A stretch of 64,000 bases of DNA from Litorivicinus sp. (GTDB lineage: Bacteria > Pseudomonadota > Gammaproteobacteria > Pseudomonadales > Litorivicinaceae). Both the position numbers and the translations under genes were made by a program. The notes under the pieces were generated by a model, which had not been told where the DNA came from, did not search any database, and saw nothing but the letters and a program-made list of their open reading frames with translations. Positions 1 through 64,000 of the stretch are shown here, piece after piece; within the stretch, counting starts at the first letter, position 1; the number at the start of each line of letters is the position of its first letter. Location: assembly GCA_028339155.1 (NCBI GenBank), contig JAOLBK010000005.1, positions 62,001 through 126,000 on the forward strand, given 5' to 3'.

Positions 1-1
1 T

Positions 2-781
2 GCGGCACTTGCTTTCCGATTTTTCATTGTCGGCTTTGGTTTTTTTGCGGTTGCTTTGCTGTTTGGTGAGTTGCCCCAGTTTTCACGAGTGGGTCTTAGT
101 CATGGTGTTGTTACAGGACTTTTGTTCCATGGTTTTTATCTTGGAGGATGTTTTTATTCTTTCAGTGTAGGGGTTCCTGCAGCCGTTACTGCTTTGATTG
201 TTTGCCTTCAACCAATTCTTACAGCAATTTTCGCAGGCTTATTACTGGGTGAGCGAGTCACACTAAAAAACTGGATTGGTCTTTCGCTTGGATTTATTGG
301 TGCGGGTTGTGTTTTGGGAATTGATTTCGAGTCTGAGTTTGCCCTCAGTGGATTGATTGCTAGCGCAATCGCATTGGTCGCGATTACCGCTGGAACAATT
401 TGGCAAAAGAAATACTCAACAACGTTGCCAATGGCTACGAATAATGCAATTCAGGCAGGGGCCGCTTTTTTGTTCCATTACCTAGCAATGCTTCTGGTTG
501 AGGACGGTTCGATTCAATTTACCACTGATTTCATTCTGGCAATGAGTTGGCAGATCATTGCGGTCAGTTTCGGGGCATTTTCGATTTTGATGTATCTGAT
601 CAGTCAGAACTCAGCCAGTCAGACGTCTGCTTTATTTTTTTTGGTACCCCCTATTACAGCAGTCATCGGCTTTTTACTCCTTGATGAGGGTCTCAGTCTC
701 TTGGATATGATCGGATTTTCCGTTGCAAGTTGTGGCGTCTATCTAGCAACGCGAAAACCCAATCATGTTAAGGCAGAATAA
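2..781 (+). CDS. EamA/DMT-family transporter, cut by left window edge
   Basis: This is an inner-membrane transporter of the drug/metabolite (EamA, 10-TM) superfamily, probably an exporter of small metabolites. The frame is open from base 2 and the start lies outside the window, so 259 C-terminal residues are visible. They contain repeated hydrophobic segments covering the end of the first EamA repeat and the whole second repeat. The two signature phrases that end each repeat in this family are present: LQPILTAIFAGLLLGE in the first and VPPITAVIGFLLLDEG near the C-terminus. The end (ATRKPN...) is a short cytoplasmic tail. The substrate cannot be inferred. No terminator is seen after the stop. 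The family call is firm and the completeness is not assessable. Confidence 0.9.
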   Translation, partial: AALAFRFFIVGFGFFAVALLFGELPQFSRVGLSHGVVTGLLFHGFYLGGCFYSFSVGVPAAVTALIVCLQPILTAIFAGLLLGERVTLKNWIGLSLGFIGAGCVLGIDFESEFALSGLIASAIALVAITAGTIWQKKYSTTLPMATNNAIQAGAAFLFHYLAMLLVEDGSIQFTTDFILAMSWQIIAVSFGAFSILMYLISQNSASQTSALFFLVPPITAVIGFLLLDEGLSLLDMIGFSVASCGVYLATRKPNHVKAE

Positions 782-1125
782 TTGATGATTGCATCGATCG
801 AATGAGCGCATTCAGATTGAATTTTCGCTCAAATATTCACCTGATGAGGAATCAGGATCTTAACAACAAGCGGTTAAATGAACGCGCAATAGAATATATT
901 TCCCTGACCGTTACGCTACTGATGTTAACTTGGCCGTATCAGTCAGTTTGGACAGATACCTCGACCAAGGTTTCATCCTTTTCCGCCGCTCGCTAAGAAA
1001 TATTGTGCGGTTAACCGGACGTCCATTGGGGTCTCGGACGGCGTGACTAATTTGTTGCTCTACCTAGCCCTCTTCTTCGGGTAACATCTATTCTCCAGAA
1101 TCTTCACATTTCCTGTAAAAATATT
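782..1125. other. Intergenic stretch, no recognisable gene
   Basis: This is 344 bases between the EamA gene and the ABC exporter. A 64-codon open frame at 802-996 (+) has no ribosome binding site, no hydrophobic or motif pattern and a composition unlike its neighbours, so I do not call it. I see no terminator hairpin or convincing promoter. It presumably holds the promoter of the ABC exporter. Confidence 0.5.
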
Positions 1126-2922
1126 ATGAGTAAAGTTGCCCCGGAAAGTCGGGATAAAGGTGAATCCCTTCAACCACTGCGTTCATTGGTACCTTTTATT
1201 GCCCCCTACAAGGGGATTTTAGCACTTGCCATGGTGGCCCTACTCATCTCTTCAGCGGCGCTGCTGGCTATGCCAATGGCTGTCCGAAATGTGATTGACC
1301 AAGGGTTTTCTGTCGAGGATGCCGCTAACGTAGATCGTTATTTTTTCATCTTGCTGTTATTCGTCCTCGTCATCGGATTTTTCGGTGCGACGCGAGCCTG
1401 TCTCGTGAACTGGCTTGGGGAAAGAGTAGTCGCTGACCTGCGCAGCAAGGTCTTTGCTCATGTCATTTATATGGACCCTACATTCTTTGAAACGACAAAG
1501 ATCGGAGAAGTCTTATCGCGTCTTACAACGGATACAACTCTTATCCAATCTGTCTCCGGCGTTAGCATTTCGATTGTTCTAAGGTCATCGATTCAGTTTA
1601 TCGGCGGCTTGCTGTTGTTGGGTTACACCAACATTAAGTTAATGGGCATTCTACTACTCATCTTTCCATTGATTGTGCTGCCAATCATTGTCGTAGGGCG
1701 GTGGTTACGAAGGCTTTCACGCGATAGCCAAGACAGAATTGCAGATGCCAGCGGCCAGGCTGCCGAAATACTCGGGAACGCAGAAACTGTGCAGTCGTTC
1801 ACCGCAGAAAATCTTGAAATAGAGCGGTTTTCGGCTTCTATTCAGGAAAGCTTTCGAACCGCTGTCCGAAGAATTAAAGTGCGGGCTCTGTTAACGATGA
1901 TTGGGACAGTCAGCGTGTTTGGCGCATTGATCTTCGTGCTGTGGTTAGGGGCGAAAGAGGTGCTGGCAGGAACAATATCCGGTGGTGAACTCGGTCAATT
2001 TGTTTTGTATGCAATGTTTGTTGGTGTTGCTGCCGGATCCTTGAGTGAAGTCTGGGGTGAGGTCCAGCGAGCAGCCGGCGCGATGGAACGACTGACAGAG
2101 TTATTGCAGATGGAATCGAATATCCGGACGCCGGAAGTCCCGGTCGAGTTCCCCAGGCCTTGTAATGGCGCAGTTAGTTTTGAGCAGATAGATTTTGGCT
2201 ATCCATCCCGAAAAAATGAGTTAGCTATTAGAAATTTTTCTCTTAATATTGAGCCGGGGGAACACGTTGCGTTTGTTGGGCCTTCAGGTGCAGGTAAAAG
2301 TACTATATTTCAACTATTACTTAGGTTTTACGACCCTCAGTTGGGTCGGATTTGTATTGATGGTATAAACATCAATCTTGCCGATCCTAAGGACATCAGA
2401 TCCGCCATGGCGATGGTTCCTCAAGATTGCGTGATCTTTGGCGCTAGCGTGGCGGAGAACATCCGTTTTGGTCGTCCAAGTGTGACCGATACGCAAGTCA
2501 TTGAAGCAGCTAAGGCAGCGTCGGCTCATGATTTTATTAGTCAGCTTCCCGATGGATATAAGACCTATTTGGGAGAGAAGGGCGCCAGATTATCCGGCGG
2601 CCAGAAACAGCGAGTAGCGATTGCTCGTGCAATTCTTGCGGACCCAGCCATTTTGCTGCTCGATGAGGCTACTAGCGCTCTGGATGCGGAAAGTGAGCGC
2701 TTAGTTCAATCCGCGTTAGATACATTGCAGAAGAACAGAACCACCCTGGTCATTGCTCACCGACTTGCAACAGTACTTCAGGCCGATAAAATAGTGGTCC
2801 TGAACTCCGGTAGAATCCTTGATGTAGGGAGGCATAGTGAGCTTGTGACCCGCAATGCAATCTATGCACGGATGGTCGAGTTACAGTTCGGAGAACTTGC
2901 CATCCCTACAATAGTGCAATAG
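1126..2922 (+). CDS. ABC exporter, fused permease-ATPase (MsbA/ABCB type)
   Basis: This half-size ABC exporter (598 aa) should act as a homodimer in the inner membrane, exporting a lipid, peptide or hydrophobic compound. Residues about 25-330 form the six-helix exporter transmembrane domain. The ATPase domain follows, with Walker A GPSGAGKST near residue 385, Q-loop MVPQD, signature LSGGQKQR near 489, Walker B ILLLDEATSAL near 510 and switch His IAHRLAT near 543. The length is normal for MsbA-like proteins. All catalytic residues are present, so it should be active. It stands alone, with no accessory membrane-fusion gene, and decayed sequence follows it. A lipid A flippase role is possible, but a general ABCB-type exporter fits equally well. 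Confidence 0.93.
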   Translation: MSKVAPESRDKGESLQPLRSLVPFIAPYKGILALAMVALLISSAALLAMPMAVRNVIDQGFSVEDAANVDRYFFILLLFVLVIGFFGATRACLVNWLGERVVADLRSKVFAHVIYMDPTFFETTKIGEVLSRLTTDTTLIQSVSGVSISIVLRSSIQFIGGLLLLGYTNIKLMGILLLIFPLIVLPIIVVGRWLRRLSRDSQDRIADASGQAAEILGNAETVQSFTAENLEIERFSASIQESFRTAVRRIKVRALLTMIGTVSVFGALIFVLWLGAKEVLAGTISGGELGQFVLYAMFVGVAAGSLSEVWGEVQRAAGAMERLTELLQMESNIRTPEVPVEFPRPCNGAVSFEQIDFGYPSRKNELAIRNFSLNIEPGEHVAFVGPSGAGKSTIFQLLLRFYDPQLGRICIDGININLADPKDIRSAMAMVPQDCVIFGASVAENIRFGRPSVTDTQVIEAAKAASAHDFISQLPDGYKTYLGEKGARLSGGQKQRVAIARAILADPAILLLDEATSALDAESERLVQSALDTLQKNRTTLVIAHRLATVLQADKIVVLNSGRILDVGRHSELVTRNAIYARMVELQFGELAIPTIVQ

Positions 2923-3495
2923 GTAATGTCTGATAGGTTTGTGTCTTTGGCTGAGCTTGAGTTTGGTATTTCTCCATCAGACTGGGCGCTCCAGCATTTT
3001 TAGTGTGATGCGGTTTGTAACCCTTGCCTCGAGCTTTTGCTAAGTAAGAGATGTGGTTGAAGGCCTCGCAGATTTTGTCATGGTCGTCTCTGTGGAAGTG
3101 ATGATGCTTCGAGATGCAGTAACCAGTGCCTCGCAGATCTGCCCGAATCTTTTTTCTTCTTGATGAATATAAAAGGGATTCCTGATCTTGTTACCGTTGA
3201 TCATCAACACTAAGTGGTAGTGCTATTGGCTTTGTTGATCTCTCCGACCGAGAGGTGTCTAAATTAAGTTTTAAAAAATATTAATTTAATGTTGGAAAGA
3301 TCCTCATACTTTTAATGTGATGAGATATTTCTGGTCTCATTGCTAATAGATTTTCGCGAGTGCGCCAACGATTCCTGAAATCGTTAACATACTGACCGCG
3401 GTGGAAACCAAAATGGCCACTGAGATTCGTTGATCAATAACGCAAGCTTTTATGGAGTCTTTGAACGACGATTGACAAGTCTGAAAATTGATTGC
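2923..3495. other. Decayed intergenic region with gene remnants
   Basis: These 573 bases lack an intact gene. On the minus strand, bases about 3160 down to 2942 read without stops, giving a peptide that includes HISYLAKARGKGYKPHH. A Ser-Tyr-Leu-Ala-Lys motif followed by basic residues is reminiscent of the inovirus Gp2 / YagK-YfjJ C-terminal family, but no start codon is available and an apparent upstream continuation lies in another frame. Bases 3343-3431 are a fragment of an AEC transporter gene, listed separately. The rest is AT-rich with no recognisable feature. Confidence 0.5.
3343..3431 (-). pseudogene. 3'-terminal fragment of an AEC transporter gene
   Basis: Bases 3356-3431 match 5859-5934, the end of the intact AEC gene, over 76 bp with four mismatches. 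Translated on the minus strand the fragment reads RISVAILVSTAVSMLTISGI and then VGALAKIY before a TAG stop at 3343-3345, in frame with the intact protein's C-terminus. The four changes are conservative or silent, so it looks like the tail of a diverged paralogue and not a random repeat. Upstream of 3431 the similarity fades within a few codons. The FG-GAP/cadherin gene lies between the fragment and the intact AEC gene. Confidence 0.8.
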
Positions 3496-5757
3496 TTAAA
3501 CAATATCGAAGGTCGCCGACAGATCAATATCGCCACGCTGAATTAACGTGTAGTCATCGATTGTTTCTGGGCCGAGCGTTGTGATTTCAGATAAAGAAAC
3601 GTCAATCAATGAACAGTTCTTGATCGGGTCTAAGCCAACAATATGCTTCAGTACACTCACCGCATCACTGATGTTAACTGCGTTATCCATGTTTGCGTCA
3701 GCCGCTAAGACGTTCACACCTGTCAGTGTCTGCAGACCGACAATATGCTTCAGTACACTCACCGCATCACTGATGTTGATGCCATCATCATAACTGGTCG
3801 ATACCATCTCAATGTGATCGAACGAGACTGTTGACGCTAAGATTCCTAACGTTCCATTGGATACATCGACCGAAACGTTGTTCGCATCTGCAATCGACAA
3901 AACAATGGATTGATCCTTTATCACCAAGGTTGTCGATGTCGAATCCACATATCCAATTGTGATCTGCTGATCAACATCGGCCACGTTTAATGTGACGCCG
4001 ATCGTATCGGTCAGTTCGCCATCGGATGCCGTGACCGTAAAAGCATATTGATTCTTGTTTTCATAATCCGCAGGCGCGTTGAGAGTTACTGCACCAGACG
4101 CGGAATCAATGGTTAATAAAGACGCATCGGTTCCTGACAAAGAGTATGCAAGCGTATCTCCATCCACATCCGATGCAGAGGCGGTATAAACAACGGTAGA
4201 GGCACCGGTAGTTTTAGCAATCACGACCGAAACAACTGGAGATGCAAAAGCAGGCTCCTCATCCACATCCGTGATATCGAGAATGACCTCGAGGCTGTCT
4301 GTCAGTGATCCATCCGATGCTGTGACAGTAAATTGATACTGATCCTTGGCTTCGTAGTCTGCAGAAGCCTTGAGCTTAACCGCACCCGTTGAGGCATCAA
4401 TCGTCACAGATGAGTAGTCGGTTCCAGATAAGCTGTACACCAGCGTATCGCCATCCATGTCTGATGCTGACGCTGTATATACAGAGTTGGATACAGCAGA
4501 GTTTTCAGCGACAGTGGCGGACGCCGCTGAAGATGCAAAAGCAGGCGCCTCATTTACATCCGTGATATTGAGTGAGATTTTATCTATAAATAAAGCACTT
4601 TCGTTCAAGCCGGTACCATTGATATAAACGTTTACTAATTCTTGAGTTGATTCTATAAACGTAATGCCCAATGAGGTCGGTAATTCACTGTATTCAAAAA
4701 AAGTACCATTAGCATTGTTGATGTATAAGTAATCTGATTGTTGTGTGGAAATTAAAAAGTCTATGCGTAAATCATCATTTATATGGCCCAAATTGATGTT
4801 TACCGGCCATGTCTCATAACGTAATTCTTTGCCTGTAATTGACAGCGTTTCATCGATAAAATTACCGTCTGGCTGCTGGATTAGCAGTTGAATGCCACCG
4901 CCTTCATAAAACGGATCTAGAGGAGTTTGAGCTAATATTAAATCACTAAGGCCGTCTTGATTCAGGTCAATACTCTCGATGTCAACCGTGTGACTATTTC
5001 CATCTCCGAATACACCGGCAGGAAGTATAGTTTCTTGATTGTTAAATTGGCTGTCAGACTCCGAATTAGAACTCCCCCAAAAAATCACATCCCCTTTGGA
5101 AAAACTCCCGATAATTAGGTCTTCTTTTTCATCACCATTTAAATCTGTAAGTAGGCTTGAAACAGGTCTATAGCCTACTGAGAAAGCCTCGGTTCCAATA
5201 GAATTAGGTAAATCAGCAGCGTTAAATCCGTTTGATGCACCAAGAAGTAAGGATGGGGTTGTAAGAGCAGAGCTCCAGATATTTCCCATAAACAGATCCG
5301 AGAAACCGTCATCGTTCAAATCAGCAACTGCGAGTGAATGTGTGAAAGCGGCTTCGTCAGGCAACAGATCAGATTTGTCTACCCAAGTATTTTGACCTGT
5401 ATTCTGCCAATAAATTGAAGTCTCACCAGGAAATGGACTTCTATCATAACCGTGCCCAGCAATAACTATATCGGTAAAGCCATCGCCGTTGAAATCGGCA
5501 GAAACTATTCTCCTAGGGTGAGTTAACCCATCAGACGGATTTTCAATTATCTGTTCTTCAAAAGCGCCACTAGTTGTTTGAATGAATAGTCGGGGGTAGA
5601 ACTTTTGATAATCAAGTATTCCAATTCCGACTATAACGTCGAGCAGGTTATCCCCGTTGACATCATATACATCAGAAAATAAAAAATTATCCCAAGTCAG
5701 AGGAGAAGATCCGTCAACGAACAAATTTTCTGTCACTGATTCTGTCGTAAAACTCAT
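3496..5757 (-). CDS. FG-GAP / cadherin-like / dockerin-like repeat protein
   Basis: This 753-aa protein is built from calcium-binding repeats. Residues about 25-330 carry at least five FG-GAP/VCBS-type repeats with the D-x-N-x-D-x-x-x-D core (VNGDNLLD, FNGDGFTD, LNDDGFSD, LNGDEKED, LNQDGLSD). Two cadherin-like modules of about 100 residues start near 400 and 500 (NEAPAF, then DADGDTL-like DMDGDTLVYS and DVDGDTLAYS). The C-terminal part, about 650-715, has two copies of INISDAVSVLKHIVGL, a dockerin type I-like EF-hand pair. It is probably a surface or secreted adhesin or carbohydrate-associated protein. No N-terminal signal peptide is visible (MSFTTESVTENLF), so export would need a C-terminal signal or another start. 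Composition and flanking debris suggest acquisition by transfer. Confidence 0.85.
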   Translation of the reverse strand: MSFTTESVTENLFVDGSSPLTWDNFLFSDVYDVNGDNLLDVIVGIGILDYQKFYPRLFIQTTSGAFEEQIIENPSDGLTHPRRIVSADFNGDGFTDIVIAGHGYDRSPFPGETSIYWQNTGQNTWVDKSDLLPDEAAFTHSLAVADLNDDGFSDLFMGNIWSSALTTPSLLLGASNGFNAADLPNSIGTEAFSVGYRPVSSLLTDLNGDEKEDLIIGSFSKGDVIFWGSSNSESDSQFNNQETILPAGVFGDGNSHTVDIESIDLNQDGLSDLILAQTPLDPFYEGGGIQLLIQQPDGNFIDETLSITGKELRYETWPVNINLGHINDDLRIDFLISTQQSDYLYINNANGTFFEYSELPTSLGITFIESTQELVNVYINGTGLNESALFIDKISLNITDVNEAPAFASSAASATVAENSAVSNSVYTASASDMDGDTLVYSLSGTDYSSVTIDASTGAVKLKASADYEAKDQYQFTVTASDGSLTDSLEVILDITDVDEEPAFASPVVSVVIAKTTGASTVVYTASASDVDGDTLAYSLSGTDASLLTIDSASGAVTLNAPADYENKNQYAFTVTASDGELTDTIGVTLNVADVDQQITIGYVDSTSTTLVIKDQSIVLSIADANNVSVDVSNGTLGILASTVSFDHIEMVSTSYDDGINISDAVSVLKHIVGLQTLTGVNVLAADANMDNAVNISDAVSVLKHIVGLDPIKNCSLIDVSLSEITTLGPETIDDYTLIQRGDIDLSATFDIV
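3638..3777. repeat. Two 38-bp identical direct repeats inside the dockerin-like region
   Basis: Bases 3638-3675 and 3740-3777 are identical 38-bp copies, 102 bp apart, encoding the two dockerin-like helices. Identity at third codon positions points to recent internal duplication or gene conversion. Confidence 0.9.
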
Positions 5758-5845
5758 AGCTCTTAGTCCGCTAAATTGAGGAGCATATTAGCCCTCGGTC
5801 GTTGAGCCTCAAAGCCATTTTGACGAGATTTTTTAGGATTTATTG

Positions 5846-6778
5846 TCAGTAAGTGCTTGCGAGTGCTCCAACGATTCCTGAAATCGTTAAAATACTGACC
5901 GCGGTGGAAATCAAAATGGCCACTGAAATTCGTTCAGACTTGATCCCGTAATGGGTTGCGATCATGTAAACGTTGCCCGCAACAGGCATCGATGCACAAG
6001 TGATCATGACGGCCGATGCAAATGGGTCAAGTTGGAAAATAAATAGGGCGGCGATTGCAACGAGTATCGGGTGAAGTACGAGCTTATTAACCGAAAGCAT
6101 GGCAGGGATTGCCGGTCGGTTTGACGAAGCAAATGCCATTGATGCGCCAATCGCAAATAAGGCGCCCGGCGTGGATGCGCCGCCAAGAATAGTCATAAAT
6201 TGATTCAATAAATCAGGAACTGGCAACTTCAGTCCTGCCCATGCAAGTCCCGAGCAAATCGAGAGAACCATCGGATTTTTCAGTAAACCCTGGCCAATCG
6301 TCGTAAACAGTCTGAGGCTTAATTTTCCTTCTCTGTGTCCCACAATCAGGATAACGATCAGCGGCCCAAAAAATACCAGATCAATGATCAGTACCATGAT
6401 CACGTAACCGATGGCCTGTTGCCCCAGTAACACAGGGATCATTGCGAGTCCCATCCATCCCATATTACCGATCACAGAACATTGTGCCTCGATTACGGAT
6501 TGTTCAAAGGACTCGCCGCGGAAGTGAGCGATGAGACCAGAGAGTATGTATAAGCTCAATCCTCCAGCCAAGTAAGCCAGCATGAAACGTGATTCAAGTG
6601 CTTCGTTTAAAGATAAGTTGGATGCGAATTTGAAGAGCATTGCAGACAGAGCAAAATAAAAAACAAACTTAGTGAGCGCGGCCGTTGCATCGCGACTGAA
6701 AAGCCCAGTTCGCGCGGCGCCGTACCCTAATCCGATGAGTGAAAAAAACGGGAGCGTATTGAGAAAGATTGTAAGCAT
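5846..6778 (-). CDS. AEC (auxin efflux carrier) family transporter
   Basis: This inner-membrane carrier of the AEC/BART superfamily (310 aa from the chosen start) has about ten hydrophobic segments. The family members exporting or importing dicarboxylates such as malonate or malate (MdcF-like) are the closest in style. I chose the ATG at 6778 (MLTIFLNTLPFFSLIGLGYG) because it matches the family N-terminus and has GGA upstream; the frame stays open to 6913 and an ATG 12 codons earlier is an alternative. Gly/Pro-rich broken helices (GASMAFAS, MPVAGNVY) are typical. The C-terminal codons are duplicated at 3343-3431. A thiamine-diphosphate enzyme lies upstream on the same strand, so the substrate may be a keto- or dicarboxylic acid, which is inference only. 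Confidence 0.88.
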   Translation of the reverse strand: MLTIFLNTLPFFSLIGLGYGAARTGLFSRDATAALTKFVFYFALSAMLFKFASNLSLNEALESRFMLAYLAGGLSLYILSGLIAHFRGESFEQSVIEAQCSVIGNMGWMGLAMIPVLLGQQAIGYVIMVLIIDLVFFGPLIVILIVGHREGKLSLRLFTTIGQGLLKNPMVLSICSGLAWAGLKLPVPDLLNQFMTILGGASTPGALFAIGASMAFASSNRPAIPAMLSVNKLVLHPILVAIAALFIFQLDPFASAVMITCASMPVAGNVYMIATHYGIKSERISVAILISTAVSILTISGIVGALASTY

Positions 6779-6973
6779 GCTATGTCCAACGTAAATGACG
6801 GCGGGATTATGCATGAAATTTCCACGAGATAGCGTATTCAGAACCAATTTCTGGGCATAAAAGGTGTTGCGGAGTCGAAAATAAAAAAGCCCAGGTGCTT
6901 TGAGGCTACCCAAGCTCTTTATTGAAGCTGCGAATTTTAGTCAATTCGCATTAGTTTCTAATGTTTTAGATGA

Positions 6974-8722
6974 TCATCTGTGAGCAACCACAATATCAAC
7001 AAGTGCTGGTTTTCCTGATTTTACGACAGCAATTGCGCGTTTAAGGGCAGCAGCAATCTTACTGGGATCCTCGATTGGTCCTTCCCCATGCATCCCCATC
7101 GATTGTGCGAGCGTTGCAAAATCAGGTTCTGGGCCAAAAATATCCATTCCGATGTGTGCTTTTTCGACATCCGTGCCACGAAGGTGAGCCATCCGCTCTT
7201 GATGCTCCCAGTCATTGTAATAAGCCCGGTTGTTACACATCACAATCAGGATTGGGATTTCGTGCTTGGCCGCAGTCCACAGTGCGCCTGCGTCGTACAT
7301 TAAGTCACCGTCTGGCTGAAAGTTCAGAACGAGCTTGTCTGTGCCTCGATAGGCGAGAGCGACTCCGAGCGACATACCGATTTGCGTTGAAGTTCCAAGA
7401 GAGCGCCCTGGATGTCGGTACGGCTTGTCGAAATTCCAAAGTTTTCTGGCCCATTCCCGCGCAGTTCCGACCGCTAACACCCAATCTTCGTCACGGATAA
7501 CTTCTCCTGTGATCGTGACGAGTTCTGCATAACTAATTGGGTCTGATCCAAGCTTTGCCTCTGCCTGCTTTTTCCAGCCAGCGAAGAGTTCATGGTGCCT
7601 TGCTGCGAATTTCTCAGATCTCTTATCACGGTTTTTGACGAGGCTAGAGTCTTCTTTGAGTCGAGCATTTGCGATCTTTGTCATTTCAGGCATTGATATT
7701 CTGGGGTCACCCATAGCGATGTGTTTCTTTGGTTGGTAGCGACCGTAATCGAATGCCCAGGCCGATATTTCGAGCTCAGCAAATCCGAGCTCCATCCAAA
7801 CGCAGTCGTCTGGCACATGTGAGGTGACTTCACGAGTGGTCGAGATCAGTTTATGAGTGGGCTTTTCCCAGTCCCGAACATCAATCCCTAAAATGACGTC
7901 TGCATCCTTCAGTGAATCGTGATCAAGTGAAATGCATAAGGGGTGTTGGTTTGGAAACGCCAAAGAATTATTGATATCCCAAACGCCACAACCAAGGGCC
8001 TCAGCAAGTTCGACGAGTTTTTCGAAGTTTCCTTCCTGACGACCAATGTAGTCGACCAAGATGATTGGATGTTTTGCATTGAGAATGACGTCAACCATCT
8101 CAGCAAGCTTGTCTGGATCCGCACCCATTGGGGAGGGCGCTTTCTGCATATCGGGTGGTGGCATATCGAGATCAGCGGTGAGCTTTTCTTCTTGGAGCCA
8201 AGCGTCGTAGCACATATAAATTGGGCCAGCAGGCTCAGTAACCATCGCACTGTATGCCCTCATAAAGCTTTCGGGAACCCCTTCAATCGCGTGGGGCTGG
8301 TAGTCCCACTTAGTGTAGTTACGCATTGCTTCGCCCTGAACCAATGCTGAATGAGACCAGTCAATGTGAGGGCGTCGTTTGCCTTCATGCATTGGACCTG
8401 TGGCCCCCATAATAAAGATTGGTGCACGGTCGATGTAGGCATAATAAACAGCCATTTGGGCATGTAGCATACCGACTAGGTTGTGCAGAATGACGCCCAT
8501 TGGCTTACCAGTGGCGCGTGCGTAACCATGCGCAATTTGCACAGCAATTTCTTCATGCTGGCAGACCATGAGCTCAGGGTTATTTTCACCATAGTTGACG
8601 ATTGAGTCATGCAGTCCGCGAAAACTTGCACCAGGATTCATTGAGATATGTTTGATATCGTATTGCTTCAGCAAATCAACGATGACGTCTGACTGGTATT
8701 TTTCGTAGGTATTTCTGTTCAT
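6974..8722 (-). CDS. Thiamine-diphosphate-dependent enzyme, acetolactate synthase/decarboxylase type
   Basis: This 582-aa protein has the three-domain fold of ThDP enzymes such as acetolactate synthase, benzoylformate decarboxylase and oxalyl-CoA decarboxylase. The cofactor-activating Glu is E57 in QHEEIA. The ThDP/Mg motif begins GDLMYDAG near residue 470 and ends at the Asn-Asn pair MCNN. These show it can bind cofactor; the substrate is most likely a 2-oxo acid. An ATG at 8722 with GGAG seven to ten bases upstream sets the start. A ring of His and Trp near residues 118-150 (HIDWSHSALV) is not typical of IlvB, and no small regulatory subunit gene follows, so valine/isoleucine synthesis is unlikely. 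Its neighbours are transporters (AEC and MFS). Confidence 0.85.
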   Translation of the reverse strand: MNRNTYEKYQSDVIVDLLKQYDIKHISMNPGASFRGLHDSIVNYGENNPELMVCQHEEIAVQIAHGYARATGKPMGVILHNLVGMLHAQMAVYYAYIDRAPIFIMGATGPMHEGKRRPHIDWSHSALVQGEAMRNYTKWDYQPHAIEGVPESFMRAYSAMVTEPAGPIYMCYDAWLQEEKLTADLDMPPPDMQKAPSPMGADPDKLAEMVDVILNAKHPIILVDYIGRQEGNFEKLVELAEALGCGVWDINNSLAFPNQHPLCISLDHDSLKDADVILGIDVRDWEKPTHKLISTTREVTSHVPDDCVWMELGFAELEISAWAFDYGRYQPKKHIAMGDPRISMPEMTKIANARLKEDSSLVKNRDKRSEKFAARHHELFAGWKKQAEAKLGSDPISYAELVTITGEVIRDEDWVLAVGTAREWARKLWNFDKPYRHPGRSLGTSTQIGMSLGVALAYRGTDKLVLNFQPDGDLMYDAGALWTAAKHEIPILIVMCNNRAYYNDWEHQERMAHLRGTDVEKAHIGMDIFGPEPDFATLAQSMGMHGEGPIEDPSKIAAALKRAIAVVKSGKPALVDIVVAHR

Positions 8723-8817
8723 GACGACTCCAAATTTCTTATTAAGTTTTCGGACTATGACGGGCTAACGCTGTCGTGACGACTAATAATTTGAAATGGC
8801 CCAACTACGAATTTTTA

Positions 8818-10020
8818 CTAGGTTCTTTTATTGTGAATATTTTGCACTCGATATGACCACAACGCCGCCAATGATGAGGCAATGCCAAAGGCGATCAGCG
8901 TGATAATGCCAATGTTTGTATTTTGATCCGCGCCCAACCAAACGGCTAGAGTTCCTGCTACGCCACCTGAGGTCATTTGCAAGGCACCAACAAGACCAGT
9001 CGCAGAGCCCCTTAGGTATGGGATTGATGAAGACGCAAGAATGATTGAGTTGGCAATGATGACGCCATTTGATATCCCAACAAGGAACATGGGAAGTGCA
9101 AGACTGACGGGATTGGACGGATCTAGATTGTAACATCCCCACATCAAGGCTAGATTCAGAATTGATGCGATGGACCCATAAAAAGTAATTGATTCGATCG
9201 AGTAAATTTTAAGTAAGCGTTTATTTAGGAGATTTCCAAGTACGTACCCGAGTGATGTTGTCCCCATCCAGAATCCGAATTCTGCCGGTCCGATATTCAT
9301 TCTGGCAAATGAATAAGCAATGAACCCCATTAACGCAAAAAATACACCCGTTTGAAATGCGGTAGTTAAAGCTGCGGCCAAAAAATGACTCGAACGAAGA
9401 AGTTCTGAATACCCTAACATTATGGATTTAATGGATGTTTGTTTACGAGTGGTATGCGTTTCTTTGATCTTCGTATGGACGCAAAAAAATAAAATTCCGC
9501 CGGTGCACGCGAGCACTAAAAATGCGCCTCGCCATCCAATGAGTTCTGTCAGCACGCCACCAAGAGAAGTCCCTAAGACTGGGATGACGGCCATCATTGC
9601 AATAATTGATGACATGGCGCGAGCCGCGCCGTCTCTGTCGTATGAATCCAGAACAATTGATCGCGACATGGCGATTGATGCGGCCGCACCTAATCCTTGC
9701 AGTACGCGAAATATGATAATTGTTGTAGCGCTGTGGGAAAGGGATGCACCGATCCCGCCAACTGCATATGCGAGGGATCCAAAAATGAATAAAGGACGCC
9801 GGCCAAATCGGTCTGACAAAGGCCCAGCGATTAACTGACCAAGTGCAATCGAAATGAGTAATGTGGTCAGTACTAACTGTGCGATATTAGGGCCAGCAGA
9901 AAGGTCGTCTCGCAATGCCGGGATCGCTGGTGCAACGAGAGTCACAGCAAAAGGGCCAAGCCCAGCACCCAGAGCAAGAATCCAGATTGGAGGTTTAATA
10001 GAAGATGGCTGGCTGCTCAC
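8818..10020 (-). CDS. MFS drug-resistance transporter, Bcr/CflA-like
   Basis: This 400-aa, 12-helix major facilitator transporter belongs to the DHA1 Bcr/CflA type. The N-terminal half carries the motif A loop after helix 2 (GPLSDRFGRRPLF), and helix 1 includes the family-like APAIPALRDDL. The family exports antibiotics or metabolites with proton exchange. The start is GTG at 10020 with AAGGAT upstream. It faces a second MFS gene divergently across 156 bases, which probably contain both promoters. The downstream gene on the same strand is the ThDP enzyme, 95 bases away. Confidence 0.9.
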   Translation of the reverse strand: MSSQPSSIKPPIWILALGAGLGPFAVTLVAPAIPALRDDLSAGPNIAQLVLTTLLISIALGQLIAGPLSDRFGRRPLFIFGSLAYAVGGIGASLSHSATTIIIFRVLQGLGAAASIAMSRSIVLDSYDRDGAARAMSSIIAMMAVIPVLGTSLGGVLTELIGWRGAFLVLACTGGILFFCVHTKIKETHTTRKQTSIKSIMLGYSELLRSSHFLAAALTTAFQTGVFFALMGFIAYSFARMNIGPAEFGFWMGTTSLGYVLGNLLNKRLLKIYSIESITFYGSIASILNLALMWGCYNLDPSNPVSLALPMFLVGISNGVIIANSIILASSSIPYLRGSATGLVGALQMTSGGVAGTLAVWLGADQNTNIGIITLIAFGIASSLAALWSYRVQNIHNKRT

Positions 10021-10176
10021 GTGATAATCCTTAATTAGTAAAATATGATAAGAGCGCAGCGCGTTAGTACCCGATATCTTTTTTGCCCGTAAGAGAAGTT
10101 AAATTGGTTTTGCCATTCGGTTATTGGCAGATCTGCATCGGATATTATGGCTTATTAATGACATAGATTGGTAATC

Positions 10177-11421
10177 ATGAACAAACCATTTGAAACGTTT
10201 TCTGGCCCTGTGATTTCATTTTTGCTGGCCAGAATCGCGTTTGGTTTATCAATGCAAATGGTTGCAGTTGCTCTTGGTTGGCATATCTACGAAGCCACTA
10301 ATGATGCGTTTAAGCTCGCATTGGTCGGCCTGGTCTTCGTTTTACCGATTTTTCTATTCTTCTTTTTAACCGGATACGTCATTGACCGGTTTAAGCGCAA
10401 GAGTATATTGATTACGGCAACCACAATCGACGGGATTGCTTTCTTGGGAATGGCTTTGGCCTTTGGGGCTGATGAGCTAAATCTTGTTTCGATCTATTTT
10501 TTTATTTTTGTCCATGGCTTAGCGCACGCATTTTTCACGCCGGCACAAGCAGCTTTTTTGGCTAATTTAGTCGACCCAAAAATTCTGCCGAAGGCGATTG
10601 CTTTGAATTCGACCATGGGCCATCTGGCGACAACTGTGGGGCCGTTTGTTGCCGGCTTACTGATCACGGTGATTGACCGGAATGTGTATTGGTTGATGTG
10701 CGCGATCGTTTGGATGTGTCCACTTCTTTACTTATATCTCCCGGCCATTCCGGTTCCATCATCGGATAATTCAAGAAACCTCAAGGCCGTGTTTGCAGGG
10801 CTCACTTATCTGAGAGCAAACTCGATGGTCTTGGGAGCGATTATGCTGGATTTGGTCATTGTACTTTTAGGGTCAGTGATTGCCTTGCTGCCAATTTATG
10901 CGGTTGATATTTTAAAGACTGATGCCGATGGGTTGGGCTTGTTGCGAGCCATGCCGGCCATTGGTTCAGTATTAGTTGGGATCACTTTATCGAGAATGGC
11001 ACCGATGAACCGAGTCGGTCAAAAACTTTTTCTTGTGCTCGTTCTTTTTTCTTTATCAACTTTAGTCTTTGCATACTCTGAAATACTTTGGCTGAGTTGT
11101 TTGGCGCTGTTTGTGTATGGTGCGGTGGATATGGTGAGCGTTAATATCAGAATGTCGATGGTTCAGTTAGGAACGCCCAATGAGCTGAGGGGTCGAGTGA
11201 ATGCCGTGAATGCGCTGTGTACGTCCACCTCGAATCATATGGGTACTTTTAGGGCGGGATGGATTGCATCAATTATTGGGCCTGTGCCGACTGCAGCAAT
11301 TGGTGGGGTCGTAGCACTCGGGATCTCGGTCTGGGGATGGCTCAGTTTCCGTTCGATCCGTGAACTGGATCGTATTGCAGACATCAATCCAGAAACGCCA
11401 GTGGGGCAAGAAAAATACTAA
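10177..11421 (+). CDS. MFS transporter, EntS-like
   Basis: This 414-aa major facilitator protein of the MFS_3/EntS-like group has about 12 hydrophobic helices. A motif A loop after helix 2 (TGYVIDRFKRKS) and the central loop SSDNSRNLKAVFAGLTYLR are typical of that group, whose best-known members export siderophores or macrolides. I place the start at ATG 10177 (MNKPFETF); a TTG three codons upstream is possible. The stop TAA overlaps the ATG of the next gene (TAATG), so the two are translationally coupled. The pairing of an MFS protein with an ABC-2 permease is unusual. The substrate is unknown. Confidence 0.88.
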   Translation: MNKPFETFSGPVISFLLARIAFGLSMQMVAVALGWHIYEATNDAFKLALVGLVFVLPIFLFFFLTGYVIDRFKRKSILITATTIDGIAFLGMALAFGADELNLVSIYFFIFVHGLAHAFFTPAQAAFLANLVDPKILPKAIALNSTMGHLATTVGPFVAGLLITVIDRNVYWLMCAIVWMCPLLYLYLPAIPVPSSDNSRNLKAVFAGLTYLRANSMVLGAIMLDLVIVLLGSVIALLPIYAVDILKTDADGLGLLRAMPAIGSVLVGITLSRMAPMNRVGQKLFLVLVLFSLSTLVFAYSEILWLSCLALFVYGAVDMVSVNIRMSMVQLGTPNELRGRVNAVNALCTSTSNHMGTFRAGWIASIIGPVPTAAIGGVVALGISVWGWLSFRSIRELDRIADINPETPVGQEKY

Positions 11422-12227
11422 TGTTGAAAATGAATTTTAGATCAGTTCCCAAAGAGATGAGGGAGATTGCGTGGGTCGGCTTTGTAACGATTTTCAGGAC
11501 AGAGGTTCGCCGATTCAGTCGCATCTGGACTCAGACACTCATCCCGCCAATGATTACGATGGTTTTGTATCTGTTTATTTTTGGATCCATTATTGGCCGA
11601 AAAGTAGGCACTATTTTTGACATCCCATACATCCAATTTATAGGCCCTGGGATCATTGCAATGGCCCTGATCAATGCCGCGTATTCGAACGTATCGAGTT
11701 CTTTTTTTAGTTCTAAAAACCATCGCTACTATGAAGAAATGTTTGTTACACCAATCCCCAGCCTTTCGATTGTTGCTGGTTATATTTCGGGCGGAATTTG
11801 TCGCGGTCTGATTGTGATGTGCTTGGTCGGTTGTGTTGTGTTTGCATTCCACCCATACCGAATCGAGCATTTGCTGGTTCTTGTTTTCGCTTCGTTGATG
11901 ACGTCGATCATTTTTTCATGTTTGGGAATGATGAATGCGATCGCGGCAGGCGATCATGATGAGGCAAATTGGGTGAACAATTTTGTCATCACACCACTAA
12001 CCTACATGGGCGGCGTTTTTTTCCCGATGTCTTATCTTCCTGCCGTTATTCAACCAATCGCCGAATTAAACCCGATCCTAATGGTCGTGAGTTCATTTCG
12101 TTACGCAATCCTCGGAATAAGTTCGGGGCATACCGGTATTCATCTGATTGGATTGGCTTTTTTGGCGTTCGGGCTATTTGCATGCCTTGTTGTGATGGTT
12201 GGCCGCCGGGTAAGGCTTGGCGACTAA
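11421..12227 (+). CDS. ABC-2 type permease, YadH-like
   Basis: This 268-aa inner-membrane permease subunit of the ABC-2 family has six hydrophobic segments and the family C-terminal region (YMGGVFFPMSYLPA, then LNPILMVVSSFRYAILG), closely like YadH/NodJ proteins. Such permeases need an ATPase partner (YadG), normally encoded just upstream. Here the upstream gene, overlapping by one base, is an MFS transporter, and no separate ATPase gene is visible nearby. The only ABC ATPase in the window is the fused exporter at 1126-2922. It may borrow an ATPase from elsewhere or be the survivor of a rearranged operon. Confidence 0.88.
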   Translation: MLKMNFRSVPKEMREIAWVGFVTIFRTEVRRFSRIWTQTLIPPMITMVLYLFIFGSIIGRKVGTIFDIPYIQFIGPGIIAMALINAAYSNVSSSFFSSKNHRYYEEMFVTPIPSLSIVAGYISGGICRGLIVMCLVGCVVFAFHPYRIEHLLVLVFASLMTSIIFSCLGMMNAIAAGDHDEANWVNNFVITPLTYMGGVFFPMSYLPAVIQPIAELNPILMVVSSFRYAILGISSGHTGIHLIGLAFLAFGLFACLVVMVGRRVRLGD

Positions 12228-12240
12228 TCCGGCGAGTTTG

Positions 12241-13095
12241 TTATTTTATCCAAGCTCGTTTCAAAGGCGGGATTCGCTCAGGATGTGGGAATATCTGGCA
12301 CTCCTGGCAGCCTAGCGCGGCTTGGTCAGATGGTAGCGACGAGTCCCACCGGTCAGAAACAAAACGGCAGCCATTGAAGGGTTCGGAGTCCTCCGAAGCA
12401 AGCCAGACCGAGAGTGGCTTAATAGTCTCTGGTGGAAGTCCCTTGCCCGTCATTTGCCCAGTCCCGAATTTTGTATTGACGGCGCCGCCGGGTGAAATTG
12501 TGTTTACGGTTACATGAGTGTCTGCCAATGATTCGGCCCATGCGATGGTCGTGGCTTCGAGCGCGGCTTTAGTTGGCCCGTAAGGTGTCCATGATTTTCG
12601 ATGCATTGATTCTGTTCGTTTTGAAATATTAATGATTCGACCGGAATCAGCAGCCAACAAATAATTGAGCGCCGAATGTACCAAAAAGTATGGTCCGATT
12701 AGATTAGTTTCAATAATTTCTGAAATACCTTTGGGGTCATGATCTGCAATTGTTTTCGAGCCATCGCCAAAGTGTGCGTAGCGGCCTGCTTTACCGGCAT
12801 TGTTGATAACAATATTCAGTGCAGAAAACATGCTTATATGACTCTCGACCGCATTTTGACAGTCACCGATACGAGAAACGTCTGAGGTTTGGGGATTACA
12901 ACGCACGCCTCGTGATTCTAATTCTTGAGCGGTTGCCATGAGTTCGGTTGTGATCTCATGCGCGGTCTCATCAGAGCCAGGAGCAGCCGTTAGTGTGATG
13001 CCGGAGATCCCTGCATCAGCATATGCGATGGCGATTTCTCTTCCAAGACCTCTGCTCGCCCCGGTAATTAATGCGTATTTACCTTGTAAATTCAT
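12241..13095 (-). CDS. Short-chain dehydrogenase/reductase
   Basis: This classical SDR (284 aa) reduces or oxidises a carbonyl/alcohol with NAD(P). The nucleotide motif is TGASRGLG at residues about 12-19, the NNAG motif follows in VINNAG, and the catalytic Ser-Tyr-Lys are in INISKRTES and YGPTK. I chose ATG 13095 (MNLQGKYALITG) because it begins right at the fold and has AGGCGATC upstream; an in-frame start at 13182 would add 29 unlikely residues. The C-terminus (HPERIPPLKRAWIK) is longer than the core SDR. It converges with the ABC-2 permease gene, 13 bases apart. The substrate is not inferable. Confidence 0.88.
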   Translation of the reverse strand: MNLQGKYALITGASRGLGREIAIAYADAGISGITLTAAPGSDETAHEITTELMATAQELESRGVRCNPQTSDVSRIGDCQNAVESHISMFSALNIVINNAGKAGRYAHFGDGSKTIADHDPKGISEIIETNLIGPYFLVHSALNYLLAADSGRIINISKRTESMHRKSWTPYGPTKAALEATTIAWAESLADTHVTVNTISPGGAVNTKFGTGQMTGKGLPPETIKPLSVWLASEDSEPFNGCRFVSDRWDSSLPSDQAALGCQECQIFPHPERIPPLKRAWIK

Positions 13096-13263
13096 ATTCT
13101 GATCGCCTTTCTGTTCTAAGCAAACAATACTATTAGGGTCGAAGTCTAACCACAGGTTAGTAAAACCATGTGCTGAGGACAATCAAATCAGATTGGCATT
13201 GGTGTATCTGCGATGGGATCGATATTCTTATTTTCAGTTTTATTAAATCCATAGGGGAATACG

Positions 13264-13467
13264 ATGAAGTTAGGTGGTTTGTTGGCAGGTTTTGGTTCGT
13301 TGATTGCGGCCGGTCAAGCATTTGCGCACGGTGATCATGGAGCAATGGCCTATGCTCAATCTGTTTCACATTCAATGACTGGCGAGCATTTGATCGCTGG
13401 ATTTGGAGTGGTTGTGTTGGGAGCAGCTATTTTTGCTGTTGCTCGCAAAGTGTTGCGTACTCAGTAA
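13264..13467 (+). CDS. Small HupE/UreJ-like membrane protein, 67 aa
   Basis: This tiny exported membrane protein has a signal peptide at residues 1-21 (ending GQAFA) and a mature start rich in His (HGDHGAMA). The segment SHSMTGEHLIAGFGV is followed by one transmembrane helix and a basic tail (ARKVLRTQ). The pattern H-x-x-H-G ... H-x-x-T-G-x-x-H/E-H-L is that of the N-terminus of HupE/UreJ nickel/cobalt permeases, but those have six helices and this stops after one. RBS AGGGGAA stands six bases before the ATG. A strong terminator follows within 20 bases, so it is a free-standing, probably well-expressed unit. A metal-binding role is inferred from the His pattern only. Confidence 0.8.
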   Translation: MKLGGLLAGFGSLIAAGQAFAHGDHGAMAYAQSVSHSMTGEHLIAGFGVVVLGAAIFAVARKVLRTQ

Positions 13468-13483
13468 TATTTAGTCCCCTTCG

Positions 13484-13517
13484 AAAAAAGGCTGTCATCA
13501 CTGACAGCCTTTTTTTT
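13484..13517 (+). terminator. Rho-independent terminator after the 67-aa gene
   Basis: A perfect nine-bp stem AGGCTGTCA / TGACAGCCT (13489-13497 and 13502-13510) with loop TCAC is followed by seven T. Six A precede it, so it can also terminate from the minus strand. Confidence 0.92.
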
Positions 13518-13552
13518 ATCTAACTATTTATGATAGTTAGTTTCTTCCAGGG

Positions 13553-13582
13553 AAAGGCTGCCATCACTGACAGCCTTTTTTC
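13553..13582. terminator. Second, near-identical terminator hairpin
   Basis: AGGCTGCCA / TGACAGCCT (13555-13563, 13568-13576) has one mismatch and the same TCAC loop, followed by T6. It sits three bases past the stop of the minus-strand cupin gene and repeats the 13484-13517 hairpin. A third, weaker hairpin (CTAACTA/TAGTTAG) lies between them at about 13520-13541. Confidence 0.75.
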
Positions 13583-13584
13583 GC

Positions 13585-14700
13585 TTAACTTTTAGGAGGA
13601 AGATCCTCAAGTTCTTTTTCGTAAGAACTTTGCATTTGGCTTTCGAGGCCCTGCTCTGCCAGAGACTTCGCGAATATATCTCGGACTTCTTGTGTCTCAT
13701 CAGCATAATCAATCTGATGGCCGCCGATGCGCTGACTGATCCATGCTTTGGGCACGCCTTGCGTATTCCTGATGGCGACACCTTCATACTTGAATGCCAG
13801 ATAGCGAGCAGGCGTCGTTCCGGTGTTAAAATGCTGATGGAACCACATGTTTGGCGGCACGATCATTGTCCCAACTTCCCATTCAAAGCGCTCAGGCTCA
13901 CCGCCTTCAGGCCACATAAGAGAATATCCAGAACCACTCAAAATGATAACGTGAGCGCCCGGGCCATGCATGTGTGCTTTTTTGTAGGTGCCCAATGGGA
14001 ACTGAGAGATGTGACTGTTTAATGAACTTTTGGCAAAATTGAACCGGATGTGGCCACCGCCTGCACCACGCTCTTTGGCCTCGATGAGCGGAAGGTTGAC
14101 GCCATCAGGAACAAAGTTGGTCTCGAGTAACAAGCCTTTTTGCTCGCCCTTAGCTGAAAAATATTCAGGATCGCCGTTAAACCGCTCTGGAAAGTCATAT
14201 TCCGTATTAAAGACAAATCCAGGGTCACCGTAGGTATTGATTATTGGCGGCGCGTTTGTGACTGCTACGTAACGGGCTGGTTCTGAACCTGATAAATTAA
14301 AATGTTGGTGTATTGTGTTAAGAGGAATTGCGAATAAAGCGCCTGGGCCCCACTCAAACTCGACCTCGGCGCCCGCAAAGTTTTTAACAGTGGTTTTCCC
14401 GTGACCAGATAAGACCATAACCGTTTCTTCAAACAACTGACTTTGTGGTGCAAGTTTTTGACCGGCTGGAATCTCGCAAACGTAGCAATCGTTGGTGGTT
14501 CGCGATGCATCATGATTGATGAATACGCCTGATCCGCCACGACGAGCCCAAGGCTTTAATTCCACGTTGTTTAGATTTTGAATATAAAAAGCATCAACGA
14601 CATCGAGGCCTTCATCTCGAATCCATTTCAGGTAGGGTGTATCTTTTTCTTTTGCGAACTTTTTGGCGAGTTCGTCAGAAACGATTGCGTCTTTTTTCAT
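13585..14700 (-). CDS. Double-cupin protein, EutA-associated
   Basis: This 371-aa soluble protein has two cupin barrels, in the general style of gentisate 1,2-dioxygenase-like bicupins. Barrel 1 spans about residues 70-150 with HQHFN at 131-135. Barrel 2 spans about 225-305 with metal-ligand-like KAHMH (His243, His245) and HQHFN at 288-292. At the place of the usual motif-1 Glu there is His250. It is therefore probably a metal-binding enzyme or binding protein. It is transcribed divergently from an EutA-like gene, and its homologues at 28041-30438 also precede an EutA-like gene. Gentisate dioxygenase activity is not supported: the first barrel lacks a clear HxH motif. A terminator hairpin follows the stop. 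Confidence 0.85.
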   Translation of the reverse strand: MKKDAIVSDELAKKFAKEKDTPYLKWIRDEGLDVVDAFYIQNLNNVELKPWARRGGSGVFINHDASRTTNDCYVCEIPAGQKLAPQSQLFEETVMVLSGHGKTTVKNFAGAEVEFEWGPGALFAIPLNTIHQHFNLSGSEPARYVAVTNAPPIINTYGDPGFVFNTEYDFPERFNGDPEYFSAKGEQKGLLLETNFVPDGVNLPLIEAKERGAGGGHIRFNFAKSSLNSHISQFPLGTYKKAHMHGPGAHVIILSGSGYSLMWPEGGEPERFEWEVGTMIVPPNMWFHQHFNTGTTPARYLAFKYEGVAIRNTQGVPKAWISQRIGGHQIDYADETQEVRDIFAKSLAEQGLESQMQSSYEKELEDLPPKS

Positions 14701-14864
14701 AAGTTTCCTTCAGTCATTGTTAGTACGGCAAGTGATGGCGTTCACCCGCCAGATGAAAAAGTGTTTTCTATAGTTAATAGAATAGATGTTAGCAATGAAC
14801 ACTGTTTGATAGACCAATGAGTCATTGAATTAACGAAACATTATTACTATGGGGGCTAACCACC

Positions 14865-16493
14865 TTGACTAATTCTAATTCATCGAAGCCTACGAAAGAT
14901 ATTGATTTAATACATGATCTTAATGATCACGATTATGGAATTTTTGGTACGCATGCGCATCTCCCGGGCAATAAATATGATCATGATCATGATGAAAACT
15001 TTGATGAGGGCCCACTCGAAGACAATCCGCTGTGGCAACAAGACAACATTTTTCTGTCTACGGTAGGCGTGGATATTGGTTCATCCAGTACTCAGATCGT
15101 ATTTTCTCAGGTTCATCTGGAGCGCCAGGGCGAAGCATTAAGTTCACGTTATGTGGTTGTGGATCGTAGACTGTTATACCAGTCACCCATTTTTTTTACG
15201 CCATACATAGGTGAGACTCAAATTGATTCGGGTGCGTTGGGTTCATTAATTGACAAGGCCTATCAGGAAGCGGAAATACGTCCACACGATGTGGATATTG
15301 GGGTTGTATTGCTGACAGGCGAGGCCTTACGCCGAGAAAATTCCGAGAAGATAGCGCATGTTATCGCGCACAAGGGAGGCGAATTTCTGAGTGCGAGCGC
15401 CGGTCATCATATGGAGTCCAATCTAGCCGCTTACGGATCAGGCGCTGTTGATTTATCTGGCCAAAAAAAGTCGAAAGTGCTGAACGTGGATATTGGTGGC
15501 GGCACAACAAAACTAGCTATTATTGATAGTGGCCAACTTGTTGGAACGGGTGCTTTTCATGTGGGCGGTCGTTTGCTGGTATGGGATGATAGTTGGCGGA
15601 TTGTTCGGCTCGAACCACGCGCTAAAACATTTTGTCATGAACTAGGTATTGATCTGTCTGTTGGTGATTTATTTAGTCAGGAACAAGCCGAGTATGTGGG
15701 TTCTAAGCTTGCTGAAATCTTAATCGATGTGGTTAACGGGATTGAGAGAGACGATGCGCTTTGGTTGACTGATGTGCCCAAATTCCCGAAAGATCTTTCG
15801 AATGTAGTCTTTTCGGGCGGTGTATCTGAGTACATAGCTGTTCCAGAACAATTAGGGCACAACGATCTGGGATTGTATGTCGGACGTTGTTTGTCCAAAG
15901 CCCAACTAGACAACCGATTTATTTTTGAGGCGGTTGTTGCGCCGGGTGGGATTCGTGCAACGGCCTTGGGTGCGAGTGAGTTTAATATTCAGGTCAGTGG
16001 CAATACCGGTCATATTTCAAATCCGTCTATTTTGCTGCCTGTCAAAAATTTACCGGTCGTTAAATTGCTCGTGGACGCCGATCACATTACCCAAGCTGGC
16101 TTGGCAGAACGCTTGGCCCAGGCTGAACAGTCATTTGACTTGGCCGATTACAAAGAGTTTTCTTTGGCGTTTGAGTGGGTCGGTGAGTTTGATTATGTAT
16201 TGCTAAAAACGCTATGTGACGCCGTATCCTCTTATGTAGAATCTCAGTGGCACGAAGATCGAGCGCTGTATTTATTGTTTGATCGTGATTTGGCTCAGAG
16301 TGTGGGCCGCATCTTGACCGATGAAATCGGTATGCAGCGGCCGTTGTTGGTTCTCGATGGCTTGCGTTTCAAGGATTTTGAATTTGTCGACTTAGGCCGC
16401 GTTCGTTTGCCATCTAGAACGGTCCCTGTGACTGTGAAGTCGTTGCTATTTCAGAACCATGGTATGTCTCAACAAAAAGGAGTGGAAGATTGA
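14865..16493 (+). CDS. EutA-like reactivating-factor ATPase with His/Asp-rich N-terminus
   Basis: This 542-aa protein belongs to the EutA family of actin-fold ATPases. In ethanolamine degradation EutA reactivates adenosylcobalamin-dependent ethanolamine ammonia-lyase by exchanging damaged cobalamin. The phosphate-binding motifs are GVDIGSSSTQ (68-77) and NVDIGGGTTK (207-216), and the family stretch YQSPIFFTPY is at 105-114. The first 65 residues are extra relative to E. coli EutA (467 aa) and hold many His and Asp (GTHAH, DHDHDE), a possible metal-binding tail. The start is TTG at 14865 after GGGGGC; no in-frame ATG precedes the fold. Its stop overlaps the next start by four bases. No eutB/eutC is present, so the client enzyme is unknown. 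Confidence 0.9.
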   Translation: MTNSNSSKPTKDIDLIHDLNDHDYGIFGTHAHLPGNKYDHDHDENFDEGPLEDNPLWQQDNIFLSTVGVDIGSSSTQIVFSQVHLERQGEALSSRYVVVDRRLLYQSPIFFTPYIGETQIDSGALGSLIDKAYQEAEIRPHDVDIGVVLLTGEALRRENSEKIAHVIAHKGGEFLSASAGHHMESNLAAYGSGAVDLSGQKKSKVLNVDIGGGTTKLAIIDSGQLVGTGAFHVGGRLLVWDDSWRIVRLEPRAKTFCHELGIDLSVGDLFSQEQAEYVGSKLAEILIDVVNGIERDDALWLTDVPKFPKDLSNVVFSGGVSEYIAVPEQLGHNDLGLYVGRCLSKAQLDNRFIFEAVVAPGGIRATALGASEFNIQVSGNTGHISNPSILLPVKNLPVVKLLVDADHITQAGLAERLAQAEQSFDLADYKEFSLAFEWVGEFDYVLLKTLCDAVSSYVESQWHEDRALYLLFDRDLAQSVGRILTDEIGMQRPLLVLDGLRFKDFEFVDLGRVRLPSRTVPVTVKSLLFQNHGMSQQKGVED

Positions 16494-17491
16494 AAGTTCA
16501 GATTAAAGATGGTGTCGGCTTTGAGAGCGGTGATGATTTTGTGCTGAGGGCGGCTCTAAGCCAAGGCTTGGGGTTTCCCTACGAGTGCGCGTCAGGATCT
16601 TGTGGGAACTGTCGTTTTGAATTGCTTTCAGGAGACCTTGAATACCCTAACGGCCATCCAACGATTCTTACTGATCGAGATGCAAAAAGGAATCGTCATC
16701 TCGCGTGTCAGTGCATCGCAAAATCAGACATAGAAATCAAAGTGCGTTTGTTTGATGAGTATGAGCCAATTCATAAGCCATCTAGCTTTCCAGCAACACT
16801 GGCTGAGATGGTAACTGTGACCCACGATATTGTTGAGTTTCGTTTCTCGGTTAGTTCACAGCAAGCGTTTGAGCCCGGCCAGTTTGCTTTGCTTGATTTG
16901 CCAAACGTAGCAGGCGCTCGGGCGTACTCAATGAGCAATCTCTGCAATTCCAAGGGTCAGTGGGATTTTCAGATAAAACGAGTTCCTGAGGGTTCTGCGA
17001 CCACTCGATTATTTGATCATGTTGCGATAGGTGATTCGATCGACATCATTGGCCCATACGGGCGTGGATATTTTCGAGGATTTAGGGGTCGTGACATTGT
17101 GTTAGTTGCAGGTGGATCAGGCTTATCACCGATGGTTTCAATAGCCAAAGCAATTGATCAATTAAAGGATGGCCGCAATCAAGAGCGTGTTCATTTTTTC
17201 TATGGTGGTCGATCGGAAATCGATTTGGCAGGTGAATCGTTTCTGTCTGAAATGAGTGGTTTTGGGGATTGGCTTCGATATGAAGCCGCCTTAAGTAACC
17301 CGACATCAGATCAAGCAGATGGTATTTTCCATGGTTTCATTCATGAATTAGTTAAAGATCGGATTGGTTCTGATCTGGCAAATGTTGATCTCTACTTTGC
17401 GGGCCCGCCATTAATGGCCAATGCAATGGAGACGGTGATACGTGAGTATAAAGCACCGTCTGAACATGTGTTTTATGATCGATTTGGATAA
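16490..17491 (+). CDS. 2Fe-2S ferredoxin/FAD/NAD(P)H oxidoreductase
   Basis: This 333-aa electron-transfer flavoprotein has the layout of oxygenase reductases (DmpP, BenC, MMO reductase). An N-terminal plant-type ferredoxin has Cys33, Cys38, Cys41 and Cys73 or Cys75. An FAD domain follows with RAYSMS (144-149), then an NAD(P) domain with AGGSGLSPM (207-215) and a C-terminal Cys-less end EHVFYDRFG. It should pass electrons from NAD(P)H through FAD to the iron-sulfur cluster. The start is TTG at 16490, overlapping the EutA-like stop, with AAGGAG upstream, so the two are coupled. No oxygenase component lies in the window. A partner role with the EutA-like ATPase, such as cobalamin reduction, is speculation from the coupling. 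Confidence 0.9.
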   Translation: MKVQIKDGVGFESGDDFVLRAALSQGLGFPYECASGSCGNCRFELLSGDLEYPNGHPTILTDRDAKRNRHLACQCIAKSDIEIKVRLFDEYEPIHKPSSFPATLAEMVTVTHDIVEFRFSVSSQQAFEPGQFALLDLPNVAGARAYSMSNLCNSKGQWDFQIKRVPEGSATTRLFDHVAIGDSIDIIGPYGRGYFRGFRGRDIVLVAGGSGLSPMVSIAKAIDQLKDGRNQERVHFFYGGRSEIDLAGESFLSEMSGFGDWLRYEAALSNPTSDQADGIFHGFIHELVKDRIGSDLANVDLYFAGPPLMANAMETVIREYKAPSEHVFYDRFG

Positions 17492-17506
17492 GGGTGGGAT
17501 TAATTA

Positions 17507-18334
17507 ATGAGTAAGAAAATGACAGTGTCCGAGATACAGGCCATGAAATTGCGTGGCGATCAGTCAGTCGCCATGGTGGTATGGGATGCGCAAATGGCTG
17601 CGATCGCTGACGATTGCGGCGCAGATTTTTTAATTGTGGGTGATTCGGTTGGCGTGAATTTGTGGGGTCAATCAAACAATCTAGAAATCACGCTTGATGA
17701 GATGATGATTGCAGTGAAGGCCGTGCGTCGAGGTGCTCCACAGGCATTGTTGTGTGCCGACATACCATTTGGTCCAGTCCAAATTGGGATCAAAGAAGGT
17801 GTTGAAGCAGCGATTCGTCTTGTTCAAGAAGGTGGAGCTGATTTAGTGAAGATTGATTCGGCGCCGGACTTCCCGGAGGTCATTGAGGCAGTCACACGTG
17901 CTGGCATTCCTGTATTTGCGCAAATGGGTGTTAGTCCGCAGTCTGCATCAAAGTATGGATTTGCAATCAGTGACCTTCAACAACCCGAAAGCCTTGTGCC
18001 TGACGATATGCTGGGCCAATTGATTGAGGAGGCGAAGATCGTGGAGCGCGCTGGTGCAGCGATGATCGATTTCACTAATAGCGGGCCAGTCATCGGAAAG
18101 GCTGTGTCGGAGGCTGTAAAAATTCCTGTCATTGGCGGAATGGGCGGAGGTCCATGGTTGGATGGGCGGATTAGAATGCTTCATGCCGCGATCGGGTATG
18201 GCACTAAATTTCTTGATGATGATGCTCCGAGTGCGTACGCATATGTTGCAAGAATTGCTCGTGATGCGGTCACTGAACTGATCAACGACGTGCGCTCGGG
18301 TCGTCAGATCAAGGGCGGAATTGGACGGAAATAA
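17507..18334 (+). CDS. PanB-like ketopantoate hydroxymethyltransferase homologue with altered active site
   Basis: This 275-aa TIM-barrel protein of the PanB family (PEP mutase/isocitrate lyase superfamily) is of usual length. It keeps the two metal ligands, Asp46 in VGDSVG and Asp85 in CADIPFG, and the Lys115 of LVKID. Other residues conserved in true PanB differ: the Glu after Lys-Ile is Asp117, the His of GH(L/I)G(L/V)TPQ is Gln139 (FAQMGVSPQ), and the general-base Glu (E181 in E. coli) falls at Thr190/Asn191 (IDFTNSGP). Pantothenate synthesis is therefore doubtful; a related aldol, lyase or mutase reaction on a 2-oxo acid is more likely. It lies 15 bases after the reductase and 15 before the hydrolase gene, in one operon. 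Confidence 0.85.
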   Translation: MSKKMTVSEIQAMKLRGDQSVAMVVWDAQMAAIADDCGADFLIVGDSVGVNLWGQSNNLEITLDEMMIAVKAVRRGAPQALLCADIPFGPVQIGIKEGVEAAIRLVQEGGADLVKIDSAPDFPEVIEAVTRAGIPVFAQMGVSPQSASKYGFAISDLQQPESLVPDDMLGQLIEEAKIVERAGAAMIDFTNSGPVIGKAVSEAVKIPVIGGMGGGPWLDGRIRMLHAAIGYGTKFLDDDAPSAYAYVARIARDAVTELINDVRSGRQIKGGIGRK

Positions 18335-18349
18335 ACAAGGCGAACGGAT

Positions 18350-19210
18350 ATGAGTGATTGGATTGAAGCTGACGGCGTAAGGACAAGGGTTGAAGTGTCT
18401 GGTAGCGGGCCGCCTTTGCTAATGTTTTCTCCGGGGGGGTTTGACGCGACTCTAGAAAAATGGAGCGCACTCGGGATTTATAAAAAAATCGACATCATGT
18501 CTTACCTTGGTGAGCGATTTACCTGTATCTCATTTGATCGACGCGAATGCGGCCAGTCGGGTGGGCGTCTCGAGGTATTGAACTTTTCCGGTATGGCTAG
18601 GCATGGATTGTTTGTGGCCGAACACTTGGGATTTGATCAGGTTCATGTAATTGGTGGATGTTTAGGATGTGCGCCTGCCGCACAATTTGCTGTAGATTAT
18701 CCCAAAAAAATCAGTAGTTTGAACTTGATATGGCCAGTTGGTGGTGCTCGTTATCGGATGCGGAATTTTGCGCGATTCTCTGCACACATCAACTGGGTCC
18801 AAGAGAATGGCCTTCAGGCCTTGGTTGAGCGTAGCCATCAAAGCACAGAGGGTTTTGCAAAAGATTCACTCCTTGGCCCATGGGGGAGCTCGATACGTTC
18901 TGACGAATCACTAAGAAAATCTATTTTGTCGATTGATTTGGGGCAGTATTTAGCCCTAGTGCATGGAAGTTATCAGGCAATGTTTAGTGTCGATACTGCA
19001 CCTGGTCCAAAACCAGAAGAGCTCATGCAGATAGACTGCCCCAGTCTTTTGATTCCGGGCGCGGATGATAGTCATGCTCGATCAGCAGGACATTATATGA
19101 ATGAGTGTCTTGCGGGAAATGGCTGGCTTGATATTCCTGTTGATCAACAAATTCCTGAAATCATTTTCGAACTATTCGATCAAATGTATCAGGCTCCAAG
19201 TACCGAATAA
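18350..19210 (+). CDS. Alpha/beta-hydrolase fold protein with Cys at the nucleophile elbow
   Basis: This 286-aa alpha/beta-hydrolase-fold protein has the oxyanion-loop-like MFSPGGFD at residues 25-32 and the strand-5 elbow VIGGCLGCAP, where Cys104 stands in place of the usual Ser. An acid-like LIPGADDSH lies near 235-245. The usual C-terminal catalytic His is not where expected (GWLDIPVDQQIPE). The triad therefore looks altered: it may be a thiol hydrolase like dienelactone hydrolase, a non-hydrolytic lyase/decarboxylase, or inactive. It is the last gene of the EutA-reductase-PanB operon, with an RBS-like AAGGCGAACGG before the ATG, and a 13-bp-stem hairpin follows. Confidence 0.82.
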   Translation: MSDWIEADGVRTRVEVSGSGPPLLMFSPGGFDATLEKWSALGIYKKIDIMSYLGERFTCISFDRRECGQSGGRLEVLNFSGMARHGLFVAEHLGFDQVHVIGGCLGCAPAAQFAVDYPKKISSLNLIWPVGGARYRMRNFARFSAHINWVQENGLQALVERSHQSTEGFAKDSLLGPWGSSIRSDESLRKSILSIDLGQYLALVHGSYQAMFSVDTAPGPKPEELMQIDCPSLLIPGADDSHARSAGHYMNECLAGNGWLDIPVDQQIPEIIFELFDQMYQAPSTE

Positions 19211-19220
19211 AAGAGATCTT

Positions 19221-19251
19221 GGCTCATGGACTGACTAGCAGTCCATGAGCC
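19221..19251. terminator. Bidirectional hairpin between convergent genes
   Basis: A perfect 13-bp stem GGCTCATGGACTG / CAGTCCATGAGCC (19221-19233, 19239-19251) with loop ACTAG lies between two convergent stops. Only a short T run (CTTTGG) follows, so it may act as an mRNA 3'-end stabiliser as much as a terminator. Confidence 0.75.
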
Positions 19252-19257
19252 CTTTGG

Positions 19258-20202
19258 CTAGGCCTCTAGTGCTAACGTGCTCTCGCAAAAGTAGTCAGCC
19301 CAGCCGCTCGTAGGCTTCAGAATTTTTTGTCTGAGCCCTGAATTTATAAGTTCGTTGAGCACTCGCTCATTGGGCTTTACTCCATACGGCAAGGGATCAT
19401 AGCCAAGTTTTTGGAGATTCCGGTTGCGCGCGTTGGTTGGGTCATCATGCTCGGCAGATTGTTTTGCCAAACTCTCGAGGTAAGTTTTCTTTTGTGCCGC
19501 GAAGCATTCAAATAAGGCAGCCGGTAAGTCTGGATATTGATCAACAATTGATTCGGTTAAGGCAATTAAATGATTGATGGGGTAAAACCCTTCGCTGTCC
19601 AATGCCTTGAGAGCCGCCTCTTCTGGTTGAGTAATTAATGACCTGAGACTCTTTGCTTTGAATTCATCTGGGGACATTCCGGCAACTGCTGAAAGTTCTC
19701 CTGAGAGAAGCATTGATTCGAGCGTTTTGGTTCCCGAAATAGTTTCCACATTGTCTGGGGGTTGATATGCCTCAACGTGCTCATCGCCGGATCGGACCCA
19801 CTTTACACTTTCTAAATCCAGTCCTTCGCGGTCTAGGATTGTTCTGGCCCAAACGCCAGTCGTTACTGTGTAACCTCGATTAACTCCAATTTGAGAGCCT
19901 TTCAAGTCACTGACTTGCTTAATCGGTCCATCATCCAAGACTGTGATCTTGTCATGATGAAATCCTCTTAAGAGAAATATAGGAATACCTATGATTGGAA
20001 CGCCGTGTTGGCGAGCACAGATGAAGGTAGTAAGCGCCATTTCTGCGACATCAAATGCTTGCTCGCGAACCATGGCTCGGAATGCTTTGACAAGAACCGG
20101 CCATTCTTCGAAAGCAAGTTCAAATCCGGCCGGTTTGATTAGGCCCGACTTGATGTCTTTGTTCGCACCTTGCGAGCGCGAAACGGATTTTAGTATTGCC
20201 AT
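19258..20202 (-). CDS. 4,5-dihydroxyphthalate decarboxylase / NMT1-like protein
   Basis: This 314-aa protein of the PBP-like fold is shared by 4,5-dihydroxyphthalate decarboxylase (Pht5) and NMT1/THI5-type binding proteins. The typical stretches are FDVAEMALTTF, IPIFLLRGFHHDKI, LKGSQIGVNRGYTVTTGVWAR and near the end YDPLPYGVKPNERVL. There is no signal peptide, which favours a cytoplasmic enzyme over a transport receptor. I start it at ATG 20202 (MAILKSVSRS), which has GAGGA upstream and fits the family; the frame remains open to 20247. A 94-residue protein is encoded 16 bases upstream on the same strand. A homologue lies at 56018-57007. Decarboxylation of an aromatic or related acid is the likely but unproven role. 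Confidence 0.8.
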   Translation of the reverse strand: MAILKSVSRSQGANKDIKSGLIKPAGFELAFEEWPVLVKAFRAMVREQAFDVAEMALTTFICARQHGVPIIGIPIFLLRGFHHDKITVLDDGPIKQVSDLKGSQIGVNRGYTVTTGVWARTILDREGLDLESVKWVRSGDEHVEAYQPPDNVETISGTKTLESMLLSGELSAVAGMSPDEFKAKSLRSLITQPEEAALKALDSEGFYPINHLIALTESIVDQYPDLPAALFECFAAQKKTYLESLAKQSAEHDDPTNARNRNLQKLGYDPLPYGVKPNERVLNELINSGLRQKILKPTSGWADYFCESTLALEA

Positions 20203-20218
20203 CAGTGTGTCCTCATAT

Positions 20219-20503
20219 TTAACAACAGCTGCATCCCATTGGTTCAAAGGATTGGAGCCTGGTTTTCATCCATTTAGGAGGAAAATCTGCTTCATGCACG
20301 TCCTCCATTCTCTTGAATATTAAGAATCCATAGCGTTGCACATCTAGCCAAAAATAGATCTGCGTCATCCGTGGCGGAAATCCTGGGTCAATCGGCCAAT
20401 GCTCTTCAATAAGCGTTATTTCCGAGTGATTCAATTCAAAGTGAGTTCTTGTTAGTCGATCTATCTTATCGATCAAAAGACTCAATTGTTTGCGGCTTCT
20501 CAT
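20219..20503 (-). CDS. Uncharacterised 94-aa protein with C-terminal Cys cluster
   Basis: I do not recognise this protein. It is 94 residues, soluble, with a helical basic N-terminus (MRSRKQLSLLIDKIDRL), a Trp/Phe-rich middle (YFWLDVQRYGFLIF) and the end PMGCSCC with three Cys in five residues. It sits 16 bases before the decarboxylase-like gene, in the same orientation, and is the first gene after the divergent promoter region, which supports it being real. The RBS is weak. It could be a small partner subunit of the downstream protein. Confidence 0.5.
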   Translation of the reverse strand: MRSRKQLSLLIDKIDRLTRTHFELNHSEITLIEEHWPIDPGFPPRMTQIYFWLDVQRYGFLIFKRMEDVHEADFPPKWMKTRLQSFEPMGCSCC

Positions 20504-20561
20504 TAGGGCATGATTTCAAGGCTTGTTCACAGAAGCGAGCAGTTTGATGAATCAAGTTGAC

Positions 20562-20589
20562 TTGAGTGTGGTTCTGAATTGGATATAGC
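20562..20589 (+). promoter_or_regulatory. Possible sigma-70 promoter for the ADH-LigJ operon
   Basis: TTGAGT (20562-20567) and TATAGC (20584-20589), 16 bases apart, each match four of six consensus positions and lie 52 bases before the ATG of the alcohol dehydrogenase. It is a visual match only. Confidence 0.3.
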
Positions 20590-20640
20590 TCATGATTTCC
20601 CAGCAGGTACACTGCTCGGTTAAACGGATAGGAGTTTTTT

Positions 20641-21759
20641 ATGACCGAAATGGTAAATGCAATGGTTCGTGTGGGGCCGTCTCAGATGGAGATGTTGGAA
20701 TACCCAATGCCTGAAGTTCCAGATGATGGTGCCCTTATGAAGGTTGTTGTGGCCGGCATTTGCGGAACAGATGTCAAGATGTATAAAAAACCGCAAAGCG
20801 ACGACCGGGTTATCATGGGCCATGAAAACATCGGATACATTGCGAAGGCCGGAAAACTGTTCCAGGAGCGGCAAGGTGTCAAAGAGGGTGATCTCGTATT
20901 TGTCGAGCATTATGTCACTTGCATGCAATGCGAATGGTGTCATCAGGGTGAATACCGCCATTGTGCGTCGACCGATTGGCGGCACAACCCGAACGCGATT
21001 CGATATGGTTATACCTCTTGTGAAAATGCGCCACACTTGTGGGGTGGTTTTGCTGAGTACATGTATCTGCCGTGGAATGCAGTTTTGCACAAAGTTCCGA
21101 AAGGCGTTTCTCCAGAGTTGGCTGGAATCGTGACGCCGATGGCGAACGGGATTGAGTGGGCGCTTTTTGATTGTGGGGTTGGTTACAACTCTTCTGTACT
21201 GATCCAGGGGCCCGGCCAACAAGGAATGGCGCAAACAGTTGCCTGCAAGCAGGCTGGAGCATCGTGCATCATTGTAACTGGAACAGCGAAAGATGTTAGA
21301 CGTCTTGAAGTTGCGAAGATCCTCGGCGCCGATTACACGATCAATGTATCTGAGGAAGATCCGCTCGAGCGTATTCAGGAAATCACTGCTGGAATTGGGG
21401 TGGATGTCTCGCTTGATTGCACCTCGGGAGCAGGAACGATTCCAGTCACATTGGGTGTCGAGGCGTTAAAACGGAAAGGCGGTACAATATTGCTCCAGGG
21501 CGAGTTAGCGGAATTTCCAAACTTTCCGATCGGAAAAGCGACCGTTAAGTATGTAACGTTCAAGAGCGCACGGGGTCATGGGTACAAATCGTGTGAGTTG
21601 GCTTTAGAGCAATTGGCATCCAATCGATTCCCGCTCGATCTGGTGACAACGCATACGTATCCGCTGGATCAGGCAGACACTGCGGTAAGGGCTGTTGCTG
21701 GAGAAATTAGTAACGACGTAGTGCACGTCTCGTTGTTGCCTAGTGGACCGCTCGAGTGA
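20641..21759 (+). CDS. Zinc-dependent alcohol dehydrogenase (MDR family)
   Basis: This 372-aa medium-chain dehydrogenase oxidises an alcohol or reduces an aldehyde with NAD(P). The catalytic zinc ligands are in GICGTD (Cys) and MGHEN (His-Glu), near residues 40-65. The structural zinc motif is CMQCEWCHQGEYRHC, close to the usual C-x2-C-x2-C-x7-C. The nucleotide-binding strand is VLIQGPGQQGMAQ, similar to the usual GxGxxG. An ATG follows TAGGAG. Its stop overlaps the GTG of the G3E GTPase (GTGA), so it leads a four-gene operon ending with LigJ. The substrate is probably an intermediate of the same pathway, though this is not shown. Confidence 0.92.
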   Translation: MTEMVNAMVRVGPSQMEMLEYPMPEVPDDGALMKVVVAGICGTDVKMYKKPQSDDRVIMGHENIGYIAKAGKLFQERQGVKEGDLVFVEHYVTCMQCEWCHQGEYRHCASTDWRHNPNAIRYGYTSCENAPHLWGGFAEYMYLPWNAVLHKVPKGVSPELAGIVTPMANGIEWALFDCGVGYNSSVLIQGPGQQGMAQTVACKQAGASCIIVTGTAKDVRRLEVAKILGADYTINVSEEDPLERIQEITAGIGVDVSLDCTSGAGTIPVTLGVEALKRKGGTILLQGELAEFPNFPIGKATVKYVTFKSARGHGYKSCELALEQLASNRFPLDLVTTHTYPLDQADTAVRAVAGEISNDVVHVSLLPSGPLE

Positions 21760-22712
21760 CACGACCGGTCTTCATTGTCAGTGGCTTCTTAGGTGCTGGA
21801 AAAACATCTCTGATTCTGAGCTTGATTCGTCGTGGCTCGATCAGAGATGCGGTCCTGATCGTCAATGATTTTGGAGATATTTCACTCGATGCTCAGTTAA
21901 TCGCGAGCTCCGGCGAAACTGTTGTTGAGCTGGAGTCTGGTTGTATTTGTTGTTCAGCGAAAGATGATTTGATCAAAAGTTTGCACGACATTGCACAATC
22001 GCACCCTGAAAAAAAATCGGTGTGGATTGAGACCAGTGGGATATCAAGTCCTGGAGATCTTCTCCCATTATTTACTTCAAACCCAGTCATAGCCTCGAAC
22101 TTTTTTGTTGAGCAGGTGATTACGGTCGTTGACTCTCGGACTTCTGTAGAAGACCTGTCACGAGCGGGGACGGTATTTGAACAATTGGCTTTTGCTTCAA
22201 CTATTTTTGTCAATATTTTTGATGATTATTGCGAGCCATCGTCGAAGCTATTGGAGTGGCTCAGGTCCGTGAATTCGGCTGCAAATTATTTGATTGCTCC
22301 GATCGATGACATCGAACTGAGCCAGTTAAAATCAGGGTTTGATTATCGTTTTAGTTTGGAGCGAACCGATCATTTGGTCGCTATGAATAATGGGATAAAA
22401 GAACACGGTTTTCAGACTTTTACGATTCGCTGGGAGGGGTCTATTATTATCTCCGATCTCTCGACGATTTTAGACGATTGGCTAATGTCAGATGGTAAGA
22501 ATTTGCTTCGGATGAAAGGCGTGGCTTTTTGTGAGGAGTCGAACCTCTCGATCATAATTCAAGGCGTGCGAAGGCAAATTATTTTTGATGAACCCTCGAA
22601 TATGGATTGGAGTGAAGGCGGCTTTTTAGTTTTGATAGGATCTGAGATTGATCAAGAAAGTATCGAACGACTAGAAACGTTGATTCATGATTCTCAAGTA
22701 TTAAAGATATAG
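21756..22712 (+). CDS. G3E-family GTPase (CobW/COG0523) metallochaperone-like
   Basis: This 318-aa P-loop GTPase belongs to the COG0523/CobW branch, whose members deliver zinc, cobalt or other metals to client proteins. Walker A is GFLGAGKT (10-17), the metal-binding CICC motif is at 63-66 within ESGCICC, and the ExxG region is IETSGISSPG. The guanine-specificity motif, usually N-K-x-D, reads N-I-F-D at 153-156. A CobW C-terminal domain follows. It is inserted between two presumptive zinc enzymes (alcohol dehydrogenase and LigJ-like hydratase), so loading zinc into one of them is an attractive inference. A cobalt/cobalamin role is also possible given the EutA-like genes nearby. Confidence 0.9.
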   Translation: MTRPVFIVSGFLGAGKTSLILSLIRRGSIRDAVLIVNDFGDISLDAQLIASSGETVVELESGCICCSAKDDLIKSLHDIAQSHPEKKSVWIETSGISSPGDLLPLFTSNPVIASNFFVEQVITVVDSRTSVEDLSRAGTVFEQLAFASTIFVNIFDDYCEPSSKLLEWLRSVNSAANYLIAPIDDIELSQLKSGFDYRFSLERTDHLVAMNNGIKEHGFQTFTIRWEGSIIISDLSTILDDWLMSDGKNLLRMKGVAFCEESNLSIIIQGVRRQIIFDEPSNMDWSEGGFLVLIGSEIDQESIERLETLIHDSQVLKI

Positions 22713-22730
22713 ATTGATTAGGAGATCGGT

Positions 22731-23417
22731 ATGCCGAAAGTTATAACTGGAATTCCATCGATATCGGATGAAATAATCAAAAGATATCAGGGTTTAAGTG
22801 TCGCCACCATCCATGAGGCTCAGGGGCGGGTCGGCCTATTGAGCCCCGAGATTCGGCCGATTCAAGATGGATTGAAGGTAGCGGGCCGAGCGGTGACTGT
22901 ATTTGCCACACCGGGCGATAATGTGATGATCCACGTGGCTATGGAGCAGTGTATGCCCGGCGATGTAATGGTGATGGCAGTAAATTCACGCTCAGATTGC
23001 GGGTACTTCGGGGACTTGCTAGCAACTTTGATGCAGGCCAAGGGTGTGGCTGGTCTTGTGATTGATTCGGGCGTGAGAGACTTGGCTGATTTGAGAAGAA
23101 TGGGCTTGCCTGTATTCAGTCGTTGTATTTCTGCGCAGGGCACGGTCAAAGAGACTTTGGGTGATGTAAATGTTCCTATCGTTTGCGGCGGCCAGTTGAT
23201 TAATGCCGGTGATATGGTGGTCGGTGATGACGATGGCGTTGTTGTTGTTCGTCGAGACGATCTTGCATGGGTTGCTGACAGCTCTGATGCTCGAGAAGAA
23301 AAAGAAGCTGGGATCAGGGAAAAATATGGCCAAGGCATTCTTGGTCTGGACATGAATAATATGCGTCAGCGCCTTGAAAATATGGGCCTTGAGTACGTTG
23401 AATACGAAAAAGAGTAA
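22731..23417 (+). CDS. RraA-like aldolase, 4-carboxy-4-hydroxy-2-oxoadipate aldolase type (LigK-like)
   Basis: This 228-aa protein is of the RraA/HMG-CHA aldolase fold. Metal/substrate-binding family residues are seen in GDLLATLMQAKGVAGLVIDS and GVRDLADL (the Arg-Asp pair). The N-terminal phrase LSVATIHEAQGRVGLL and the central GDVMVMAV are typical of the CHA-aldolase branch. CHA aldolase splits 4-carboxy-4-hydroxy-2-oxoadipate to pyruvate and oxaloacetate in the protocatechuate/gallate 4,5-cleavage pathway. The next gene is a LigJ-like hydratase, which makes that same compound, so the assignment is supported by context. RBS AGGAGAT precedes the ATG. An RNase E-inhibitor role is unlikely. Confidence 0.85.
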   Translation: MPKVITGIPSISDEIIKRYQGLSVATIHEAQGRVGLLSPEIRPIQDGLKVAGRAVTVFATPGDNVMIHVAMEQCMPGDVMVMAVNSRSDCGYFGDLLATLMQAKGVAGLVIDSGVRDLADLRRMGLPVFSRCISAQGTVKETLGDVNVPIVCGGQLINAGDMVVGDDDGVVVVRRDDLAWVADSSDAREEKEAGIREKYGQGILGLDMNNMRQRLENMGLEYVEYEKE

Positions 23418-23444
23418 CGGCTAGAAAACAGGTTGGAGACAAGT

Positions 23445-24467
23445 ATGATTATCGATTGCCATGGTCACTACACCACAGCATCATCAAAATTACAGGCGTT
23501 TAGGGATGAGCAATTACAGCTTTTCGCTGCCGGGAAAAGCACTTCAGTTGCTCAAATGTCAGCGATCTCAGACGATGAAATCGTCGATTCGATTGAGAAT
23601 AATCAATTGAAGTTGCTAAAAGAGCGTGGCGGCGATTTAACTATTTTCTCACCTAAAGCATCGGCGATGGGGCAGCACCAAGCTGATATTGCAACATCAG
23701 TTCGTTGGGCCCAAGCATGTAATGATTTAATTCACAGGGTTTGTGAGTTATTCCCAGAAAATTTTGCCCCTGGTTGTCAGTTGCCACAGGAGGCGGGTCA
23801 GCCGTTGACGGATGCCGTAACTGAGCTTCGTCGCTGCGCGGATATGGGCTTTGTTGGGGTTAATTTAAATCCTGATCCGTCTGGTGGGCATTGGGCCTGT
23901 AAGCCATTGACGGATGAGTCCTGGTTTCCCTTATATGAGGCGTTGGTGGAGTTAGATGTTCCGGCCATGATTCATGTTTCTGGTTCTTGTAATGAATGCC
24001 ATCACACAACTGGCGCTCATTATATCAATGCGGATACGTCAGCATTCATGCAATTGATTCAAGGTGACTTGTTTGCGCGCTTTCCGGATCTTCGTTTTAT
24101 TATCCCACATGGCGGTGGTGCGGCTCCTTATCACTGGGGTCGTTACAGGGGCCTTGCTCAGATGCTTGGTAAGCCGGAGCCATCCGAGCACGTAATGAAA
24201 AATGTGTATTTTGATACGTGTGTTTACCATAAGCCGGGGATTGAGTTATTACTCTCTGTCGTGGGCGTGGACAATATTTTATTTGGATCCGAAATGCTGG
24301 GAGCGGTCAAAGGAATTGATCCGGATACGGGCAACTATTTTGATGACACAAAAAAGTATCTGGATCAGTTGCCACTCTCCGAGACTGACTATCACAAGTT
24401 GTTCGAGGGGAATGTACGCAAAGTATTTCCAAGATTAGACAACAGATTAAAGGCTATGAACCTCTAA
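23445..24467 (+). CDS. ligJ: 4-oxalomesaconate hydratase, LigJ-like amidohydrolase
   Basis: This 340-aa amidohydrolase-superfamily protein has an N-terminus MIIDCHGHY that is the LigJ form of the H-x-H metal motif. It continues along the LigJ pattern: LPQEAG, GFVGVNLNPDPSG, the His of MIHVSGS, IIPHGGGAAPYHWGR, and the acidic end motif FGSEMLGA. LigJ hydrates 4-oxalomesaconate to 4-carboxy-4-hydroxy-2-oxoadipate, the substrate of the preceding LigK-like aldolase. I chose ATG 23445, preceded by GGAGACAAGT, over the upstream TTG at 23433. Earlier pathway genes (ring-cleavage LigAB, LigC, LigI) are absent here. A hairpin overlaps the stop codon. Confidence 0.88.
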   Translation: MIIDCHGHYTTASSKLQAFRDEQLQLFAAGKSTSVAQMSAISDDEIVDSIENNQLKLLKERGGDLTIFSPKASAMGQHQADIATSVRWAQACNDLIHRVCELFPENFAPGCQLPQEAGQPLTDAVTELRRCADMGFVGVNLNPDPSGGHWACKPLTDESWFPLYEALVELDVPAMIHVSGSCNECHHTTGAHYINADTSAFMQLIQGDLFARFPDLRFIIPHGGGAAPYHWGRYRGLAQMLGKPEPSEHVMKNVYFDTCVYHKPGIELLLSVVGVDNILFGSEMLGAVKGIDPDTGNYFDDTKKYLDQLPLSETDYHKLFEGNVRKVFPRLDNRLKAMNL

Positions 24468-24476
24468 TCTGTTGTC
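24438..24476. terminator. Hairpin overlapping the LigJ stop codon
   Basis: A perfect 12-bp stem GACAACAGATTA / TAATCTGTTGTC (24438-24449, 24465-24476) with a 15-base loop; the right arm begins at the TAA stop. It lies between convergent operons. There is no T run, so its role as terminator or 3' protector is uncertain. Confidence 0.6.
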
Positions 24477-24494
24477 AGGCAGGCAGAGTGCCTA

Positions 24495-25259
24495 TTAATG
24501 TAGGCAACTGCCGCCATCAACGACCAGTGTTTGACCTGTAATGAAGTCACTGTCAGGTCCAATGAAAAACGCAATTGGGCCAGCCAAGTCATCTGGTGTC
24601 TGAACTCGTTTGATACAGCGAGAATTCGCCGCCTTACCCCTGGCTTCGATAATCGCATCGGTTGGGTTTTCTTCGGATAAAGTACTTCCTGGCGCAATGC
24701 AGTTGACGAAAATATTGTGTTCACCGACCTCCATTGCTAACGACTTCGTATAACCGATGACGGCAGCTTTTGAGGTAACGTAGTGAATCCTTGATGGGGA
24801 CCCTTTGAGCGCCGTCCCGGAGCTAATATTTACGATCTTTCCATACCCTTGATCTCGCATCTTAGGAATAACAGAGCTGCAAACGTTCCAGACACCCTTG
24901 ACGTTGATCTCCATCATTTTATCCCATTCTGCTTCGGTGAGGCTTAATGAGCCGACGCGGGACATGGGTACTCTGGAGAACATGGCTGCGTTGTTGACCA
25001 AGCCATCGATTCTACCCAACTTATCTGTGACAAGATCAACCATCGATTGCACTGATGATTTATTTGCCACGTCCGTTTCAACAGCGGTCGCTTGAAGTCC
25101 CAGTGTGGTAAGTCTGTCGGCTTCGATTTGCGCGCGCGCGCCATCAAGTTCTGCCAGTACAACATGTGCGCCTCGGGTTGCCATCAGTTCAGCGGCAACA
25201 ATTCCGATACCGCCAGCGCCCCCAGTAATGATTACAACTCGTTGCTTTAGATTTTTCAT
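24495..25259 (-). CDS. Short-chain dehydrogenase/reductase
   Basis: This 254-aa classical SDR has nucleotide motif TGGAGGIG, NNAAMFS (NNAG-like), catalytic Ser in NISSGTAL, Tyr-Lys in YVTSK and the C-terminal GQTLVVDGG typical of FabG-like proteins. It should act as an NAD(P)-dependent alcohol/ketone oxidoreductase. It is 12 bases from the TauD-type gene in the same orientation, so the two form a minus-strand operon, perhaps oxidising the product of that dioxygenase. The substrate is unknown. Confidence 0.92.
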   Translation of the reverse strand: MKNLKQRVVIITGGAGGIGIVAAELMATRGAHVVLAELDGARAQIEADRLTTLGLQATAVETDVANKSSVQSMVDLVTDKLGRIDGLVNNAAMFSRVPMSRVGSLSLTEAEWDKMMEINVKGVWNVCSSVIPKMRDQGYGKIVNISSGTALKGSPSRIHYVTSKAAVIGYTKSLAMEVGEHNIFVNCIAPGSTLSEENPTDAIIEARGKAANSRCIKRVQTPDDLAGPIAFFIGPDSDFITGQTLVVDGGSCLH

Positions 25260-25271
25260 GCGATTATTTCC

Positions 25272-26114
25272 TCAGGCTGGCCTTTGATTGTCGGTGATAG
25301 TTGTTCGAAATAGTAACCGGCGCTCACCACTAGGGAAGTCCGTTCTGGCATGCATCGAACAGCGGTTGTCCCAGATTAATAAATCCCCAACGGTCCAACT
25401 GTGCTTGTAGATGTGCTCTGGTTGTTCTCCATGGTCAAACAGGTAGTCCAGTATTTCCTGGCTGTCTTCAGAAGAAAGGCCTTCAATTGATTCGGTCATC
25501 AGTCGGTTGACGTAGATGCTTTTTCGGCCAGTTTCATGGTTCGTTCTAATGATTGGGTGGGTGCATTCACCAAAAGCAGGAGTGCCTCTATCATCACCTT
25601 TTTGAGTCGATCCGTAATGGTACAAATGACTGGCTTTCAGGCCATCTAATCGCTTTTTCCACTCAGGCGGCAAACTATCGTATGCGCTGTATCCACTGGC
25701 GAACCAAGTGTCACCCCCAAAAGAGGGTATTTCAACTGCGTACAGCATCGTAGCCTTGTCGGGGATTTCTCGGTGAATCATGTCATGGTGAAACATCATC
25801 TCGCCATCGGGCAAGGACCCAATTGGAACACCATCTTCTCTGATATTGGAGACCATCATGATCCCATCTGGGAGATCAGAATACGCTTTTGGTTGAAATT
25901 CTCGTGGCCGGTGCAGTTGCCCGGGTTCTCCAAAAATATTCGCCGCTGCGAGCTGTTGTTGATGCGATAACTGTTGCCCAGGGAACAGAAGTACGGAATG
26001 ATCTAAAAAAGCTTTTCTGAGTTTGTCCTGAACGGAGTTGTCTATAGTCGTGGAAAGATCAATTCCTTCCACGGTCGCACCGATCGCTTTCGTTAGAGGT
26101 GTTATTTTTGTCAT
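25272..26114 (-). CDS. TauD/TfdA-type Fe(II)/2-oxoglutarate dioxygenase
   Basis: This 280-aa member of the TauD family hydroxylates a substrate, often with C-S, C-O or C-N cleavage, using 2-oxoglutarate and O2. The Fe ligands are H-x-D in FHHDMIHR and the distal His in CSMHARTDF; the 2-oxoglutarate contacts are Thr in GDTWFAS and Arg in RRLLFRTTI. All are in the expected order. The start is ATG 26114 with GGAGG eight bases upstream; the open frame extends to a TTG at 26129. It is upstream partner of an SDR. The substrate class (sulfonate, aryloxyacid, amine) cannot be decided. Confidence 0.92.
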   Translation of the reverse strand: MTKITPLTKAIGATVEGIDLSTTIDNSVQDKLRKAFLDHSVLLFPGQQLSHQQQLAAANIFGEPGQLHRPREFQPKAYSDLPDGIMMVSNIREDGVPIGSLPDGEMMFHHDMIHREIPDKATMLYAVEIPSFGGDTWFASGYSAYDSLPPEWKKRLDGLKASHLYHYGSTQKGDDRGTPAFGECTHPIIRTNHETGRKSIYVNRLMTESIEGLSSEDSQEILDYLFDHGEQPEHIYKHSWTVGDLLIWDNRCSMHARTDFPSGERRLLFRTTITDNQRPA

Positions 26115-26257
26115 ATCTATTCCTCCCAAATCTAAATTGTCACTAGTTCTTCCCGCTTCACAAATATCGGTCTAGTTTGGGCCTCCAACCAATTCTTTTG
26201 AATTGCTTTTTTGCAATTTCAAGTAGGGTCTCTAAAAACATTGAAAGGGGACTTGTG

Positions 26258-27097
26258 ATGACTGATCGAAAAGTCATAGGACTCATAGGCGCAGGCCGAA
26301 TGGGGCTGGCTCAAATAAAGCATTTAGTGGCGGCAGGTTATGACGTACGTTGCTGCGAACAGAGTGATTCTCAGCAAATTAAAGCATTGGCTTTGGGCGC
26401 TATTCTGATGGAATCACCTCGTGCCGTCTTTGATGTCGCTGATGTTGTGTACATCGCTGTTGGATTTGATCCTGAAGTTGAGACGATCTGCCGTGGTAAA
26501 AACGGTTTACTTGAGTCGTCTCGAAGTGATGGCGTGGTCGTCGTGAATAGTACTTGTGATCCTGATTTTATGGTGTCGCTCGAGTCTGACTTTGTTGCGA
26601 GGGGAATCGGTTTTCTGGACGTTCCAATCGCGAGAGGGGGTTGGGCTGCAGACAATGGGACTTTGCTGGCAATGGTTGGTGGGGATAAGCAAGCTTTAGA
26701 AATTGCCCGTGAATCTTTGCAAACATTTTGTTCTGATATTGAGCATATGGGTCCGGTCGGAACAGGCCAAGTGACTAAGGCGATTAACAATCTTTTGCTG
26801 TGGCTTAACGGTGTCGGACTTCTTGAAAGTGCGAGCATTGCCAAACAATACGGTTTGGAATTGAAGCATCTTAGAAGCGTGCTGTTGCTGTCGAGTGGCC
26901 GCAGTGCTGCTCTCGAGGATTGGCCGAAGATGACTTTTACTTGGGCAGCGAAAGATATGGAGATCGTGACTGACATGATGGAGCGGCATGATCTGGATTT
27001 GACTCTGCTTAAGGAACTGGCGTCTCGAGCTCAGACTGCGAAGTCTGAACGTGATGAGCAGCGAGGGTCGGATCGGGATTGGGCAGATCGTGACTAA
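26258..27097 (+). CDS. Beta-hydroxyacid dehydrogenase (3-hydroxyisobutyrate dehydrogenase family)
   Basis: This 279-aa NAD(P)-dependent enzyme of the HIBADH/tartronate semialdehyde reductase family has dinucleotide motif GLIGAGRMG at its N-terminus, substrate-binding GFLDVPIARGG in place of the usual DAPVSGG, and the catalytic Lys in VTKAINNLLL. I start it at ATG 26258, which has GAAAGGGG upstream; the longer frame to 26177 would add 27 residues before the Rossmann motif. It is the first gene of a seven-gene plus-strand run through the second cupin-EutA group. It probably oxidises a 3-hydroxy acid to a semialdehyde, which could feed the aldehyde dehydrogenase at the operon's end. Confidence 0.88.
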   Translation: MTDRKVIGLIGAGRMGLAQIKHLVAAGYDVRCCEQSDSQQIKALALGAILMESPRAVFDVADVVYIAVGFDPEVETICRGKNGLLESSRSDGVVVVNSTCDPDFMVSLESDFVARGIGFLDVPIARGGWAADNGTLLAMVGGDKQALEIARESLQTFCSDIEHMGPVGTGQVTKAINNLLLWLNGVGLLESASIAKQYGLELKHLRSVLLLSSGRSAALEDWPKMTFTWAAKDMEIVTDMMERHDLDLTLLKELASRAQTAKSERDEQRGSDRDWADRD

Positions 27098-28019
27098 TGC
27101 CTTCTTTGGTCAGTTTTGTGCGTTCGCGTCGGCTCTGAGTTTTGCGTTCGCAAGCATTGCAATTAGCTCCAATAAGAGGCGAGGGTTGGCCAATGATGGA
27201 GCTTTTCTTTCTGTTGTGATGACCGTTGGCTTCGCATTTGGCCTATTCATTTTTTTCGAGCGTGGTGACATTCCTGATTATAAGGACCCGCGGTTTTCCG
27301 AAGGAATCTTGTGGTTTTGTATGGCGGGTTTGTTTGCAATGGTCTTTGGGCGGACTCTCGTTTTTCGCTCTATTGGGTTGCTTGGAGTCACTCGCGGCAC
27401 GACCGTTAAAAAACTGAACCCATTTTTCTCAATTCTATTTGCATTTATTTTTCTTGCTGAGTCGATGATCCTTCCAGAATTGCTTGGAGTGGTTGCTCTT
27501 GCTATTGCAATTACACTTTTGATCTCTGATCAGAGTCGTAAATATGAGCACGAAGAAAATATTTCGAAGAAAAATTTAGCGCAGATAGTTCCCCTTTATT
27601 TGCCAGGAATATTGTCGTGCCTCGCCTACGCTATTTCTTATATCGCAAGAAAAAATGGATTAATTACGCTTGGCGCACCTGCGTTTGGCACGTTTGTTAG
27701 CGCGTTGTCGGGTGTATTTTTCTATCTGATTCTAGCGTTGGGGTTTTCTTCGTATCGTCGATTTGTTATCGAGGGTGTTAAGAATATTCAGCCGATCACC
27801 CTAGCCATTGGGGCTAGCATGTCAATTGGACAGGTCTTATTCTTTACGGCGCTAGCCTACGAAGAGCTGTCCACTGTTGTGATGATCGGCTCATTGGAAA
27901 CGTTTATCGCAATTTTCCTGTCGGTGGTTATCTTTCGTATGGAAATCAGACCATCGGTAAAACAGGTCTTGGCGGCTTTGTTAGCTGGATTAGGTGTTTC
28001 ATTAGTTTCAATTTACTGA
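27090..28019 (+). CDS. EamA/DMT-family transporter
   Basis: This ten-helix drug/metabolite transporter (309 aa from GTG 27090, giving MTNAFFGQFCAFASALSF) starts right at helix 1, as the family does, and overlaps the previous stop by eight bases. An ATG at 27051 in the same frame is the alternative. Repeat-end signatures are KLNPFFSILFAFIFLAES and GSLETFIAIFLSVVIFRME. It sits inside the cupin-EutA operon, 21 bases before the first cupin gene, so it may export or import a pathway intermediate. RBS GGAG for the next gene lies just past its stop. Confidence 0.88.
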   Translation: MTNAFFGQFCAFASALSFAFASIAISSNKRRGLANDGAFLSVVMTVGFAFGLFIFFERGDIPDYKDPRFSEGILWFCMAGLFAMVFGRTLVFRSIGLLGVTRGTTVKKLNPFFSILFAFIFLAESMILPELLGVVALAIAITLLISDQSRKYEHEENISKKNLAQIVPLYLPGILSCLAYAISYIARKNGLITLGAPAFGTFVSALSGVFFYLILALGFSSYRRFVIEGVKNIQPITLAIGASMSIGQVLFFTALAYEELSTVVMIGSLETFIAIFLSVVIFRMEIRPSVKQVLAALLAGLGVSLVSIY

Positions 28020-28040
28020 GTTTTTTAGGAGAATTTTTCA

Positions 28041-29234
28041 ATGACTGATTGGGTCGAGCCGACAGAAGAGAATCGTGCGGGTCATGGGACGTTTGGTCGT
28101 CCTAAGACTGACTATGATTTGTTTATGGAATCCGAGGGCGTACCGATTTTCCGCGATGTTGGTGTGTCGAGATGCCAAGACCTACCAATGAAGCCGTGGG
28201 ATCGCCTCGGTGGAAATGGAACTTATGTTCAGTTGTACGGAACAGAGGGCACGTGGGGGATGTACGTTGTTGAGATTCCTCCTCGCCAGAAATTGAATGT
28301 AGAACGTCATCTTTACGAAAAAAATATTATGATTTTGGAAGGTCGTGGTGCGTGTGAGGTATGGCATGACGAGAAGAATAAGCAGGTATTTGAATGGCAA
28401 GCGGGTTCGCTGTTTTCGATTCCGGTAAATGCCAAGCACCGGATGATTAATATGTCTGGGCAGCGGGTCATTTTTGTTGCAGGGACGACGGCGCCGAATT
28501 TAATGAACTTGGTTGGCGATAAAGATTTCATCTTTAACTGTGATTACCGGTTTGGTGATCGATTTGATGATTCTTTGAGTGACTTTTTTGAAGAGAAGAC
28601 TGCGATTGAGTCGGATCCAGTTCGTGGTTTAGCAATGCGCCGAACCAATGTGATGGCTGATATTGTGAATGCGGAGCTTCCTTTGGATAACCGTAGAAGC
28701 CCGGGGTATCGTCGAATTGAACCGCATATGACCAACAATAAGTTTTACCTGTGGATTGGGCAGCACGAAATTGGTCGGTATTCGAAGGCGCACGCGCATA
28801 CGTCGGCGGCTATTTTGTTCTGTCTGACTGGTAAGGGCTATACCACTAGCTGGCCCGAGCATCTGGGGCCGAATCCGTGGAAGGATGGTAATGGTGACCA
28901 GGTCGTCCGGGTTGATTATGAGTATGGTGGATGCGTGAGTGCGGCTCCTGGCGGTGCGCGTTGGTACCATCAGCACTTTAACGTCTCGAACGAACCATTC
29001 CGTTTGACTGCTTGGTTTGGTCCAAACCATCCAAGTAGGTTGCCTGGTACTGCCCCTGGACAAAAAACAACTGATTACACGGCGATGGATATCCATGAAG
29101 GAGGGACTTCGATACCTTACTGGTTAGAAGATCCTTACGTTCGTGAAGAGTTCCAGCGCCAATTAGATTTAAATGGTGCCGTATCTCGAATGGAGCCGCA
29201 TCGTTACCAAAAGCCAGACCACATAAAAAATTAA
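28041..29234 (+). CDS. Double-cupin protein, tandem copy 1
   Basis: This 397-aa two-barrel cupin protein is homologous to the 13585-14700 product. The first barrel has KLNVERHLYEKNIMILEGRG and a degenerate second motif (NAKHRMINMSG). The second barrel has SKAHAHTSAAILF (H-x-H) and ARWYHQHFN. The C-terminus contains IPYWLEDPYVREEF, shared with copy 2. Only the second barrel seems able to bind a metal fully. TAGGAG precedes the ATG. Copy 2 follows 16 bases after the stop and is identical in DNA from 28168 to 29037 (copy 1 coordinates). The two copies differ near residues 37-44 (RDVGVSR against RGFGVPR) and over the last 25 residues. Confidence 0.85.
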   Translation: MTDWVEPTEENRAGHGTFGRPKTDYDLFMESEGVPIFRDVGVSRCQDLPMKPWDRLGGNGTYVQLYGTEGTWGMYVVEIPPRQKLNVERHLYEKNIMILEGRGACEVWHDEKNKQVFEWQAGSLFSIPVNAKHRMINMSGQRVIFVAGTTAPNLMNLVGDKDFIFNCDYRFGDRFDDSLSDFFEEKTAIESDPVRGLAMRRTNVMADIVNAELPLDNRRSPGYRRIEPHMTNNKFYLWIGQHEIGRYSKAHAHTSAAILFCLTGKGYTTSWPEHLGPNPWKDGNGDQVVRVDYEYGGCVSAAPGGARWYHQHFNVSNEPFRLTAWFGPNHPSRLPGTAPGQKTTDYTAMDIHEGGTSIPYWLEDPYVREEFQRQLDLNGAVSRMEPHRYQKPDHIKN

Positions 29235-29250
29235 AATGGGGAAGTAAATA

Positions 29251-30438
29251 ATGACTGATTGGGTCGAGCCGACAGAAGAGAATCGTGCGGGTCATGGGAC
29301 GTTTGGTCGTCCTAAGACTGATTATGATTTGTTTATGGAATCCGAGGGCGTACCGATTTTCCGTGGTTTTGGTGTACCGAGATGCCAAGACCTACCAATG
29401 AAGCCGTGGGATCGCCTCGGTGGAAATGGAACTTATGTTCAGTTGTACGGAACAGAGGGCACGTGGGGGATGTACGTTGTTGAGATTCCTCCTCGCCAGA
29501 AATTGAATGTAGAACGTCATCTTTACGAAAAAAATATTATGATTTTGGAAGGTCGTGGTGCGTGTGAGGTATGGCATGACGAGAAGAATAAGCAGGTATT
29601 TGAATGGCAAGCGGGTTCGCTGTTTTCGATTCCGGTAAATGCCAAGCACCGGATGATTAATATGTCTGGGCAGCGGGTCATTTTTGTTGCAGGGACGACG
29701 GCGCCGAATTTAATGAACTTGGTTGGCGATAAAGATTTCATCTTTAACTGTGATTACCGGTTTGGTGATCGATTTGATGATTCTTTGAGTGACTTTTTTG
29801 AAGAGAAGACTGCGATTGAGTCGGATCCAGTTCGTGGTTTAGCAATGCGCCGAACCAATGTGATGGCTGATATTGTGAATGCGGAGCTTCCTTTGGATAA
29901 CCGTAGAAGCCCGGGGTATCGTCGAATTGAACCGCATATGACCAACAATAAGTTTTACCTGTGGATTGGGCAGCACGAAATTGGTCGGTATTCGAAGGCG
30001 CACGCGCATACGTCGGCGGCTATTTTGTTCTGTCTGACTGGTAAGGGCTATACCACTAGCTGGCCCGAGCATCTGGGGCCGAATCCGTGGAAGGATGGTA
30101 ATGGTGACCAGGTCGTCCGGGTTGATTATGAGTATGGTGGATGCGTGAGTGCGGCTCCTGGCGGTGCGCGTTGGTACCATCAGCACTTTAACGTCTCGAA
30201 CGAACCATTCCGTTTGACTGCTTGGTTTGGTCCAAACCATCCAAGTAAATTGCCTGGTACTGCTCCTGGACAAAAAACGATTGATTACACGGCGATGGAT
30301 ATTCATGAAGGAGGGACTTCGATACCTTACTGGTTAGAAGATCCTTACGTTCGTGAAGAATTCCATAGACAGTTGAATATCAACGGCGGGACCTCTCGAA
30401 TGGAACCACACAGATACGAAAAACCAAAAGATCTTTGA
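29251..30438 (+). CDS. Double-cupin protein, tandem copy 2
   Basis: This 395-aa duplicate of the preceding gene has the same barrels and motifs (SKAHAHTSAAILF, ARWYHQHFN). It ends differently (RQLNINGGTSRMEPHRYEK and KPKDL). Its leader GGGGAAGTAAATA supplies an RBS unlike that of copy 1. The TGA stop is followed at two bases by the ATG of the EutA-like gene, so translation of the two should be coupled. Because the cores are identical while the ends have diverged, the two proteins may form hetero-oligomers or bind different partners through their ends; this is inference. Confidence 0.85.
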   Translation: MTDWVEPTEENRAGHGTFGRPKTDYDLFMESEGVPIFRGFGVPRCQDLPMKPWDRLGGNGTYVQLYGTEGTWGMYVVEIPPRQKLNVERHLYEKNIMILEGRGACEVWHDEKNKQVFEWQAGSLFSIPVNAKHRMINMSGQRVIFVAGTTAPNLMNLVGDKDFIFNCDYRFGDRFDDSLSDFFEEKTAIESDPVRGLAMRRTNVMADIVNAELPLDNRRSPGYRRIEPHMTNNKFYLWIGQHEIGRYSKAHAHTSAAILFCLTGKGYTTSWPEHLGPNPWKDGNGDQVVRVDYEYGGCVSAAPGGARWYHQHFNVSNEPFRLTAWFGPNHPSKLPGTAPGQKTIDYTAMDIHEGGTSIPYWLEDPYVREEFHRQLNINGGTSRMEPHRYEKPKDL

Positions 30439-30440
30439 TA

Positions 30441-31895
30441 ATGAAAACAGAACGACGATTCACTTCAGCGGATCGAGCGCTGGTAGAGGCAGATGTGATC
30501 GAGGTGATTACGTTGGGACTCGATATTGGCTCCGCGACTTCGCATGTGTCACTTTCAAAACTGACGATGGTCAGGGGGCACAATCGTTACACCGTTGCTG
30601 AGACGGAGGTGATATACCAAAGCCCGGTTATAAAAACGCCCTACGGCGGCGATAATAGAGGAATCATTATTCGCTCTGAGCTGGAGGCGATGATTGATGA
30701 CTCCCTCAAGTCAGCCAAGGTTGCACGTGACCAAATTGAATCGGGTGTGGTGATTCTTACCGGCAACGCACTGCGTCGGCACAATGCGCGTGAGATCGCG
30801 GACATATTGGCTTCATTTTCGGGTAAATTTATTTCAATCAGTGCGGGTGACAGGCTCGAGTCGACGATGGCGGCGTTCGGTTCGGGCGCGGTTAAAGCAT
30901 CTGTCGGATCTGATCGGCTGAATATTGATATCGGGGGTGGTACCACGAAGATTAGTCGTTGTATTGATGGGAATGTAACCGAGCTCACGGCGATTGAAGT
31001 GGGAGGGCGGATTCTTCAGTTCGATGTTGAAGGGAAGGCATCACATTGTGAACCAAACCTTCTATTGTATATGGATTCTGGGGTCCTTCCTGAAGTGGGA
31101 GTTTCGCTTCAGGATGGCGTGTTGGATCAAATTATTGAACACATGACGCAGACCGTGATTAAAGCAATTAAGGGGATGGATCTGGGCGAAGCTCAAAGGC
31201 TTGATTCTATAAGCTCATTCCCGTTGGGAGGTACGGTCGTTCTGAGTGGTGGCGTCAGTCAGTGGTTACTTCCAAATCATCAAGCAGATATTTGTGATGA
31301 TTTGGGCCAGCTCCTGGCTTACAACGTTCGCGAATCAATAATCTCTGAAGGTTATAACGTTGAGATAGCCGATGATCCAATCCGTGCGACTGTTCTTGGG
31401 GCCTCTCAGCAGAGAATGCAGGTCAGTGGGAATACTGTGTTTATCTCTGATGAGAGGTTGCTTCCCATCCGTAATGCACCGGTCTCTCTGATTACTGTTC
31501 CGGCCGAAGATTTCGATGCAGCGTTTATAGGAACGCTTGCAAAAGACTCGATTGCGAAGTCACTGTTTGAAAGTGATCTTGGGCTTCGAGTGTTCGGGAT
31601 TGACTGGGTTGGGTCGGTAACGTACGAACGGGTGGATGAGTTTTGTCGAGGAATTTTGCTGGGCCTTCAGGGACTAAACACCCCAGTTACCCTGCTTTTA
31701 AAACAGGATATTGCCGGTTTGATAGGCATTCACTTCGCTGAAGAGCTCAATTACAGCAAGCCAGTTGTTTGTCTTGATGGATTGGATCGTGTTGACTTTG
31801 ATTTTGTGGATATTGGTGAGGTGATTAATCAGACAGGACTCGTGCCGGTGGTTGCCAAATCTATTTTATTCAATAGTGGGTCTAAGTTAAGTTGA
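30441..31895 (+). CDS. EutA-like reactivating-factor ATPase, second copy
   Basis: This 484-aa EutA-family actin-fold ATPase has phosphate motifs GLDIGSATSH near residue 25 and NIDIGGGTTK near 160, the family phrase YQSPVIKTPYGG and a conserved LTGNALRRHNAREIA. The length is close to E. coli EutA and, unlike the 14865-16493 copy, it has no His-rich extension. I choose ATG 30441; a TTG at 30435 in frame overlaps the cupin stop. It directly follows the tandem cupins and precedes an aldo/keto reductase by ten bases. As with the first copy, no ethanolamine ammonia-lyase or other B12 enzyme is encoded nearby, so its client is not known. Confidence 0.9.
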   Translation: MKTERRFTSADRALVEADVIEVITLGLDIGSATSHVSLSKLTMVRGHNRYTVAETEVIYQSPVIKTPYGGDNRGIIIRSELEAMIDDSLKSAKVARDQIESGVVILTGNALRRHNAREIADILASFSGKFISISAGDRLESTMAAFGSGAVKASVGSDRLNIDIGGGTTKISRCIDGNVTELTAIEVGGRILQFDVEGKASHCEPNLLLYMDSGVLPEVGVSLQDGVLDQIIEHMTQTVIKAIKGMDLGEAQRLDSISSFPLGGTVVLSGGVSQWLLPNHQADICDDLGQLLAYNVRESIISEGYNVEIADDPIRATVLGASQQRMQVSGNTVFISDERLLPIRNAPVSLITVPAEDFDAAFIGTLAKDSIAKSLFESDLGLRVFGIDWVGSVTYERVDEFCRGILLGLQGLNTPVTLLLKQDIAGLIGIHFAEELNYSKPVVCLDGLDRVDFDFVDIGEVINQTGLVPVVAKSILFNSGSKLS

Positions 31896-31905
31896 GGTAA
31901 AGACG

Positions 31906-32901
31906 TTGTCTCAAATATTTTCTTCAAATATAAAGATCGGGGATATAGAGATTCCCCGGCTCGGACTCGGTTGTATGGGTCTGACGCAAGCATACACGCC
32001 TGTTGATCATGATAAGGCTAAGGCATTTCTTGATCGGGTGATGACCGATGGCCCCGTAATGCTTGATACGGCGGCCACCTATAGTGGTGGTAAGAATGAG
32101 CGTCTCATTGGATCTGTTATAAAGCCGTTCCGGAGTCAGGTGTTTTTGGCTTCAAAAGCTGGCATGTACAAGCGGTCCGACGGCACTAGAGAGATCGACG
32201 GTAATCCTGACCGAATTAAGATCAGTTGCGACGAAAGTTTGGTCCGGCTCGGTATTGATCAGATTGATCTTTTTTATCTGCATCGAGTAGACCCAATGGT
32301 GCCAGTTGAAGAGTCGGTGGGAGCGATCAACGATCTTAAATTAGCTGGCAAGGTTCGGGCAATTGGTTTGTCTGAAATTAGTGCCAGTACGCTCAAGCGA
32401 GCTATGTCGGTCACCCAAATTGATGCTGTGCAATCCGAATACTCATTGTGGTCTCGGCGAGTGGAAGAAGGGATTTCGGCGGCGTGTGTTGAGTTGGGCA
32501 TTGCCCTGATCGCATACAGTCCTGTCGGGCGTGGGTTTCTTGCCGGTGGCGTTCCCAACCTAGATGGTTTATCGAGTAAAGACATTCGCAAGCAGATGCC
32601 TCGCTTTCAAGGTGCTAACTTTGAAAGCAATCTTGAGACACTGCTCGAGCTAGAAGTGCAGGCTATGGAGTGGGGCTATTCGCTCGCGCAGCTCAGTCTG
32701 AATTGGCTTTGGTCTCAAGGTGCTCATATTGGAGCAATACCAGGCACATCGCAGTTGGCTAATTGGCAAGATAATAAGCGAGCTCAAAATACTCTGGATG
32801 CTGGCCAGTTGCATCTCATCGAGCGGATTTTACGTAATAAGCCTTTTCAAGGTGAGCGTTACGAACCAGAAAAACTTAAACAATTGGATTCCGAAATTTA
32901 A
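31906..32901 (+). CDS. Aldo/keto reductase
   Basis: This 331-aa NAD(P)H-dependent aldo/keto reductase has the catalytic tetrad recognisable as Asp in MLDTAATY, Tyr in the same phrase, Lys in FLASKAG and His in DLFYLHRVD. The C-terminal cofactor segment is AIPGTSQLANWQDN. It starts at TTG 31906 with GAGGT nine bases upstream, ten bases after the EutA-like stop. It is likely to reduce an aldehyde or ketone intermediate or act in reverse on an alcohol. The family is certain and the substrate unknown. Confidence 0.9.
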   Translation: MSQIFSSNIKIGDIEIPRLGLGCMGLTQAYTPVDHDKAKAFLDRVMTDGPVMLDTAATYSGGKNERLIGSVIKPFRSQVFLASKAGMYKRSDGTREIDGNPDRIKISCDESLVRLGIDQIDLFYLHRVDPMVPVEESVGAINDLKLAGKVRAIGLSEISASTLKRAMSVTQIDAVQSEYSLWSRRVEEGISAACVELGIALIAYSPVGRGFLAGGVPNLDGLSSKDIRKQMPRFQGANFESNLETLLELEVQAMEWGYSLAQLSLNWLWSQGAHIGAIPGTSQLANWQDNKRAQNTLDAGQLHLIERILRNKPFQGERYEPEKLKQLDSEI

Positions 32902-33008
32902 TTGGGGTAGCCGACTTTTTCTGGCGTATCCCCCTGACTGTTGACTTTGAGTAAGCGCAAACGATCGATGCATGCTTGCATCAAATAAAGAAAATGAGAG
33001 GAATTTTT

Positions 33009-34505
33009 ATGAGTCTAGACCCCCGATTTCAGGTTACCAAACAGATAGAAGGCCGAATGCTGATTAATGGGGAGCTTCGATCTTCGGGAAATAATAGTTG
33101 GTTGAAAAGCTTTTGCCCAGCAACTCAGGAGTATCTGGGCCGAGTCCCAAATGCCTCTGCTGAAGAAATGCAGGAGGCTGTAGCCGCTGCGACTGAAGCT
33201 GCAAAGTCCTGGCGTAATACGTCACAAAAAACACGTGTGGAGCTCATAGAGGCAATTGCAGCAGCCCTAGAGGCACGTGCTGATGAGTTTGCGTATATTG
33301 AATCATTGGATACTGGCAACACTCATGGCCCAATGAAGAATGATGTCCATAAGGCCGTCGAACGGATGCGTTTTTACTGCGGGCTTGCTTATGAGATCAA
33401 GGGCATGACAGTTCCTTCGACGCCGGAAAATATTCATCTAACGTTGAGGGAGCCATATGGTGTAGTGGGCCGAATCATTCCTTTTAATCATCCGATCGGT
33501 TTTGCCGCTTCGAGAATTTCACCTGCATTGATTTCGGGCAATACGATCATCGTGAAGCCCTCAGAACAGGCTCCATTATCGGCTAGTCTTTTGGCAGAAA
33601 TTTGTGCAGAACTTGCACCTCCTGGTGTGATTAATATTGTGACCGGGGATCGTGTTACTGGAGATGCTTTAGTGCGGGACCCACGGGTCAAGCGAATAGC
33701 ATTTATCGGCTCGGTTGCTTCAGGTATGGCAATTCAACGGGCTGCTGCTGAGACCTGTGTAAAGCACGTTAGTCTGGAATTAGGTGGAAAGAATCCATTT
33801 ATTATTTGTAAAGACGCAAATCTTGATGACGCTGTGAAAGCTGCCACTAATGGGATGAATTTTGGCTGGCAAGGCCAGTCTTGTGGGTCGACCAGTCGCC
33901 TGATTATTCATCGTTCTCAGTATGAAGAACTGAGTGCGAAAGTCGTTGATCGAGTTAGATCAGTGAAGGTTGGACATCCGCTAGATCCTGATATCAATAT
34001 GGGTCCAGTCGTCTCTCAGGCGCAATATGAAAAAGTGCTTTCGTATATGGAGATTGCCAAAGAGGGCGGAGCTGACCTGCTCTTGGGCGGGAAAGCACTA
34101 ACTATTGATGGATGCCCCGGGGGCTTTTTTGTTGAGCCCACCGTGTTTGGTAATGTGAATTCATCGATGCGTATTGCACAAGAAGAAGTGTTTGGCCCAA
34201 TAATGAGCTTGATGCCATACGATGATATTGATGAGGCAGTTGATATTGCCAATTCAACAACGTACGGACTGACAGCAGCTGTTTGGACAAATGATTACTA
34301 CACGGCGATGGATCTCTCTCGTCGTATAGAGGCTGGTTATGTTTGGATTAATGGAATTGGAAATCACTACCGTGGATTACCATACGGCGGTTATAAAAAT
34401 TCTGGCATTGGTCGAGAAGAAGGTCTTGACGAAATGCTGAGTTATACAGAGGTGAAGGCTATTAACTTTGCTATGGGTCAAGCTGAGCGAGCGAAAAACA
34501 ACTAA
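33009..34505 (+). CDS. NAD(P)-dependent aldehyde dehydrogenase
   Basis: This 498-aa aldehyde dehydrogenase of the BetB/GabD-like superfamily has catalytic Glu in SLELGGKNPF and catalytic Cys in WQGQSCGSTSR. The nucleotide-binding turn is FIGSVASGMAIQ and the C-terminal motif is YGGYKNSGIGREEG. It oxidises an aldehyde to the acid. I start it at ATG 33009 (MSLDPRFQ) because AGAGGAA precedes it; the frame extends to 32976. It closes the operon that contains the tandem cupins and second EutA-like gene, after a 107-base gap, and a terminator follows. Confidence 0.92.
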   Translation: MSLDPRFQVTKQIEGRMLINGELRSSGNNSWLKSFCPATQEYLGRVPNASAEEMQEAVAAATEAAKSWRNTSQKTRVELIEAIAAALEARADEFAYIESLDTGNTHGPMKNDVHKAVERMRFYCGLAYEIKGMTVPSTPENIHLTLREPYGVVGRIIPFNHPIGFAASRISPALISGNTIIVKPSEQAPLSASLLAEICAELAPPGVINIVTGDRVTGDALVRDPRVKRIAFIGSVASGMAIQRAAAETCVKHVSLELGGKNPFIICKDANLDDAVKAATNGMNFGWQGQSCGSTSRLIIHRSQYEELSAKVVDRVRSVKVGHPLDPDINMGPVVSQAQYEKVLSYMEIAKEGGADLLLGGKALTIDGCPGGFFVEPTVFGNVNSSMRIAQEEVFGPIMSLMPYDDIDEAVDIANSTTYGLTAAVWTNDYYTAMDLSRRIEAGYVWINGIGNHYRGLPYGGYKNSGIGREEGLDEMLSYTEVKAINFAMGQAERAKNN

Positions 34506-34509
34506 GGTT

Positions 34510-34542
34510 AATGCCCTTTGGACCTGCGGTCTGAAGGGCATT
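34510..34542 (+). terminator. Hairpin after the aldehyde dehydrogenase gene
   Basis: AATGCCCTTTGGACC pairs with GGTCTGAAGGGCATT (two mismatches) around a TGC loop; TTCTCT follows. It lies between convergent genes. Confidence 0.7.
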
Positions 34543-34606
34543 CTCTATAATCGCCTGGATAATTCGACGACGATATCAACCATGTTAATTAATGAGAACC
34601 GACTCA

Positions 34607-35563
34607 TCAGAGTGCCGAAAAATACTCCATGAGTAGCTCTTCAGGGATCGCTAATAGGACAGCTCCTGCCAATGACACTCCGATCCCTATCCAAATCCAA
34701 ATCCCAAACAGTTCTGTCGTCGGGTTGACTATTTTACTGAAGATTACTCTGAATATTGTGGAGGTTCGTTGAACTGGTGAGACGATATAAACCGGAGCCA
34801 ATACGAGCGCCACATATCTAAGCCCTTGCGAGAGAAAGACGAAGACTGCCGAATATATGAAGAATGGAATGTTCTTTGGGTCTGTGCGCTTTACTTCGTC
34901 AGTTAATCCGAATATTAAAACGATAGCGAGTAGAACGAGTGTGGCAGCGAAATGGCCAATAAATGCGCCGAAGATCGCTAACTGCCATGTAGATGTAGTA
35001 GCCAGCCCAGTGTTGTTCTCCTGAAAGGCCAGCGCGATTAAAACTGGGCTGGCGCCGTAGCAGATTGAGCTCGCTATACCGTAAAAATATCCCTCGGCAA
35101 GTTTGAACTCGAACTCAAGTTTTTCGACTTTATCTTTCTTTTTTGCTTTGGCCACAGCTAAGGGGCCAACAGTAAGAAGCACGATTCCAATCCACCCAAG
35201 CCAGTTGATGGATTCTTCTAAGACTAGAATTGCAAGAACTACAGAAACAACAACCGTGAACTGTTGGATCGGACCACCAATATTTGCCCCGACGGCTTTT
35301 GTACACTTGTAGTTAGTGTATCGACCGACTAGAAAATGGGCTACACCCGCGGCTATGAAATACCAAGTAGCCGTCCAGTTCAGTGTCTCAATATCCGATA
35401 CATCAAGTAATACTAGGGACGCTAGGCCAAAAAATAGGGCGCCCAGTGGTAATGTGAAAGAAAGCCCTTGGAGTGCTGATCCAGTCAACACCCCGCGTCT
35501 CATCATGACTGCGTTAAATCCAAAAAACGCTGCGCTAAGAAATGAGAGAAGAGCTCCTAACAC
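34607..35563 (-). CDS. EamA/DMT-family transporter
   Basis: This 318-aa drug/metabolite transporter has ten hydrophobic helices and the repeat-end signatures GPIQQFTVVVSVVLAILVLE and SPVQRTSTIFRVIFSKIV. The Arg-rich second signature is less usual. It is the last gene of a minus-strand operon with two single-cupin genes (gap 11 bases to the nearest), and so parallels the EamA gene next to the tandem double cupins at 28 kb. A link between EamA transport and cupin substrates is suggested by this recurrence. Confidence 0.9.
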   Translation of the reverse strand: MLGALLSFLSAAFFGFNAVMMRRGVLTGSALQGLSFTLPLGALFFGLASLVLLDVSDIETLNWTATWYFIAAGVAHFLVGRYTNYKCTKAVGANIGGPIQQFTVVVSVVLAILVLEESINWLGWIGIVLLTVGPLAVAKAKKKDKVEKLEFEFKLAEGYFYGIASSICYGASPVLIALAFQENNTGLATTSTWQLAIFGAFIGHFAATLVLLAIVLIFGLTDEVKRTDPKNIPFFIYSAVFVFLSQGLRYVALVLAPVYIVSPVQRTSTIFRVIFSKIVNPTTELFGIWIWIGIGVSLAGAVLLAIPEELLMEYFSAL

Positions 35564-35574
35564 TTATATTTTCC

Positions 35575-36174
35575 TTATTTGTTACCGATCAATTTTCGGA
35601 CCCAATCTGCATCAATTTCCGTATCTGGCGAATACTCTGGTGCATTTTCAATTTGCTCCAGATCATTGAGGCCGCACATCGAATAGACGCGATTGGTTGC
35701 CGAAATGAGTCGAGCAGGCTTGTTAGGATCACCATTAAAATGTTGGTGGATAGTATTTGGTGGAATATAAATTACATCCCCAGCTTCCCACTCAAACTTC
35801 TTAACCTCGTCTTGCGCCTTCCAGTGGTAGGTATTAGTGATTTCTACATCACAATCTTGATGCAAGTCATAGCCATGACCTTCTAAAACATAAACGCATT
35901 CTTCTGCAAGATGCCTATGTTTTCCCGAATGACTTCCCCGTGGAATAATTTGCATGTATGCATCCACAGTTTCCATTCGGGTATTCATATGAGCATTAAG
36001 AAGGTGTTTTAAGATTCCTTGCGGCGAGAGCTCCCATGGCATCTCGTTTGGATGAACTACTTTTTTCCGCAGAGCATTTCGCTCATCAGCGGTGAGAGCG
36101 TTTTCAAGAACATCTTGATACGTTTTACTATTAGCTGATCCATCCAGCCAGTGTTCTGATTCTTGCCAAGCCAT
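35575..36174 (-). CDS. Single-domain cupin protein with HQHFN motif
   Basis: This 199-aa protein has one cupin barrel. Motif 1 is seen as GSHSGKHRHLAEECVYVLEG (H-x-H, Glu-Glu, Gly) and motif 2 as GDVIYIPPNTIHQHFN. All the usual metal ligands (two His, Glu, final His) are in place, so it is likely to bind Fe, Mn or Zn. The N-terminus has Trp-rich MAWQESEHWLDG. It lies three bases after its upstream neighbour, another cupin, and shares HQHFN with it and with the double cupins elsewhere. No catalytic function can be assigned. Confidence 0.85.
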   Translation of the reverse strand: MAWQESEHWLDGSANSKTYQDVLENALTADERNALRKKVVHPNEMPWELSPQGILKHLLNAHMNTRMETVDAYMQIIPRGSHSGKHRHLAEECVYVLEGHGYDLHQDCDVEITNTYHWKAQDEVKKFEWEAGDVIYIPPNTIHQHFNGDPNKPARLISATNRVYSMCGLNDLEQIENAPEYSPDTEIDADWVRKLIGNK

Positions 36175-36177
36175 TGA

Positions 36178-36732
36178 TTAATACCCCCCGTCAGGATGGT
36201 TGTAGTTTTCTTCAGCCTCACGAGGCTCAAAATCTTCTGCACCTGGTGCCGCTTCCGTATGTCTTGCCTCAACAGTTTGCTGAAATAGCATGTTTAGAAA
36301 TAGGTACATTGGTTTAGTTTTAATGACGAGCGCACGAGCTGGCTCAGTTTCACTCGCATTAAAGTGCTGATGCACGCAGTTATTGTGCACGATGGCTACA
36401 TCGCCTGCTTGCCAGTCATACTTGATTTCATCATGAATCTCGTAGCCTTTTCCATCAAGGATGTAGAAAGCGGCCTCGTTAACATGTCCGTGTTTTTGGG
36501 ATTTACCGCCTGGACTGTATTCTTCTAAGTGCAAGTGAAATGTTTGAGTAATTCCGTCTTTTGGTTCTACGTAGTGCCTGGAGTAAGCTTGCGGCCCATC
36601 GACCATTTTAAGGTCTTTTGCCTTACGTACCCTTGGCTGTGACCGCAGTCGATCAAGCTCTTGTTGAAGGTTGTATGCGCCCTGTACGCCACGCACGAAA
36701 ATACGATCTGTTTGATCATGATATCTGGACAT
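36178..36732 (-). CDS. Single-domain cupin protein with HQHFN motif
   Basis: This 184-aa single cupin has motif 1 KSQKHGHVNEAAFYILDGKG (H-x-H, Glu, Gly) and motif 2 GDVAIVHNNCVHQHFN. The ligand set is complete. The acidic C-terminus (AAPGAEDFEPREAEENYN) is probably disordered. It is the first gene of a three-gene minus-strand operon (cupin, cupin, EamA). It may form a hetero-oligomer with the adjacent 199-aa cupin. The divergent region to the AbrB-family gene (184 bases) should contain its promoter. Confidence 0.85.
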   Translation of the reverse strand: MSRYHDQTDRIFVRGVQGAYNLQQELDRLRSQPRVRKAKDLKMVDGPQAYSRHYVEPKDGITQTFHLHLEEYSPGGKSQKHGHVNEAAFYILDGKGYEIHDEIKYDWQAGDVAIVHNNCVHQHFNASETEPARALVIKTKPMYLFLNMLFQQTVEARHTEAAPGAEDFEPREAEENYNHPDGGY

Positions 36733-36916
36733 TATTTATGGTCTCCTATCGCCATTTATGTTGGTCGATAATTATTTGAACCCGAGATACTCTATTCAAC
36801 ACTGAGTTGTCTCTGAAAGATTAAATCCGTATCCCTTTGGAACGGAATTCGTCATGACAGGATCTTAACTCCTTGTGTCATGCTTATTTTATCTTTTTTC
36901 TAGCTGTTGAATATTA

Positions 36917-37951
36917 ATGTTTTTGAACAAGCACCTACTTTTTAGTTGGGCCGTCGGAGTTGGCGGCGGTGGGCTGCTTTTTTTGCAAGAAATCCCTTTG
37001 GCATGGCTACTTGGTTCAATGCTCGCGACATCCCTCGCAGCAATGATGGGACTTCAGATTACAACCTTTGTCCGTTTAACTCCGTGGGCTCGTTGTGTTT
37101 TAGGGGCTATGGTCGGGACTGGTTTCGAAGCTGTCACTGTCCAAGAATTTGTGGGATACGGGTCGACGATCATATTTGTTCCAGTGTTCCTGGTTTTGGC
37201 GACCTCAATTAATTATCATTTATTAAAGCGGTTGTTTTCGCTTGATCCGCGAACTGCTCTTTTTTCTGCGCTTCCTGGTGGAATGGTTGAGATGGTTACG
37301 AGTGGTCGAGATGTTGGCGCAGATGTTAAGATGTTAACAACAGTCCATCTTATTCGCGTCGTGACGATTGTTGCGGGTGCGTCAGCGATCGGAACCTTGG
37401 TGGGGGTTGAAGATCTGCGAATGCAGACGCCTACGATTGATAACTATGAATACGTATTACTGCACTTAGCCTTGGGTTACGTAGGATGGAAAGTGCTCGC
37501 TGTATTTCGGGTGCCAAGCGCACCATTAATCGGCCCGATGTTTTTTGTTGCCGCGCTTCAGGGTTTTGATATTCTTCACTTAAAATTATTTACTCCTCTT
37601 CTTATTCTTGCGCAAGTTATGATCGGAATAGACATCGCACGAGCCTTTTGCGGGGTATCAATTGGTTCTATGCGAACAGCTGTTTTGGCCGGCCTAACAA
37701 GCGTCATGGCGATGGCACTGGTTTTGGGAGGGTGTGCTTTGTTTTTGACTGCTTTGGCCAACGACTTACCATGGGTGCAAATTATCTTATCCTTTTTGCC
37801 AGGTGGGCAGACTGAACTCGCATTACTTGCCTTTGCGATGAAACTAGATCTTCCTTTTGTGGTGACGCATCAAATTTTTCGCATTGCATTAATTATGTTT
37901 GCTTTGCCTCTTCTAATGATTTGGGTAAATCGGTTAATGAAAAAAGAATGA
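36917..37951 (+). CDS. AbrB-family membrane protein (ammonia monooxygenase-like DUF)
   Basis: This 344-aa integral membrane protein of the PF05145 AbrB family (E. coli AbrB; often named putative ammonia monooxygenase without good reason) has two repeated halves, each with the Gly/Pro motif (SALPGGMVEMVTSG and SFLPGGQTELALLA). About ten hydrophobic helices are visible. The function of the family is not known; transport is most likely. Its stop overlaps the ATG of an MFS gene (ATGA), and a TTT system follows, so it belongs to a transport-rich operon. Confidence 0.88.
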   Translation: MFLNKHLLFSWAVGVGGGGLLFLQEIPLAWLLGSMLATSLAAMMGLQITTFVRLTPWARCVLGAMVGTGFEAVTVQEFVGYGSTIIFVPVFLVLATSINYHLLKRLFSLDPRTALFSALPGGMVEMVTSGRDVGADVKMLTTVHLIRVVTIVAGASAIGTLVGVEDLRMQTPTIDNYEYVLLHLALGYVGWKVLAVFRVPSAPLIGPMFFVAALQGFDILHLKLFTPLLILAQVMIGIDIARAFCGVSIGSMRTAVLAGLTSVMAMALVLGGCALFLTALANDLPWVQIILSFLPGGQTELALLAFAMKLDLPFVVTHQIFRIALIMFALPLLMIWVNRLMKKE

Positions 37952-39105
37952 CGCAACGACCGTTCGGCTATTTCTGCTCAGGATTTTTGGCATTGGGTTT
38001 AGTTCCAATGACTGCTGTGATTATTCCGCTGTATGCATTGAGTATTGGTGCCTCACCTGGTCAAGTCGGGATTATCATGGCAATGAGGTCACTTCTGCCA
38101 TTTCTAATAGCAATCCCTGGCGGCGCAATGATGGACCGTTATGGGGTTCGGTTTATGGTTACAAGACTCTCGCTGGCGTGTGCCGTGCTGGCTCTGATTT
38201 ATCCATTCACCAGTACATTTTGGGAACTCGTGCTTTTGCAATTGGTCTTTGGACTGTGTCAATCATTTTGCTGGATTGGCGTGCAAACCGGAATCGGAAA
38301 GACTTATCGCGGTGATCCGATTGTTACCTCGCATCTTGGTTTTTGGAGCATGGGTGGCACATTCGCTGGCCCTTTTATGATTGGATTTGTTTGGGATTAT
38401 TTCGGTGCTACAGCCAGTTTTGTAGTGACTGCTATTTGGTGTTTATCACTCATGATTTTAGCGAGGCAGTTGTCGGAGGAGACGGCGAGTGCGGGAACTC
38501 GGTCCGAGTCGAAACGGAAAGCTTATGGCGGAGATTATTTGGCCGCATTTGCACTTTTGCGTGATCCGATCGTTTTCTACATCATTTCGTGCTCCGCCGT
38601 CCGTCTTGGTGCAGTTGCTCTGCAGACTAGCTTTCTTCCGGTTTACCTCTCCGATCTTAATTTCGCGGCGTCGCAAATTGGTATCCTAATTGGTGTGAGT
38701 GCAATTTCATCGGCATGCTCTTCCTTTTTGCACGGGGTGTTAGTGAAGTGGTGGACGCCTGAACGGATATTGGGCGTCTTTATATTGGGTGCATTGGTGG
38801 CGGTATCATCAATTTCCTTTTCGCAGTCCTACGCGGTCCTTCTGGTGCTTAATATTGTTATGGGTATGGCGATAGGTGTCACCCAGCCCGCAATGTTCTC
38901 AGTTCTTGGAGCGCGTATCTCTAAAGAGACTCAAGGGCTAATTGTTGGTCTACGAACCAGCTTGAATCGGTTGGCGACGTTTTTGATTCCACTTGGTGCT
39001 GGATTAACGGCAGAAATTCTTGGTATTCAGGCGAGTTTTGTTGTTGTTGGCCTTGTTTTGTTCTGTGCGATGTCGCTCACACTGATCCGCGCTAAATTCA
39101 GATGA
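37948..39105 (+). CDS. MFS transporter
   Basis: This 385-aa major facilitator with about 12 hydrophobic helices has a motif A loop after helix 2 (GGAMMDRYGVRFMV). The start ATG at 37948 overlaps the upstream stop by four bases, a better choice than the TTG at 37921 in the same frame. The substrate is unknown; the position between AbrB-family protein and TctC suggests export or uptake of related acids. Confidence 0.9.
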   Translation: MTQRPFGYFCSGFLALGLVPMTAVIIPLYALSIGASPGQVGIIMAMRSLLPFLIAIPGGAMMDRYGVRFMVTRLSLACAVLALIYPFTSTFWELVLLQLVFGLCQSFCWIGVQTGIGKTYRGDPIVTSHLGFWSMGGTFAGPFMIGFVWDYFGATASFVVTAIWCLSLMILARQLSEETASAGTRSESKRKAYGGDYLAAFALLRDPIVFYIISCSAVRLGAVALQTSFLPVYLSDLNFAASQIGILIGVSAISSACSSFLHGVLVKWWTPERILGVFILGALVAVSSISFSQSYAVLLVLNIVMGMAIGVTQPAMFSVLGARISKETQGLIVGLRTSLNRLATFLIPLGAGLTAEILGIQASFVVVGLVLFCAMSLTLIRAKFR

Positions 39106-39205
39106 TTTGTGTCTATACGCGGGCGGTTTTCGAGTCATCCCGAAATGGGATAGGTTGGTTAGCGATTAATCTGGACGATTAGGGTTGAGCCCGTGTACCG
39201 TAGAT

Positions 39206-39234
39206 TTATCGCTATTCGAGTGGTGAGTTATAAA
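39206..39234 (+). promoter_or_regulatory. Possible promoter for the TctCAB operon
   Basis: TTATCG (39206-39211) and TATAAA (39229-39234) are 17 bases apart, 24 bases before the TctC ATG. The -10 is good and the -35 poor. It is a visual match only. Confidence 0.3.
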
Positions 39235-39257
39235 TATAAAATTGATGGAGGCATATC

Positions 39258-40235
39258 ATGCGTTTTCTGACAGCTCTTGTTGCACTGACTATAGGGTTCG
39301 TGAGCCCAGCTCAGGCGGCATTCCCGGAAAAAAATATAACGATCGTGATTCCTTACGGTCCTGGTGGTGGTTTTGATACCTTAACCAGAAAGCTTGCTCC
39401 TTACGTTGAGGAATACTTTGCGAAAGCTGCTGGCAAGAACTATAACAAAATCAAAGTTGTGCCAAAGAATATGCCAGGCGCGTCGGGTAAGAAAGCGGCG
39501 GTTTATACGTCTAAGCAAAAGCCTGATGGACATACGGTTCAAATTTTCAATATTCCAGGACATGGACTCCCGTATATCCGAGGTGACAAAGACGCTGGTT
39601 ATGACATCGAATCCTACAGCTGGCTAAACCGCGTTGGTGGAGATAACTACGTAGTTATTGTGTCAAAAGAAGGTCCGTATAAGAAATTGGACGATTTGTT
39701 GAATAAGCCAACTGATCTAAAAATTCCAGAGCAGGGACCCGGTTCAACGTCGAATATGGCAAATAGAATCACCTGGGATACGTTCAAAAAAGGTGGCGAG
39801 TATATCTATGGCTATAAATCATCTAGAGCCTACTCAACTGCGGTTCTTCGTGGTGATGGTGACGTGACGATGTTGGCGTCCGGTTCTGCCAAGCGTTATA
39901 ACAAAGGTGGAGATTTCCGAATTCTTGCACACTGGGCCGATGAAATTGATCCAGCTTTCCCCGATGCAGTTAATGGAAATGATGTTGGTCATCCTGAGTT
40001 ACATAATCTTGGCCTCTTAAGAATGATTGCTGGACCTGCTGGCATGAGTGATGAGCTCGTGACTGAATGGAACAAGGCCTTGGCGTATGCGGTTAATCAT
40101 CCGGATATCCAAGCTTGGTCTGCTAAAACGGGTAATCCTGTAAAGGCCTACGATTCTGCAGCAAAAACAAAAGAAGTACTGATGCAAAACCTCGGTTACT
40201 TCAAGCAGTTCAAAGATGTGTTCGCTAAAAAATAA
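39258..40235 (+). CDS. TctC-family solute-binding protein
   Basis: This 325-aa periplasmic binding protein of the tripartite tricarboxylate transporter (TTT) family has a signal peptide at residues 1-20 (ending PAQAA), and mature family motifs FPEKNITIVIPYGPGGGFDT near the N-terminus. The GG-F-DT loop normally holds the ligand carboxylate. It captures a carboxylic acid for the TctAB permease encoded next. The start has GGAGG at ideal distance. A stable hairpin lies between it and tctA, as in the other transport operons of this window. The substrate is unknown, and TctC proteins of this type often bind aromatic or dicarboxylic acids. Confidence 0.92.
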   Translation: MRFLTALVALTIGFVSPAQAAFPEKNITIVIPYGPGGGFDTLTRKLAPYVEEYFAKAAGKNYNKIKVVPKNMPGASGKKAAVYTSKQKPDGHTVQIFNIPGHGLPYIRGDKDAGYDIESYSWLNRVGGDNYVVIVSKEGPYKKLDDLLNKPTDLKIPEQGPGSTSNMANRITWDTFKKGGEYIYGYKSSRAYSTAVLRGDGDVTMLASGSAKRYNKGGDFRILAHWADEIDPAFPDAVNGNDVGHPELHNLGLLRMIAGPAGMSDELVTEWNKALAYAVNHPDIQAWSAKTGNPVKAYDSAAKTKEVLMQNLGYFKQFKDVFAKK

Positions 40236-40253
40236 ATAATTCTACTAATAATG

Positions 40254-40282
40254 CGAATAGGGGTCTTAAGGGCCCCTATTCG
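40254..40282 (+). terminator. Hairpin between TctC and TctA genes
   Basis: CGAATAGGGG / CCCCTATTCG, a perfect ten-bp stem (40254-40263 and 40273-40282) with a nine-base loop. No T tract follows, so read-through or processing that leaves more tctC mRNA is likely. Confidence 0.7.
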
Positions 40283-40305
40283 TCACGAGATAATGGAAAA
40301 AATAC

Positions 40306-41832
40306 ATGGAAGCCCTTGATTTAGCGATAATTGCAGAAGCTTGGTTAAAGCTGCTTGAGTTTGATTCGATGATTTACCTGGTATTAGGAACGGTCATTGG
40401 TTTGATTTTTGGAGTCCTTCCTGGACTAGGTGGGACCACTGCACTCGCTTTACTTATTCCATTTTCGATGAATATGGAACCTGGTGATGCAATCATCCTG
40501 ATGGCAGGGGTAATGGCGTCCACACCGACGAGTGGGGCTGTGACAGCGATTTTGCTCAATACGCCGGGGACCGCGCCAAATGCGGCGACAACACTTGATG
40601 GCTATCCACTCGCCCAGCAAGGTAAAGGTGGACTAGCGATTGGTGCGGCTGCTACAGCTTCGGGAGTTGGCGGTCTGCTGGGGGTTATATTCTTGATTGC
40701 TATGGTGCCAATTACTCGGGAAATTGTCCTGATGTTCGCACCACCAGAATTTTTCTTGCTGGCCGTTCTAGGCTTGGTAACGGTATCGCTTTCTACGGGA
40801 AAAAAGTTTGTAAAGAGTCTGATGGTGGGCCTATTCGGCGTGATCATTGCTTCTGTTGGTTATCACGAGGTAACGGGTGAAGAACGATTTACATTTGGTG
40901 TTGATTATTTGTGGGATGGATTCAAATTAGTCCCTGTGATGATTGGATTTTTCGCCGTTAGTGAGATGATTAATTTGTGGGCTAAGCGGGGCACTGTCTC
41001 AAAGTCAGGTGATATCGAATCAGTCAATCTTAAGCAAGTGTTACAGGGTTGTCTTGAGCCATTTAAGCAGTGGAAGATAACGCTTAGGGGCGCCGCGATC
41101 GGCACCGGCGTTGGAGCGCTTCCTGGAGTCGGTGGCACGGTAGCTGCTTTTATGGCTTACACGTTCGCGGTGACCACGGCAAAACCTGAAGATCGAGATT
41201 CTTTCGGTAAAGGCAATATCATTGGTGTGATTGCGCCAGAATCAGCAAATAATGCCAAAGAGGGTGGTGCTCTGGTGCCAACACTTGCATTCGGTATCCC
41301 AGGTAGTGCTGAAATGGCTGTTTTTTTGAGCGTCTTGATTTTGCACGGCCTGACTCCTGGGCCGACGATTATGACCGAGAGCTTGGATATTATTTGGATA
41401 TTGATTGCCGCGACAGTCGTCGCCGGAGTTATGGCGTCGGTGATCACGATTCTTTCAGCGAGTTCGATTGCGAAGCTTACGTTTGTTGATTCTCGGACGC
41501 TGGTGCCAATCGTTTTAGCGTTTGCCATGATTGGATCATATTCGCTCGATAATGAAATTTATGATGTATTCACTACACTTGCGTTTGGAGTGATTGGATT
41601 CATATTTATGCGATTTGGATTCCCTAGAATTTCGTTCCCATTGGCAATTGTTTTGGGGCCATTGATGGAAACGAGTTACTTCCAGTCATTGGGAATTGGC
41701 GACGGGACACTCAGTCTTTTGTTTGACCGACCTCAGTCGATTATCATTTTGGTGCTCATCGCGGGTTGTATTCTCTACTACTTGAAGAATTCCGTTGGTT
41801 CTAGTCCTAAGGGCAGGAGTAAGGTTTCATGA
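40306..41832 (+). CDS. TctA-family large permease subunit
   Basis: This 508-aa TctA permease has about 12 hydrophobic helices and the duplicated Gly/Pro loops of the family: GVLPGLGGTTALALL at the N-terminus and GALPGVGGTVAAFMA in the second half, with NTPGTAPNAATTLDG and PTLAFGIPGSAEMAV. It forms the channel-like subunit for TctC-delivered solutes, driven by an ion gradient. The stop overlaps the TctB ATG by four bases (ATGA). Confidence 0.93.
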   Translation: MEALDLAIIAEAWLKLLEFDSMIYLVLGTVIGLIFGVLPGLGGTTALALLIPFSMNMEPGDAIILMAGVMASTPTSGAVTAILLNTPGTAPNAATTLDGYPLAQQGKGGLAIGAAATASGVGGLLGVIFLIAMVPITREIVLMFAPPEFFLLAVLGLVTVSLSTGKKFVKSLMVGLFGVIIASVGYHEVTGEERFTFGVDYLWDGFKLVPVMIGFFAVSEMINLWAKRGTVSKSGDIESVNLKQVLQGCLEPFKQWKITLRGAAIGTGVGALPGVGGTVAAFMAYTFAVTTAKPEDRDSFGKGNIIGVIAPESANNAKEGGALVPTLAFGIPGSAEMAVFLSVLILHGLTPGPTIMTESLDIIWILIAATVVAGVMASVITILSASSIAKLTFVDSRTLVPIVLAFAMIGSYSLDNEIYDVFTTLAFGVIGFIFMRFGFPRISFPLAIVLGPLMETSYFQSLGIGDGTLSLLFDRPQSIIILVLIAGCILYYLKNSVGSSPKGRSKVS

Positions 41833-42317
41833 AGATACGTATTGATCATGAGAATTTGGCACTAACAGGTCCTTTGTTTGCGTTTGCAGTCGGCACATTA
41901 ATAATTGGTGCGGAATACTCCGACATTTCAGAATTTGTTCCATATTGGGCATCAATATTTATGCTGATTACATGTCTCTTTGTCATATTGGGATTTGACA
42001 ATCAAATGACAGATGAGGAAGCAGAAGCAGAAGCAGAAGCAGAAGCCAATGCTTCGGAAGAGATTAGTAAATCTCGGATTTATATTGCAATTTTATGGAT
42101 TAGTGCGTTCGTTTTCATATCCTATTTTATAGGATTAATCTTAGGCTCAGCAGTTTATGCGTTCTGCTCAATGTATCTTTTTGGCGACAAAAAACTGTTA
42201 CCGACATTGTTAATCAGTGTCCTTTTAGGATGCAGTTTGTTTGGAATGTTCGAGTACGTGCTTGAGAAAGAATTGTACATGGGAATTTTTGGTGAAATGT
42301 TGCTTGAGGATTATTAG
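41829..42317 (+). CDS. TctB-family small permease subunit
   Basis: This 162-aa TctB protein has four hydrophobic segments and poor sequence conservation, as is normal for the family. The cytoplasmic middle loop holds an acidic repeat (DEEAEAEAEAEANASEE) from a (GCAGAA)4 microsatellite. It follows tctA with overlap and is immediately followed by an SDR gene whose ATG is the next base after its stop. Confidence 0.88.
   Translation: MKIRIDHENLALTGPLFAFAVGTLIIGAEYSDISEFVPYWASIFMLITCLFVILGFDNQMTDEEAEAEAEAEANASEEISKSRIYIAILWISAFVFISYFIGLILGSAVYAFCSMYLFGDKKLLPTLLISVLLGCSLFGMFEYVLEKELYMGIFGEMLLEDY
42023..42046 (+). repeat. (GCAGAA)4 in-frame microsatellite
   Basis: Four perfect 6-bp units encode Ala-Glu pairs in the TctB loop. 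Changes in copy number would keep the frame, so length variation between strains is possible without knocking out the gene. Confidence 0.9.
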
Positions 42318-43106
42318 ATGACGGATTTTAAATTTGCTGACATGTCAGGAAGGCGGGTGCTACTGACAGGTGCGGGACCAAATATTGGTAGGCAGATTGC
42401 GGTCACGCTTGCAAAAGCAGGAGCTGAAGTAGCTCTTAATGATATCAATCCGGATAGCTTAAAAGGGACGGTTGCGGCGGTTGAAGCTGCTGGTGGCAAG
42501 GCATATGGAGTCGTGGCGGATGTTTCGGACCCAAAGGCTGTACAAGCGATGCTGGATGAAATTTCAACTAAGTTTGGCCCAGTCGACGGGTTAGTAAATA
42601 ATGCGGCAATTACGATTCGTCAGGGCGTATTGGATTCCACTTATGAGGACTGGATGCGGGTTTTAAACATCACCTTGACATCGGTTTTCTTGGTTGGACA
42701 GGCATTTATGCGTCAGATGATTTCAAATGATGTAAAGAAGGGAAGTATCGTAAATATCGCTTCTACCTCGGCTCATCGTGGACGGCATAATGCGGCGGCA
42801 TATTGTTCTGCGAAAGCCGGCGTTTTAAATCTAACCCGTTGTATGGCGGTCGAATTTGCACCTTATGGAGTTCGCGTAAATTCTGTGACGCCAACTCGGT
42901 CGGGTAATCCCGTAGGTGAATCTACAGGCAGCCGTGAGCCGGTTGGTATTCCACTTGGACGTTTGGGTGAGCCTCAGGATCAAGCCAACGCGGTATTGTT
43001 TGCTCTAAGTCATGATGCTGCATTTATTACTGGTATTGATATACCGGTTGATGGTGGCACATTGTGTACCGCGTCAGGACTCAGTGGTGCAAAAAAGCCG
43101 GGTTAG
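42318..43106 (+). CDS. Short-chain dehydrogenase/reductase in the TctCAB operon
   Basis: This 262-aa classical SDR has nucleotide motif TGAGPNIG, LVNNAAI (NNAG-like), catalytic Ser in NIASTSAH, Tyr-Lys in YCSAK and C-terminal GIDIPVDGG. It starts directly at the base after the TctB stop, so it is translated with the transport operon. It likely oxidises the hydroxyl group of the imported acid or a near intermediate. It converges with the formate dehydrogenase genes, 22 bases apart. Confidence 0.9.
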   Translation: MTDFKFADMSGRRVLLTGAGPNIGRQIAVTLAKAGAEVALNDINPDSLKGTVAAVEAAGGKAYGVVADVSDPKAVQAMLDEISTKFGPVDGLVNNAAITIRQGVLDSTYEDWMRVLNITLTSVFLVGQAFMRQMISNDVKKGSIVNIASTSAHRGRHNAAAYCSAKAGVLNLTRCMAVEFAPYGVRVNSVTPTRSGNPVGESTGSREPVGIPLGRLGEPQDQANAVLFALSHDAAFITGIDIPVDGGTLCTASGLSGAKKPG

Positions 43107-43128
43107 CACCAGTTTAAGATAGCCATTT

Positions 43129-45948
43129 TCAGAATCCAGACATGTGGCGGTGTGATCGAGATTTAGAGAGCTGTACTGGGGTGTGCTTAAATTCCGGAAT
43201 TTTTCCGTTTGGATCGAGTTGATCTGAAGTAAGTATATTCGCAGCGGCTTCATAAAAAGCAAAAGGCAAGAATACCGTGCCTTTTGCCAATGTTTCGTCT
43301 ATTCGTGCAGATGCACTTATATCGCCTCTAATCGAAAAGATTGAAACCATATCACCTTTGAGAACGTTTAGATCCTCAGCATCTTTCGGACTCAAAAAAA
43401 TCTCAGGACATGGTTGTAGGCTGTTGAGAGTGAATGCTCTTCGGGTCATGCTACCAGTGTGCCAGTGCTCGAGCAGCCGTCCGGTGATAAGAGAAAATGG
43501 ATAAGTATGATTGGTTTTCTCGGTTTGCCCTCGATATTGAGTCGGTAAAATTCTCATTTTCCCTGACTCAGTGGGGAATCTATCGACGAAGACCACTGAG
43601 CTACCTTCTTCCGTGGTCTTTGCGCATGGATAGGTAACAGATTTCTCAATCTCCAATCGGGCCCAGGGAATACCTGCAAAAGACTCACCCATCACGTCCC
43701 TCAATTCACTGTATATTCCAGACACTCCGTGATACTCGCCTGAGTATGCCCAGTTCAATCCGAGACGATGGGCTATTTGTTGAATAATCCAGATATCGGC
43801 CTTTGCTTCTCCTGGCGGATTGACGGCAGCTTTACCCAATTGCACCACTCGATCTGTATTCGTCACGGTACCTGTTTTCTCGGGCCACGCACTGGCAGGC
43901 AGTATGACGTCGGCCAAAAGAGCGGTCTCTGTCATAAAAATCTCTTGTACGACCAAATGGTCCAGGGCGGCTAATGCCGCTCGCGTGTGGTGCAAATTCG
44001 GGTCGCTCATGGCTGGATTTTCACCCATGATGTACAAACCACGGATCATAGGTGAGTCGGAATTTGGATTGGAAACCGCTTTCATGATCTCAACGGTGGT
44101 GAGCCCCTTTTTAGGGCTTAAAGAAGACGACCAGAAGTGTTCGAACCAGTCTTGGTTGTTCTTGTCTTCTACAGAACGGTAGTTCGGGTACATCATTGGT
44201 ATCAGGCCGGCATCGCTAGCCCCTTGAACATTATTTTGGCCCCGAAGTGGGTGAAGGCCTTGTCCTCTCTGGCCAAAATTTCCAGTGATGCCGGCTAATG
44301 CGATTAACGCTCGAACATTATCTGTACCATGCGTGTGCTGACTAACTCCCATACCCCAGAAGATCATTGCTCTGTCGGCTTTTGCATAGAGCCGTGCAGC
44401 GACCCGAATTTGTGTTGGAGAGACTCCGCAAAGTGGAGCCATTAATTCAGGAGAGAAATCTTGAATGTGGGCTTGGAATGCTTCAAAGCCATCCACTCTG
44501 TCGTCGATAAAGCATTTATTGACCAAGTCTTCTGTAACAACTACGTAAAGCATTGCGTTGATTAGGGCTATATCGGAACCAGGAGTTATTTGAAGGAATT
44601 CGGCAGAGAAGTCACTGATTTCAGTTTTTCTGGGGTCGGCTACAATAAGTTTGGTACCACTTTTTGTGGCGTTTTTAATCCATGTTGCTGCGACTGGGTG
44701 ATTGACGGTTGGATTACATCCGATCAAAAAAGCGACGTCGGCATACTTTATCTCTTGGACTTGATTGCTGACAGCTCCTGAGCCAATGCATTCGAGAAGG
44801 GCGGCTACGCTTGACGCGTGGCAGAGCCGAGTGCAGTGGTCAACATTATTTGTACCGAAACCACTTCGAATAAGTTTTTGGAATAAGTAGGCTTCTTCAT
44901 TACTGCCCTTGGCTGATCCTAGGCCAGCAAGGCAGTCAGGCTCGTGGTGATCGATAATTGTTTTAAATCCTGTTGCTGCTCTTTCTAGGGCCTCATCCCA
45001 CGAGACTTCTTGAAATAATTCAGACCAGTCAAAACTGCCTAAGTTCTCAGTATCAAGTAGCGATGGATCTTTTGGGGCCCCAGTTTTTCTTACGAGCGGC
45101 TTTGTTAGTCTGCTCGCACTTGAGACGTAGTCGAATCCAAATCGCCCCTTGACGCATAGCCGCCCGTGATTGGCTGGCCCATCGCGCCCATCAACACTAA
45201 TAATTTGCCCATTATTGACATGAAAGTTTAGCGCGCACCCGACGCCGCAGTATGGGCAGATAGACTCAATCGTTTGAGAATCTGCAATGGACTGATTGGC
45301 TATCAACGCCTGAGTCGGACAGGCTTGAACGCATTCGCCGCATCCCACGCAAGGGCTGTCTAAAATTGATTGATTTAATCCGAAAATAATTTTTGAGTCG
45401 GCGCCACGGCCCGCGACTCCGATAACACCATTTTCCTGCTCTTCTTGGCACGCGCGAACGCATTTGTCGCATTGAATACAAGCCGTTTGGTCAAAAATGA
45501 AAGCAGGGTGTGAGTCATCAGGCTTAGGAAGTGAATGAGTCATTTCATCGTATGCTCTGCGAGGTCGTATATTGTATTCGGTAAGCCATTTGGAGAGTTC
45601 GTTTGTTGGCGTGGTTTGATCAATGATTTCAGGTGTTAATCCAGACTCCGTGGCAAGTAACTCCAGTACGGTATTTCTGACCGACTGTACGCGTTTGGAA
45701 TTGGTTACAATCTCGATTCCATCGGCGACCAGTCTGCGGCAACTGGGCACAAGCGTTCTTTCACCATGGACCTCTACCAAGCAGGCTCTGCAATTCCCAT
45801 CTGGCCGCCAACCTTCTTGATGGCAGAGGGTTGGGATTTCGATACCGGAAGCCTTAGCGACATCCAAGATAGTGTGAGAGGAATCAACGACAAGACGGAC
45901 TCCATTCAGAACAATTGAGACTGTGTTTTCAGGGTGGGTTTCACTCAT
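43129..45948 (-). CDS. fdsA: NAD-dependent formate dehydrogenase, alpha (catalytic) subunit
   Basis: This 939-aa Mo/W-bisPGD formate dehydrogenase catalytic subunit oxidises formate to CO2 and passes electrons to the NADH-producing subunit. An N-terminal 2Fe-2S domain (LCHQEGWRPDGNCRACLVEV) is followed by a His-Cys3 type stretch, two 4Fe-4S clusters (CIQCDKCVRACQ, CVGCGECVQAC), the 4Fe-4S site CPYCGVGC and the molybdopterin domains. The active-site pair is Cys-His in TRLCHASSV, so it is a Cys enzyme and not a selenoenzyme. The C-terminal DMSO-reductase-like barrel includes TGRLLEHWHTGSMTRR. Its start overlaps the beta-subunit stop by eight bases. It is soluble, with no Tat signal. Confidence 0.92.
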   Translation of the reverse strand: MSETHPENTVSIVLNGVRLVVDSSHTILDVAKASGIEIPTLCHQEGWRPDGNCRACLVEVHGERTLVPSCRRLVADGIEIVTNSKRVQSVRNTVLELLATESGLTPEIIDQTTPTNELSKWLTEYNIRPRRAYDEMTHSLPKPDDSHPAFIFDQTACIQCDKCVRACQEEQENGVIGVAGRGADSKIIFGLNQSILDSPCVGCGECVQACPTQALIANQSIADSQTIESICPYCGVGCALNFHVNNGQIISVDGRDGPANHGRLCVKGRFGFDYVSSASRLTKPLVRKTGAPKDPSLLDTENLGSFDWSELFQEVSWDEALERAATGFKTIIDHHEPDCLAGLGSAKGSNEEAYLFQKLIRSGFGTNNVDHCTRLCHASSVAALLECIGSGAVSNQVQEIKYADVAFLIGCNPTVNHPVAATWIKNATKSGTKLIVADPRKTEISDFSAEFLQITPGSDIALINAMLYVVVTEDLVNKCFIDDRVDGFEAFQAHIQDFSPELMAPLCGVSPTQIRVAARLYAKADRAMIFWGMGVSQHTHGTDNVRALIALAGITGNFGQRGQGLHPLRGQNNVQGASDAGLIPMMYPNYRSVEDKNNQDWFEHFWSSSLSPKKGLTTVEIMKAVSNPNSDSPMIRGLYIMGENPAMSDPNLHHTRAALAALDHLVVQEIFMTETALLADVILPASAWPEKTGTVTNTDRVVQLGKAAVNPPGEAKADIWIIQQIAHRLGLNWAYSGEYHGVSGIYSELRDVMGESFAGIPWARLEIEKSVTYPCAKTTEEGSSVVFVDRFPTESGKMRILPTQYRGQTEKTNHTYPFSLITGRLLEHWHTGSMTRRAFTLNSLQPCPEIFLSPKDAEDLNVLKGDMVSIFSIRGDISASARIDETLAKGTVFLPFAFYEAAANILTSDQLDPNGKIPEFKHTPVQLSKSRSHRHMSGF

Positions 45949-47656
45949 CGTTGATTACCTCACTCGAAAAAAAACGGTTGACCGATTCAATGACATTTGG
46001 CGCGGCTTGTCCGAGTCCGCAGATGGATGCATCTCGCAATACACTGATCAGGTCGCCTAAGGATTCTTGATCCCATTTCTCAGCATGCATCAGATTTAAT
46101 GCGCGGCCTGTGCCTATGCGGCAGGGACTGCACTGCCCACAACTTTCATCTGCAAAGAAGGCCATCGCGTTTGTTGCAGCATCGCGCGCTTTGTCAATAT
46201 GGCTCATTACCACGATTGCTGCTGAGCCAATAAAGCACCCGTATTGACTCAGTGTGTCAAAGTCGAGAGGAATGTTATTGAGTCGTGCAGGAAGGATTCC
46301 GCCCGATGCTCCGCCGGGAAGATACCCGTATAATTCATGCTCTGCTTGCATCCCACCACAGTACTCCTCAATGAGCTCATGCAGAGTAATTCCGGCAGGC
46401 GCTAATTTGACGCCAGGACTTTTAATGCGACCACTCATGCTGAAACTTCTTAATCCACTACGATCTCGACGGCCATGACTAGTGAACCAATTGGAGCCGT
46501 GCTTGATGATATCCCTTATCCAAAATAATGTTTCAAAGTTATGAACCAATGACGGATGACCAAAAAGGCCGGTTTCTGCTACATAAGGTGGGCGATGACG
46601 GGGCTCACCACGTTTACCTTCAATTGATTCGATCAAGGCTGATTCTTCGCCACAAATGTAGGCGCCAGCACCGCGTCGGAGATCAATGAAACCACGATCG
46701 ATGATGCCTGCCTCTTCAATTTGTCTAATCGCATCAGATAAAACTTGGCGGCATCCGTGATACTCGTCACGAAGATAAATGAAACAACGAGAGATCCCAA
46801 CAATGTAGGCGGCAATCAATAAGCCTTCGAGAAATCTATGAGGATCACGCTCTAAATAGTTTCGATCCTTGAAAGTTCCTGGTTCTCCTTCGTCTAGATT
46901 TGCGACCAGGTATCGTGGTCCTGTGTGCTTCGAGACGATATCCCATTTTCGTCCTGCTGAGAAACCTGCGCCGCCAAGGCCACGCAGTTTGGAGGCGATC
47001 AATTCGTCAATTATTGAGCTTTTGGACATATCTCCTTTTCGCAATGATTCCAGGAGGTTGAATCCACCATTTCTTTTATAGGCTTTAAGTCCAACCCAGT
47101 CTGGATTAATAGTTTCACTGATCTTGATTTGTCCGTTGTGTTGGTGAACGACTTCGTTGAGGCTAAATTGATTGCGTTTATCGGATGCCGGAGGATGAGA
47201 TATGTTGTTTTCTGCAATTGAGGAAAGCACCTTTTGGGTAGTCGCGTTGATGATTGGATATTGATGTAAAACCGCAACAGGAGCCTGTTCGCATCGTCCA
47301 ACGCATGGCGCATCAACGATATTGATGTTTGAGTTAGTTGAGAGTTCTTGTGATAACGACTGTGCAAGTTCTCTGCTGCCTGCCATGCAGCAACTGAAAC
47401 CGTTGCATATACGTAACGTCGTAATTTTTTTGAGGGGGGTATGGTCAACAATTTTGAAGTGGTGGTAAAAGGAGGCAACACCGAACACGTCAGCTTCATT
47501 GCGTCCTATTAGTTTTGATAACTGACTCAAATGAGGCTTTGGTAAGCAGCCAAAGTAGTCATTAATTCGATGCAGATACTCGATTAATCGATCTGGAAAA
47601 TACTGGCTTTCATTGATTAGAGTTTTCGTCTCAATTTTTGAATTTACCTCGAACAT
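45941..47656 (-). CDS. NAD-dependent formate dehydrogenase, fused gamma-beta subunit
   Basis: This 571-aa fusion has an N-terminal NuoE/FdsG-like thioredoxin-fold 2Fe-2S domain (Cys in CNGFSCCMAGSR and later CVGRCEQAP) and a NuoF/FdsB-like domain. The latter has NAD/FMN-binding GLGGAGFSAGRKW and NLDEGEPGTFKDR, the SLBB region and a C-terminal 4Fe-4S site SCGQCSPCRIGTGR. It transfers electrons from FdsA to NAD+. In many bacteria gamma and beta are separate genes. It lies directly upstream of the alpha subunit. No fdsC/fdsD accessory gene follows in this window. Confidence 0.92.
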   Translation of the reverse strand: MFEVNSKIETKTLINESQYFPDRLIEYLHRINDYFGCLPKPHLSQLSKLIGRNEADVFGVASFYHHFKIVDHTPLKKITTLRICNGFSCCMAGSRELAQSLSQELSTNSNINIVDAPCVGRCEQAPVAVLHQYPIINATTQKVLSSIAENNISHPPASDKRNQFSLNEVVHQHNGQIKISETINPDWVGLKAYKRNGGFNLLESLRKGDMSKSSIIDELIASKLRGLGGAGFSAGRKWDIVSKHTGPRYLVANLDEGEPGTFKDRNYLERDPHRFLEGLLIAAYIVGISRCFIYLRDEYHGCRQVLSDAIRQIEEAGIIDRGFIDLRRGAGAYICGEESALIESIEGKRGEPRHRPPYVAETGLFGHPSLVHNFETLFWIRDIIKHGSNWFTSHGRRDRSGLRSFSMSGRIKSPGVKLAPAGITLHELIEEYCGGMQAEHELYGYLPGGASGGILPARLNNIPLDFDTLSQYGCFIGSAAIVVMSHIDKARDAATNAMAFFADESCGQCSPCRIGTGRALNLMHAEKWDQESLGDLISVLRDASICGLGQAAPNVIESVNRFFSSEVINDE

Positions 47657-47794
47657 ACCTACCTAGTTTTGAATTTTGCAGTTTATATATATCTCATACT
47701 GGCTGAATAAATAAGTTAAAAAGCAACCGGCGCGGGGTATTTTCAATAAACTTAGAAAATTTCCCTCATTTGAGCCCGAGCGATTAGAAATTTT

Positions 47795-48316
47795 TTAATC
47801 GACGTTATTTACATACTCGATGGCTGGTTTTCTAATCCATGAAACATTCATTTCCACACCCGCAGCTGAAAATAAATTCATAACAGGGCATCGAAACTCT
47901 ACATTTTTGGAAAGCTTTAGCAGTCGTTCATCACTCTCATCGGTAAAAATAGTTATTTCTAAGGAGAGTTCTTCAAAGTAAGGCCTTATCCCAGGAACAC
48001 CTTTCGGACCCCTAACATCAATTTGGGATTCGCAACGAAGATCAACGCCGACATAGTCAAAATTCATGGCAGTAGCTACCCCATGAATGATTACCCCATC
48101 ACACCCAACCAGGGCCGCAAGAGTCATTTCTAGGGGACTTGGTGCCGTATTCGTGCCTCCAAGTGTATCCGGTTCGTCAGAATAGATAGGCTTAAAGTCC
48201 CTGACTTGAATTTTTGTTCTCGTGCCGGAAGCGTTGGTCGCTTTGACATGTCTAACTGCGATCTTTTTTGTATTAGGATCAATGCTTGGTTCAATGATAT
48301 CAGGATCAATTTGCAT
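47795..48316 (-). CDS. OsmC-like peroxiredoxin-fold protein
   Basis: This 173-aa OsmC/YhfA-type protein has two redox Cys, in LVGCDGVIIHG and FRCPVMNLFSAAG, as expected for OsmC/Ohr hydroperoxide reductases or YhfA relatives. It is encoded between the fused TctAB permease (11 bases) and the formate dehydrogenase genes. It may detoxify peroxide or handle an acyl-thiol intermediate. The start is ATG 48316, followed by MQIDPDIIEPSID. Confidence 0.85.
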   Translation of the reverse strand: MQIDPDIIEPSIDPNTKKIAVRHVKATNASGTRTKIQVRDFKPIYSDEPDTLGGTNTAPSPLEMTLAALVGCDGVIIHGVATAMNFDYVGVDLRCESQIDVRGPKGVPGIRPYFEELSLEITIFTDESDERLLKLSKNVEFRCPVMNLFSAAGVEMNVSWIRKPAIEYVNNVD

Positions 48317-48326
48317 GAAAATTTCT

Positions 48327-50255
48327 CTATATTAATGGGCCAAAAATGCCATCAGGTGCCCCATTTCGCAGGATACTGAATAGCAAAAAACTTAGGGTGC
48401 AGATTACGGTTCCGTAGAGCAATCCCGTATGAATACGCATTTTTGCGCAAGAAAAAAGCATCCAGGCCACAAAAGGGGGTGTTGCTATGGTAAATCCGAC
48501 AATAAAGATAGCAAACACGTAGAGACCTAAAGACAAAAGGTATGGCAGTTCTTTGATCGATTGGGGCATTAGATCTTTGTCTCGCTCTCGGCATAAGTAG
48601 CCTCTGATCAGGAGAAAGCAGGTGACCGGGATTCCCGGAATAAGCGCTAGCCAGGGAAGGAGACGAGAATCGGGACTATAAGTTAAACTCTCAAAGAAAG
48701 CCCATGTGAATAAAGATAGAACAGTCAGGGAAAGAGCGAGATTAACAGGGCTTCCTAAGCCTTTTTCTCTTTCAACGTCTTGTACTTTTCCTTCTTTTTC
48801 AAACCTCGATTTCCAGAGACGGTAGATGAATGGCGCCAGCATGAGGCCGATAATGATCAATACGCCAGGCCTCATAAGCCACGACCACCCATGGATTTGA
48901 TTGGATAACCAGAAGTATTGTTCCATAGGGTCAGCCAAAACAAATCCTACAAGAGCCGGGGCCCTCGGCCAATCGGCATGCTTCATGGCCCATCCAATAA
49001 GTCCCATTAAAAGGAGCATGAACATATCGCCCATTGTGCTTGTCGATTGGTAAGCACCCATCACCATCACGAGTACTAATGGCGCGGCAATTAAGGCAAA
49101 AGGGAGTTTGGTTAGTCGCGCTAGTGCCGGAGCGATTAAAAAACAGATGATTGCACCGATCACAGAAGCAAGTGCCACTGACCAAACAATTAAAAACATA
49201 AGTTCCGGATTTTGAGTAATCATTCTAGGGCCAGGGTAGTAACCAAAGCTAAATAAGGCGCCTAAAAATATCGCTGCCGCCGGACCACCTGGAACACTAA
49301 ATAGTAGCGTGGGAATTAAATCGGAAATAATAGTCGCATTATTTGCCCCTTCGGCAGCTGCGACTCCCCGTATGTCTCCTTTCCCAAAGTATTTTGGTTC
49401 TTTGCTCGATCTAATTGCGTGACCGTATGCGACCCAAGTCGACGCCGATGCTCCCACCGCGGGCACAAACCCACCAAATACACCGATTAAGGCGCATCGA
49501 AAAATTAGCCAACGATGCTTAAGGAATTCGAGAAAACCATCCTTCCAATGAGTAACAGGTACTTCGCCTCTCGAAATGCCGCCACCAGAGGCTAACATCG
49601 ATATAACTTCAGCGACGCCGAATAGCCCAAGAGCAACGATCGTTAGAGAGAGACCGTCTAATAAATACACTTGGTCGAATGTAAATCTGAAGTCTGCGTC
49701 TGCAGAAGCTGGCCCTACTGAGCCTAAAAATATACCTAAAAACGCAGCGGCCAAACCCCTAGATAAATTTTTCCCTAGCATAGAGCTGGCGAAAAATAGG
49801 CCCACTATTGCGAACATAAAAAGCTCAGGTGTGCCCAGTGCCAGCACTATTGGCCCAGCTACGGGAATTGCAAAAAGTAGAATTAATGCGCCTAGAAGGC
49901 CTCCAACCATACTGGCCAAAAAGCCTACGCCAAGTGCGGTTGCCGCCTTCCCTTGCTTTGCTAAGGCGTGACCTTCAATTGCGGTTGGTGCTGATGCCGG
50001 GGAGCCGGGTGCACCTATTAATACGGACGTAATGGTATCTGCAGTGTAGACAACTGAGATTGCACCGAGAAGCATTGCTAGGCCAGTGTAATCATCTAGA
50101 AAGTAGATGAACGGCAGTAAGATGGAAACTGCTGCAACTCCGCCAAGACCGGGGAGCATGCCAAAAATCATTCCAACAGCCATGCCAACAAACAAGGCGG
50201 CAAGCCGAATGGGGTCAAGAAGCGCCTCAATGGCGGGGAGGGCGTGTTCTAGCAC
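48327..50255 (-). CDS. Fused TctA-TctB permease of a TTT system
   Basis: This 642-aa membrane protein's first ~500 residues are TctA, with GMLPGLGGVAAVSIL, GAPGSPASAPTAIEG, AVGASASTWVAYG and TLLFSVPGGPAAAIF motifs. The last ~140 residues hold four more hydrophobic helices (FTWAFFESLTY, LLPWLALIPGIPV, then a third and fourth) matching a TctB domain. No separate TctB gene exists in this operon, so the fusion is likely real. It works with the TctC encoded upstream. This contrasts with separate tctA and tctB at 40-42 kb. Confidence 0.9.
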   Translation of the reverse strand: MLEHALPAIEALLDPIRLAALFVGMAVGMIFGMLPGLGGVAAVSILLPFIYFLDDYTGLAMLLGAISVVYTADTITSVLIGAPGSPASAPTAIEGHALAKQGKAATALGVGFLASMVGGLLGALILLFAIPVAGPIVLALGTPELFMFAIVGLFFASSMLGKNLSRGLAAAFLGIFLGSVGPASADADFRFTFDQVYLLDGLSLTIVALGLFGVAEVISMLASGGGISRGEVPVTHWKDGFLEFLKHRWLIFRCALIGVFGGFVPAVGASASTWVAYGHAIRSSKEPKYFGKGDIRGVAAAEGANNATIISDLIPTLLFSVPGGPAAAIFLGALFSFGYYPGPRMITQNPELMFLIVWSVALASVIGAIICFLIAPALARLTKLPFALIAAPLVLVMVMGAYQSTSTMGDMFMLLLMGLIGWAMKHADWPRAPALVGFVLADPMEQYFWLSNQIHGWSWLMRPGVLIIIGLMLAPFIYRLWKSRFEKEGKVQDVEREKGLGSPVNLALSLTVLSLFTWAFFESLTYSPDSRLLPWLALIPGIPVTCFLLIRGYLCRERDKDLMPQSIKELPYLLSLGLYVFAIFIVGFTIATPPFVAWMLFSCAKMRIHTGLLYGTVICTLSFLLFSILRNGAPDGIFGPLI

Positions 50256-50273
50256 AGAATCTCCAAATTATTT

Positions 50274-50312
50274 GTTGATCTCAGCGCGCCAAAGCGGCTT
50301 GCTGAGATCAAC
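50274..50312 (-). terminator. Hairpin between TctC and TctAB genes
   Basis: GTTGATCTCAGC / GCTGAGATCAAC is a perfect 12-bp stem (50274-50285 and 50301-50312) with a 15-base loop, between tctC and the permease gene on the minus strand. It has no T tract. Confidence 0.7.
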
Positions 50313-50323
50313 ATATTAAGAGT

Positions 50324-51400
50324 CTAAAACTTTACGCCGAACTTGGTCGATAAAAGTTCACGGAGGTATTTTTTAACTTCAGGAGAAGCGCTTAATGCTG
50401 ATTTAACAGCTTTTTCTGTCGCTGGTCCTGCAGATAATCTAGCTCCATTCGTCACTTTTTTACTCTCTTTTTGGAACTCGGGGTCGGCATTTATCGCGGC
50501 GGCCGCTTTTGCAAAAGCATCCAAGACGTCTTGCGGGGTATCAGGATGCATGTAGGCGGTCAGCCCGTAAGCATACGTGACCGAAGCAATTGCCTCGAAT
50601 GCGTCCCATTCAATACCTGATGGATCCTTACCATAAAGATTTTTGTAAACTTCATAAACGGACGGGAGGTCAGGTGCTATCGGATCACGCTTTCTGAGAT
50701 TTCCGTTCGCATCTACTGCACCGCCAGTCCATAAAGGAACAGCTTTGCCCTCAGCAACAGAAGGGACCACCTGAGTTAGGTACACAGGCGTGAACTGGTA
50801 GTCCAAGTTTGTTTCACCTTGAGCGAACGCCAAGCGAGCCGGTCCACGACCTTTGAATCCGAGCACTGATTTCACGTCTAGACCAAGCACCTCAAATGAA
50901 AGAAGCCCAGGTAAGTCGGAGGCAGAAGCAGAGATGCCACCATAAACTAATGGTTGCTTGGATTTCTTGATATCCGATGCAGATTTAATTCCTGTGTCCG
51001 GAGATGTGTAAGCGACTGCGCTAAATGGATGGCTGTATGCGACTCGGTAATCTGCCAAGCGATATGCAACGCCCTTCTTTCCTAAAACAAATGGGTTTGC
51101 CGTAGACGAGGTTGTAAACAGAATGGTTGTTCCATCTGATTTTGCGTTTTTCTCAAACCAGTTGGCTCCTAAAATAGAACCACCGCCTGGCCTATCAACA
51201 ACGTTGATGTCTGGATTGCCTGGCAAGTGTTTTTCTAAGTAGGGTTCGAGAAATTTTGCGGATACAAAGGTGGCTCCGCCGGGGCTGAATGGCACTACGA
51301 TCTCAATCGTTTTACCTTTGAAGTGACCTCCTGCAGACACTTCTAAGGCAAATATCGCCGTACTGAGAATCGCCATTTTTTTTAGACTACAACTGAACAT
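50324..51400 (-). CDS. TctC-family solute-binding protein
   Basis: This TTT periplasmic receptor (358 aa) has a signal peptide MFSCSLKKMAILSTAIFALE followed by a mature start GGHFKGKTIEIVVPF and SPGGATFVSAKFL in the ligand loop. I chose ATG 51400 because it begins a signal peptide and has AAGGAT upstream; the frame stays open to 51481. The central RPGGGSILGANWF and PLVYGGISASASDLPG are family-like. It is followed by a hairpin and then the fused permease. A FAH-family hydrolase gene is upstream in the same operon, which suggests a ring-cleavage-like oxo acid as substrate class. Confidence 0.9.
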   Translation of the reverse strand: MFSCSLKKMAILSTAIFALEVSAGGHFKGKTIEIVVPFSPGGATFVSAKFLEPYLEKHLPGNPDINVVDRPGGGSILGANWFEKNAKSDGTTILFTTSSTANPFVLGKKGVAYRLADYRVAYSHPFSAVAYTSPDTGIKSASDIKKSKQPLVYGGISASASDLPGLLSFEVLGLDVKSVLGFKGRGPARLAFAQGETNLDYQFTPVYLTQVVPSVAEGKAVPLWTGGAVDANGNLRKRDPIAPDLPSVYEVYKNLYGKDPSGIEWDAFEAIASVTYAYGLTAYMHPDTPQDVLDAFAKAAAAINADPEFQKESKKVTNGARLSAGPATEKAVKSALSASPEVKKYLRELLSTKFGVKF

Positions 51401-51473
51401 AGCATTAATCCTTTTTCTTATTTTTTTAGCGGCGGTCAAATCTCTTTGATCGCCAAAAGTAGGCCACTTATAT

Positions 51474-52349
51474 TCAGCCAACTGTATTAGTCAGCGTGCC
51501 GCAGCCAGCTATAGACACACTAACTGTGTCGCCTTTCCCCAAATATTTAGGGGGATTGAACCCGATCCCAACGCCGACAGATGTTCCTGTAGCAATTATA
51601 TCGCCTGGGAGTAATGTCATCGTGCGGGACAAGGTTTCAATTAGAGTCGGGATGTCAAAAATGAGATCCGACACGCTAGCTTCTTGACGAATCTCTCCAT
51701 TCACGACCGTCCGCAGTTTTAAATCACCAACATTTGCTACCTCATCTGCGGTCAAAATCCATGGGCCCATCGGACAAAAGGTATTTAGGCTTTTGCCAAT
51801 CAGCCACTGATTGTGTTTCTTCTGAAGCTCTCTGGATGTTACATCGTTAATATTTACGTAACCAAATACGCAATTCATAGCCTCACTCTTTGTAACTCGA
51901 AAGGACTCTTTTCCAATAATTACACCCAGTTCGCCCTCATAGTCGACGCTTTCTGTTGGATCTAGCGACCCTAGGATCACGTCGTCTGGTCCGCACACGG
52001 AGGTTGTTGCTTTTGAGAAAATAATTGGATGTGGTGGCACATCTTCTTTGCTTGAGTCATAGCCACTGCCATGAAATTCAAGAGCATGGGCATAGTAATT
52101 CTTGCCTACACAAAAGATATTACGTATCGGTTTTGGTATTGGAGCGATTAATTGAACATCAGTAAGGGCGATTTCCGAACGCGCATTACTGGCATTTAGC
52201 CAATCTTGTGCAACGCCAGACTTTATTAAATTTAGAATAGATTGGTCTGATTCATGGCCCGATGCACAGACAACGATTTGATCGTTTTCCGTTAGATATC
52301 CCGCTCCTAGATTGCCAGATTTCTTCTCTTTAAATGTGACAATCCTCAT
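51474..52349 (-). CDS. Fumarylacetoacetate hydrolase-family protein
   Basis: This 291-aa protein of the FAH superfamily has NIFCVGKNYYAHALEFHG, then the metal ligands in DYEGELGVIIG (Glu-Glu), GYVNINDVTSRE (Asp), and the C-terminal GTSVGVGIGFNPP with GDTVSVSIAGCGTL. These features are typical of oxaloacetate decarboxylase/acylpyruvase or 2-hydroxyhepta-2,4-dienedioate isomerase-like enzymes. It probably hydrolyses, decarboxylates or isomerises a 2-oxo acid from ring cleavage. It is first gene of the operon with tctC and tctAB. The divergent 254-base region separates it from a second FAH-family gene. Confidence 0.9.
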   Translation of the reverse strand: MRIVTFKEKKSGNLGAGYLTENDQIVVCASGHESDQSILNLIKSGVAQDWLNASNARSEIALTDVQLIAPIPKPIRNIFCVGKNYYAHALEFHGSGYDSSKEDVPPHPIIFSKATTSVCGPDDVILGSLDPTESVDYEGELGVIIGKESFRVTKSEAMNCVFGYVNINDVTSRELQKKHNQWLIGKSLNTFCPMGPWILTADEVANVGDLKLRTVVNGEIRQEASVSDLIFDIPTLIETLSRTMTLLPGDIIATGTSVGVGIGFNPPKYLGKGDTVSVSIAGCGTLTNTVG

Positions 52350-52603
52350 GAACTATAAATTCCTTTTTCAACTTTATAAAATTTTTAACACAGAAACCGA
52401 AGGCTTACTTATGCAAGTTGAGGACGTGATATGTTGCTTTGGCATAATAAGAGACTGGAAATTCAATCTATCGTTAATCTAAATATATTCAGACGTAAAT
52501 TTTTATTATCTTCAAATTGTGTTACCTGTTAGAAAATCATAAAGAAGGTGATGATAAGAAGCAGTTTCAAAAGAAAAACAATATAGGACTTAGGAGTGGT
52601 CAA

Positions 52604-53542
52604 ATGTTTATAGCTAGTTACGAGACCGGCCATGGCGTGGTGTCACCTATTGTTATTGAAGATGCCTCTTATTTTTTGATCAACGAAATTCCTGGTCTTG
52701 AAGGGATTGTGTCGGTCAAGGCTGTAATTAAAAGTTGGCCAGAAGTGGAGGGGAGGATTAAGTCAGCGTTTAATGCTAATCCCGAAATAGTTAGGAATGA
52801 GTTGGATCGAACAAGGTTACAAGCTCCACTTTATCCCTCCACTATACTCTGTTCGGGAAGTAACTATAGGGCCCATAATGCCGAAAAGAAGGGCTCGCCA
52901 ATTAGCGGTAGCGAACCAGAATTTTTTATCAAAACTGCTGATTCTGTGATTGGGACTGAGTCCTCAATTATTTATGACCCGCTACTGAGTAGCAAGTTGG
53001 ACTGTGAGACAGAACTAGCGATTGTGATCGGAAAAAGTGGCCGCCACATACCCGTCGAAAAGGCGTTGGATTATGTTTTTGGTTATACGATAGCAAACGA
53101 TGTGACGGCTCGAGATCGGCAAGTTAGAACTAATAATGACGGCTTTACATGGTATGAATTAGGACGCGGTAAAGCATTCGATACTTCATTGCCATTGGGG
53201 CCCTGGATTGCATTGTCTGACGCCATACCTGATCCGCAGAATTTAATTCTTTCTACTCATATTAATAGCGAGCTCCGGCAGCGCACTTCTACGAGTCAAA
53301 TGATCTGGAATTGTGCGGAGCTCATTCATTTCTTTTCGATAAATTTTACGCTTAAACCGGGAATGGTGATATTGACAGGAACGCCCGCTGGAACGGCATG
53401 GTCGACGGATGTGAGTCTTGGCGGGAATTGGGTGTCAGACGACCCTGAGATCATTCCTGCGACCAGATATTGCTTGCCTGGAGATGTTATTGAGTCATCG
53501 ATTGAGGGCATCGGAGTATTGAGGAATACGGTGGTATCTTGA
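52604..53542 (+). CDS. Fumarylacetoacetate hydrolase-family protein
   Basis: This 312-aa FAH-family enzyme has CSGSNYRAHNAEKKGS, metal ligands in DCETELAIVIG and GYTIANDVTARDRQ, LGPWIALSD and ILTGTPAGTAWS with GDVIESSIEGIGVLRN at the end. The pattern of conserved residues is complete. I start it at ATG 52604 (MFIASYETG) with TAGGAG upstream; the frame extends to TTG 52517. It is divergent from the other FAH gene and converges with AroE-like. Its sequence is clearly different from the 51474-52349 protein, so it probably acts on another substrate. Confidence 0.88.
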   Translation: MFIASYETGHGVVSPIVIEDASYFLINEIPGLEGIVSVKAVIKSWPEVEGRIKSAFNANPEIVRNELDRTRLQAPLYPSTILCSGSNYRAHNAEKKGSPISGSEPEFFIKTADSVIGTESSIIYDPLLSSKLDCETELAIVIGKSGRHIPVEKALDYVFGYTIANDVTARDRQVRTNNDGFTWYELGRGKAFDTSLPLGPWIALSDAIPDPQNLILSTHINSELRQRTSTSQMIWNCAELIHFFSINFTLKPGMVILTGTPAGTAWSTDVSLGGNWVSDDPEIIPATRYCLPGDVIESSIEGIGVLRNTVVS

Positions 53543-53680
53543 TGGGTATGAGGTCAAGCCGCCATGGGTATTCGTGCTCTGGATCTTCAATGAAGAGTTG
53601 CAAATACTCCGGTGGATGTTCTCACGCTGCGGCGGATCAATGCTTCGCTGAATTGCGCTTGGCTTGCAGAGTAATTTTGA

Positions 53681-54547
53681 TCAACCCTTCAGTTCGCGAA
53701 GAACATCGTCAGTCACGATTGTTCGCAATTGCGGAGTAATGGACGGATCGATACCAAACCACATGCGCCAGGCGGGCCTCACTTGATGGAGCAACATTCC
53801 GAGTCCACCGATAGTTCTGTGCCCAAGTGCTTTTGCGTCCTGAATTAACGGGCTTTCAAGTGGAGTATAAATAATATCAGCGATAATTGCTTTGAAGTCC
53901 ACGTGTTGTAGCTGGAGATCGAGTGGTGGCTGTCCCACCATGCCTTGATTAGTTGTATTAACCACCAGAGCACTGCCGGCGAGAGCTTCATGACGATCGG
54001 CCCAATCAATCACTACGACTTTTTCGGGGAAAAGCAGGGCAATGTCAGCGGCATTTTGTTTGGTCCGGTTGATCAGCTTTATTGTTTTAAATCCCTCAGT
54101 GGCAAGTGCATAAACGACCGCTCGACATCCGCCCCCGCCGCCTATGACAGTGGCCGTATCGCCTTGTTCCTTCCACTTTGGATAGGCTTCGTAAAGATTT
54201 TCTTTGAATCCGATCCAGTCATTATTCGTGCCGAATAATGAGCCATCTTCGCGAACAACCACGCAACTGATCGCACCAATTGATTTGGCAATAGGATCAA
54301 TTTCATCAACGATATCAATAGCTTCTTGTTTGAGTGGGATCGTTAGATTAACTCCGACGAAGCCAAGTGGCTTCAGCGCTCTGAGGGCTGGCTCTAAGTG
54401 CCCGGGCTTTACTTCGATGGGTATATAGCAACCCACGAGACCATTTTCTTGGAACATTGTATTGTGCATTAACGGGCTTCTTGAGTGGGTAATTGGATGA
54501 CCCATTACCCCCGCAAGACTAAGACTTGATTCTCGGGTTAGACGCAT
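53681..54547 (-). CDS. AroE-like shikimate dehydrogenase family protein
   Basis: This 288-aa protein has the shikimate-binding GHPITHSRSPLMHN motif, the catalytic Lys in NLTIPLKQ, the Asp in GTNNDWIGF, and the nucleotide-binding GGGGGCRAV. The Asn of the usual GA(V/I)N(T) is Ser (GAISC). ATG 54547, with GAGG six bases upstream, is the likely start; an ATG four codons earlier is the alternative. It is the last gene of an operon with two class II aldolases and a decarboxylase-like gene, so it is more likely catabolic (quinate/shikimate-type or other hydroxy acid) than the housekeeping AroE. The stop converges with the FAH gene. Confidence 0.88.
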   Translation of the reverse strand: MRLTRESSLSLAGVMGHPITHSRSPLMHNTMFQENGLVGCYIPIEVKPGHLEPALRALKPLGFVGVNLTIPLKQEAIDIVDEIDPIAKSIGAISCVVVREDGSLFGTNNDWIGFKENLYEAYPKWKEQGDTATVIGGGGGCRAVVYALATEGFKTIKLINRTKQNAADIALLFPEKVVVIDWADRHEALAGSALVVNTTNQGMVGQPPLDLQLQHVDFKAIIADIIYTPLESPLIQDAKALGHRTIGGLGMLLHQVRPAWRMWFGIDPSITPQLRTIVTDDVLRELKG

Positions 54548-54568
54548 GTGTTGCCTCATCGACTGCCG

Positions 54569-55246
54569 TTAAAGCGATACTTTAGGTAATTTAGCTTTAA
54601 AGTGATTCCACGTTCTTTTGAATAAATCGGCATTCCAGAGTTTTTCGCGACATTTTTGCATTTCTATTTCTGTGAACCCATAAGGCTTCCCGATTTGCAT
54701 CGCCATGTATTGTCGGTAGCTATTCTCTTCGAGATAGTTTGCCAAGACGAATGCGTCTTGTATTGAATCACCAACGGTCACTGAGCCGTGCGCTTTCATT
54801 AATGCAGCTTTGCTGTCACCCAAGGTGTCAGCCAGGCGCTTCGCCATTTCTGGGTTATTAATTGAATTGGGTGAGTCGAGTAATGGCAGGGGATAGACCA
54901 GAGTACCTTGCGCGAAAACGGGCTGGTAGGTGTTTCCAGTCATTGTCAAAAAAGTTGACCACTTGGGATGTGCATGCACGATTGCTTTTACGTCAGGCCT
55001 GGCACGATAGATTCCCACGTGCAGGTGAAACTCAAGGGGCGGTTTGCCGATACCGGTCAGTACATTACCATCGAAGTCGATCTCGCAGATATCTGCTGTT
55101 GTTAGGCAACTTCTTTGGCAAGACCCAATATTGATTAGAAAGCGATTGTCATCTAGCTTGATACTTGCATGACCGTTGTAATCAATAATATCTGACGCTT
55201 CTAACATTCGGATGCAGTCGACTAAGTCTTGTTTTAAAGATTCCAT
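54569..55246 (-). CDS. Class II aldolase/adducin-family protein
   Basis: This 225-aa member of the class II aldolase/adducin family has zinc-binding His in IVHAHPKWSTF and MKAHGSVTVGDS, like fuculose-1-phosphate aldolase relatives. Such enzymes cleave or dehydrate/decarboxylate sugar-like or hydroxyacid substrates. I start it at ATG 55246; a TTG at 55258 is the alternative. It follows a paralogue by five bases. The active-site Tyr/Glu of sugar aldolases are not clear, so a lyase or decarboxylase function is possible. Confidence 0.88.
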   Translation of the reverse strand: MESLKQDLVDCIRMLEASDIIDYNGHASIKLDDNRFLINIGSCQRSCLTTADICEIDFDGNVLTGIGKPPLEFHLHVGIYRARPDVKAIVHAHPKWSTFLTMTGNTYQPVFAQGTLVYPLPLLDSPNSINNPEMAKRLADTLGDSKAALMKAHGSVTVGDSIQDAFVLANYLEENSYRQYMAMQIGKPYGFTEIEMQKCREKLWNADLFKRTWNHFKAKLPKVSL

Positions 55247-55251
55247 GATTT

Positions 55252-56001
55252 CTACCAATTTGTTTGAGCTCTAATTTGTGTACGCCAAAGATTCCATGCA
55301 CGCATTCCAGCGGTCCGATTAATTTTGTCAGCTAAAATACCTTCTTGTGTTTCAAGTGCTTCGATCTCTCCGTCCGGTGAAATGCTGATTGCCGAAAGCT
55401 GTATTCGAGCGTTGACTTCAGTATAAACCGCACGAAAGACTGCCGTTGCTAGTGAATCACCGCAAGCAACCGAGCCGTGGGCACGCATCAATGCTACATG
55501 CTTATCTTCCAGCGTTTCAGCTAATGCTAACCCTTTCGCGCAGTCGCAGATGAGCATATCGGTTGTTCCAAAGCCTTTTCTTATATCAAAAACAGGAACT
55601 CCTGCAGCAAGAAAAGCGGCGTTATGAAACATTGCTCGCATGTTATTTTTAACCAATCCGAATGGAATAACTGATGGTGAGTGTGAATGTACGACCGCGT
55701 TAACGTCATCTCTTAGCTTATAAATTTCGCCATGAATGAAGCGTTCTAGAAACGAGCCCCGACCGAGATCTTCACACGGCTCACTGTCGAGTGTGTATTC
55801 GATGATATCTCCTGGCCTGACGAGCGCGGGGGCCAGTGATTTGGCCATTAGAAAGCGGTCTGGTGCGTTGGGGTGTCTCATTGAGACATGACCAAACCCG
55901 TCGACAACCCCGCGCTCAGCAAGAATTCGACTTGCTGCAGCAAGATCTGCAGTGATATTTGCATCCACTGATCCTGCTGATGGAGGATGTTTACGACTCA
56001 T
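55252..56001 (-). CDS. Class II aldolase/adducin-family protein
   Basis: This 249-aa paralogue in the same family has GHVSMRHP near the N-terminus and zinc ligands in VVHSHSPSVIPFG and MRAHGSVACGDS. RBS AAAGG is ten bases before the ATG. It follows the decarboxylase-like gene by 16 bases. Two tandem aldolase-family genes next to a 4,5-dihydroxyphthalate decarboxylase-like gene suggest processing of carboxylated aromatic or hydroxy acids. Confidence 0.88.
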   Translation of the reverse strand: MSRKHPPSAGSVDANITADLAAASRILAERGVVDGFGHVSMRHPNAPDRFLMAKSLAPALVRPGDIIEYTLDSEPCEDLGRGSFLERFIHGEIYKLRDDVNAVVHSHSPSVIPFGLVKNNMRAMFHNAAFLAAGVPVFDIRKGFGTTDMLICDCAKGLALAETLEDKHVALMRAHGSVACGDSLATAVFRAVYTEVNARIQLSAISISPDGEIEALETQEGILADKINRTAGMRAWNLWRTQIRAQTNW

Positions 56002-56017
56002 ATCAAATACCTTTTTT

Positions 56018-57007
56018 TTAAATAATCACTTTTGTAGAAACGCTTGATGGGAAGATTTCCTCAGGCGTAAACACACGATGAGCGATGCCTTGTTGATATG
56101 AATATTTTGCCATTTGTTCCCAAGTGGCACGGTTTGCCTCGACTCCATAAGGGAATGGGTCGCCACTCATCAAGTCTCGCATGTTTCGAGCGTAGGTCGC
56201 GAGCCAGGGAAGTGGGTATCTGGAAATTGCAGGGTCTAGCAGTCTGGATACACTGCGTTCTTTAGATTCTAAAAACGCGTTATACAGATTTCGTGCAACC
56301 CACGGATGGGCATCATGTACCGCTCGTTTCATTGCAATAATATGCATGATTGGCCAGATGCCAGTTTCCTTAAAATAAACTTCTTCGCGTTCGATATAGT
56401 CGGGGAATAACCTAACGATGTCAGGGTGACCATCAAGGAAGCAGGTTGGCGGCCTCGCGATGATGGCGCAGTCAATTTCACCACTGGCAAGCAATTCACT
56501 TAATGATTTGTCATTAATTCGCTCAAGATTCACGCCGTCGGGCAAGTTTATTTCAACTTTTTCTTCTCGGCCCGGAGCATTGGCTCCTGCCTGTACCCAA
56601 TGAATATCGCTAAGATCGATGCCCTTGTCGTTTTGCATCCAGCCCCTCATCCAGACAGCTGCTGAATGAGCCCACTCAGGGGAGCCGACCTTCTTTCCTT
56701 TAAGATCTTCGACAGTCTTGATCCCGCTATTCTTATTTACGTAAAAAGAACTGAATCTGAACAGCCTTGAGCAAACGATGGGTAACCCGATTATATCGGG
56801 ATCTTTTCGAGTTATTTGTGCCGTGAACTTAGCAAAAGACAGCTCGGAAATATCGAACTCGCGATCGGCCGTGAATCGGGCAAAACACTCGTGGTGTGTG
56901 AAAATAAACCAATTGAGATCGATGCCCTCAGCAGAGACATTATTAATCCGTAGATCTCTGAAATGATCATAATCGTTGGTGGCAATGGAAAGGTTTAGAC
57001 GGCTCAC
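56018..57007 (-). CDS. 4,5-dihydroxyphthalate decarboxylase-like protein
   Basis: This 329-aa protein clearly follows the 4,5-dihydroxyphthalate decarboxylase (Pht5) pattern: FDISELSFAKFTAQITRK, LPIVCSRLFRFSSFYV, DLKGKKVGSPEWAHSAAVW, TGIWPIMHIIAMKR and GDPFPYGVEANRATWEQ. The family decarboxylates 4,5-dihydroxyphthalate to protocatechuate; the fold is that of NMT1-like binding proteins. There is no signal peptide. The start is GTG at 57007 with a weak RBS. It leads the operon with two aldolases and AroE-like. The protein at 19258-20202 is a distant relative. The catalytic assignment is by family pattern only. Confidence 0.85.
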   Translation of the reverse strand: MSRLNLSIATNDYDHFRDLRINNVSAEGIDLNWFIFTHHECFARFTADREFDISELSFAKFTAQITRKDPDIIGLPIVCSRLFRFSSFYVNKNSGIKTVEDLKGKKVGSPEWAHSAAVWMRGWMQNDKGIDLSDIHWVQAGANAPGREEKVEINLPDGVNLERINDKSLSELLASGEIDCAIIARPPTCFLDGHPDIVRLFPDYIEREEVYFKETGIWPIMHIIAMKRAVHDAHPWVARNLYNAFLESKERSVSRLLDPAISRYPLPWLATYARNMRDLMSGDPFPYGVEANRATWEQMAKYSYQQGIAHRVFTPEEIFPSSVSTKVII

Positions 57008-57180
57008 GTACTTGTTCTTCTTTTAGCTTAAAATGTAACCATAACGGTCAATGATCTGAGTATCCAGAATGAAAGACTGTATTTCAAAACTATTTTAAGT
57101 GGACCCCGCTCGCGAAATGAGTCGATCGATGCTTGAGATTTTTTAGCGTCTTAGAAAATTTTGAAGGAGTTGAAAAGATC

Positions 57181-57243
57181 ATGCGCGTCATAACGATTAA
57201 ATCTCGCGCTGATTTTGGTTTGCTGAATCTGTTTGTGCGATAG
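57181..57243 (+). CDS. Possible 20-residue leader peptide before the TAXI gene
   Basis: A 20-codon open frame (MRVITIKSRADFGLLNLFVR) with AAGGAG 11 bases upstream ends at a TAG 27 bases before the ATG of the TAXI receptor. It may be a translated leader involved in control, or chance. There is no terminator-like hairpin beside it. Confidence 0.2.
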   Translation: MRVITIKSRADFGLLNLFVR

Positions 57244-57270
57244 TAGGATGCTTTTTAGGAGATTTTCAAA

Positions 57271-58227
57271 ATGATAAAAATATCGAAAATAACAGCAATT
57301 CTGGCATTGACTCTGTTCTCTACTGCAGCCTCGTCAGCTCAGTACGTGATAGGCACTTCGGGACAGGGCACCGCAACCTATGGTATCGGATCTGCAATGG
57401 CGAGCGTTTTAGCAAAAGACGCCGGCGATCAGTTCGTAGTTCAACCACATGGTGGCACGGGTAAAATCGTACCACTCGTAAACACAGGAAAGGTCGATTA
57501 TAGCCTGGCCAATATTCTTGAGGTCGCCAATGCCGTTAAAGGTCGTGGCCCATTCAAAGGAAGAGTTAGCGAAAACTTGAGAGTTGTTGCCGTGGTCTAT
57601 CCGTTTGAGGTTGGGTTTTTTGTTAAATCCGACTCAGATATAAAAACAGTCGCGGACCTTAAGGGAAGGAAAGTGTCTACTGAATACAGTGGACAGAAAA
57701 TAATTGGGATCTTATCTCGTGCGGTACTGGCAAATGCAGGTCTTAGCGTAGCTGATGTTGATGGTGTTCCGGTAACAAACATCATTGGAAATGCTGATGA
57801 TTTTTCTGCGGGAAAAACTGAAGCTGGTTTCTTTGCTGTTGGTGCTGGAAAAATGAATCAAGTCGCTGCTGCTGTGGGAGGAATACGGTTCTTGCCCGTC
57901 ATTAATAATGACGAAGCTGCCAAGCGCATGCAGAAGGTAGTACCACCTTCTTACGTAACTGTAACGAAGCCGCGCAAAGGATTAACCGGAGTAGAGGTTG
58001 ATACCCCACTTATGGCTTATGATTATCTGTTATATGCCGGTAGTCATGTGCCTGATTCTGCCGTTGCGAAATTAGTCGCAGCAATGGCAAAAAATCGTAA
58101 GGCGATGTCTGAAGCATATGGACCATTGACTAAATTTGATCCAGCCAATATGGCAAAAGATATCGGGTTGCCCTTTCATCCAGGGGCAGAGAGTTATTAC
58201 AAGGCTCAGGGCTTGTGGAAGCGTTGA
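57271..58227 (+). CDS. TAXI-family TRAP solute-binding protein
   Basis: This 318-aa periplasmic receptor of the TAXI (TRAP-associated extracytoplasmic immunogenic) group has a signal peptide at residues 1-23 (ending ASSA), and mature motifs GTSGQGTATYGIGSAMA, VDYSLANILEVANAV and DLKGRKVSTEYSG. It binds an organic acid, often glutamate-like or other carboxylates, and passes it to the TRAP permease. TAGGAG precedes its ATG. A hairpin overlapping its stop separates it from the permease gene. Confidence 0.9.
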   Translation: MIKISKITAILALTLFSTAASSAQYVIGTSGQGTATYGIGSAMASVLAKDAGDQFVVQPHGGTGKIVPLVNTGKVDYSLANILEVANAVKGRGPFKGRVSENLRVVAVVYPFEVGFFVKSDSDIKTVADLKGRKVSTEYSGQKIIGILSRAVLANAGLSVADVDGVPVTNIIGNADDFSAGKTEAGFFAVGAGKMNQVAAAVGGIRFLPVINNDEAAKRMQKVVPPSYVTVTKPRKGLTGVEVDTPLMAYDYLLYAGSHVPDSAVAKLVAAMAKNRKAMSEAYGPLTKFDPANMAKDIGLPFHPGAESYYKAQGLWKR

Positions 58228-58289
58228 GTTGTAGTTGACTGGGTCCGGCAGGTCTTGCATTGCCTAATGGGCCCTGCCGGTAACTCAAC
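58223..58289 (+). terminator. Two-part hairpin between TAXI receptor and TRAP permease
   Basis: Outer stem GTTGAGTT / AACTCAAC (58223-58230, 58282-58289) and inner stem CCGGCAGG / CCTGCCGG (58245-58252, 58273-58280). It overlaps the stop codon and lies 39 bases before the next gene. No T tract, so likely partial attenuation or mRNA protection. Confidence 0.6.
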
Positions 58290-58327
58290 CAATATACCGT
58301 TACGATAATTTCGAGCACGAGGTTTCC

Positions 58328-60211
58328 ATGAGTCGGCTAAATGACGTGATTGCATGCGTTATAGCTATTTCTATCGTTGTTTGGACGGCTGATTTACCAA
58401 GAGCCATTCTGGGCGCGACACTGATGGCGCAGGAATTTGCATTGTGGATTCTGGGTCTTTGTCTCTTACTCACGTTTTTGTCTAGGGATTATTCTGGGTG
58501 CAAACGTGATATGACTTTGTTATCACAAGCCCCGGGCTGGGCTGCATTTGGTCTCTGTGTTTATATGGCGATTCGTTATCGCGTGATGGCTGAAGAACTG
58601 TATTACCATTTAAATGAAGCGGCTGTGATTGGAATTTTTTTGATTCCTCTGGTCTTGGAGGCGCTCAGGCGGTTGGTTGGCTACGCCTTAGTTGTGATCG
58701 TGCTTCTGTTTTTGGCCTACGGAATTTTTGGAGTTTATTTACCCGAGCCGGTGACCGCAAGACCTTGGGCTGTACTTGATTTAGCGGCACACCTAAGTTG
58801 GGATACCACTGCGATGGTGGGTCTTCCTTTAAAGATCGGAACCACTGTTGTTCTCCCATTTATCTTGTTTGGGGTGGTATTAGCGAAATCGGGCGGTGGT
58901 GATTTTTTCTCCGACCTCGCTGTTGCGACTATGGGCGGGCTTCGGGGTGGCAGTTCAAAAATCGCAATCGTTGCTTCTGCATTGTTTGGAACGATTTCGG
59001 GAAGTGCTGTATCGAATGTTGCATCGACCGGTGTGATATCCATTCCATTAATGAAGCGCTCAGGCCTTTCTGGAAAATTGGCCGCGGCAACAGAGTGTGT
59101 CGCATCGACTGGTGGGCAACTGATGCCGCCAGTGATGGGCGCAGCTGCTTTTTTAATGGCTGAAATTTCTCAGATTCCATATCAAGAAATCGCGTTGGCC
59201 GCCTTATTGCCCGCGGTTTTCTTTTTTGCAGCAGTATTCCTTCAATCAGATGCTGATTCCGTTAAATTAGGCATTAAAGCAATTCCGGCATCTGATCGAA
59301 AAAAAGCATCGTCTGTTTTGAATGAGGGTTGGCATTTCATTCCACCATTCGCGGTGCTTATTTTTGCTTTATTTGAACTTAACTGGACACCCGAGTTATC
59401 TGCACTTTCAGCGGCCGCGACGACTGTGTGTCTTTCCTCGTTCCGTAGTTATGCGGGAACCCGTTTTTCGCTTGGAATACTAGTCAATTCATTCATCGAT
59501 ACAGGCAAGCAATCGATCGATATTATTGTGATCGTTGCAGCCGCAGGATTCGTCATCGGGGTCCTAAATGCGACTGGCTTAGTCTTCAATATGGCGCTGA
59601 TTGTTATTGATCTTGCGGGTGAGAGTTTACTGATTCTGTTATTAGTGACCGCGCTTGTCAGTATTGTTTTGGGAATGGGAATGCCGACGGTCGCGGTATA
59701 TGTGCTATTAGCGACTTTGGTTGTTCCTGCACTTGTCAAAGCCGGAGTAACACCAATTGCGGCGCATTTTTTTGTACTGTATTTCGGTATGATGTCGATG
59801 ATCACGCCTCCTATTGCGATTGCTGCTTTTGCTGCTGCATCACTTGCCGGGGAGAAACCTCTACAGGTCGCATTTTGTGGGATGCGCTATGCTTGGCTCG
59901 CCTATATAATTCCATTCATTTTTGTACTACGTCCAGAATTCTTGCTGGGTACTTCAAGTGATTTTTGGAGTGAATTTGAAGTCATGGCCAGCACAATTCT
60001 CGTTTTATTATTAATGGGTAGTGCGCTGTCTGGTTTCTCAATTCGACTTCTGACATTGCATGAGCGTGTGCTGGCCGGTTGTATTGGGGCAGGAGTATTT
60101 TTCTCTCTGGTGACAAACCATTTTCAAATTTACGCTCTGCTCGCGGGTAGTTTGACAACGCTATGGTTATGGTTGGAATTGATTAAAAATGGAGTTCTAA
60201 AGCGCGATTAA
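58328..60211 (+). CDS. TRAP transporter, fused DctQ-DctM permease
   Basis: This 627-aa fused TRAP permease of the TAXI type has a short four-helix DctQ-like N-terminus, then the DctM domain with GTISGSAVSNVASTG and MGAAAFLMAE followed by GMGMPTVAVYVLLATLVVPA. About 16 hydrophobic segments are visible. It is a Na+- or H+-driven importer for carboxylates. It converges with the solute-binding/two-component operon, 50 bases apart. Confidence 0.93.
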   Translation: MSRLNDVIACVIAISIVVWTADLPRAILGATLMAQEFALWILGLCLLLTFLSRDYSGCKRDMTLLSQAPGWAAFGLCVYMAIRYRVMAEELYYHLNEAAVIGIFLIPLVLEALRRLVGYALVVIVLLFLAYGIFGVYLPEPVTARPWAVLDLAAHLSWDTTAMVGLPLKIGTTVVLPFILFGVVLAKSGGGDFFSDLAVATMGGLRGGSSKIAIVASALFGTISGSAVSNVASTGVISIPLMKRSGLSGKLAAATECVASTGGQLMPPVMGAAAFLMAEISQIPYQEIALAALLPAVFFFAAVFLQSDADSVKLGIKAIPASDRKKASSVLNEGWHFIPPFAVLIFALFELNWTPELSALSAAATTVCLSSFRSYAGTRFSLGILVNSFIDTGKQSIDIIVIVAAAGFVIGVLNATGLVFNMALIVIDLAGESLLILLLVTALVSIVLGMGMPTVAVYVLLATLVVPALVKAGVTPIAAHFFVLYFGMMSMITPPIAIAAFAAASLAGEKPLQVAFCGMRYAWLAYIIPFIFVLRPEFLLGTSSDFWSEFEVMASTILVLLLMGSALSGFSIRLLTLHERVLAGCIGAGVFFSLVTNHFQIYALLAGSLTTLWLWLELIKNGVLKRD

Positions 60212-60261
60212 CGTGCGTAGCATTTCTAATGCATATTATTAAAAAGGTATTAAGCCGACTG

Positions 60262-61248
60262 TTATTGATCCCAGCGATCGAAGAAAGATCCCTTCGCCAT
60301 GGGATCAAGGTGTACAGTCAATGCAGGGCTAAGCCTAATCGGTTTTGTGGGTCCTCCACCTCTCGTTTGCTTATTCAAAACGCTCAATCGAACCAATTCC
60401 GGCAATCTGGCTTGAGCATCGCTGGTAATAAAGTAGCGAACCAATTGGCTGCCTAAGTCAGGATTATCTGATGATTTCGGGACAAAAGCGGTGCGAGGAA
60501 TAGCTAATTGGTAATCTTCAAATCTGAGAATTTTCAGATGAGGCGATTCGTTAAGCTTCGGCAAGATATAAGATTCGATTACGTTGTAAGCAATTGCTGC
60601 CTCGCCGGATACAACCGCATCAATCATCTCGCCAGAACAACAGCTCGGCTTAAACTCTTTGGTTTGGAATCGCCGGATCAGGCTCCAGAATGCATTGTCT
60701 TGCAGTTCATCTTGACGGCTTAAAAGGTAACCAACACCAGAAACTTTTGGGTCGTACATCATAATCCGTAGATTTGCACTTGATTGCTCAATAGATCGAA
60801 TGAGCTCTCGTCGAGTCTTGATCTTATTAAATTCAGGGTTTGTCTTCTCATTATAAATGGAAACGATTGGTTCAACGGAAATTTGCACTAATTCTTCACG
60901 CCAGTGCGTCGCTAATAAGCCATTTAAATCAATTCGCGTAGCGAATCCATCATTAACTGCCTTAATTTGCAGATCAATTGCTGAGGACATGACAAGATCA
61001 ATTTTTGGGTGCAAACCCTCTTTGGTGGCGCGATCTATTTCACGGCTAGATGCCTGTAAGTAGGCAACATTGTAACGTGGATTAATTTCGGAAAAACGAG
61101 AAAAAACAGGCTTTACGCGCTCAAAATCATTTGTTCCCAGTACTGTAATCTGGGACTGACCATTTCCCACTTGAAAGGTACCTTCTAGTTCTAGAGCTCT
61201 CGTGCTAAACGCGCAAAAAATTAAGATAATCGAAAGCACAAACCGCAT
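60262..61248 (-). CDS. Periplasmic solute-binding protein, two-component-linked
   Basis: This 328-aa extracytoplasmic binding protein of the ABC-type solute-binding 1/8 (AfuA/PotD-like) fold has a signal peptide at residues 1-18 (ending STRA). The central IMMYDPKVSGVGYLLSRQDE fits the family. There are no ABC ATPase or permease genes near it. Instead it overlaps the sensor kinase gene by 28 bases, and AAGGGGG for its ATG lies inside that gene. It probably works as a ligand-sensing partner for the kinase rather than in transport. Confidence 0.85.
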   Translation of the reverse strand: MRFVLSIILIFCAFSTRALELEGTFQVGNGQSQITVLGTNDFERVKPVFSRFSEINPRYNVAYLQASSREIDRATKEGLHPKIDLVMSSAIDLQIKAVNDGFATRIDLNGLLATHWREELVQISVEPIVSIYNEKTNPEFNKIKTRRELIRSIEQSSANLRIMMYDPKVSGVGYLLSRQDELQDNAFWSLIRRFQTKEFKPSCCSGEMIDAVVSGEAAIAYNVIESYILPKLNESPHLKILRFEDYQLAIPRTAFVPKSSDNPDLGSQLVRYFITSDAQARLPELVRLSVLNKQTRGGGPTKPIRLSPALTVHLDPMAKGSFFDRWDQ

Positions 61249-62573
61249 CTCGCACCCCCTTCAGGTTGATTGGAAAGTATCAGATCTGCACTGTGATAAT
61301 GTGCAACACGTTTAACAATAGATAAGCCAAGGCCGGTACTTGCTCTATTCTCTGTTTTACCGAGCGAGGCCTCGATGCTTAAATGTGGCTCAGTTGTAAA
61401 TCCGGTTCCGTGGTCAGAAACAATTAATGACACGGTTTCCTCGCCCTGGAATACACTAATCGTTACTTCAGACAAGATGGGGCTGTGCCGAATAGCATTA
61501 TCGACAAGGCATACCAGTGCTTCTCGCAAAGCAACTTTATCGCCGACTATGTTTATTGAACGGGAGGGTGCGTCAACGGATAATTCAATCTCTTTTGACT
61601 CAGCGATGGGGTCGAACGCCCTGATAACACTTTCAGCTAGCTGCGTAAGATTAACGTTTTCCCGGATCTTGAGCATTTCTCGGTATGCCAGGCTTGCTCT
61701 GGTTAATAACTGAGTCACAATTTTGCTTGCATAGCGTGCACGGACGATTAGCTTATGTACCTTCTCTTTCTGGTGATCAGCAACTTCACGCTCAAGAATT
61801 TCTGCGGCTGTTAACATTGCGGCAATAGGCGTTTTGATCTGATGAGTAGCTTCGGCAATGAAAGCTCGGTTTTGCCGCAGTAATTCTTGATGTTGACCAA
61901 GAGTTTCATTCAGCGTTGTAACCAAGCGGGTTATTTCTGTTGGCGTGTTTCGAGAGATGGGGGAGAAGTCGTCCGCAGCACGCTGAGCTAAATCTTTTTC
62001 TACGGCAGCAAATGGCTTAAGTGAGTGTCTAAGACTCAGCTCAGCCCACAAGGCAAGAATACAAAAAGCGGCGAATACGGTAACGGCAATCCAATTTGCG
62101 ATCGTAGATGCGAATTCGAAATAACTTCCCGAAGTTTGTCCGATTATGACCCAGATTTTTTCGCCTGAGCCGAATTTTATAGGCTTGGATGCATATACAA
62201 ATCTAGTTTCTTCACCACGATATAAAGCCGTACGAAATGATACTTTTGAAGTATTTTCGGCGGATTTAGGTAAGTCGTCGTAGCCTGCCAAAAACTTGTC
62301 ATTCAGCGCGACCTGATAAAACAGGCGCTCTGGTGCTGAATAAGCCAGTACTTCAAATGCACTATAAGGCAAATCAAATACCAGCCCATTCGGTGCATTT
62401 ACCATGCTGTCGAGGATCACAAAGGCCACCGCGTTGAGATCGTTATCCTGGCCTCGTTCAAGCGCTTTTTTGGCGATTGTTCCAGTCACTAAATAAACGG
62501 CGCCGCATACAATAATTAGCATGACGAGCCATAAACTAAATAATCGGCGGCGGATACTCCAATTACTCGTCAT
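61221..62573 (-). CDS. TctE-like sensor histidine kinase
   Basis: This 450-aa membrane sensor kinase has a first helix at about residues 12-35 and a periplasmic sensing domain of the 2CSK_N type (DNDLNAVAFVILDSM, then YDDLPKSAE). A second helix, a HAMP-like linker, DHp domain with phospho-acceptor His in EATHQIKTPIAAM, N-box NAIRHSPI, G1 DHGTGF and G2 GLGLSIVKR follow. I start it at ATG 62573 (MTSNWSIRRRLFS), overlapping the response regulator by 11 bases, with GGAG upstream; the frame extends to 62606. It likely controls the divergent TctC-type uptake operon, as TctE does. Confidence 0.9.
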   Translation of the reverse strand: MTSNWSIRRRLFSLWLVMLIIVCGAVYLVTGTIAKKALERGQDNDLNAVAFVILDSMVNAPNGLVFDLPYSAFEVLAYSAPERLFYQVALNDKFLAGYDDLPKSAENTSKVSFRTALYRGEETRFVYASKPIKFGSGEKIWVIIGQTSGSYFEFASTIANWIAVTVFAAFCILALWAELSLRHSLKPFAAVEKDLAQRAADDFSPISRNTPTEITRLVTTLNETLGQHQELLRQNRAFIAEATHQIKTPIAAMLTAAEILEREVADHQKEKVHKLIVRARYASKIVTQLLTRASLAYREMLKIRENVNLTQLAESVIRAFDPIAESKEIELSVDAPSRSINIVGDKVALREALVCLVDNAIRHSPILSEVTISVFQGEETVSLIVSDHGTGFTTEPHLSIEASLGKTENRASTGLGLSIVKRVAHYHSADLILSNQPEGGARCGLCFRLS

Positions 62574-63246
62574 TATTGCTCCAAACGAGCTGATACCCAT
62601 GCCCACGAACGGCCTTGATGCGAATTTGATATGGTTCTAATCGCTTTCGTAAGCGACTCACATGCACTTCAACCGCATTTTCGGAAGCCTCTTGATCTAA
62701 TCCATACATGCGATTAAAGAGGCGGGATTTTTCCATTAAATGCGAAGGGGCTTCAATTAATGCCTCGACTAATTTCATTTCTTGGGCCCTCAGTATTATT
62801 TGGTTTTTTCCGGACCAAAGTGTTCTATGGAGGGGGTCGTATTCTAATGGCCCTATTGACCGAGAATTTATTGTCTTTGGCAAGTGTCGCCTGTGAACAG
62901 CACGTAATCTGGCATCAAATTCTTTGAGAGAAAAAGGTTTCGTCAAGTAATCATCAGCTCCAATATCCAGTAGATGAACTTTGTCGTCGATTTCCGACCG
63001 CGCTGTGAGTACTAAAACACCAACTGCCAACTCAGTGCCTCTGACCTGTTTGAGTAAGGACGTGCCTTCTCCATCGGGTAATTCGATATCGAGAATAATG
63101 AGATCGTAATATTGCTTATTAAGCCGCCAGAAATGAGTGGCTTGATTAAGTGTGGAAGCATAATCAATTGTATGGCCGCCAGAAATCAAATGCTTGCATA
63201 GCGCCTCAGCAAAATCTTGAGTGTCTTCGACTAAAAGTAATCGCAT
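62563..63246 (-). CDS. TctD-like OmpR-family response regulator
   Basis: This 227-aa response regulator has a receiver domain with phospho-acceptor Asp in LIILDIELP (near residue 52), Thr/Ala of LTARSE and Lys in LTKPFS. A winged-helix OmpR-type DNA-binding domain follows (ENAVEVHVSRLRKRLEPY, then RAVRGHGYQL). It is the first gene of the three-gene minus-strand operon and is divergent, 80 bases from, the TctC gene it probably controls. It is the only recognisable transcription regulator in the window. Confidence 0.92.
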   Translation of the reverse strand: MRLLLVEDTQDFAEALCKHLISGGHTIDYASTLNQATHFWRLNKQYYDLIILDIELPDGEGTSLLKQVRGTELAVGVLVLTARSEIDDKVHLLDIGADDYLTKPFSLKEFDARLRAVHRRHLPKTINSRSIGPLEYDPLHRTLWSGKNQIILRAQEMKLVEALIEAPSHLMEKSRLFNRMYGLDQEASENAVEVHVSRLRKRLEPYQIRIKAVRGHGYQLVWSNNDE

Positions 63247-63326
63247 GTCAGGTTGCTGTCAGCTTCTTATGGTTATGTGAGTGCGGACAATTATGTGTCT
63301 GAAAGAACAATAACAGGAGAATACTC

Positions 63327-64000
63327 ATGAAACGCTTATTTTTGAAGGCGGTTACTTTGGCTGGGCTTGCGGGCCTTGCTGCTGTGGCACCTGCAACTTA
63401 CGCTGGAGGACACCAGCAGTTAGACAGTATCCATTTTATAGTTCCAGGCGGGGCTGGCGGTGGTTGGGACGGAACAGCGCGTGGTACTGGCGAAGTCTTG
63501 ACTCGTTCAGGTCTGATCGGTAAAGCATCATATGAGAATATGTCGGGTGGCGGCGGCGGAAAAGCCATTGGCTATTTGATTGAAAATGCCAAATCAAGTA
63601 CTGGAACACTAATGGTGAATTCGACTCCGATCGTCATTCGGTCCTTGACTAAAGTCTTTCCGCAAAGTTTTCGTGATCTAACCCCAATTGCTGGGACGAT
63701 TGGTGATTATGCGGCTCTTGTGGTGAAAGCAGATAGCAATATTAAATCATTTAAAGATCTCGTAAAAATCTACGAAAAGAATCCCAATAATTTGGCAATT
63801 GCCGGTGGTTCGGTTGCCGGTGGCATGGACCACTTGGTGGCTGCGCTTGCAATGAAATCAGCTGGTGCGGATCCACTTCAAGTAAAGTATCTTCCTTTTG
63901 ATGCGGGTGGAAAAGCGATGGCGTCATTGCTCTCTGGTGAGGCTGACGCGCTCTCTACCGGTTTGTCTGAGGCTGTTGGCTTAGCTAGTCAAGGCGAAAT
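63327..64000 (+). CDS. TctC-family solute-binding protein, cut by right window edge
   Basis: This TTT solute-binding protein of the TctC type runs off the right edge with 224 residues visible and no stop. Residues 1-26 are a signal peptide (ending TYAGG). Family motifs are FIVPGGAGGGWDGTARGTGE and SGGGGGKAIGYLIE. The ATG at 63327 has AGGAGAA upstream. It is divergent from the response regulator gene, the classic tctD-tctC arrangement, so a TctB and TctA pair would be expected past the edge. Confidence 0.92.
   Translation, partial: MKRLFLKAVTLAGLAGLAAVAPATYAGGHQQLDSIHFIVPGGAGGGWDGTARGTGEVLTRSGLIGKASYENMSGGGGGKAIGYLIENAKSSTGTLMVNSTPIVIRSLTKVFPQSFRDLTPIAGTIGDYAALVVKADSNIKSFKDLVKIYEKNPNNLAIAGGSVAGGMDHLVAALAMKSAGADPLQVKYLPFDAGGKAMASLLSGEADALSTGLSEAVGLASQGE

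Follow-up and report, generated by a model that had tools for sequence, protein, structure and literature searches.

A branch of EutA-family ATPases paired with bicupin proteins: a candidate system for the upkeep of metal enzymes

EutA and the diol-dehydratase reactivating ATPases are the textbook partners of AdoCbl enzymes, and EutA replaces an inactivated cofactor with an intact one in a process that depends on ATP. In the window analyzed here (the whole stretch of 64,000 nucleotides), genes for EutA-like ATPases adjoin genes for double-cupin proteins (bicupins). A previous, sequence-only reading of this DNA reported such pairs at positions 13585-16493 and 28041-31895, and open reading frames were found there in the orientations claimed (Table 1). 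That reading also recognized no other B12 enzyme in the 64 kb, in agreement with the part of the window ORFs that is annotated.

Table 1. Genes of the window discussed in the text; counts refer to the best 80 of at least 586 cupin loci
Feature	Coordinates	Strand	Description
thiamine-diphosphate enzyme	6974..8722	-	match in 11/80
cupA	13585..14700	-	371-aa bicupin; predicted gentisate/salicylate-dioxygenase-like fold
eutA1	14865..16493	+	542-aa EutA-family ATPase, cupin-type clade A1
fnr	16490..17491	+	BenC-like [2Fe-2S]/FAD/NAD reductase; match in 24/80
PanB-family protein, below curated cut-offs	17507..18334	+	recurs in 9/80
alpha/beta hydrolase	18350..19210	+	recurs in 9/80
NMT1-like protein (binding protein or enzyme)	19258..20247	-	27/80
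zinc alcohol dehydrogenase	20641..21759	+	recurs in 9/80
CobW/HypB/UreG-family GTPase	21756..22712	+	
LigK-type 4-carboxy-4-hydroxy-2-oxoadipate aldolase	22731..23417	+	NF006731 308 bits, cut-off 179; TIGR02798 286 bits, cut-off 304.5
Amidohydro_2 protein	23433..24467	+	recurs in 5/80
cupB1	28041..29234	+	397-aa bicupin, clade cupB
cupB2	29251..30438	+	near-identical tandem copy of cupB1
eutA2	30435..31895	+	486-aa EutA-family ATPase, cupin-type clade A2, without His tail
cupC	35575..36174	-	single cupin, one half of the split pair cupD-cupC
cupD	36178..36732	-	single cupin, partner of cupC in this split pair

The cupA and eutA1 genes are divergent, with 164 bp between their starts, and the stop of eutA1 overlaps the start of fnr by 4 bases. 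At the second site, cupB1, cupB2 and eutA2 are all encoded on the plus strand, with a 4-base overlap between the cupB2 stop and the eutA2 start. The cupB1 and cupB2 genes, which are 96.5% identical at the DNA level (870 bp identical), are a recent tandem duplication, so that this site represents one EutA with a doubled cupin. The window cupins match Cupin_2 of Pfam at about 2e-10, and the closest named relative is a gammaproteobacterial MAG contig, with a cupA that is 89% identical.

The profile PF06277 (cut-off 27 bits) matches eutA1 with an E-value of 2.1e-100 and 337 bits (profile positions 3-475 of 475) and eutA2 with 2.4e-79 and 268 bits (positions 2-475 of 475); with EutA matches of almost full length, a cross-match of FtsA or MreB is ruled out. 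Both proteins miss the 598-bit cut-off of the NCBIfam EutA equivalog (best scores of 287 and 220 bits, respectively). The ASKHA ATPase motifs (D70, G72, D209-G211-G213-T214 and G318-G319) are conserved in more than 95% of the 80 aligned rows, in both types of EutA distinguished below, namely the type next to bicupins (cupin-type) and the reactivase of ethanolamine ammonia-lyase (EAL-type).

The genome that contains the window (1.88 Mb, 88% complete) encodes a third EutA (G000:C2), with a double cupin gene about 35 bp downstream (as measured between match edges) followed by a TauD gene. The sequence-only reading recognized neither EutB nor EutC in the window; at 88% completeness, the whole genome yielded no match to EutB. 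It also gave no match to NicO. Elsewhere in the genome, there are three B12-binding proteins (named by length only), namely one the size of MetH, one the size of a mutase and a third of 334 aa, none of which, to our knowledge, is a known EutA client.

We scanned one genome per species with a cupin profile and obtained at least 593 stretches, at least 586 of them confirmed, from which the best 80 loci were taken; the record titles of these place them in Alpha-, Beta- and Gammaproteobacteria, Actinomycetota and Acidobacteriota. EutA is encoded in the flank of 55 of these best 80 of at least 586 loci and in 32 of the 36 among them that hold at least 20 kb. Choosing loci by the cupin favors the cupin, but the genome-wide result is independent of the neighborhood: when 50 whole genomes were searched, representing all 25 loci of this set that lack EutA in their flanks and 25 others in which it is present, each of the 50 was found to encode an EutA of the cupin-type branch, with a best score of at least 496 bits (the EutBC-partnered EutA of the phylum sample described below reach at most 326 bits with the same model). 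EutB was detected in just three of these 50 genomes, many of which are drafts, in one case as a 50-residue piece, and the other 47 gave no EutB match. The preference of the sequence-only reading for the cupin as the partner withstands this survey as well as the EutB search in the genome of the window.

The same pattern emerges from plasmids. Among 72,556 plasmids surveyed, four carry the cupin, and the same four rank first for cupin-type EutA among the 25 EutA-matching plasmids; every one of them contains two sites for the cupin and two for EutA, and by coordinates all eight EutA sites adjoin a cupin, which argues against a chance pairing. Four of the remaining 21 EutA plasmids were examined, and all four carry EutB and EutC.

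In the reverse direction, we started from EutA. In a sample of 369 genomes of the class, 337 had a PF06277 match, 257 of these above the Pfam cut-off, and in a sample of 398 genomes of the phylum, 269 had a match. Among the matches listed, in order of E-value, those of substantial length come from the genome of the window, G145 and, partially, G011 in the class sample, and from the genome of the window, G590, G719, G608, G498 and G538 in the phylum sample. The short matches outside the three genomes of the class sample lie within about positions 116-271 of the profile and were discarded as FtsA-like by length and place; the same was done for the phylum sample. Outside the genome of the window, all six EutA genes of these samples with a readable context adjoin EutB and EutC, without a cupin (the EutA of G011, at a contig end, was left out of this count). 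The search of 11 EutBC-partnered loci, which range in size from 9 to 25 kb, gave no match to the bicupin, NikR, NicO, fnr or Rieske proteins at an E-value of 1e-4. Among 299 genomes of the Limnohabitans family, five encode EutA. Three of these also encode the cupin, and G1012 has EutBC instead; the fifth, G1236, is rejected as an exception to the pairing, since its contig stops shortly behind cupD, at the point where cupC-cupA would follow in relatives. In the order of Rhizobium (150 genomes), EutA and the cupin are both encoded by the same two genomes. These two samples include the genomes around which they were drawn, so that the independent positives are few.

A tree of the 80 EutA rows, which was built with a quick method and midpoint-rooted and has long branches, places the 70 cupin-type rows on one side of a branch with an SH-aLRT support of 98, where they form the clades A1, A2 and A3; the bicupins group into cupA, cupB and cup3. 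When an adjacent pair was defined as a bicupin within 600 bp of EutA, with a single bicupin assigned to each EutA in order of proximity, 42 of the 70 cupin-type rows had such a neighbor, and all 42 pairs are clade-matched (30 A1-cupA, 7 A2-cupB and 5 A3-cup3). Gene order varies among these pairs, with 8 divergent, 19 tandem cupin-first and 15 tandem EutA-first. Most of the 28 non-adjacent rows have a bicupin some kilobases away; three A2 rows (L047, L048 and L051) have none within 5 kb. In one Rhizobium genome, cup3, eutA3, cupB and eutA2 are consecutive, and elsewhere cupD-cupC is followed by EutA. The EutA and cupin distances correlate with a coefficient of 0.87, and at 0.69 within A1; none of 2000 shuffles, which leave shared ancestry in, was as high.

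As judged by the clades, each kind of cupin has its own kind of ATPase, so that a shared third client does not readily explain the pattern; the 42 matched pairs argue for the cupin itself, rather than a third enzyme, as the partner. The suggestion of the cupin as the functional partner is strengthened by the universal co-occurrence in the 50 genomes, the lack of EutB matches in the genome of the window and the clade matching. As for the alternative offered alongside it, an unknown radical enzyme served by both proteins, no gene in the best 80 of at least 586 loci, which were drawn by the cupin, accompanies EutA as consistently as the cupin does. Sequence comparison thus supports the bicupin well as the partner of this EutA branch.

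The cupin-type branch also differs from EAL-type EutA in specific residues. K216, which follows the GGGTT motif, and A230 are present in all 70 cupin-type rows, whereas the 10 EAL-type rows invariably have N and C, respectively, such that Lys216 of eutA1 replaces the Asn of EAL-type EutA; G499 is present in 69 of the 70 cupin-type rows, with E in 9 of the 10 EAL-type rows. In addition, an acidic His-rich motif was detected in the N-terminal tail of 48 of 53 A1 rows, none of 11 A2 rows and one of two A3 rows; these 66 readable rows exclude six EutA hits at contig ends, and with starts set by rule, some tails may be misjudged. In eutA1, this tail comprises residues of about 1-52, and the structural model is of low confidence for most of residues 1-39. 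In the four EAL-type EutA whose starts are annotated, the corresponding stretch is 6 to 10 residues long.

The predicted structure of the bicupin is nearest to gentisate and salicylate dioxygenases. The C-terminal barrel of cupA has a putative metal site, H243/H245/H288, of which H243 and H288 are conserved in 100% and H245 in 99% of 113 cupins, H290 also being conserved, and its HxH...H pattern aligns with the site of the gentisate dioxygenase (GDO) 3bu7. Most known gentisate and salicylate dioxygenases hold their active iron at an HxH site in the N-terminal barrel, whereas the N-terminal barrel of the bicupin has no conserved HxH. The GDO model TIGR02272 gave no match to cupA, cupB1 or cupB2 at 1e-3, and cupC scored 18.3 bits against a cut-off of 442. 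Thus, the bicupin shares with gentisate/salicylate 1,2-dioxygenases the fold, the C-terminal three-histidine site and a catabolic context but differs in the N-terminal barrel, in sequence (about 13% identity over the fold) and in the presence of an ATPase partner.

The neighborhoods of the best 80 of at least 586 loci (1.25 Mb) were compared with Pfam matches on representatives, leaving out antisense ORF clusters produced by mechanical gene calling. They include the single cupins cupC (34 loci) and cupD (31), IclR (29), NMT1-like proteins (27), the reductase (24), a LigXa-like Rieske oxygenase (22), CobW (13-14), the thiamine-diphosphate enzyme and a hydroxyacid dehydrogenase (11 each) as well as several kinds of transporters. 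Together with the LigK-type aldolase of the window, which passes one of its two cut-offs, these recurrent neighbors point to the breakdown of an aromatic or carboxylic acid; the cluster could not be assigned to a named pathway.

A second recurrent theme is nickel. NikR and/or a NicO-family transporter are encoded in 16 of these best 80 of at least 586 loci (NikR in 8 and NicO in 15), and small His-rich proteins in 12. By record title, the loci with nickel genes include members of Burkholderiales (among them 7 of the 8 with NikR), Rhodobacterales, Caulobacter, a Rhodospirillales bacterium and Gammaproteobacteria, and with this spread over several groups, they are not one clade. Two HupE-like members were checked against the NicO cut-off, which one of them passes and the other misses. 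On a Phyllobacterium plasmid, the record annotation gives cupin, EutA, NixA and NikR in this order, with genes for Rieske and iron-sulfur proteins nearby; in three Sinorhizobium plasmids, the equivalent region contains the pair and the Rieske gene, without NixA and NikR.

We propose, with a probability of roughly 0.55, that this EutA branch has changed its client and, instead of EAL, serves the metal center of a bicupin metalloenzyme through ATP-driven metal exchange. The bicupin would probably catalyze the key oxygenolytic or C-C-cleaving step in the breakdown of an aromatic or other carboxylic acid, with a single metal ion bound by the three histidines of the C-terminal barrel. When this center is lost, oxidized or mis-metallated, the EutA-like ATPase would bind the inactive bicupin, and ATP binding and hydrolysis would open it, by analogy with the cofactor exchange performed by EutA, such that the dead metal could leave and fresh metal, most likely nickel or cobalt, could enter; in clade A1, the acidic His-rich tail may hold the incoming metal. 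The pairing thus suggests an ATP-driven upkeep system for metal enzymes, in which the metal is perhaps nickel. In the most specific form of the proposal, EutA-type reactivases would not be confined to B12 enzymes, and this branch would use ATP to exchange the metal of bicupin oxygenases that depend on nickel and cleave rings or C-C bonds, with a separate ATPase dedicated to each kind of bicupin, in an unrecognized catabolic pathway of Proteobacteria, Actinobacteria and Acidobacteria; this form is put forward tentatively, at well below even odds.

The strongest alternative, which we nevertheless consider unlikely, involves iron and the reductase: an Fe(II) bicupin, akin to gentisate dioxygenase, would oxidize to Fe(III), and the [2Fe-2S] reductase would re-reduce it at a site made accessible by the EutA-like ATPase, in analogy to RACo, the 2-hydroxyacyl-CoA dehydratase activators and the XylT ferredoxin. 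The overlap of fnr with eutA1, the fnr match in 24 of the best 80 of at least 586 loci and the three-histidine site resembling that of gentisate dioxygenase are compatible with this scenario, but the other 56 of these loci lack an fnr match, and the LigXa-like Rieske oxygenase of 22 loci is a likelier partner of fnr. The search with the EutA model, for which no solved EutA structure was found by sequence, is similarly two-sided: the first fold hit is the 2-hydroxyglutaryl-CoA dehydratase activator 1hux (E-value of 5e-10, TM of 0.28 by query), but the other top hits are mostly generic ASKHA proteins. Furthermore, the 2-hydroxyacyl-CoA dehydratase activators and RACo have invariant cysteines for an iron-sulfur cluster, whereas no column of the cupin-type EutA rows has Cys in more than 72%, so that Cys conservation does not support reading this branch as an iron-sulfur activator.

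Very improbable, in our view, is a retained cobalamin role, in which the EutA-like protein would serve an unrecognized AdoCbl enzyme or the bicupin would bind a corrinoid, with CobW and NicO supplying cobalt. The EutA ancestry of the ATPase, the presence of CobW in the window and in relatives, the B12-binding proteins of the genome and the inclusion of cobalt transporters in the NicO family all fit such a role. However, EutB has no match in this genome or in 47 of the 50 relatives, the cupin is the most constant gene beside the EutA branch in the best 80 of at least 586 loci, residues fixed in EAL-type EutA are replaced, and NikR is nickel-specific.

There is similarly little chance that the two proteins never touch and that the catabolic operon simply travels together, with the ATPase serving some further pathway enzyme, for instance the Rieske oxygenase. 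Many catabolic genes indeed recur in the best 80 of at least 586 loci, and 28 of the 70 EutA rows lack an adjacent bicupin, but the Rieske gene is present in just 22 of these 80 loci, the pair is maintained in all three gene orders, and each kind of cupin goes with its own kind of EutA. An ordinary eut remnant is rejected given the separate EutA branch and the lack of EutB matches in this genome and 47 of the 50 relatives.

Under the metal-exchange scenario that we favor, the cupin-type branch retains from the known EutA, the EAL reactivase, a PF06277 domain over almost the whole length, the ASKHA motifs and the location of the gene beside that of the presumed client, and departs from it in adjoining bicupins rather than EutBC, in forming a separate branch, in K216, A230 and G499, and in the His-rich tail of clade A1. 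The nickel-maturation proteins HypB, SlyD, CooJ and UreE have His-rich tails, and the clade A1 NTPases may resemble such proteins in the His-rich stretch, whose metal binding is putative, and, in some relatives, in the proximity to NikR/NicO and a CobW-family GTPase. They differ in being EutA-family ASKHA ATPases rather than SIMIBI GTPases and in having a cupin as the presumed client, and their nickel role is putative. MncA and oxalate decarboxylase are bicupins with two metal sites, and MncA is a case of difficult metal choice; we know of no dedicated ATPase partner for either of these or for any other member of the cupin superfamily. If correct, the proposal would extend the role of actin-like ATPases to the upkeep of a simple metal site, would provide what is, as far as we know, the first dedicated ATPase partner for the cupins and would bear on how cells load the correct metal into a cupin, and the cluster points to an uncharacterized route of catabolism shared by diverse environmental bacteria.

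Our literature search, which was weak for subscription journals, found no published link between the ethanolamine EutA and cupins or NikR, and a bicupin as the client of a EutA-type reactivase branch is new relative to the published work found. In PMC4334477 and PMC5924519, 'EutA' denotes an ectoine gene. Should the proposal hold, the annotation of the cupin-type branch genes as 'EutA' would need correction; the plasmid records label these genes 'EutA'.

A bicupin gene of the window, which precedes a EutA-family ATPase gene, is doubled in tandem (28041-30438), with the two copies being 96.5% identical in DNA and 870 bases in their middle part showing no difference at all. The duplication is recent, though an assembly effect could also play a part. 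The same genome carries a third EutA-cupin pair (G000:C2 35563-38165; locus L152), in which EutA comes first and the cupin second, the next gene encoding a TauD-type dioxygenase. In a Rhizobium locus (L171 13823-16544), cupD and cupC, the halves of a split bicupin, are followed on the same strand by a diverged EutA, possibly representing a fourth kind of pairing.

Among the best 80 of at least 586 cupin loci, a 176-aa protein has matches in 17 and the LigXa-like Rieske oxygenase in 22, small 'MCGEI' proteins lie close to cupC/cupD or the NicO transporter gene in 12, and the weakly ArsP_1-like permease halves are matched in 10. The 176-aa protein of L061 matched neither Pfam nor NCBIfam, and Pfam at 1e-3 gave no family for the 'MCGEI' proteins of L094 and L099. 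The window's molybdopterin oxidoreductase, together with the adjoining NuoE/NuoF-like fusion, resembles an NAD-dependent formate dehydrogenase.

Other genes in the window and in related cupin loci
Feature	Location	Strand	Remarks
176-aa protein	L061 12495-13025 and relatives		frequent neighbour of the LigXa-like Rieske gene
Small 'MCGEI' proteins	L094 14592-15068; L099 6755-7207		His-Asp-rich C-terminal end
Two permease halves, weakly ArsP_1-like	L084 5394-6478		adjoin NicO-like transporter
CobW-family GTPase	window 21756-22712		within catabolic cluster
Molybdopterin oxidoreductase with ferredoxin domains and adjoining NuoE/NuoF-like fusion	window 43129-47656	-
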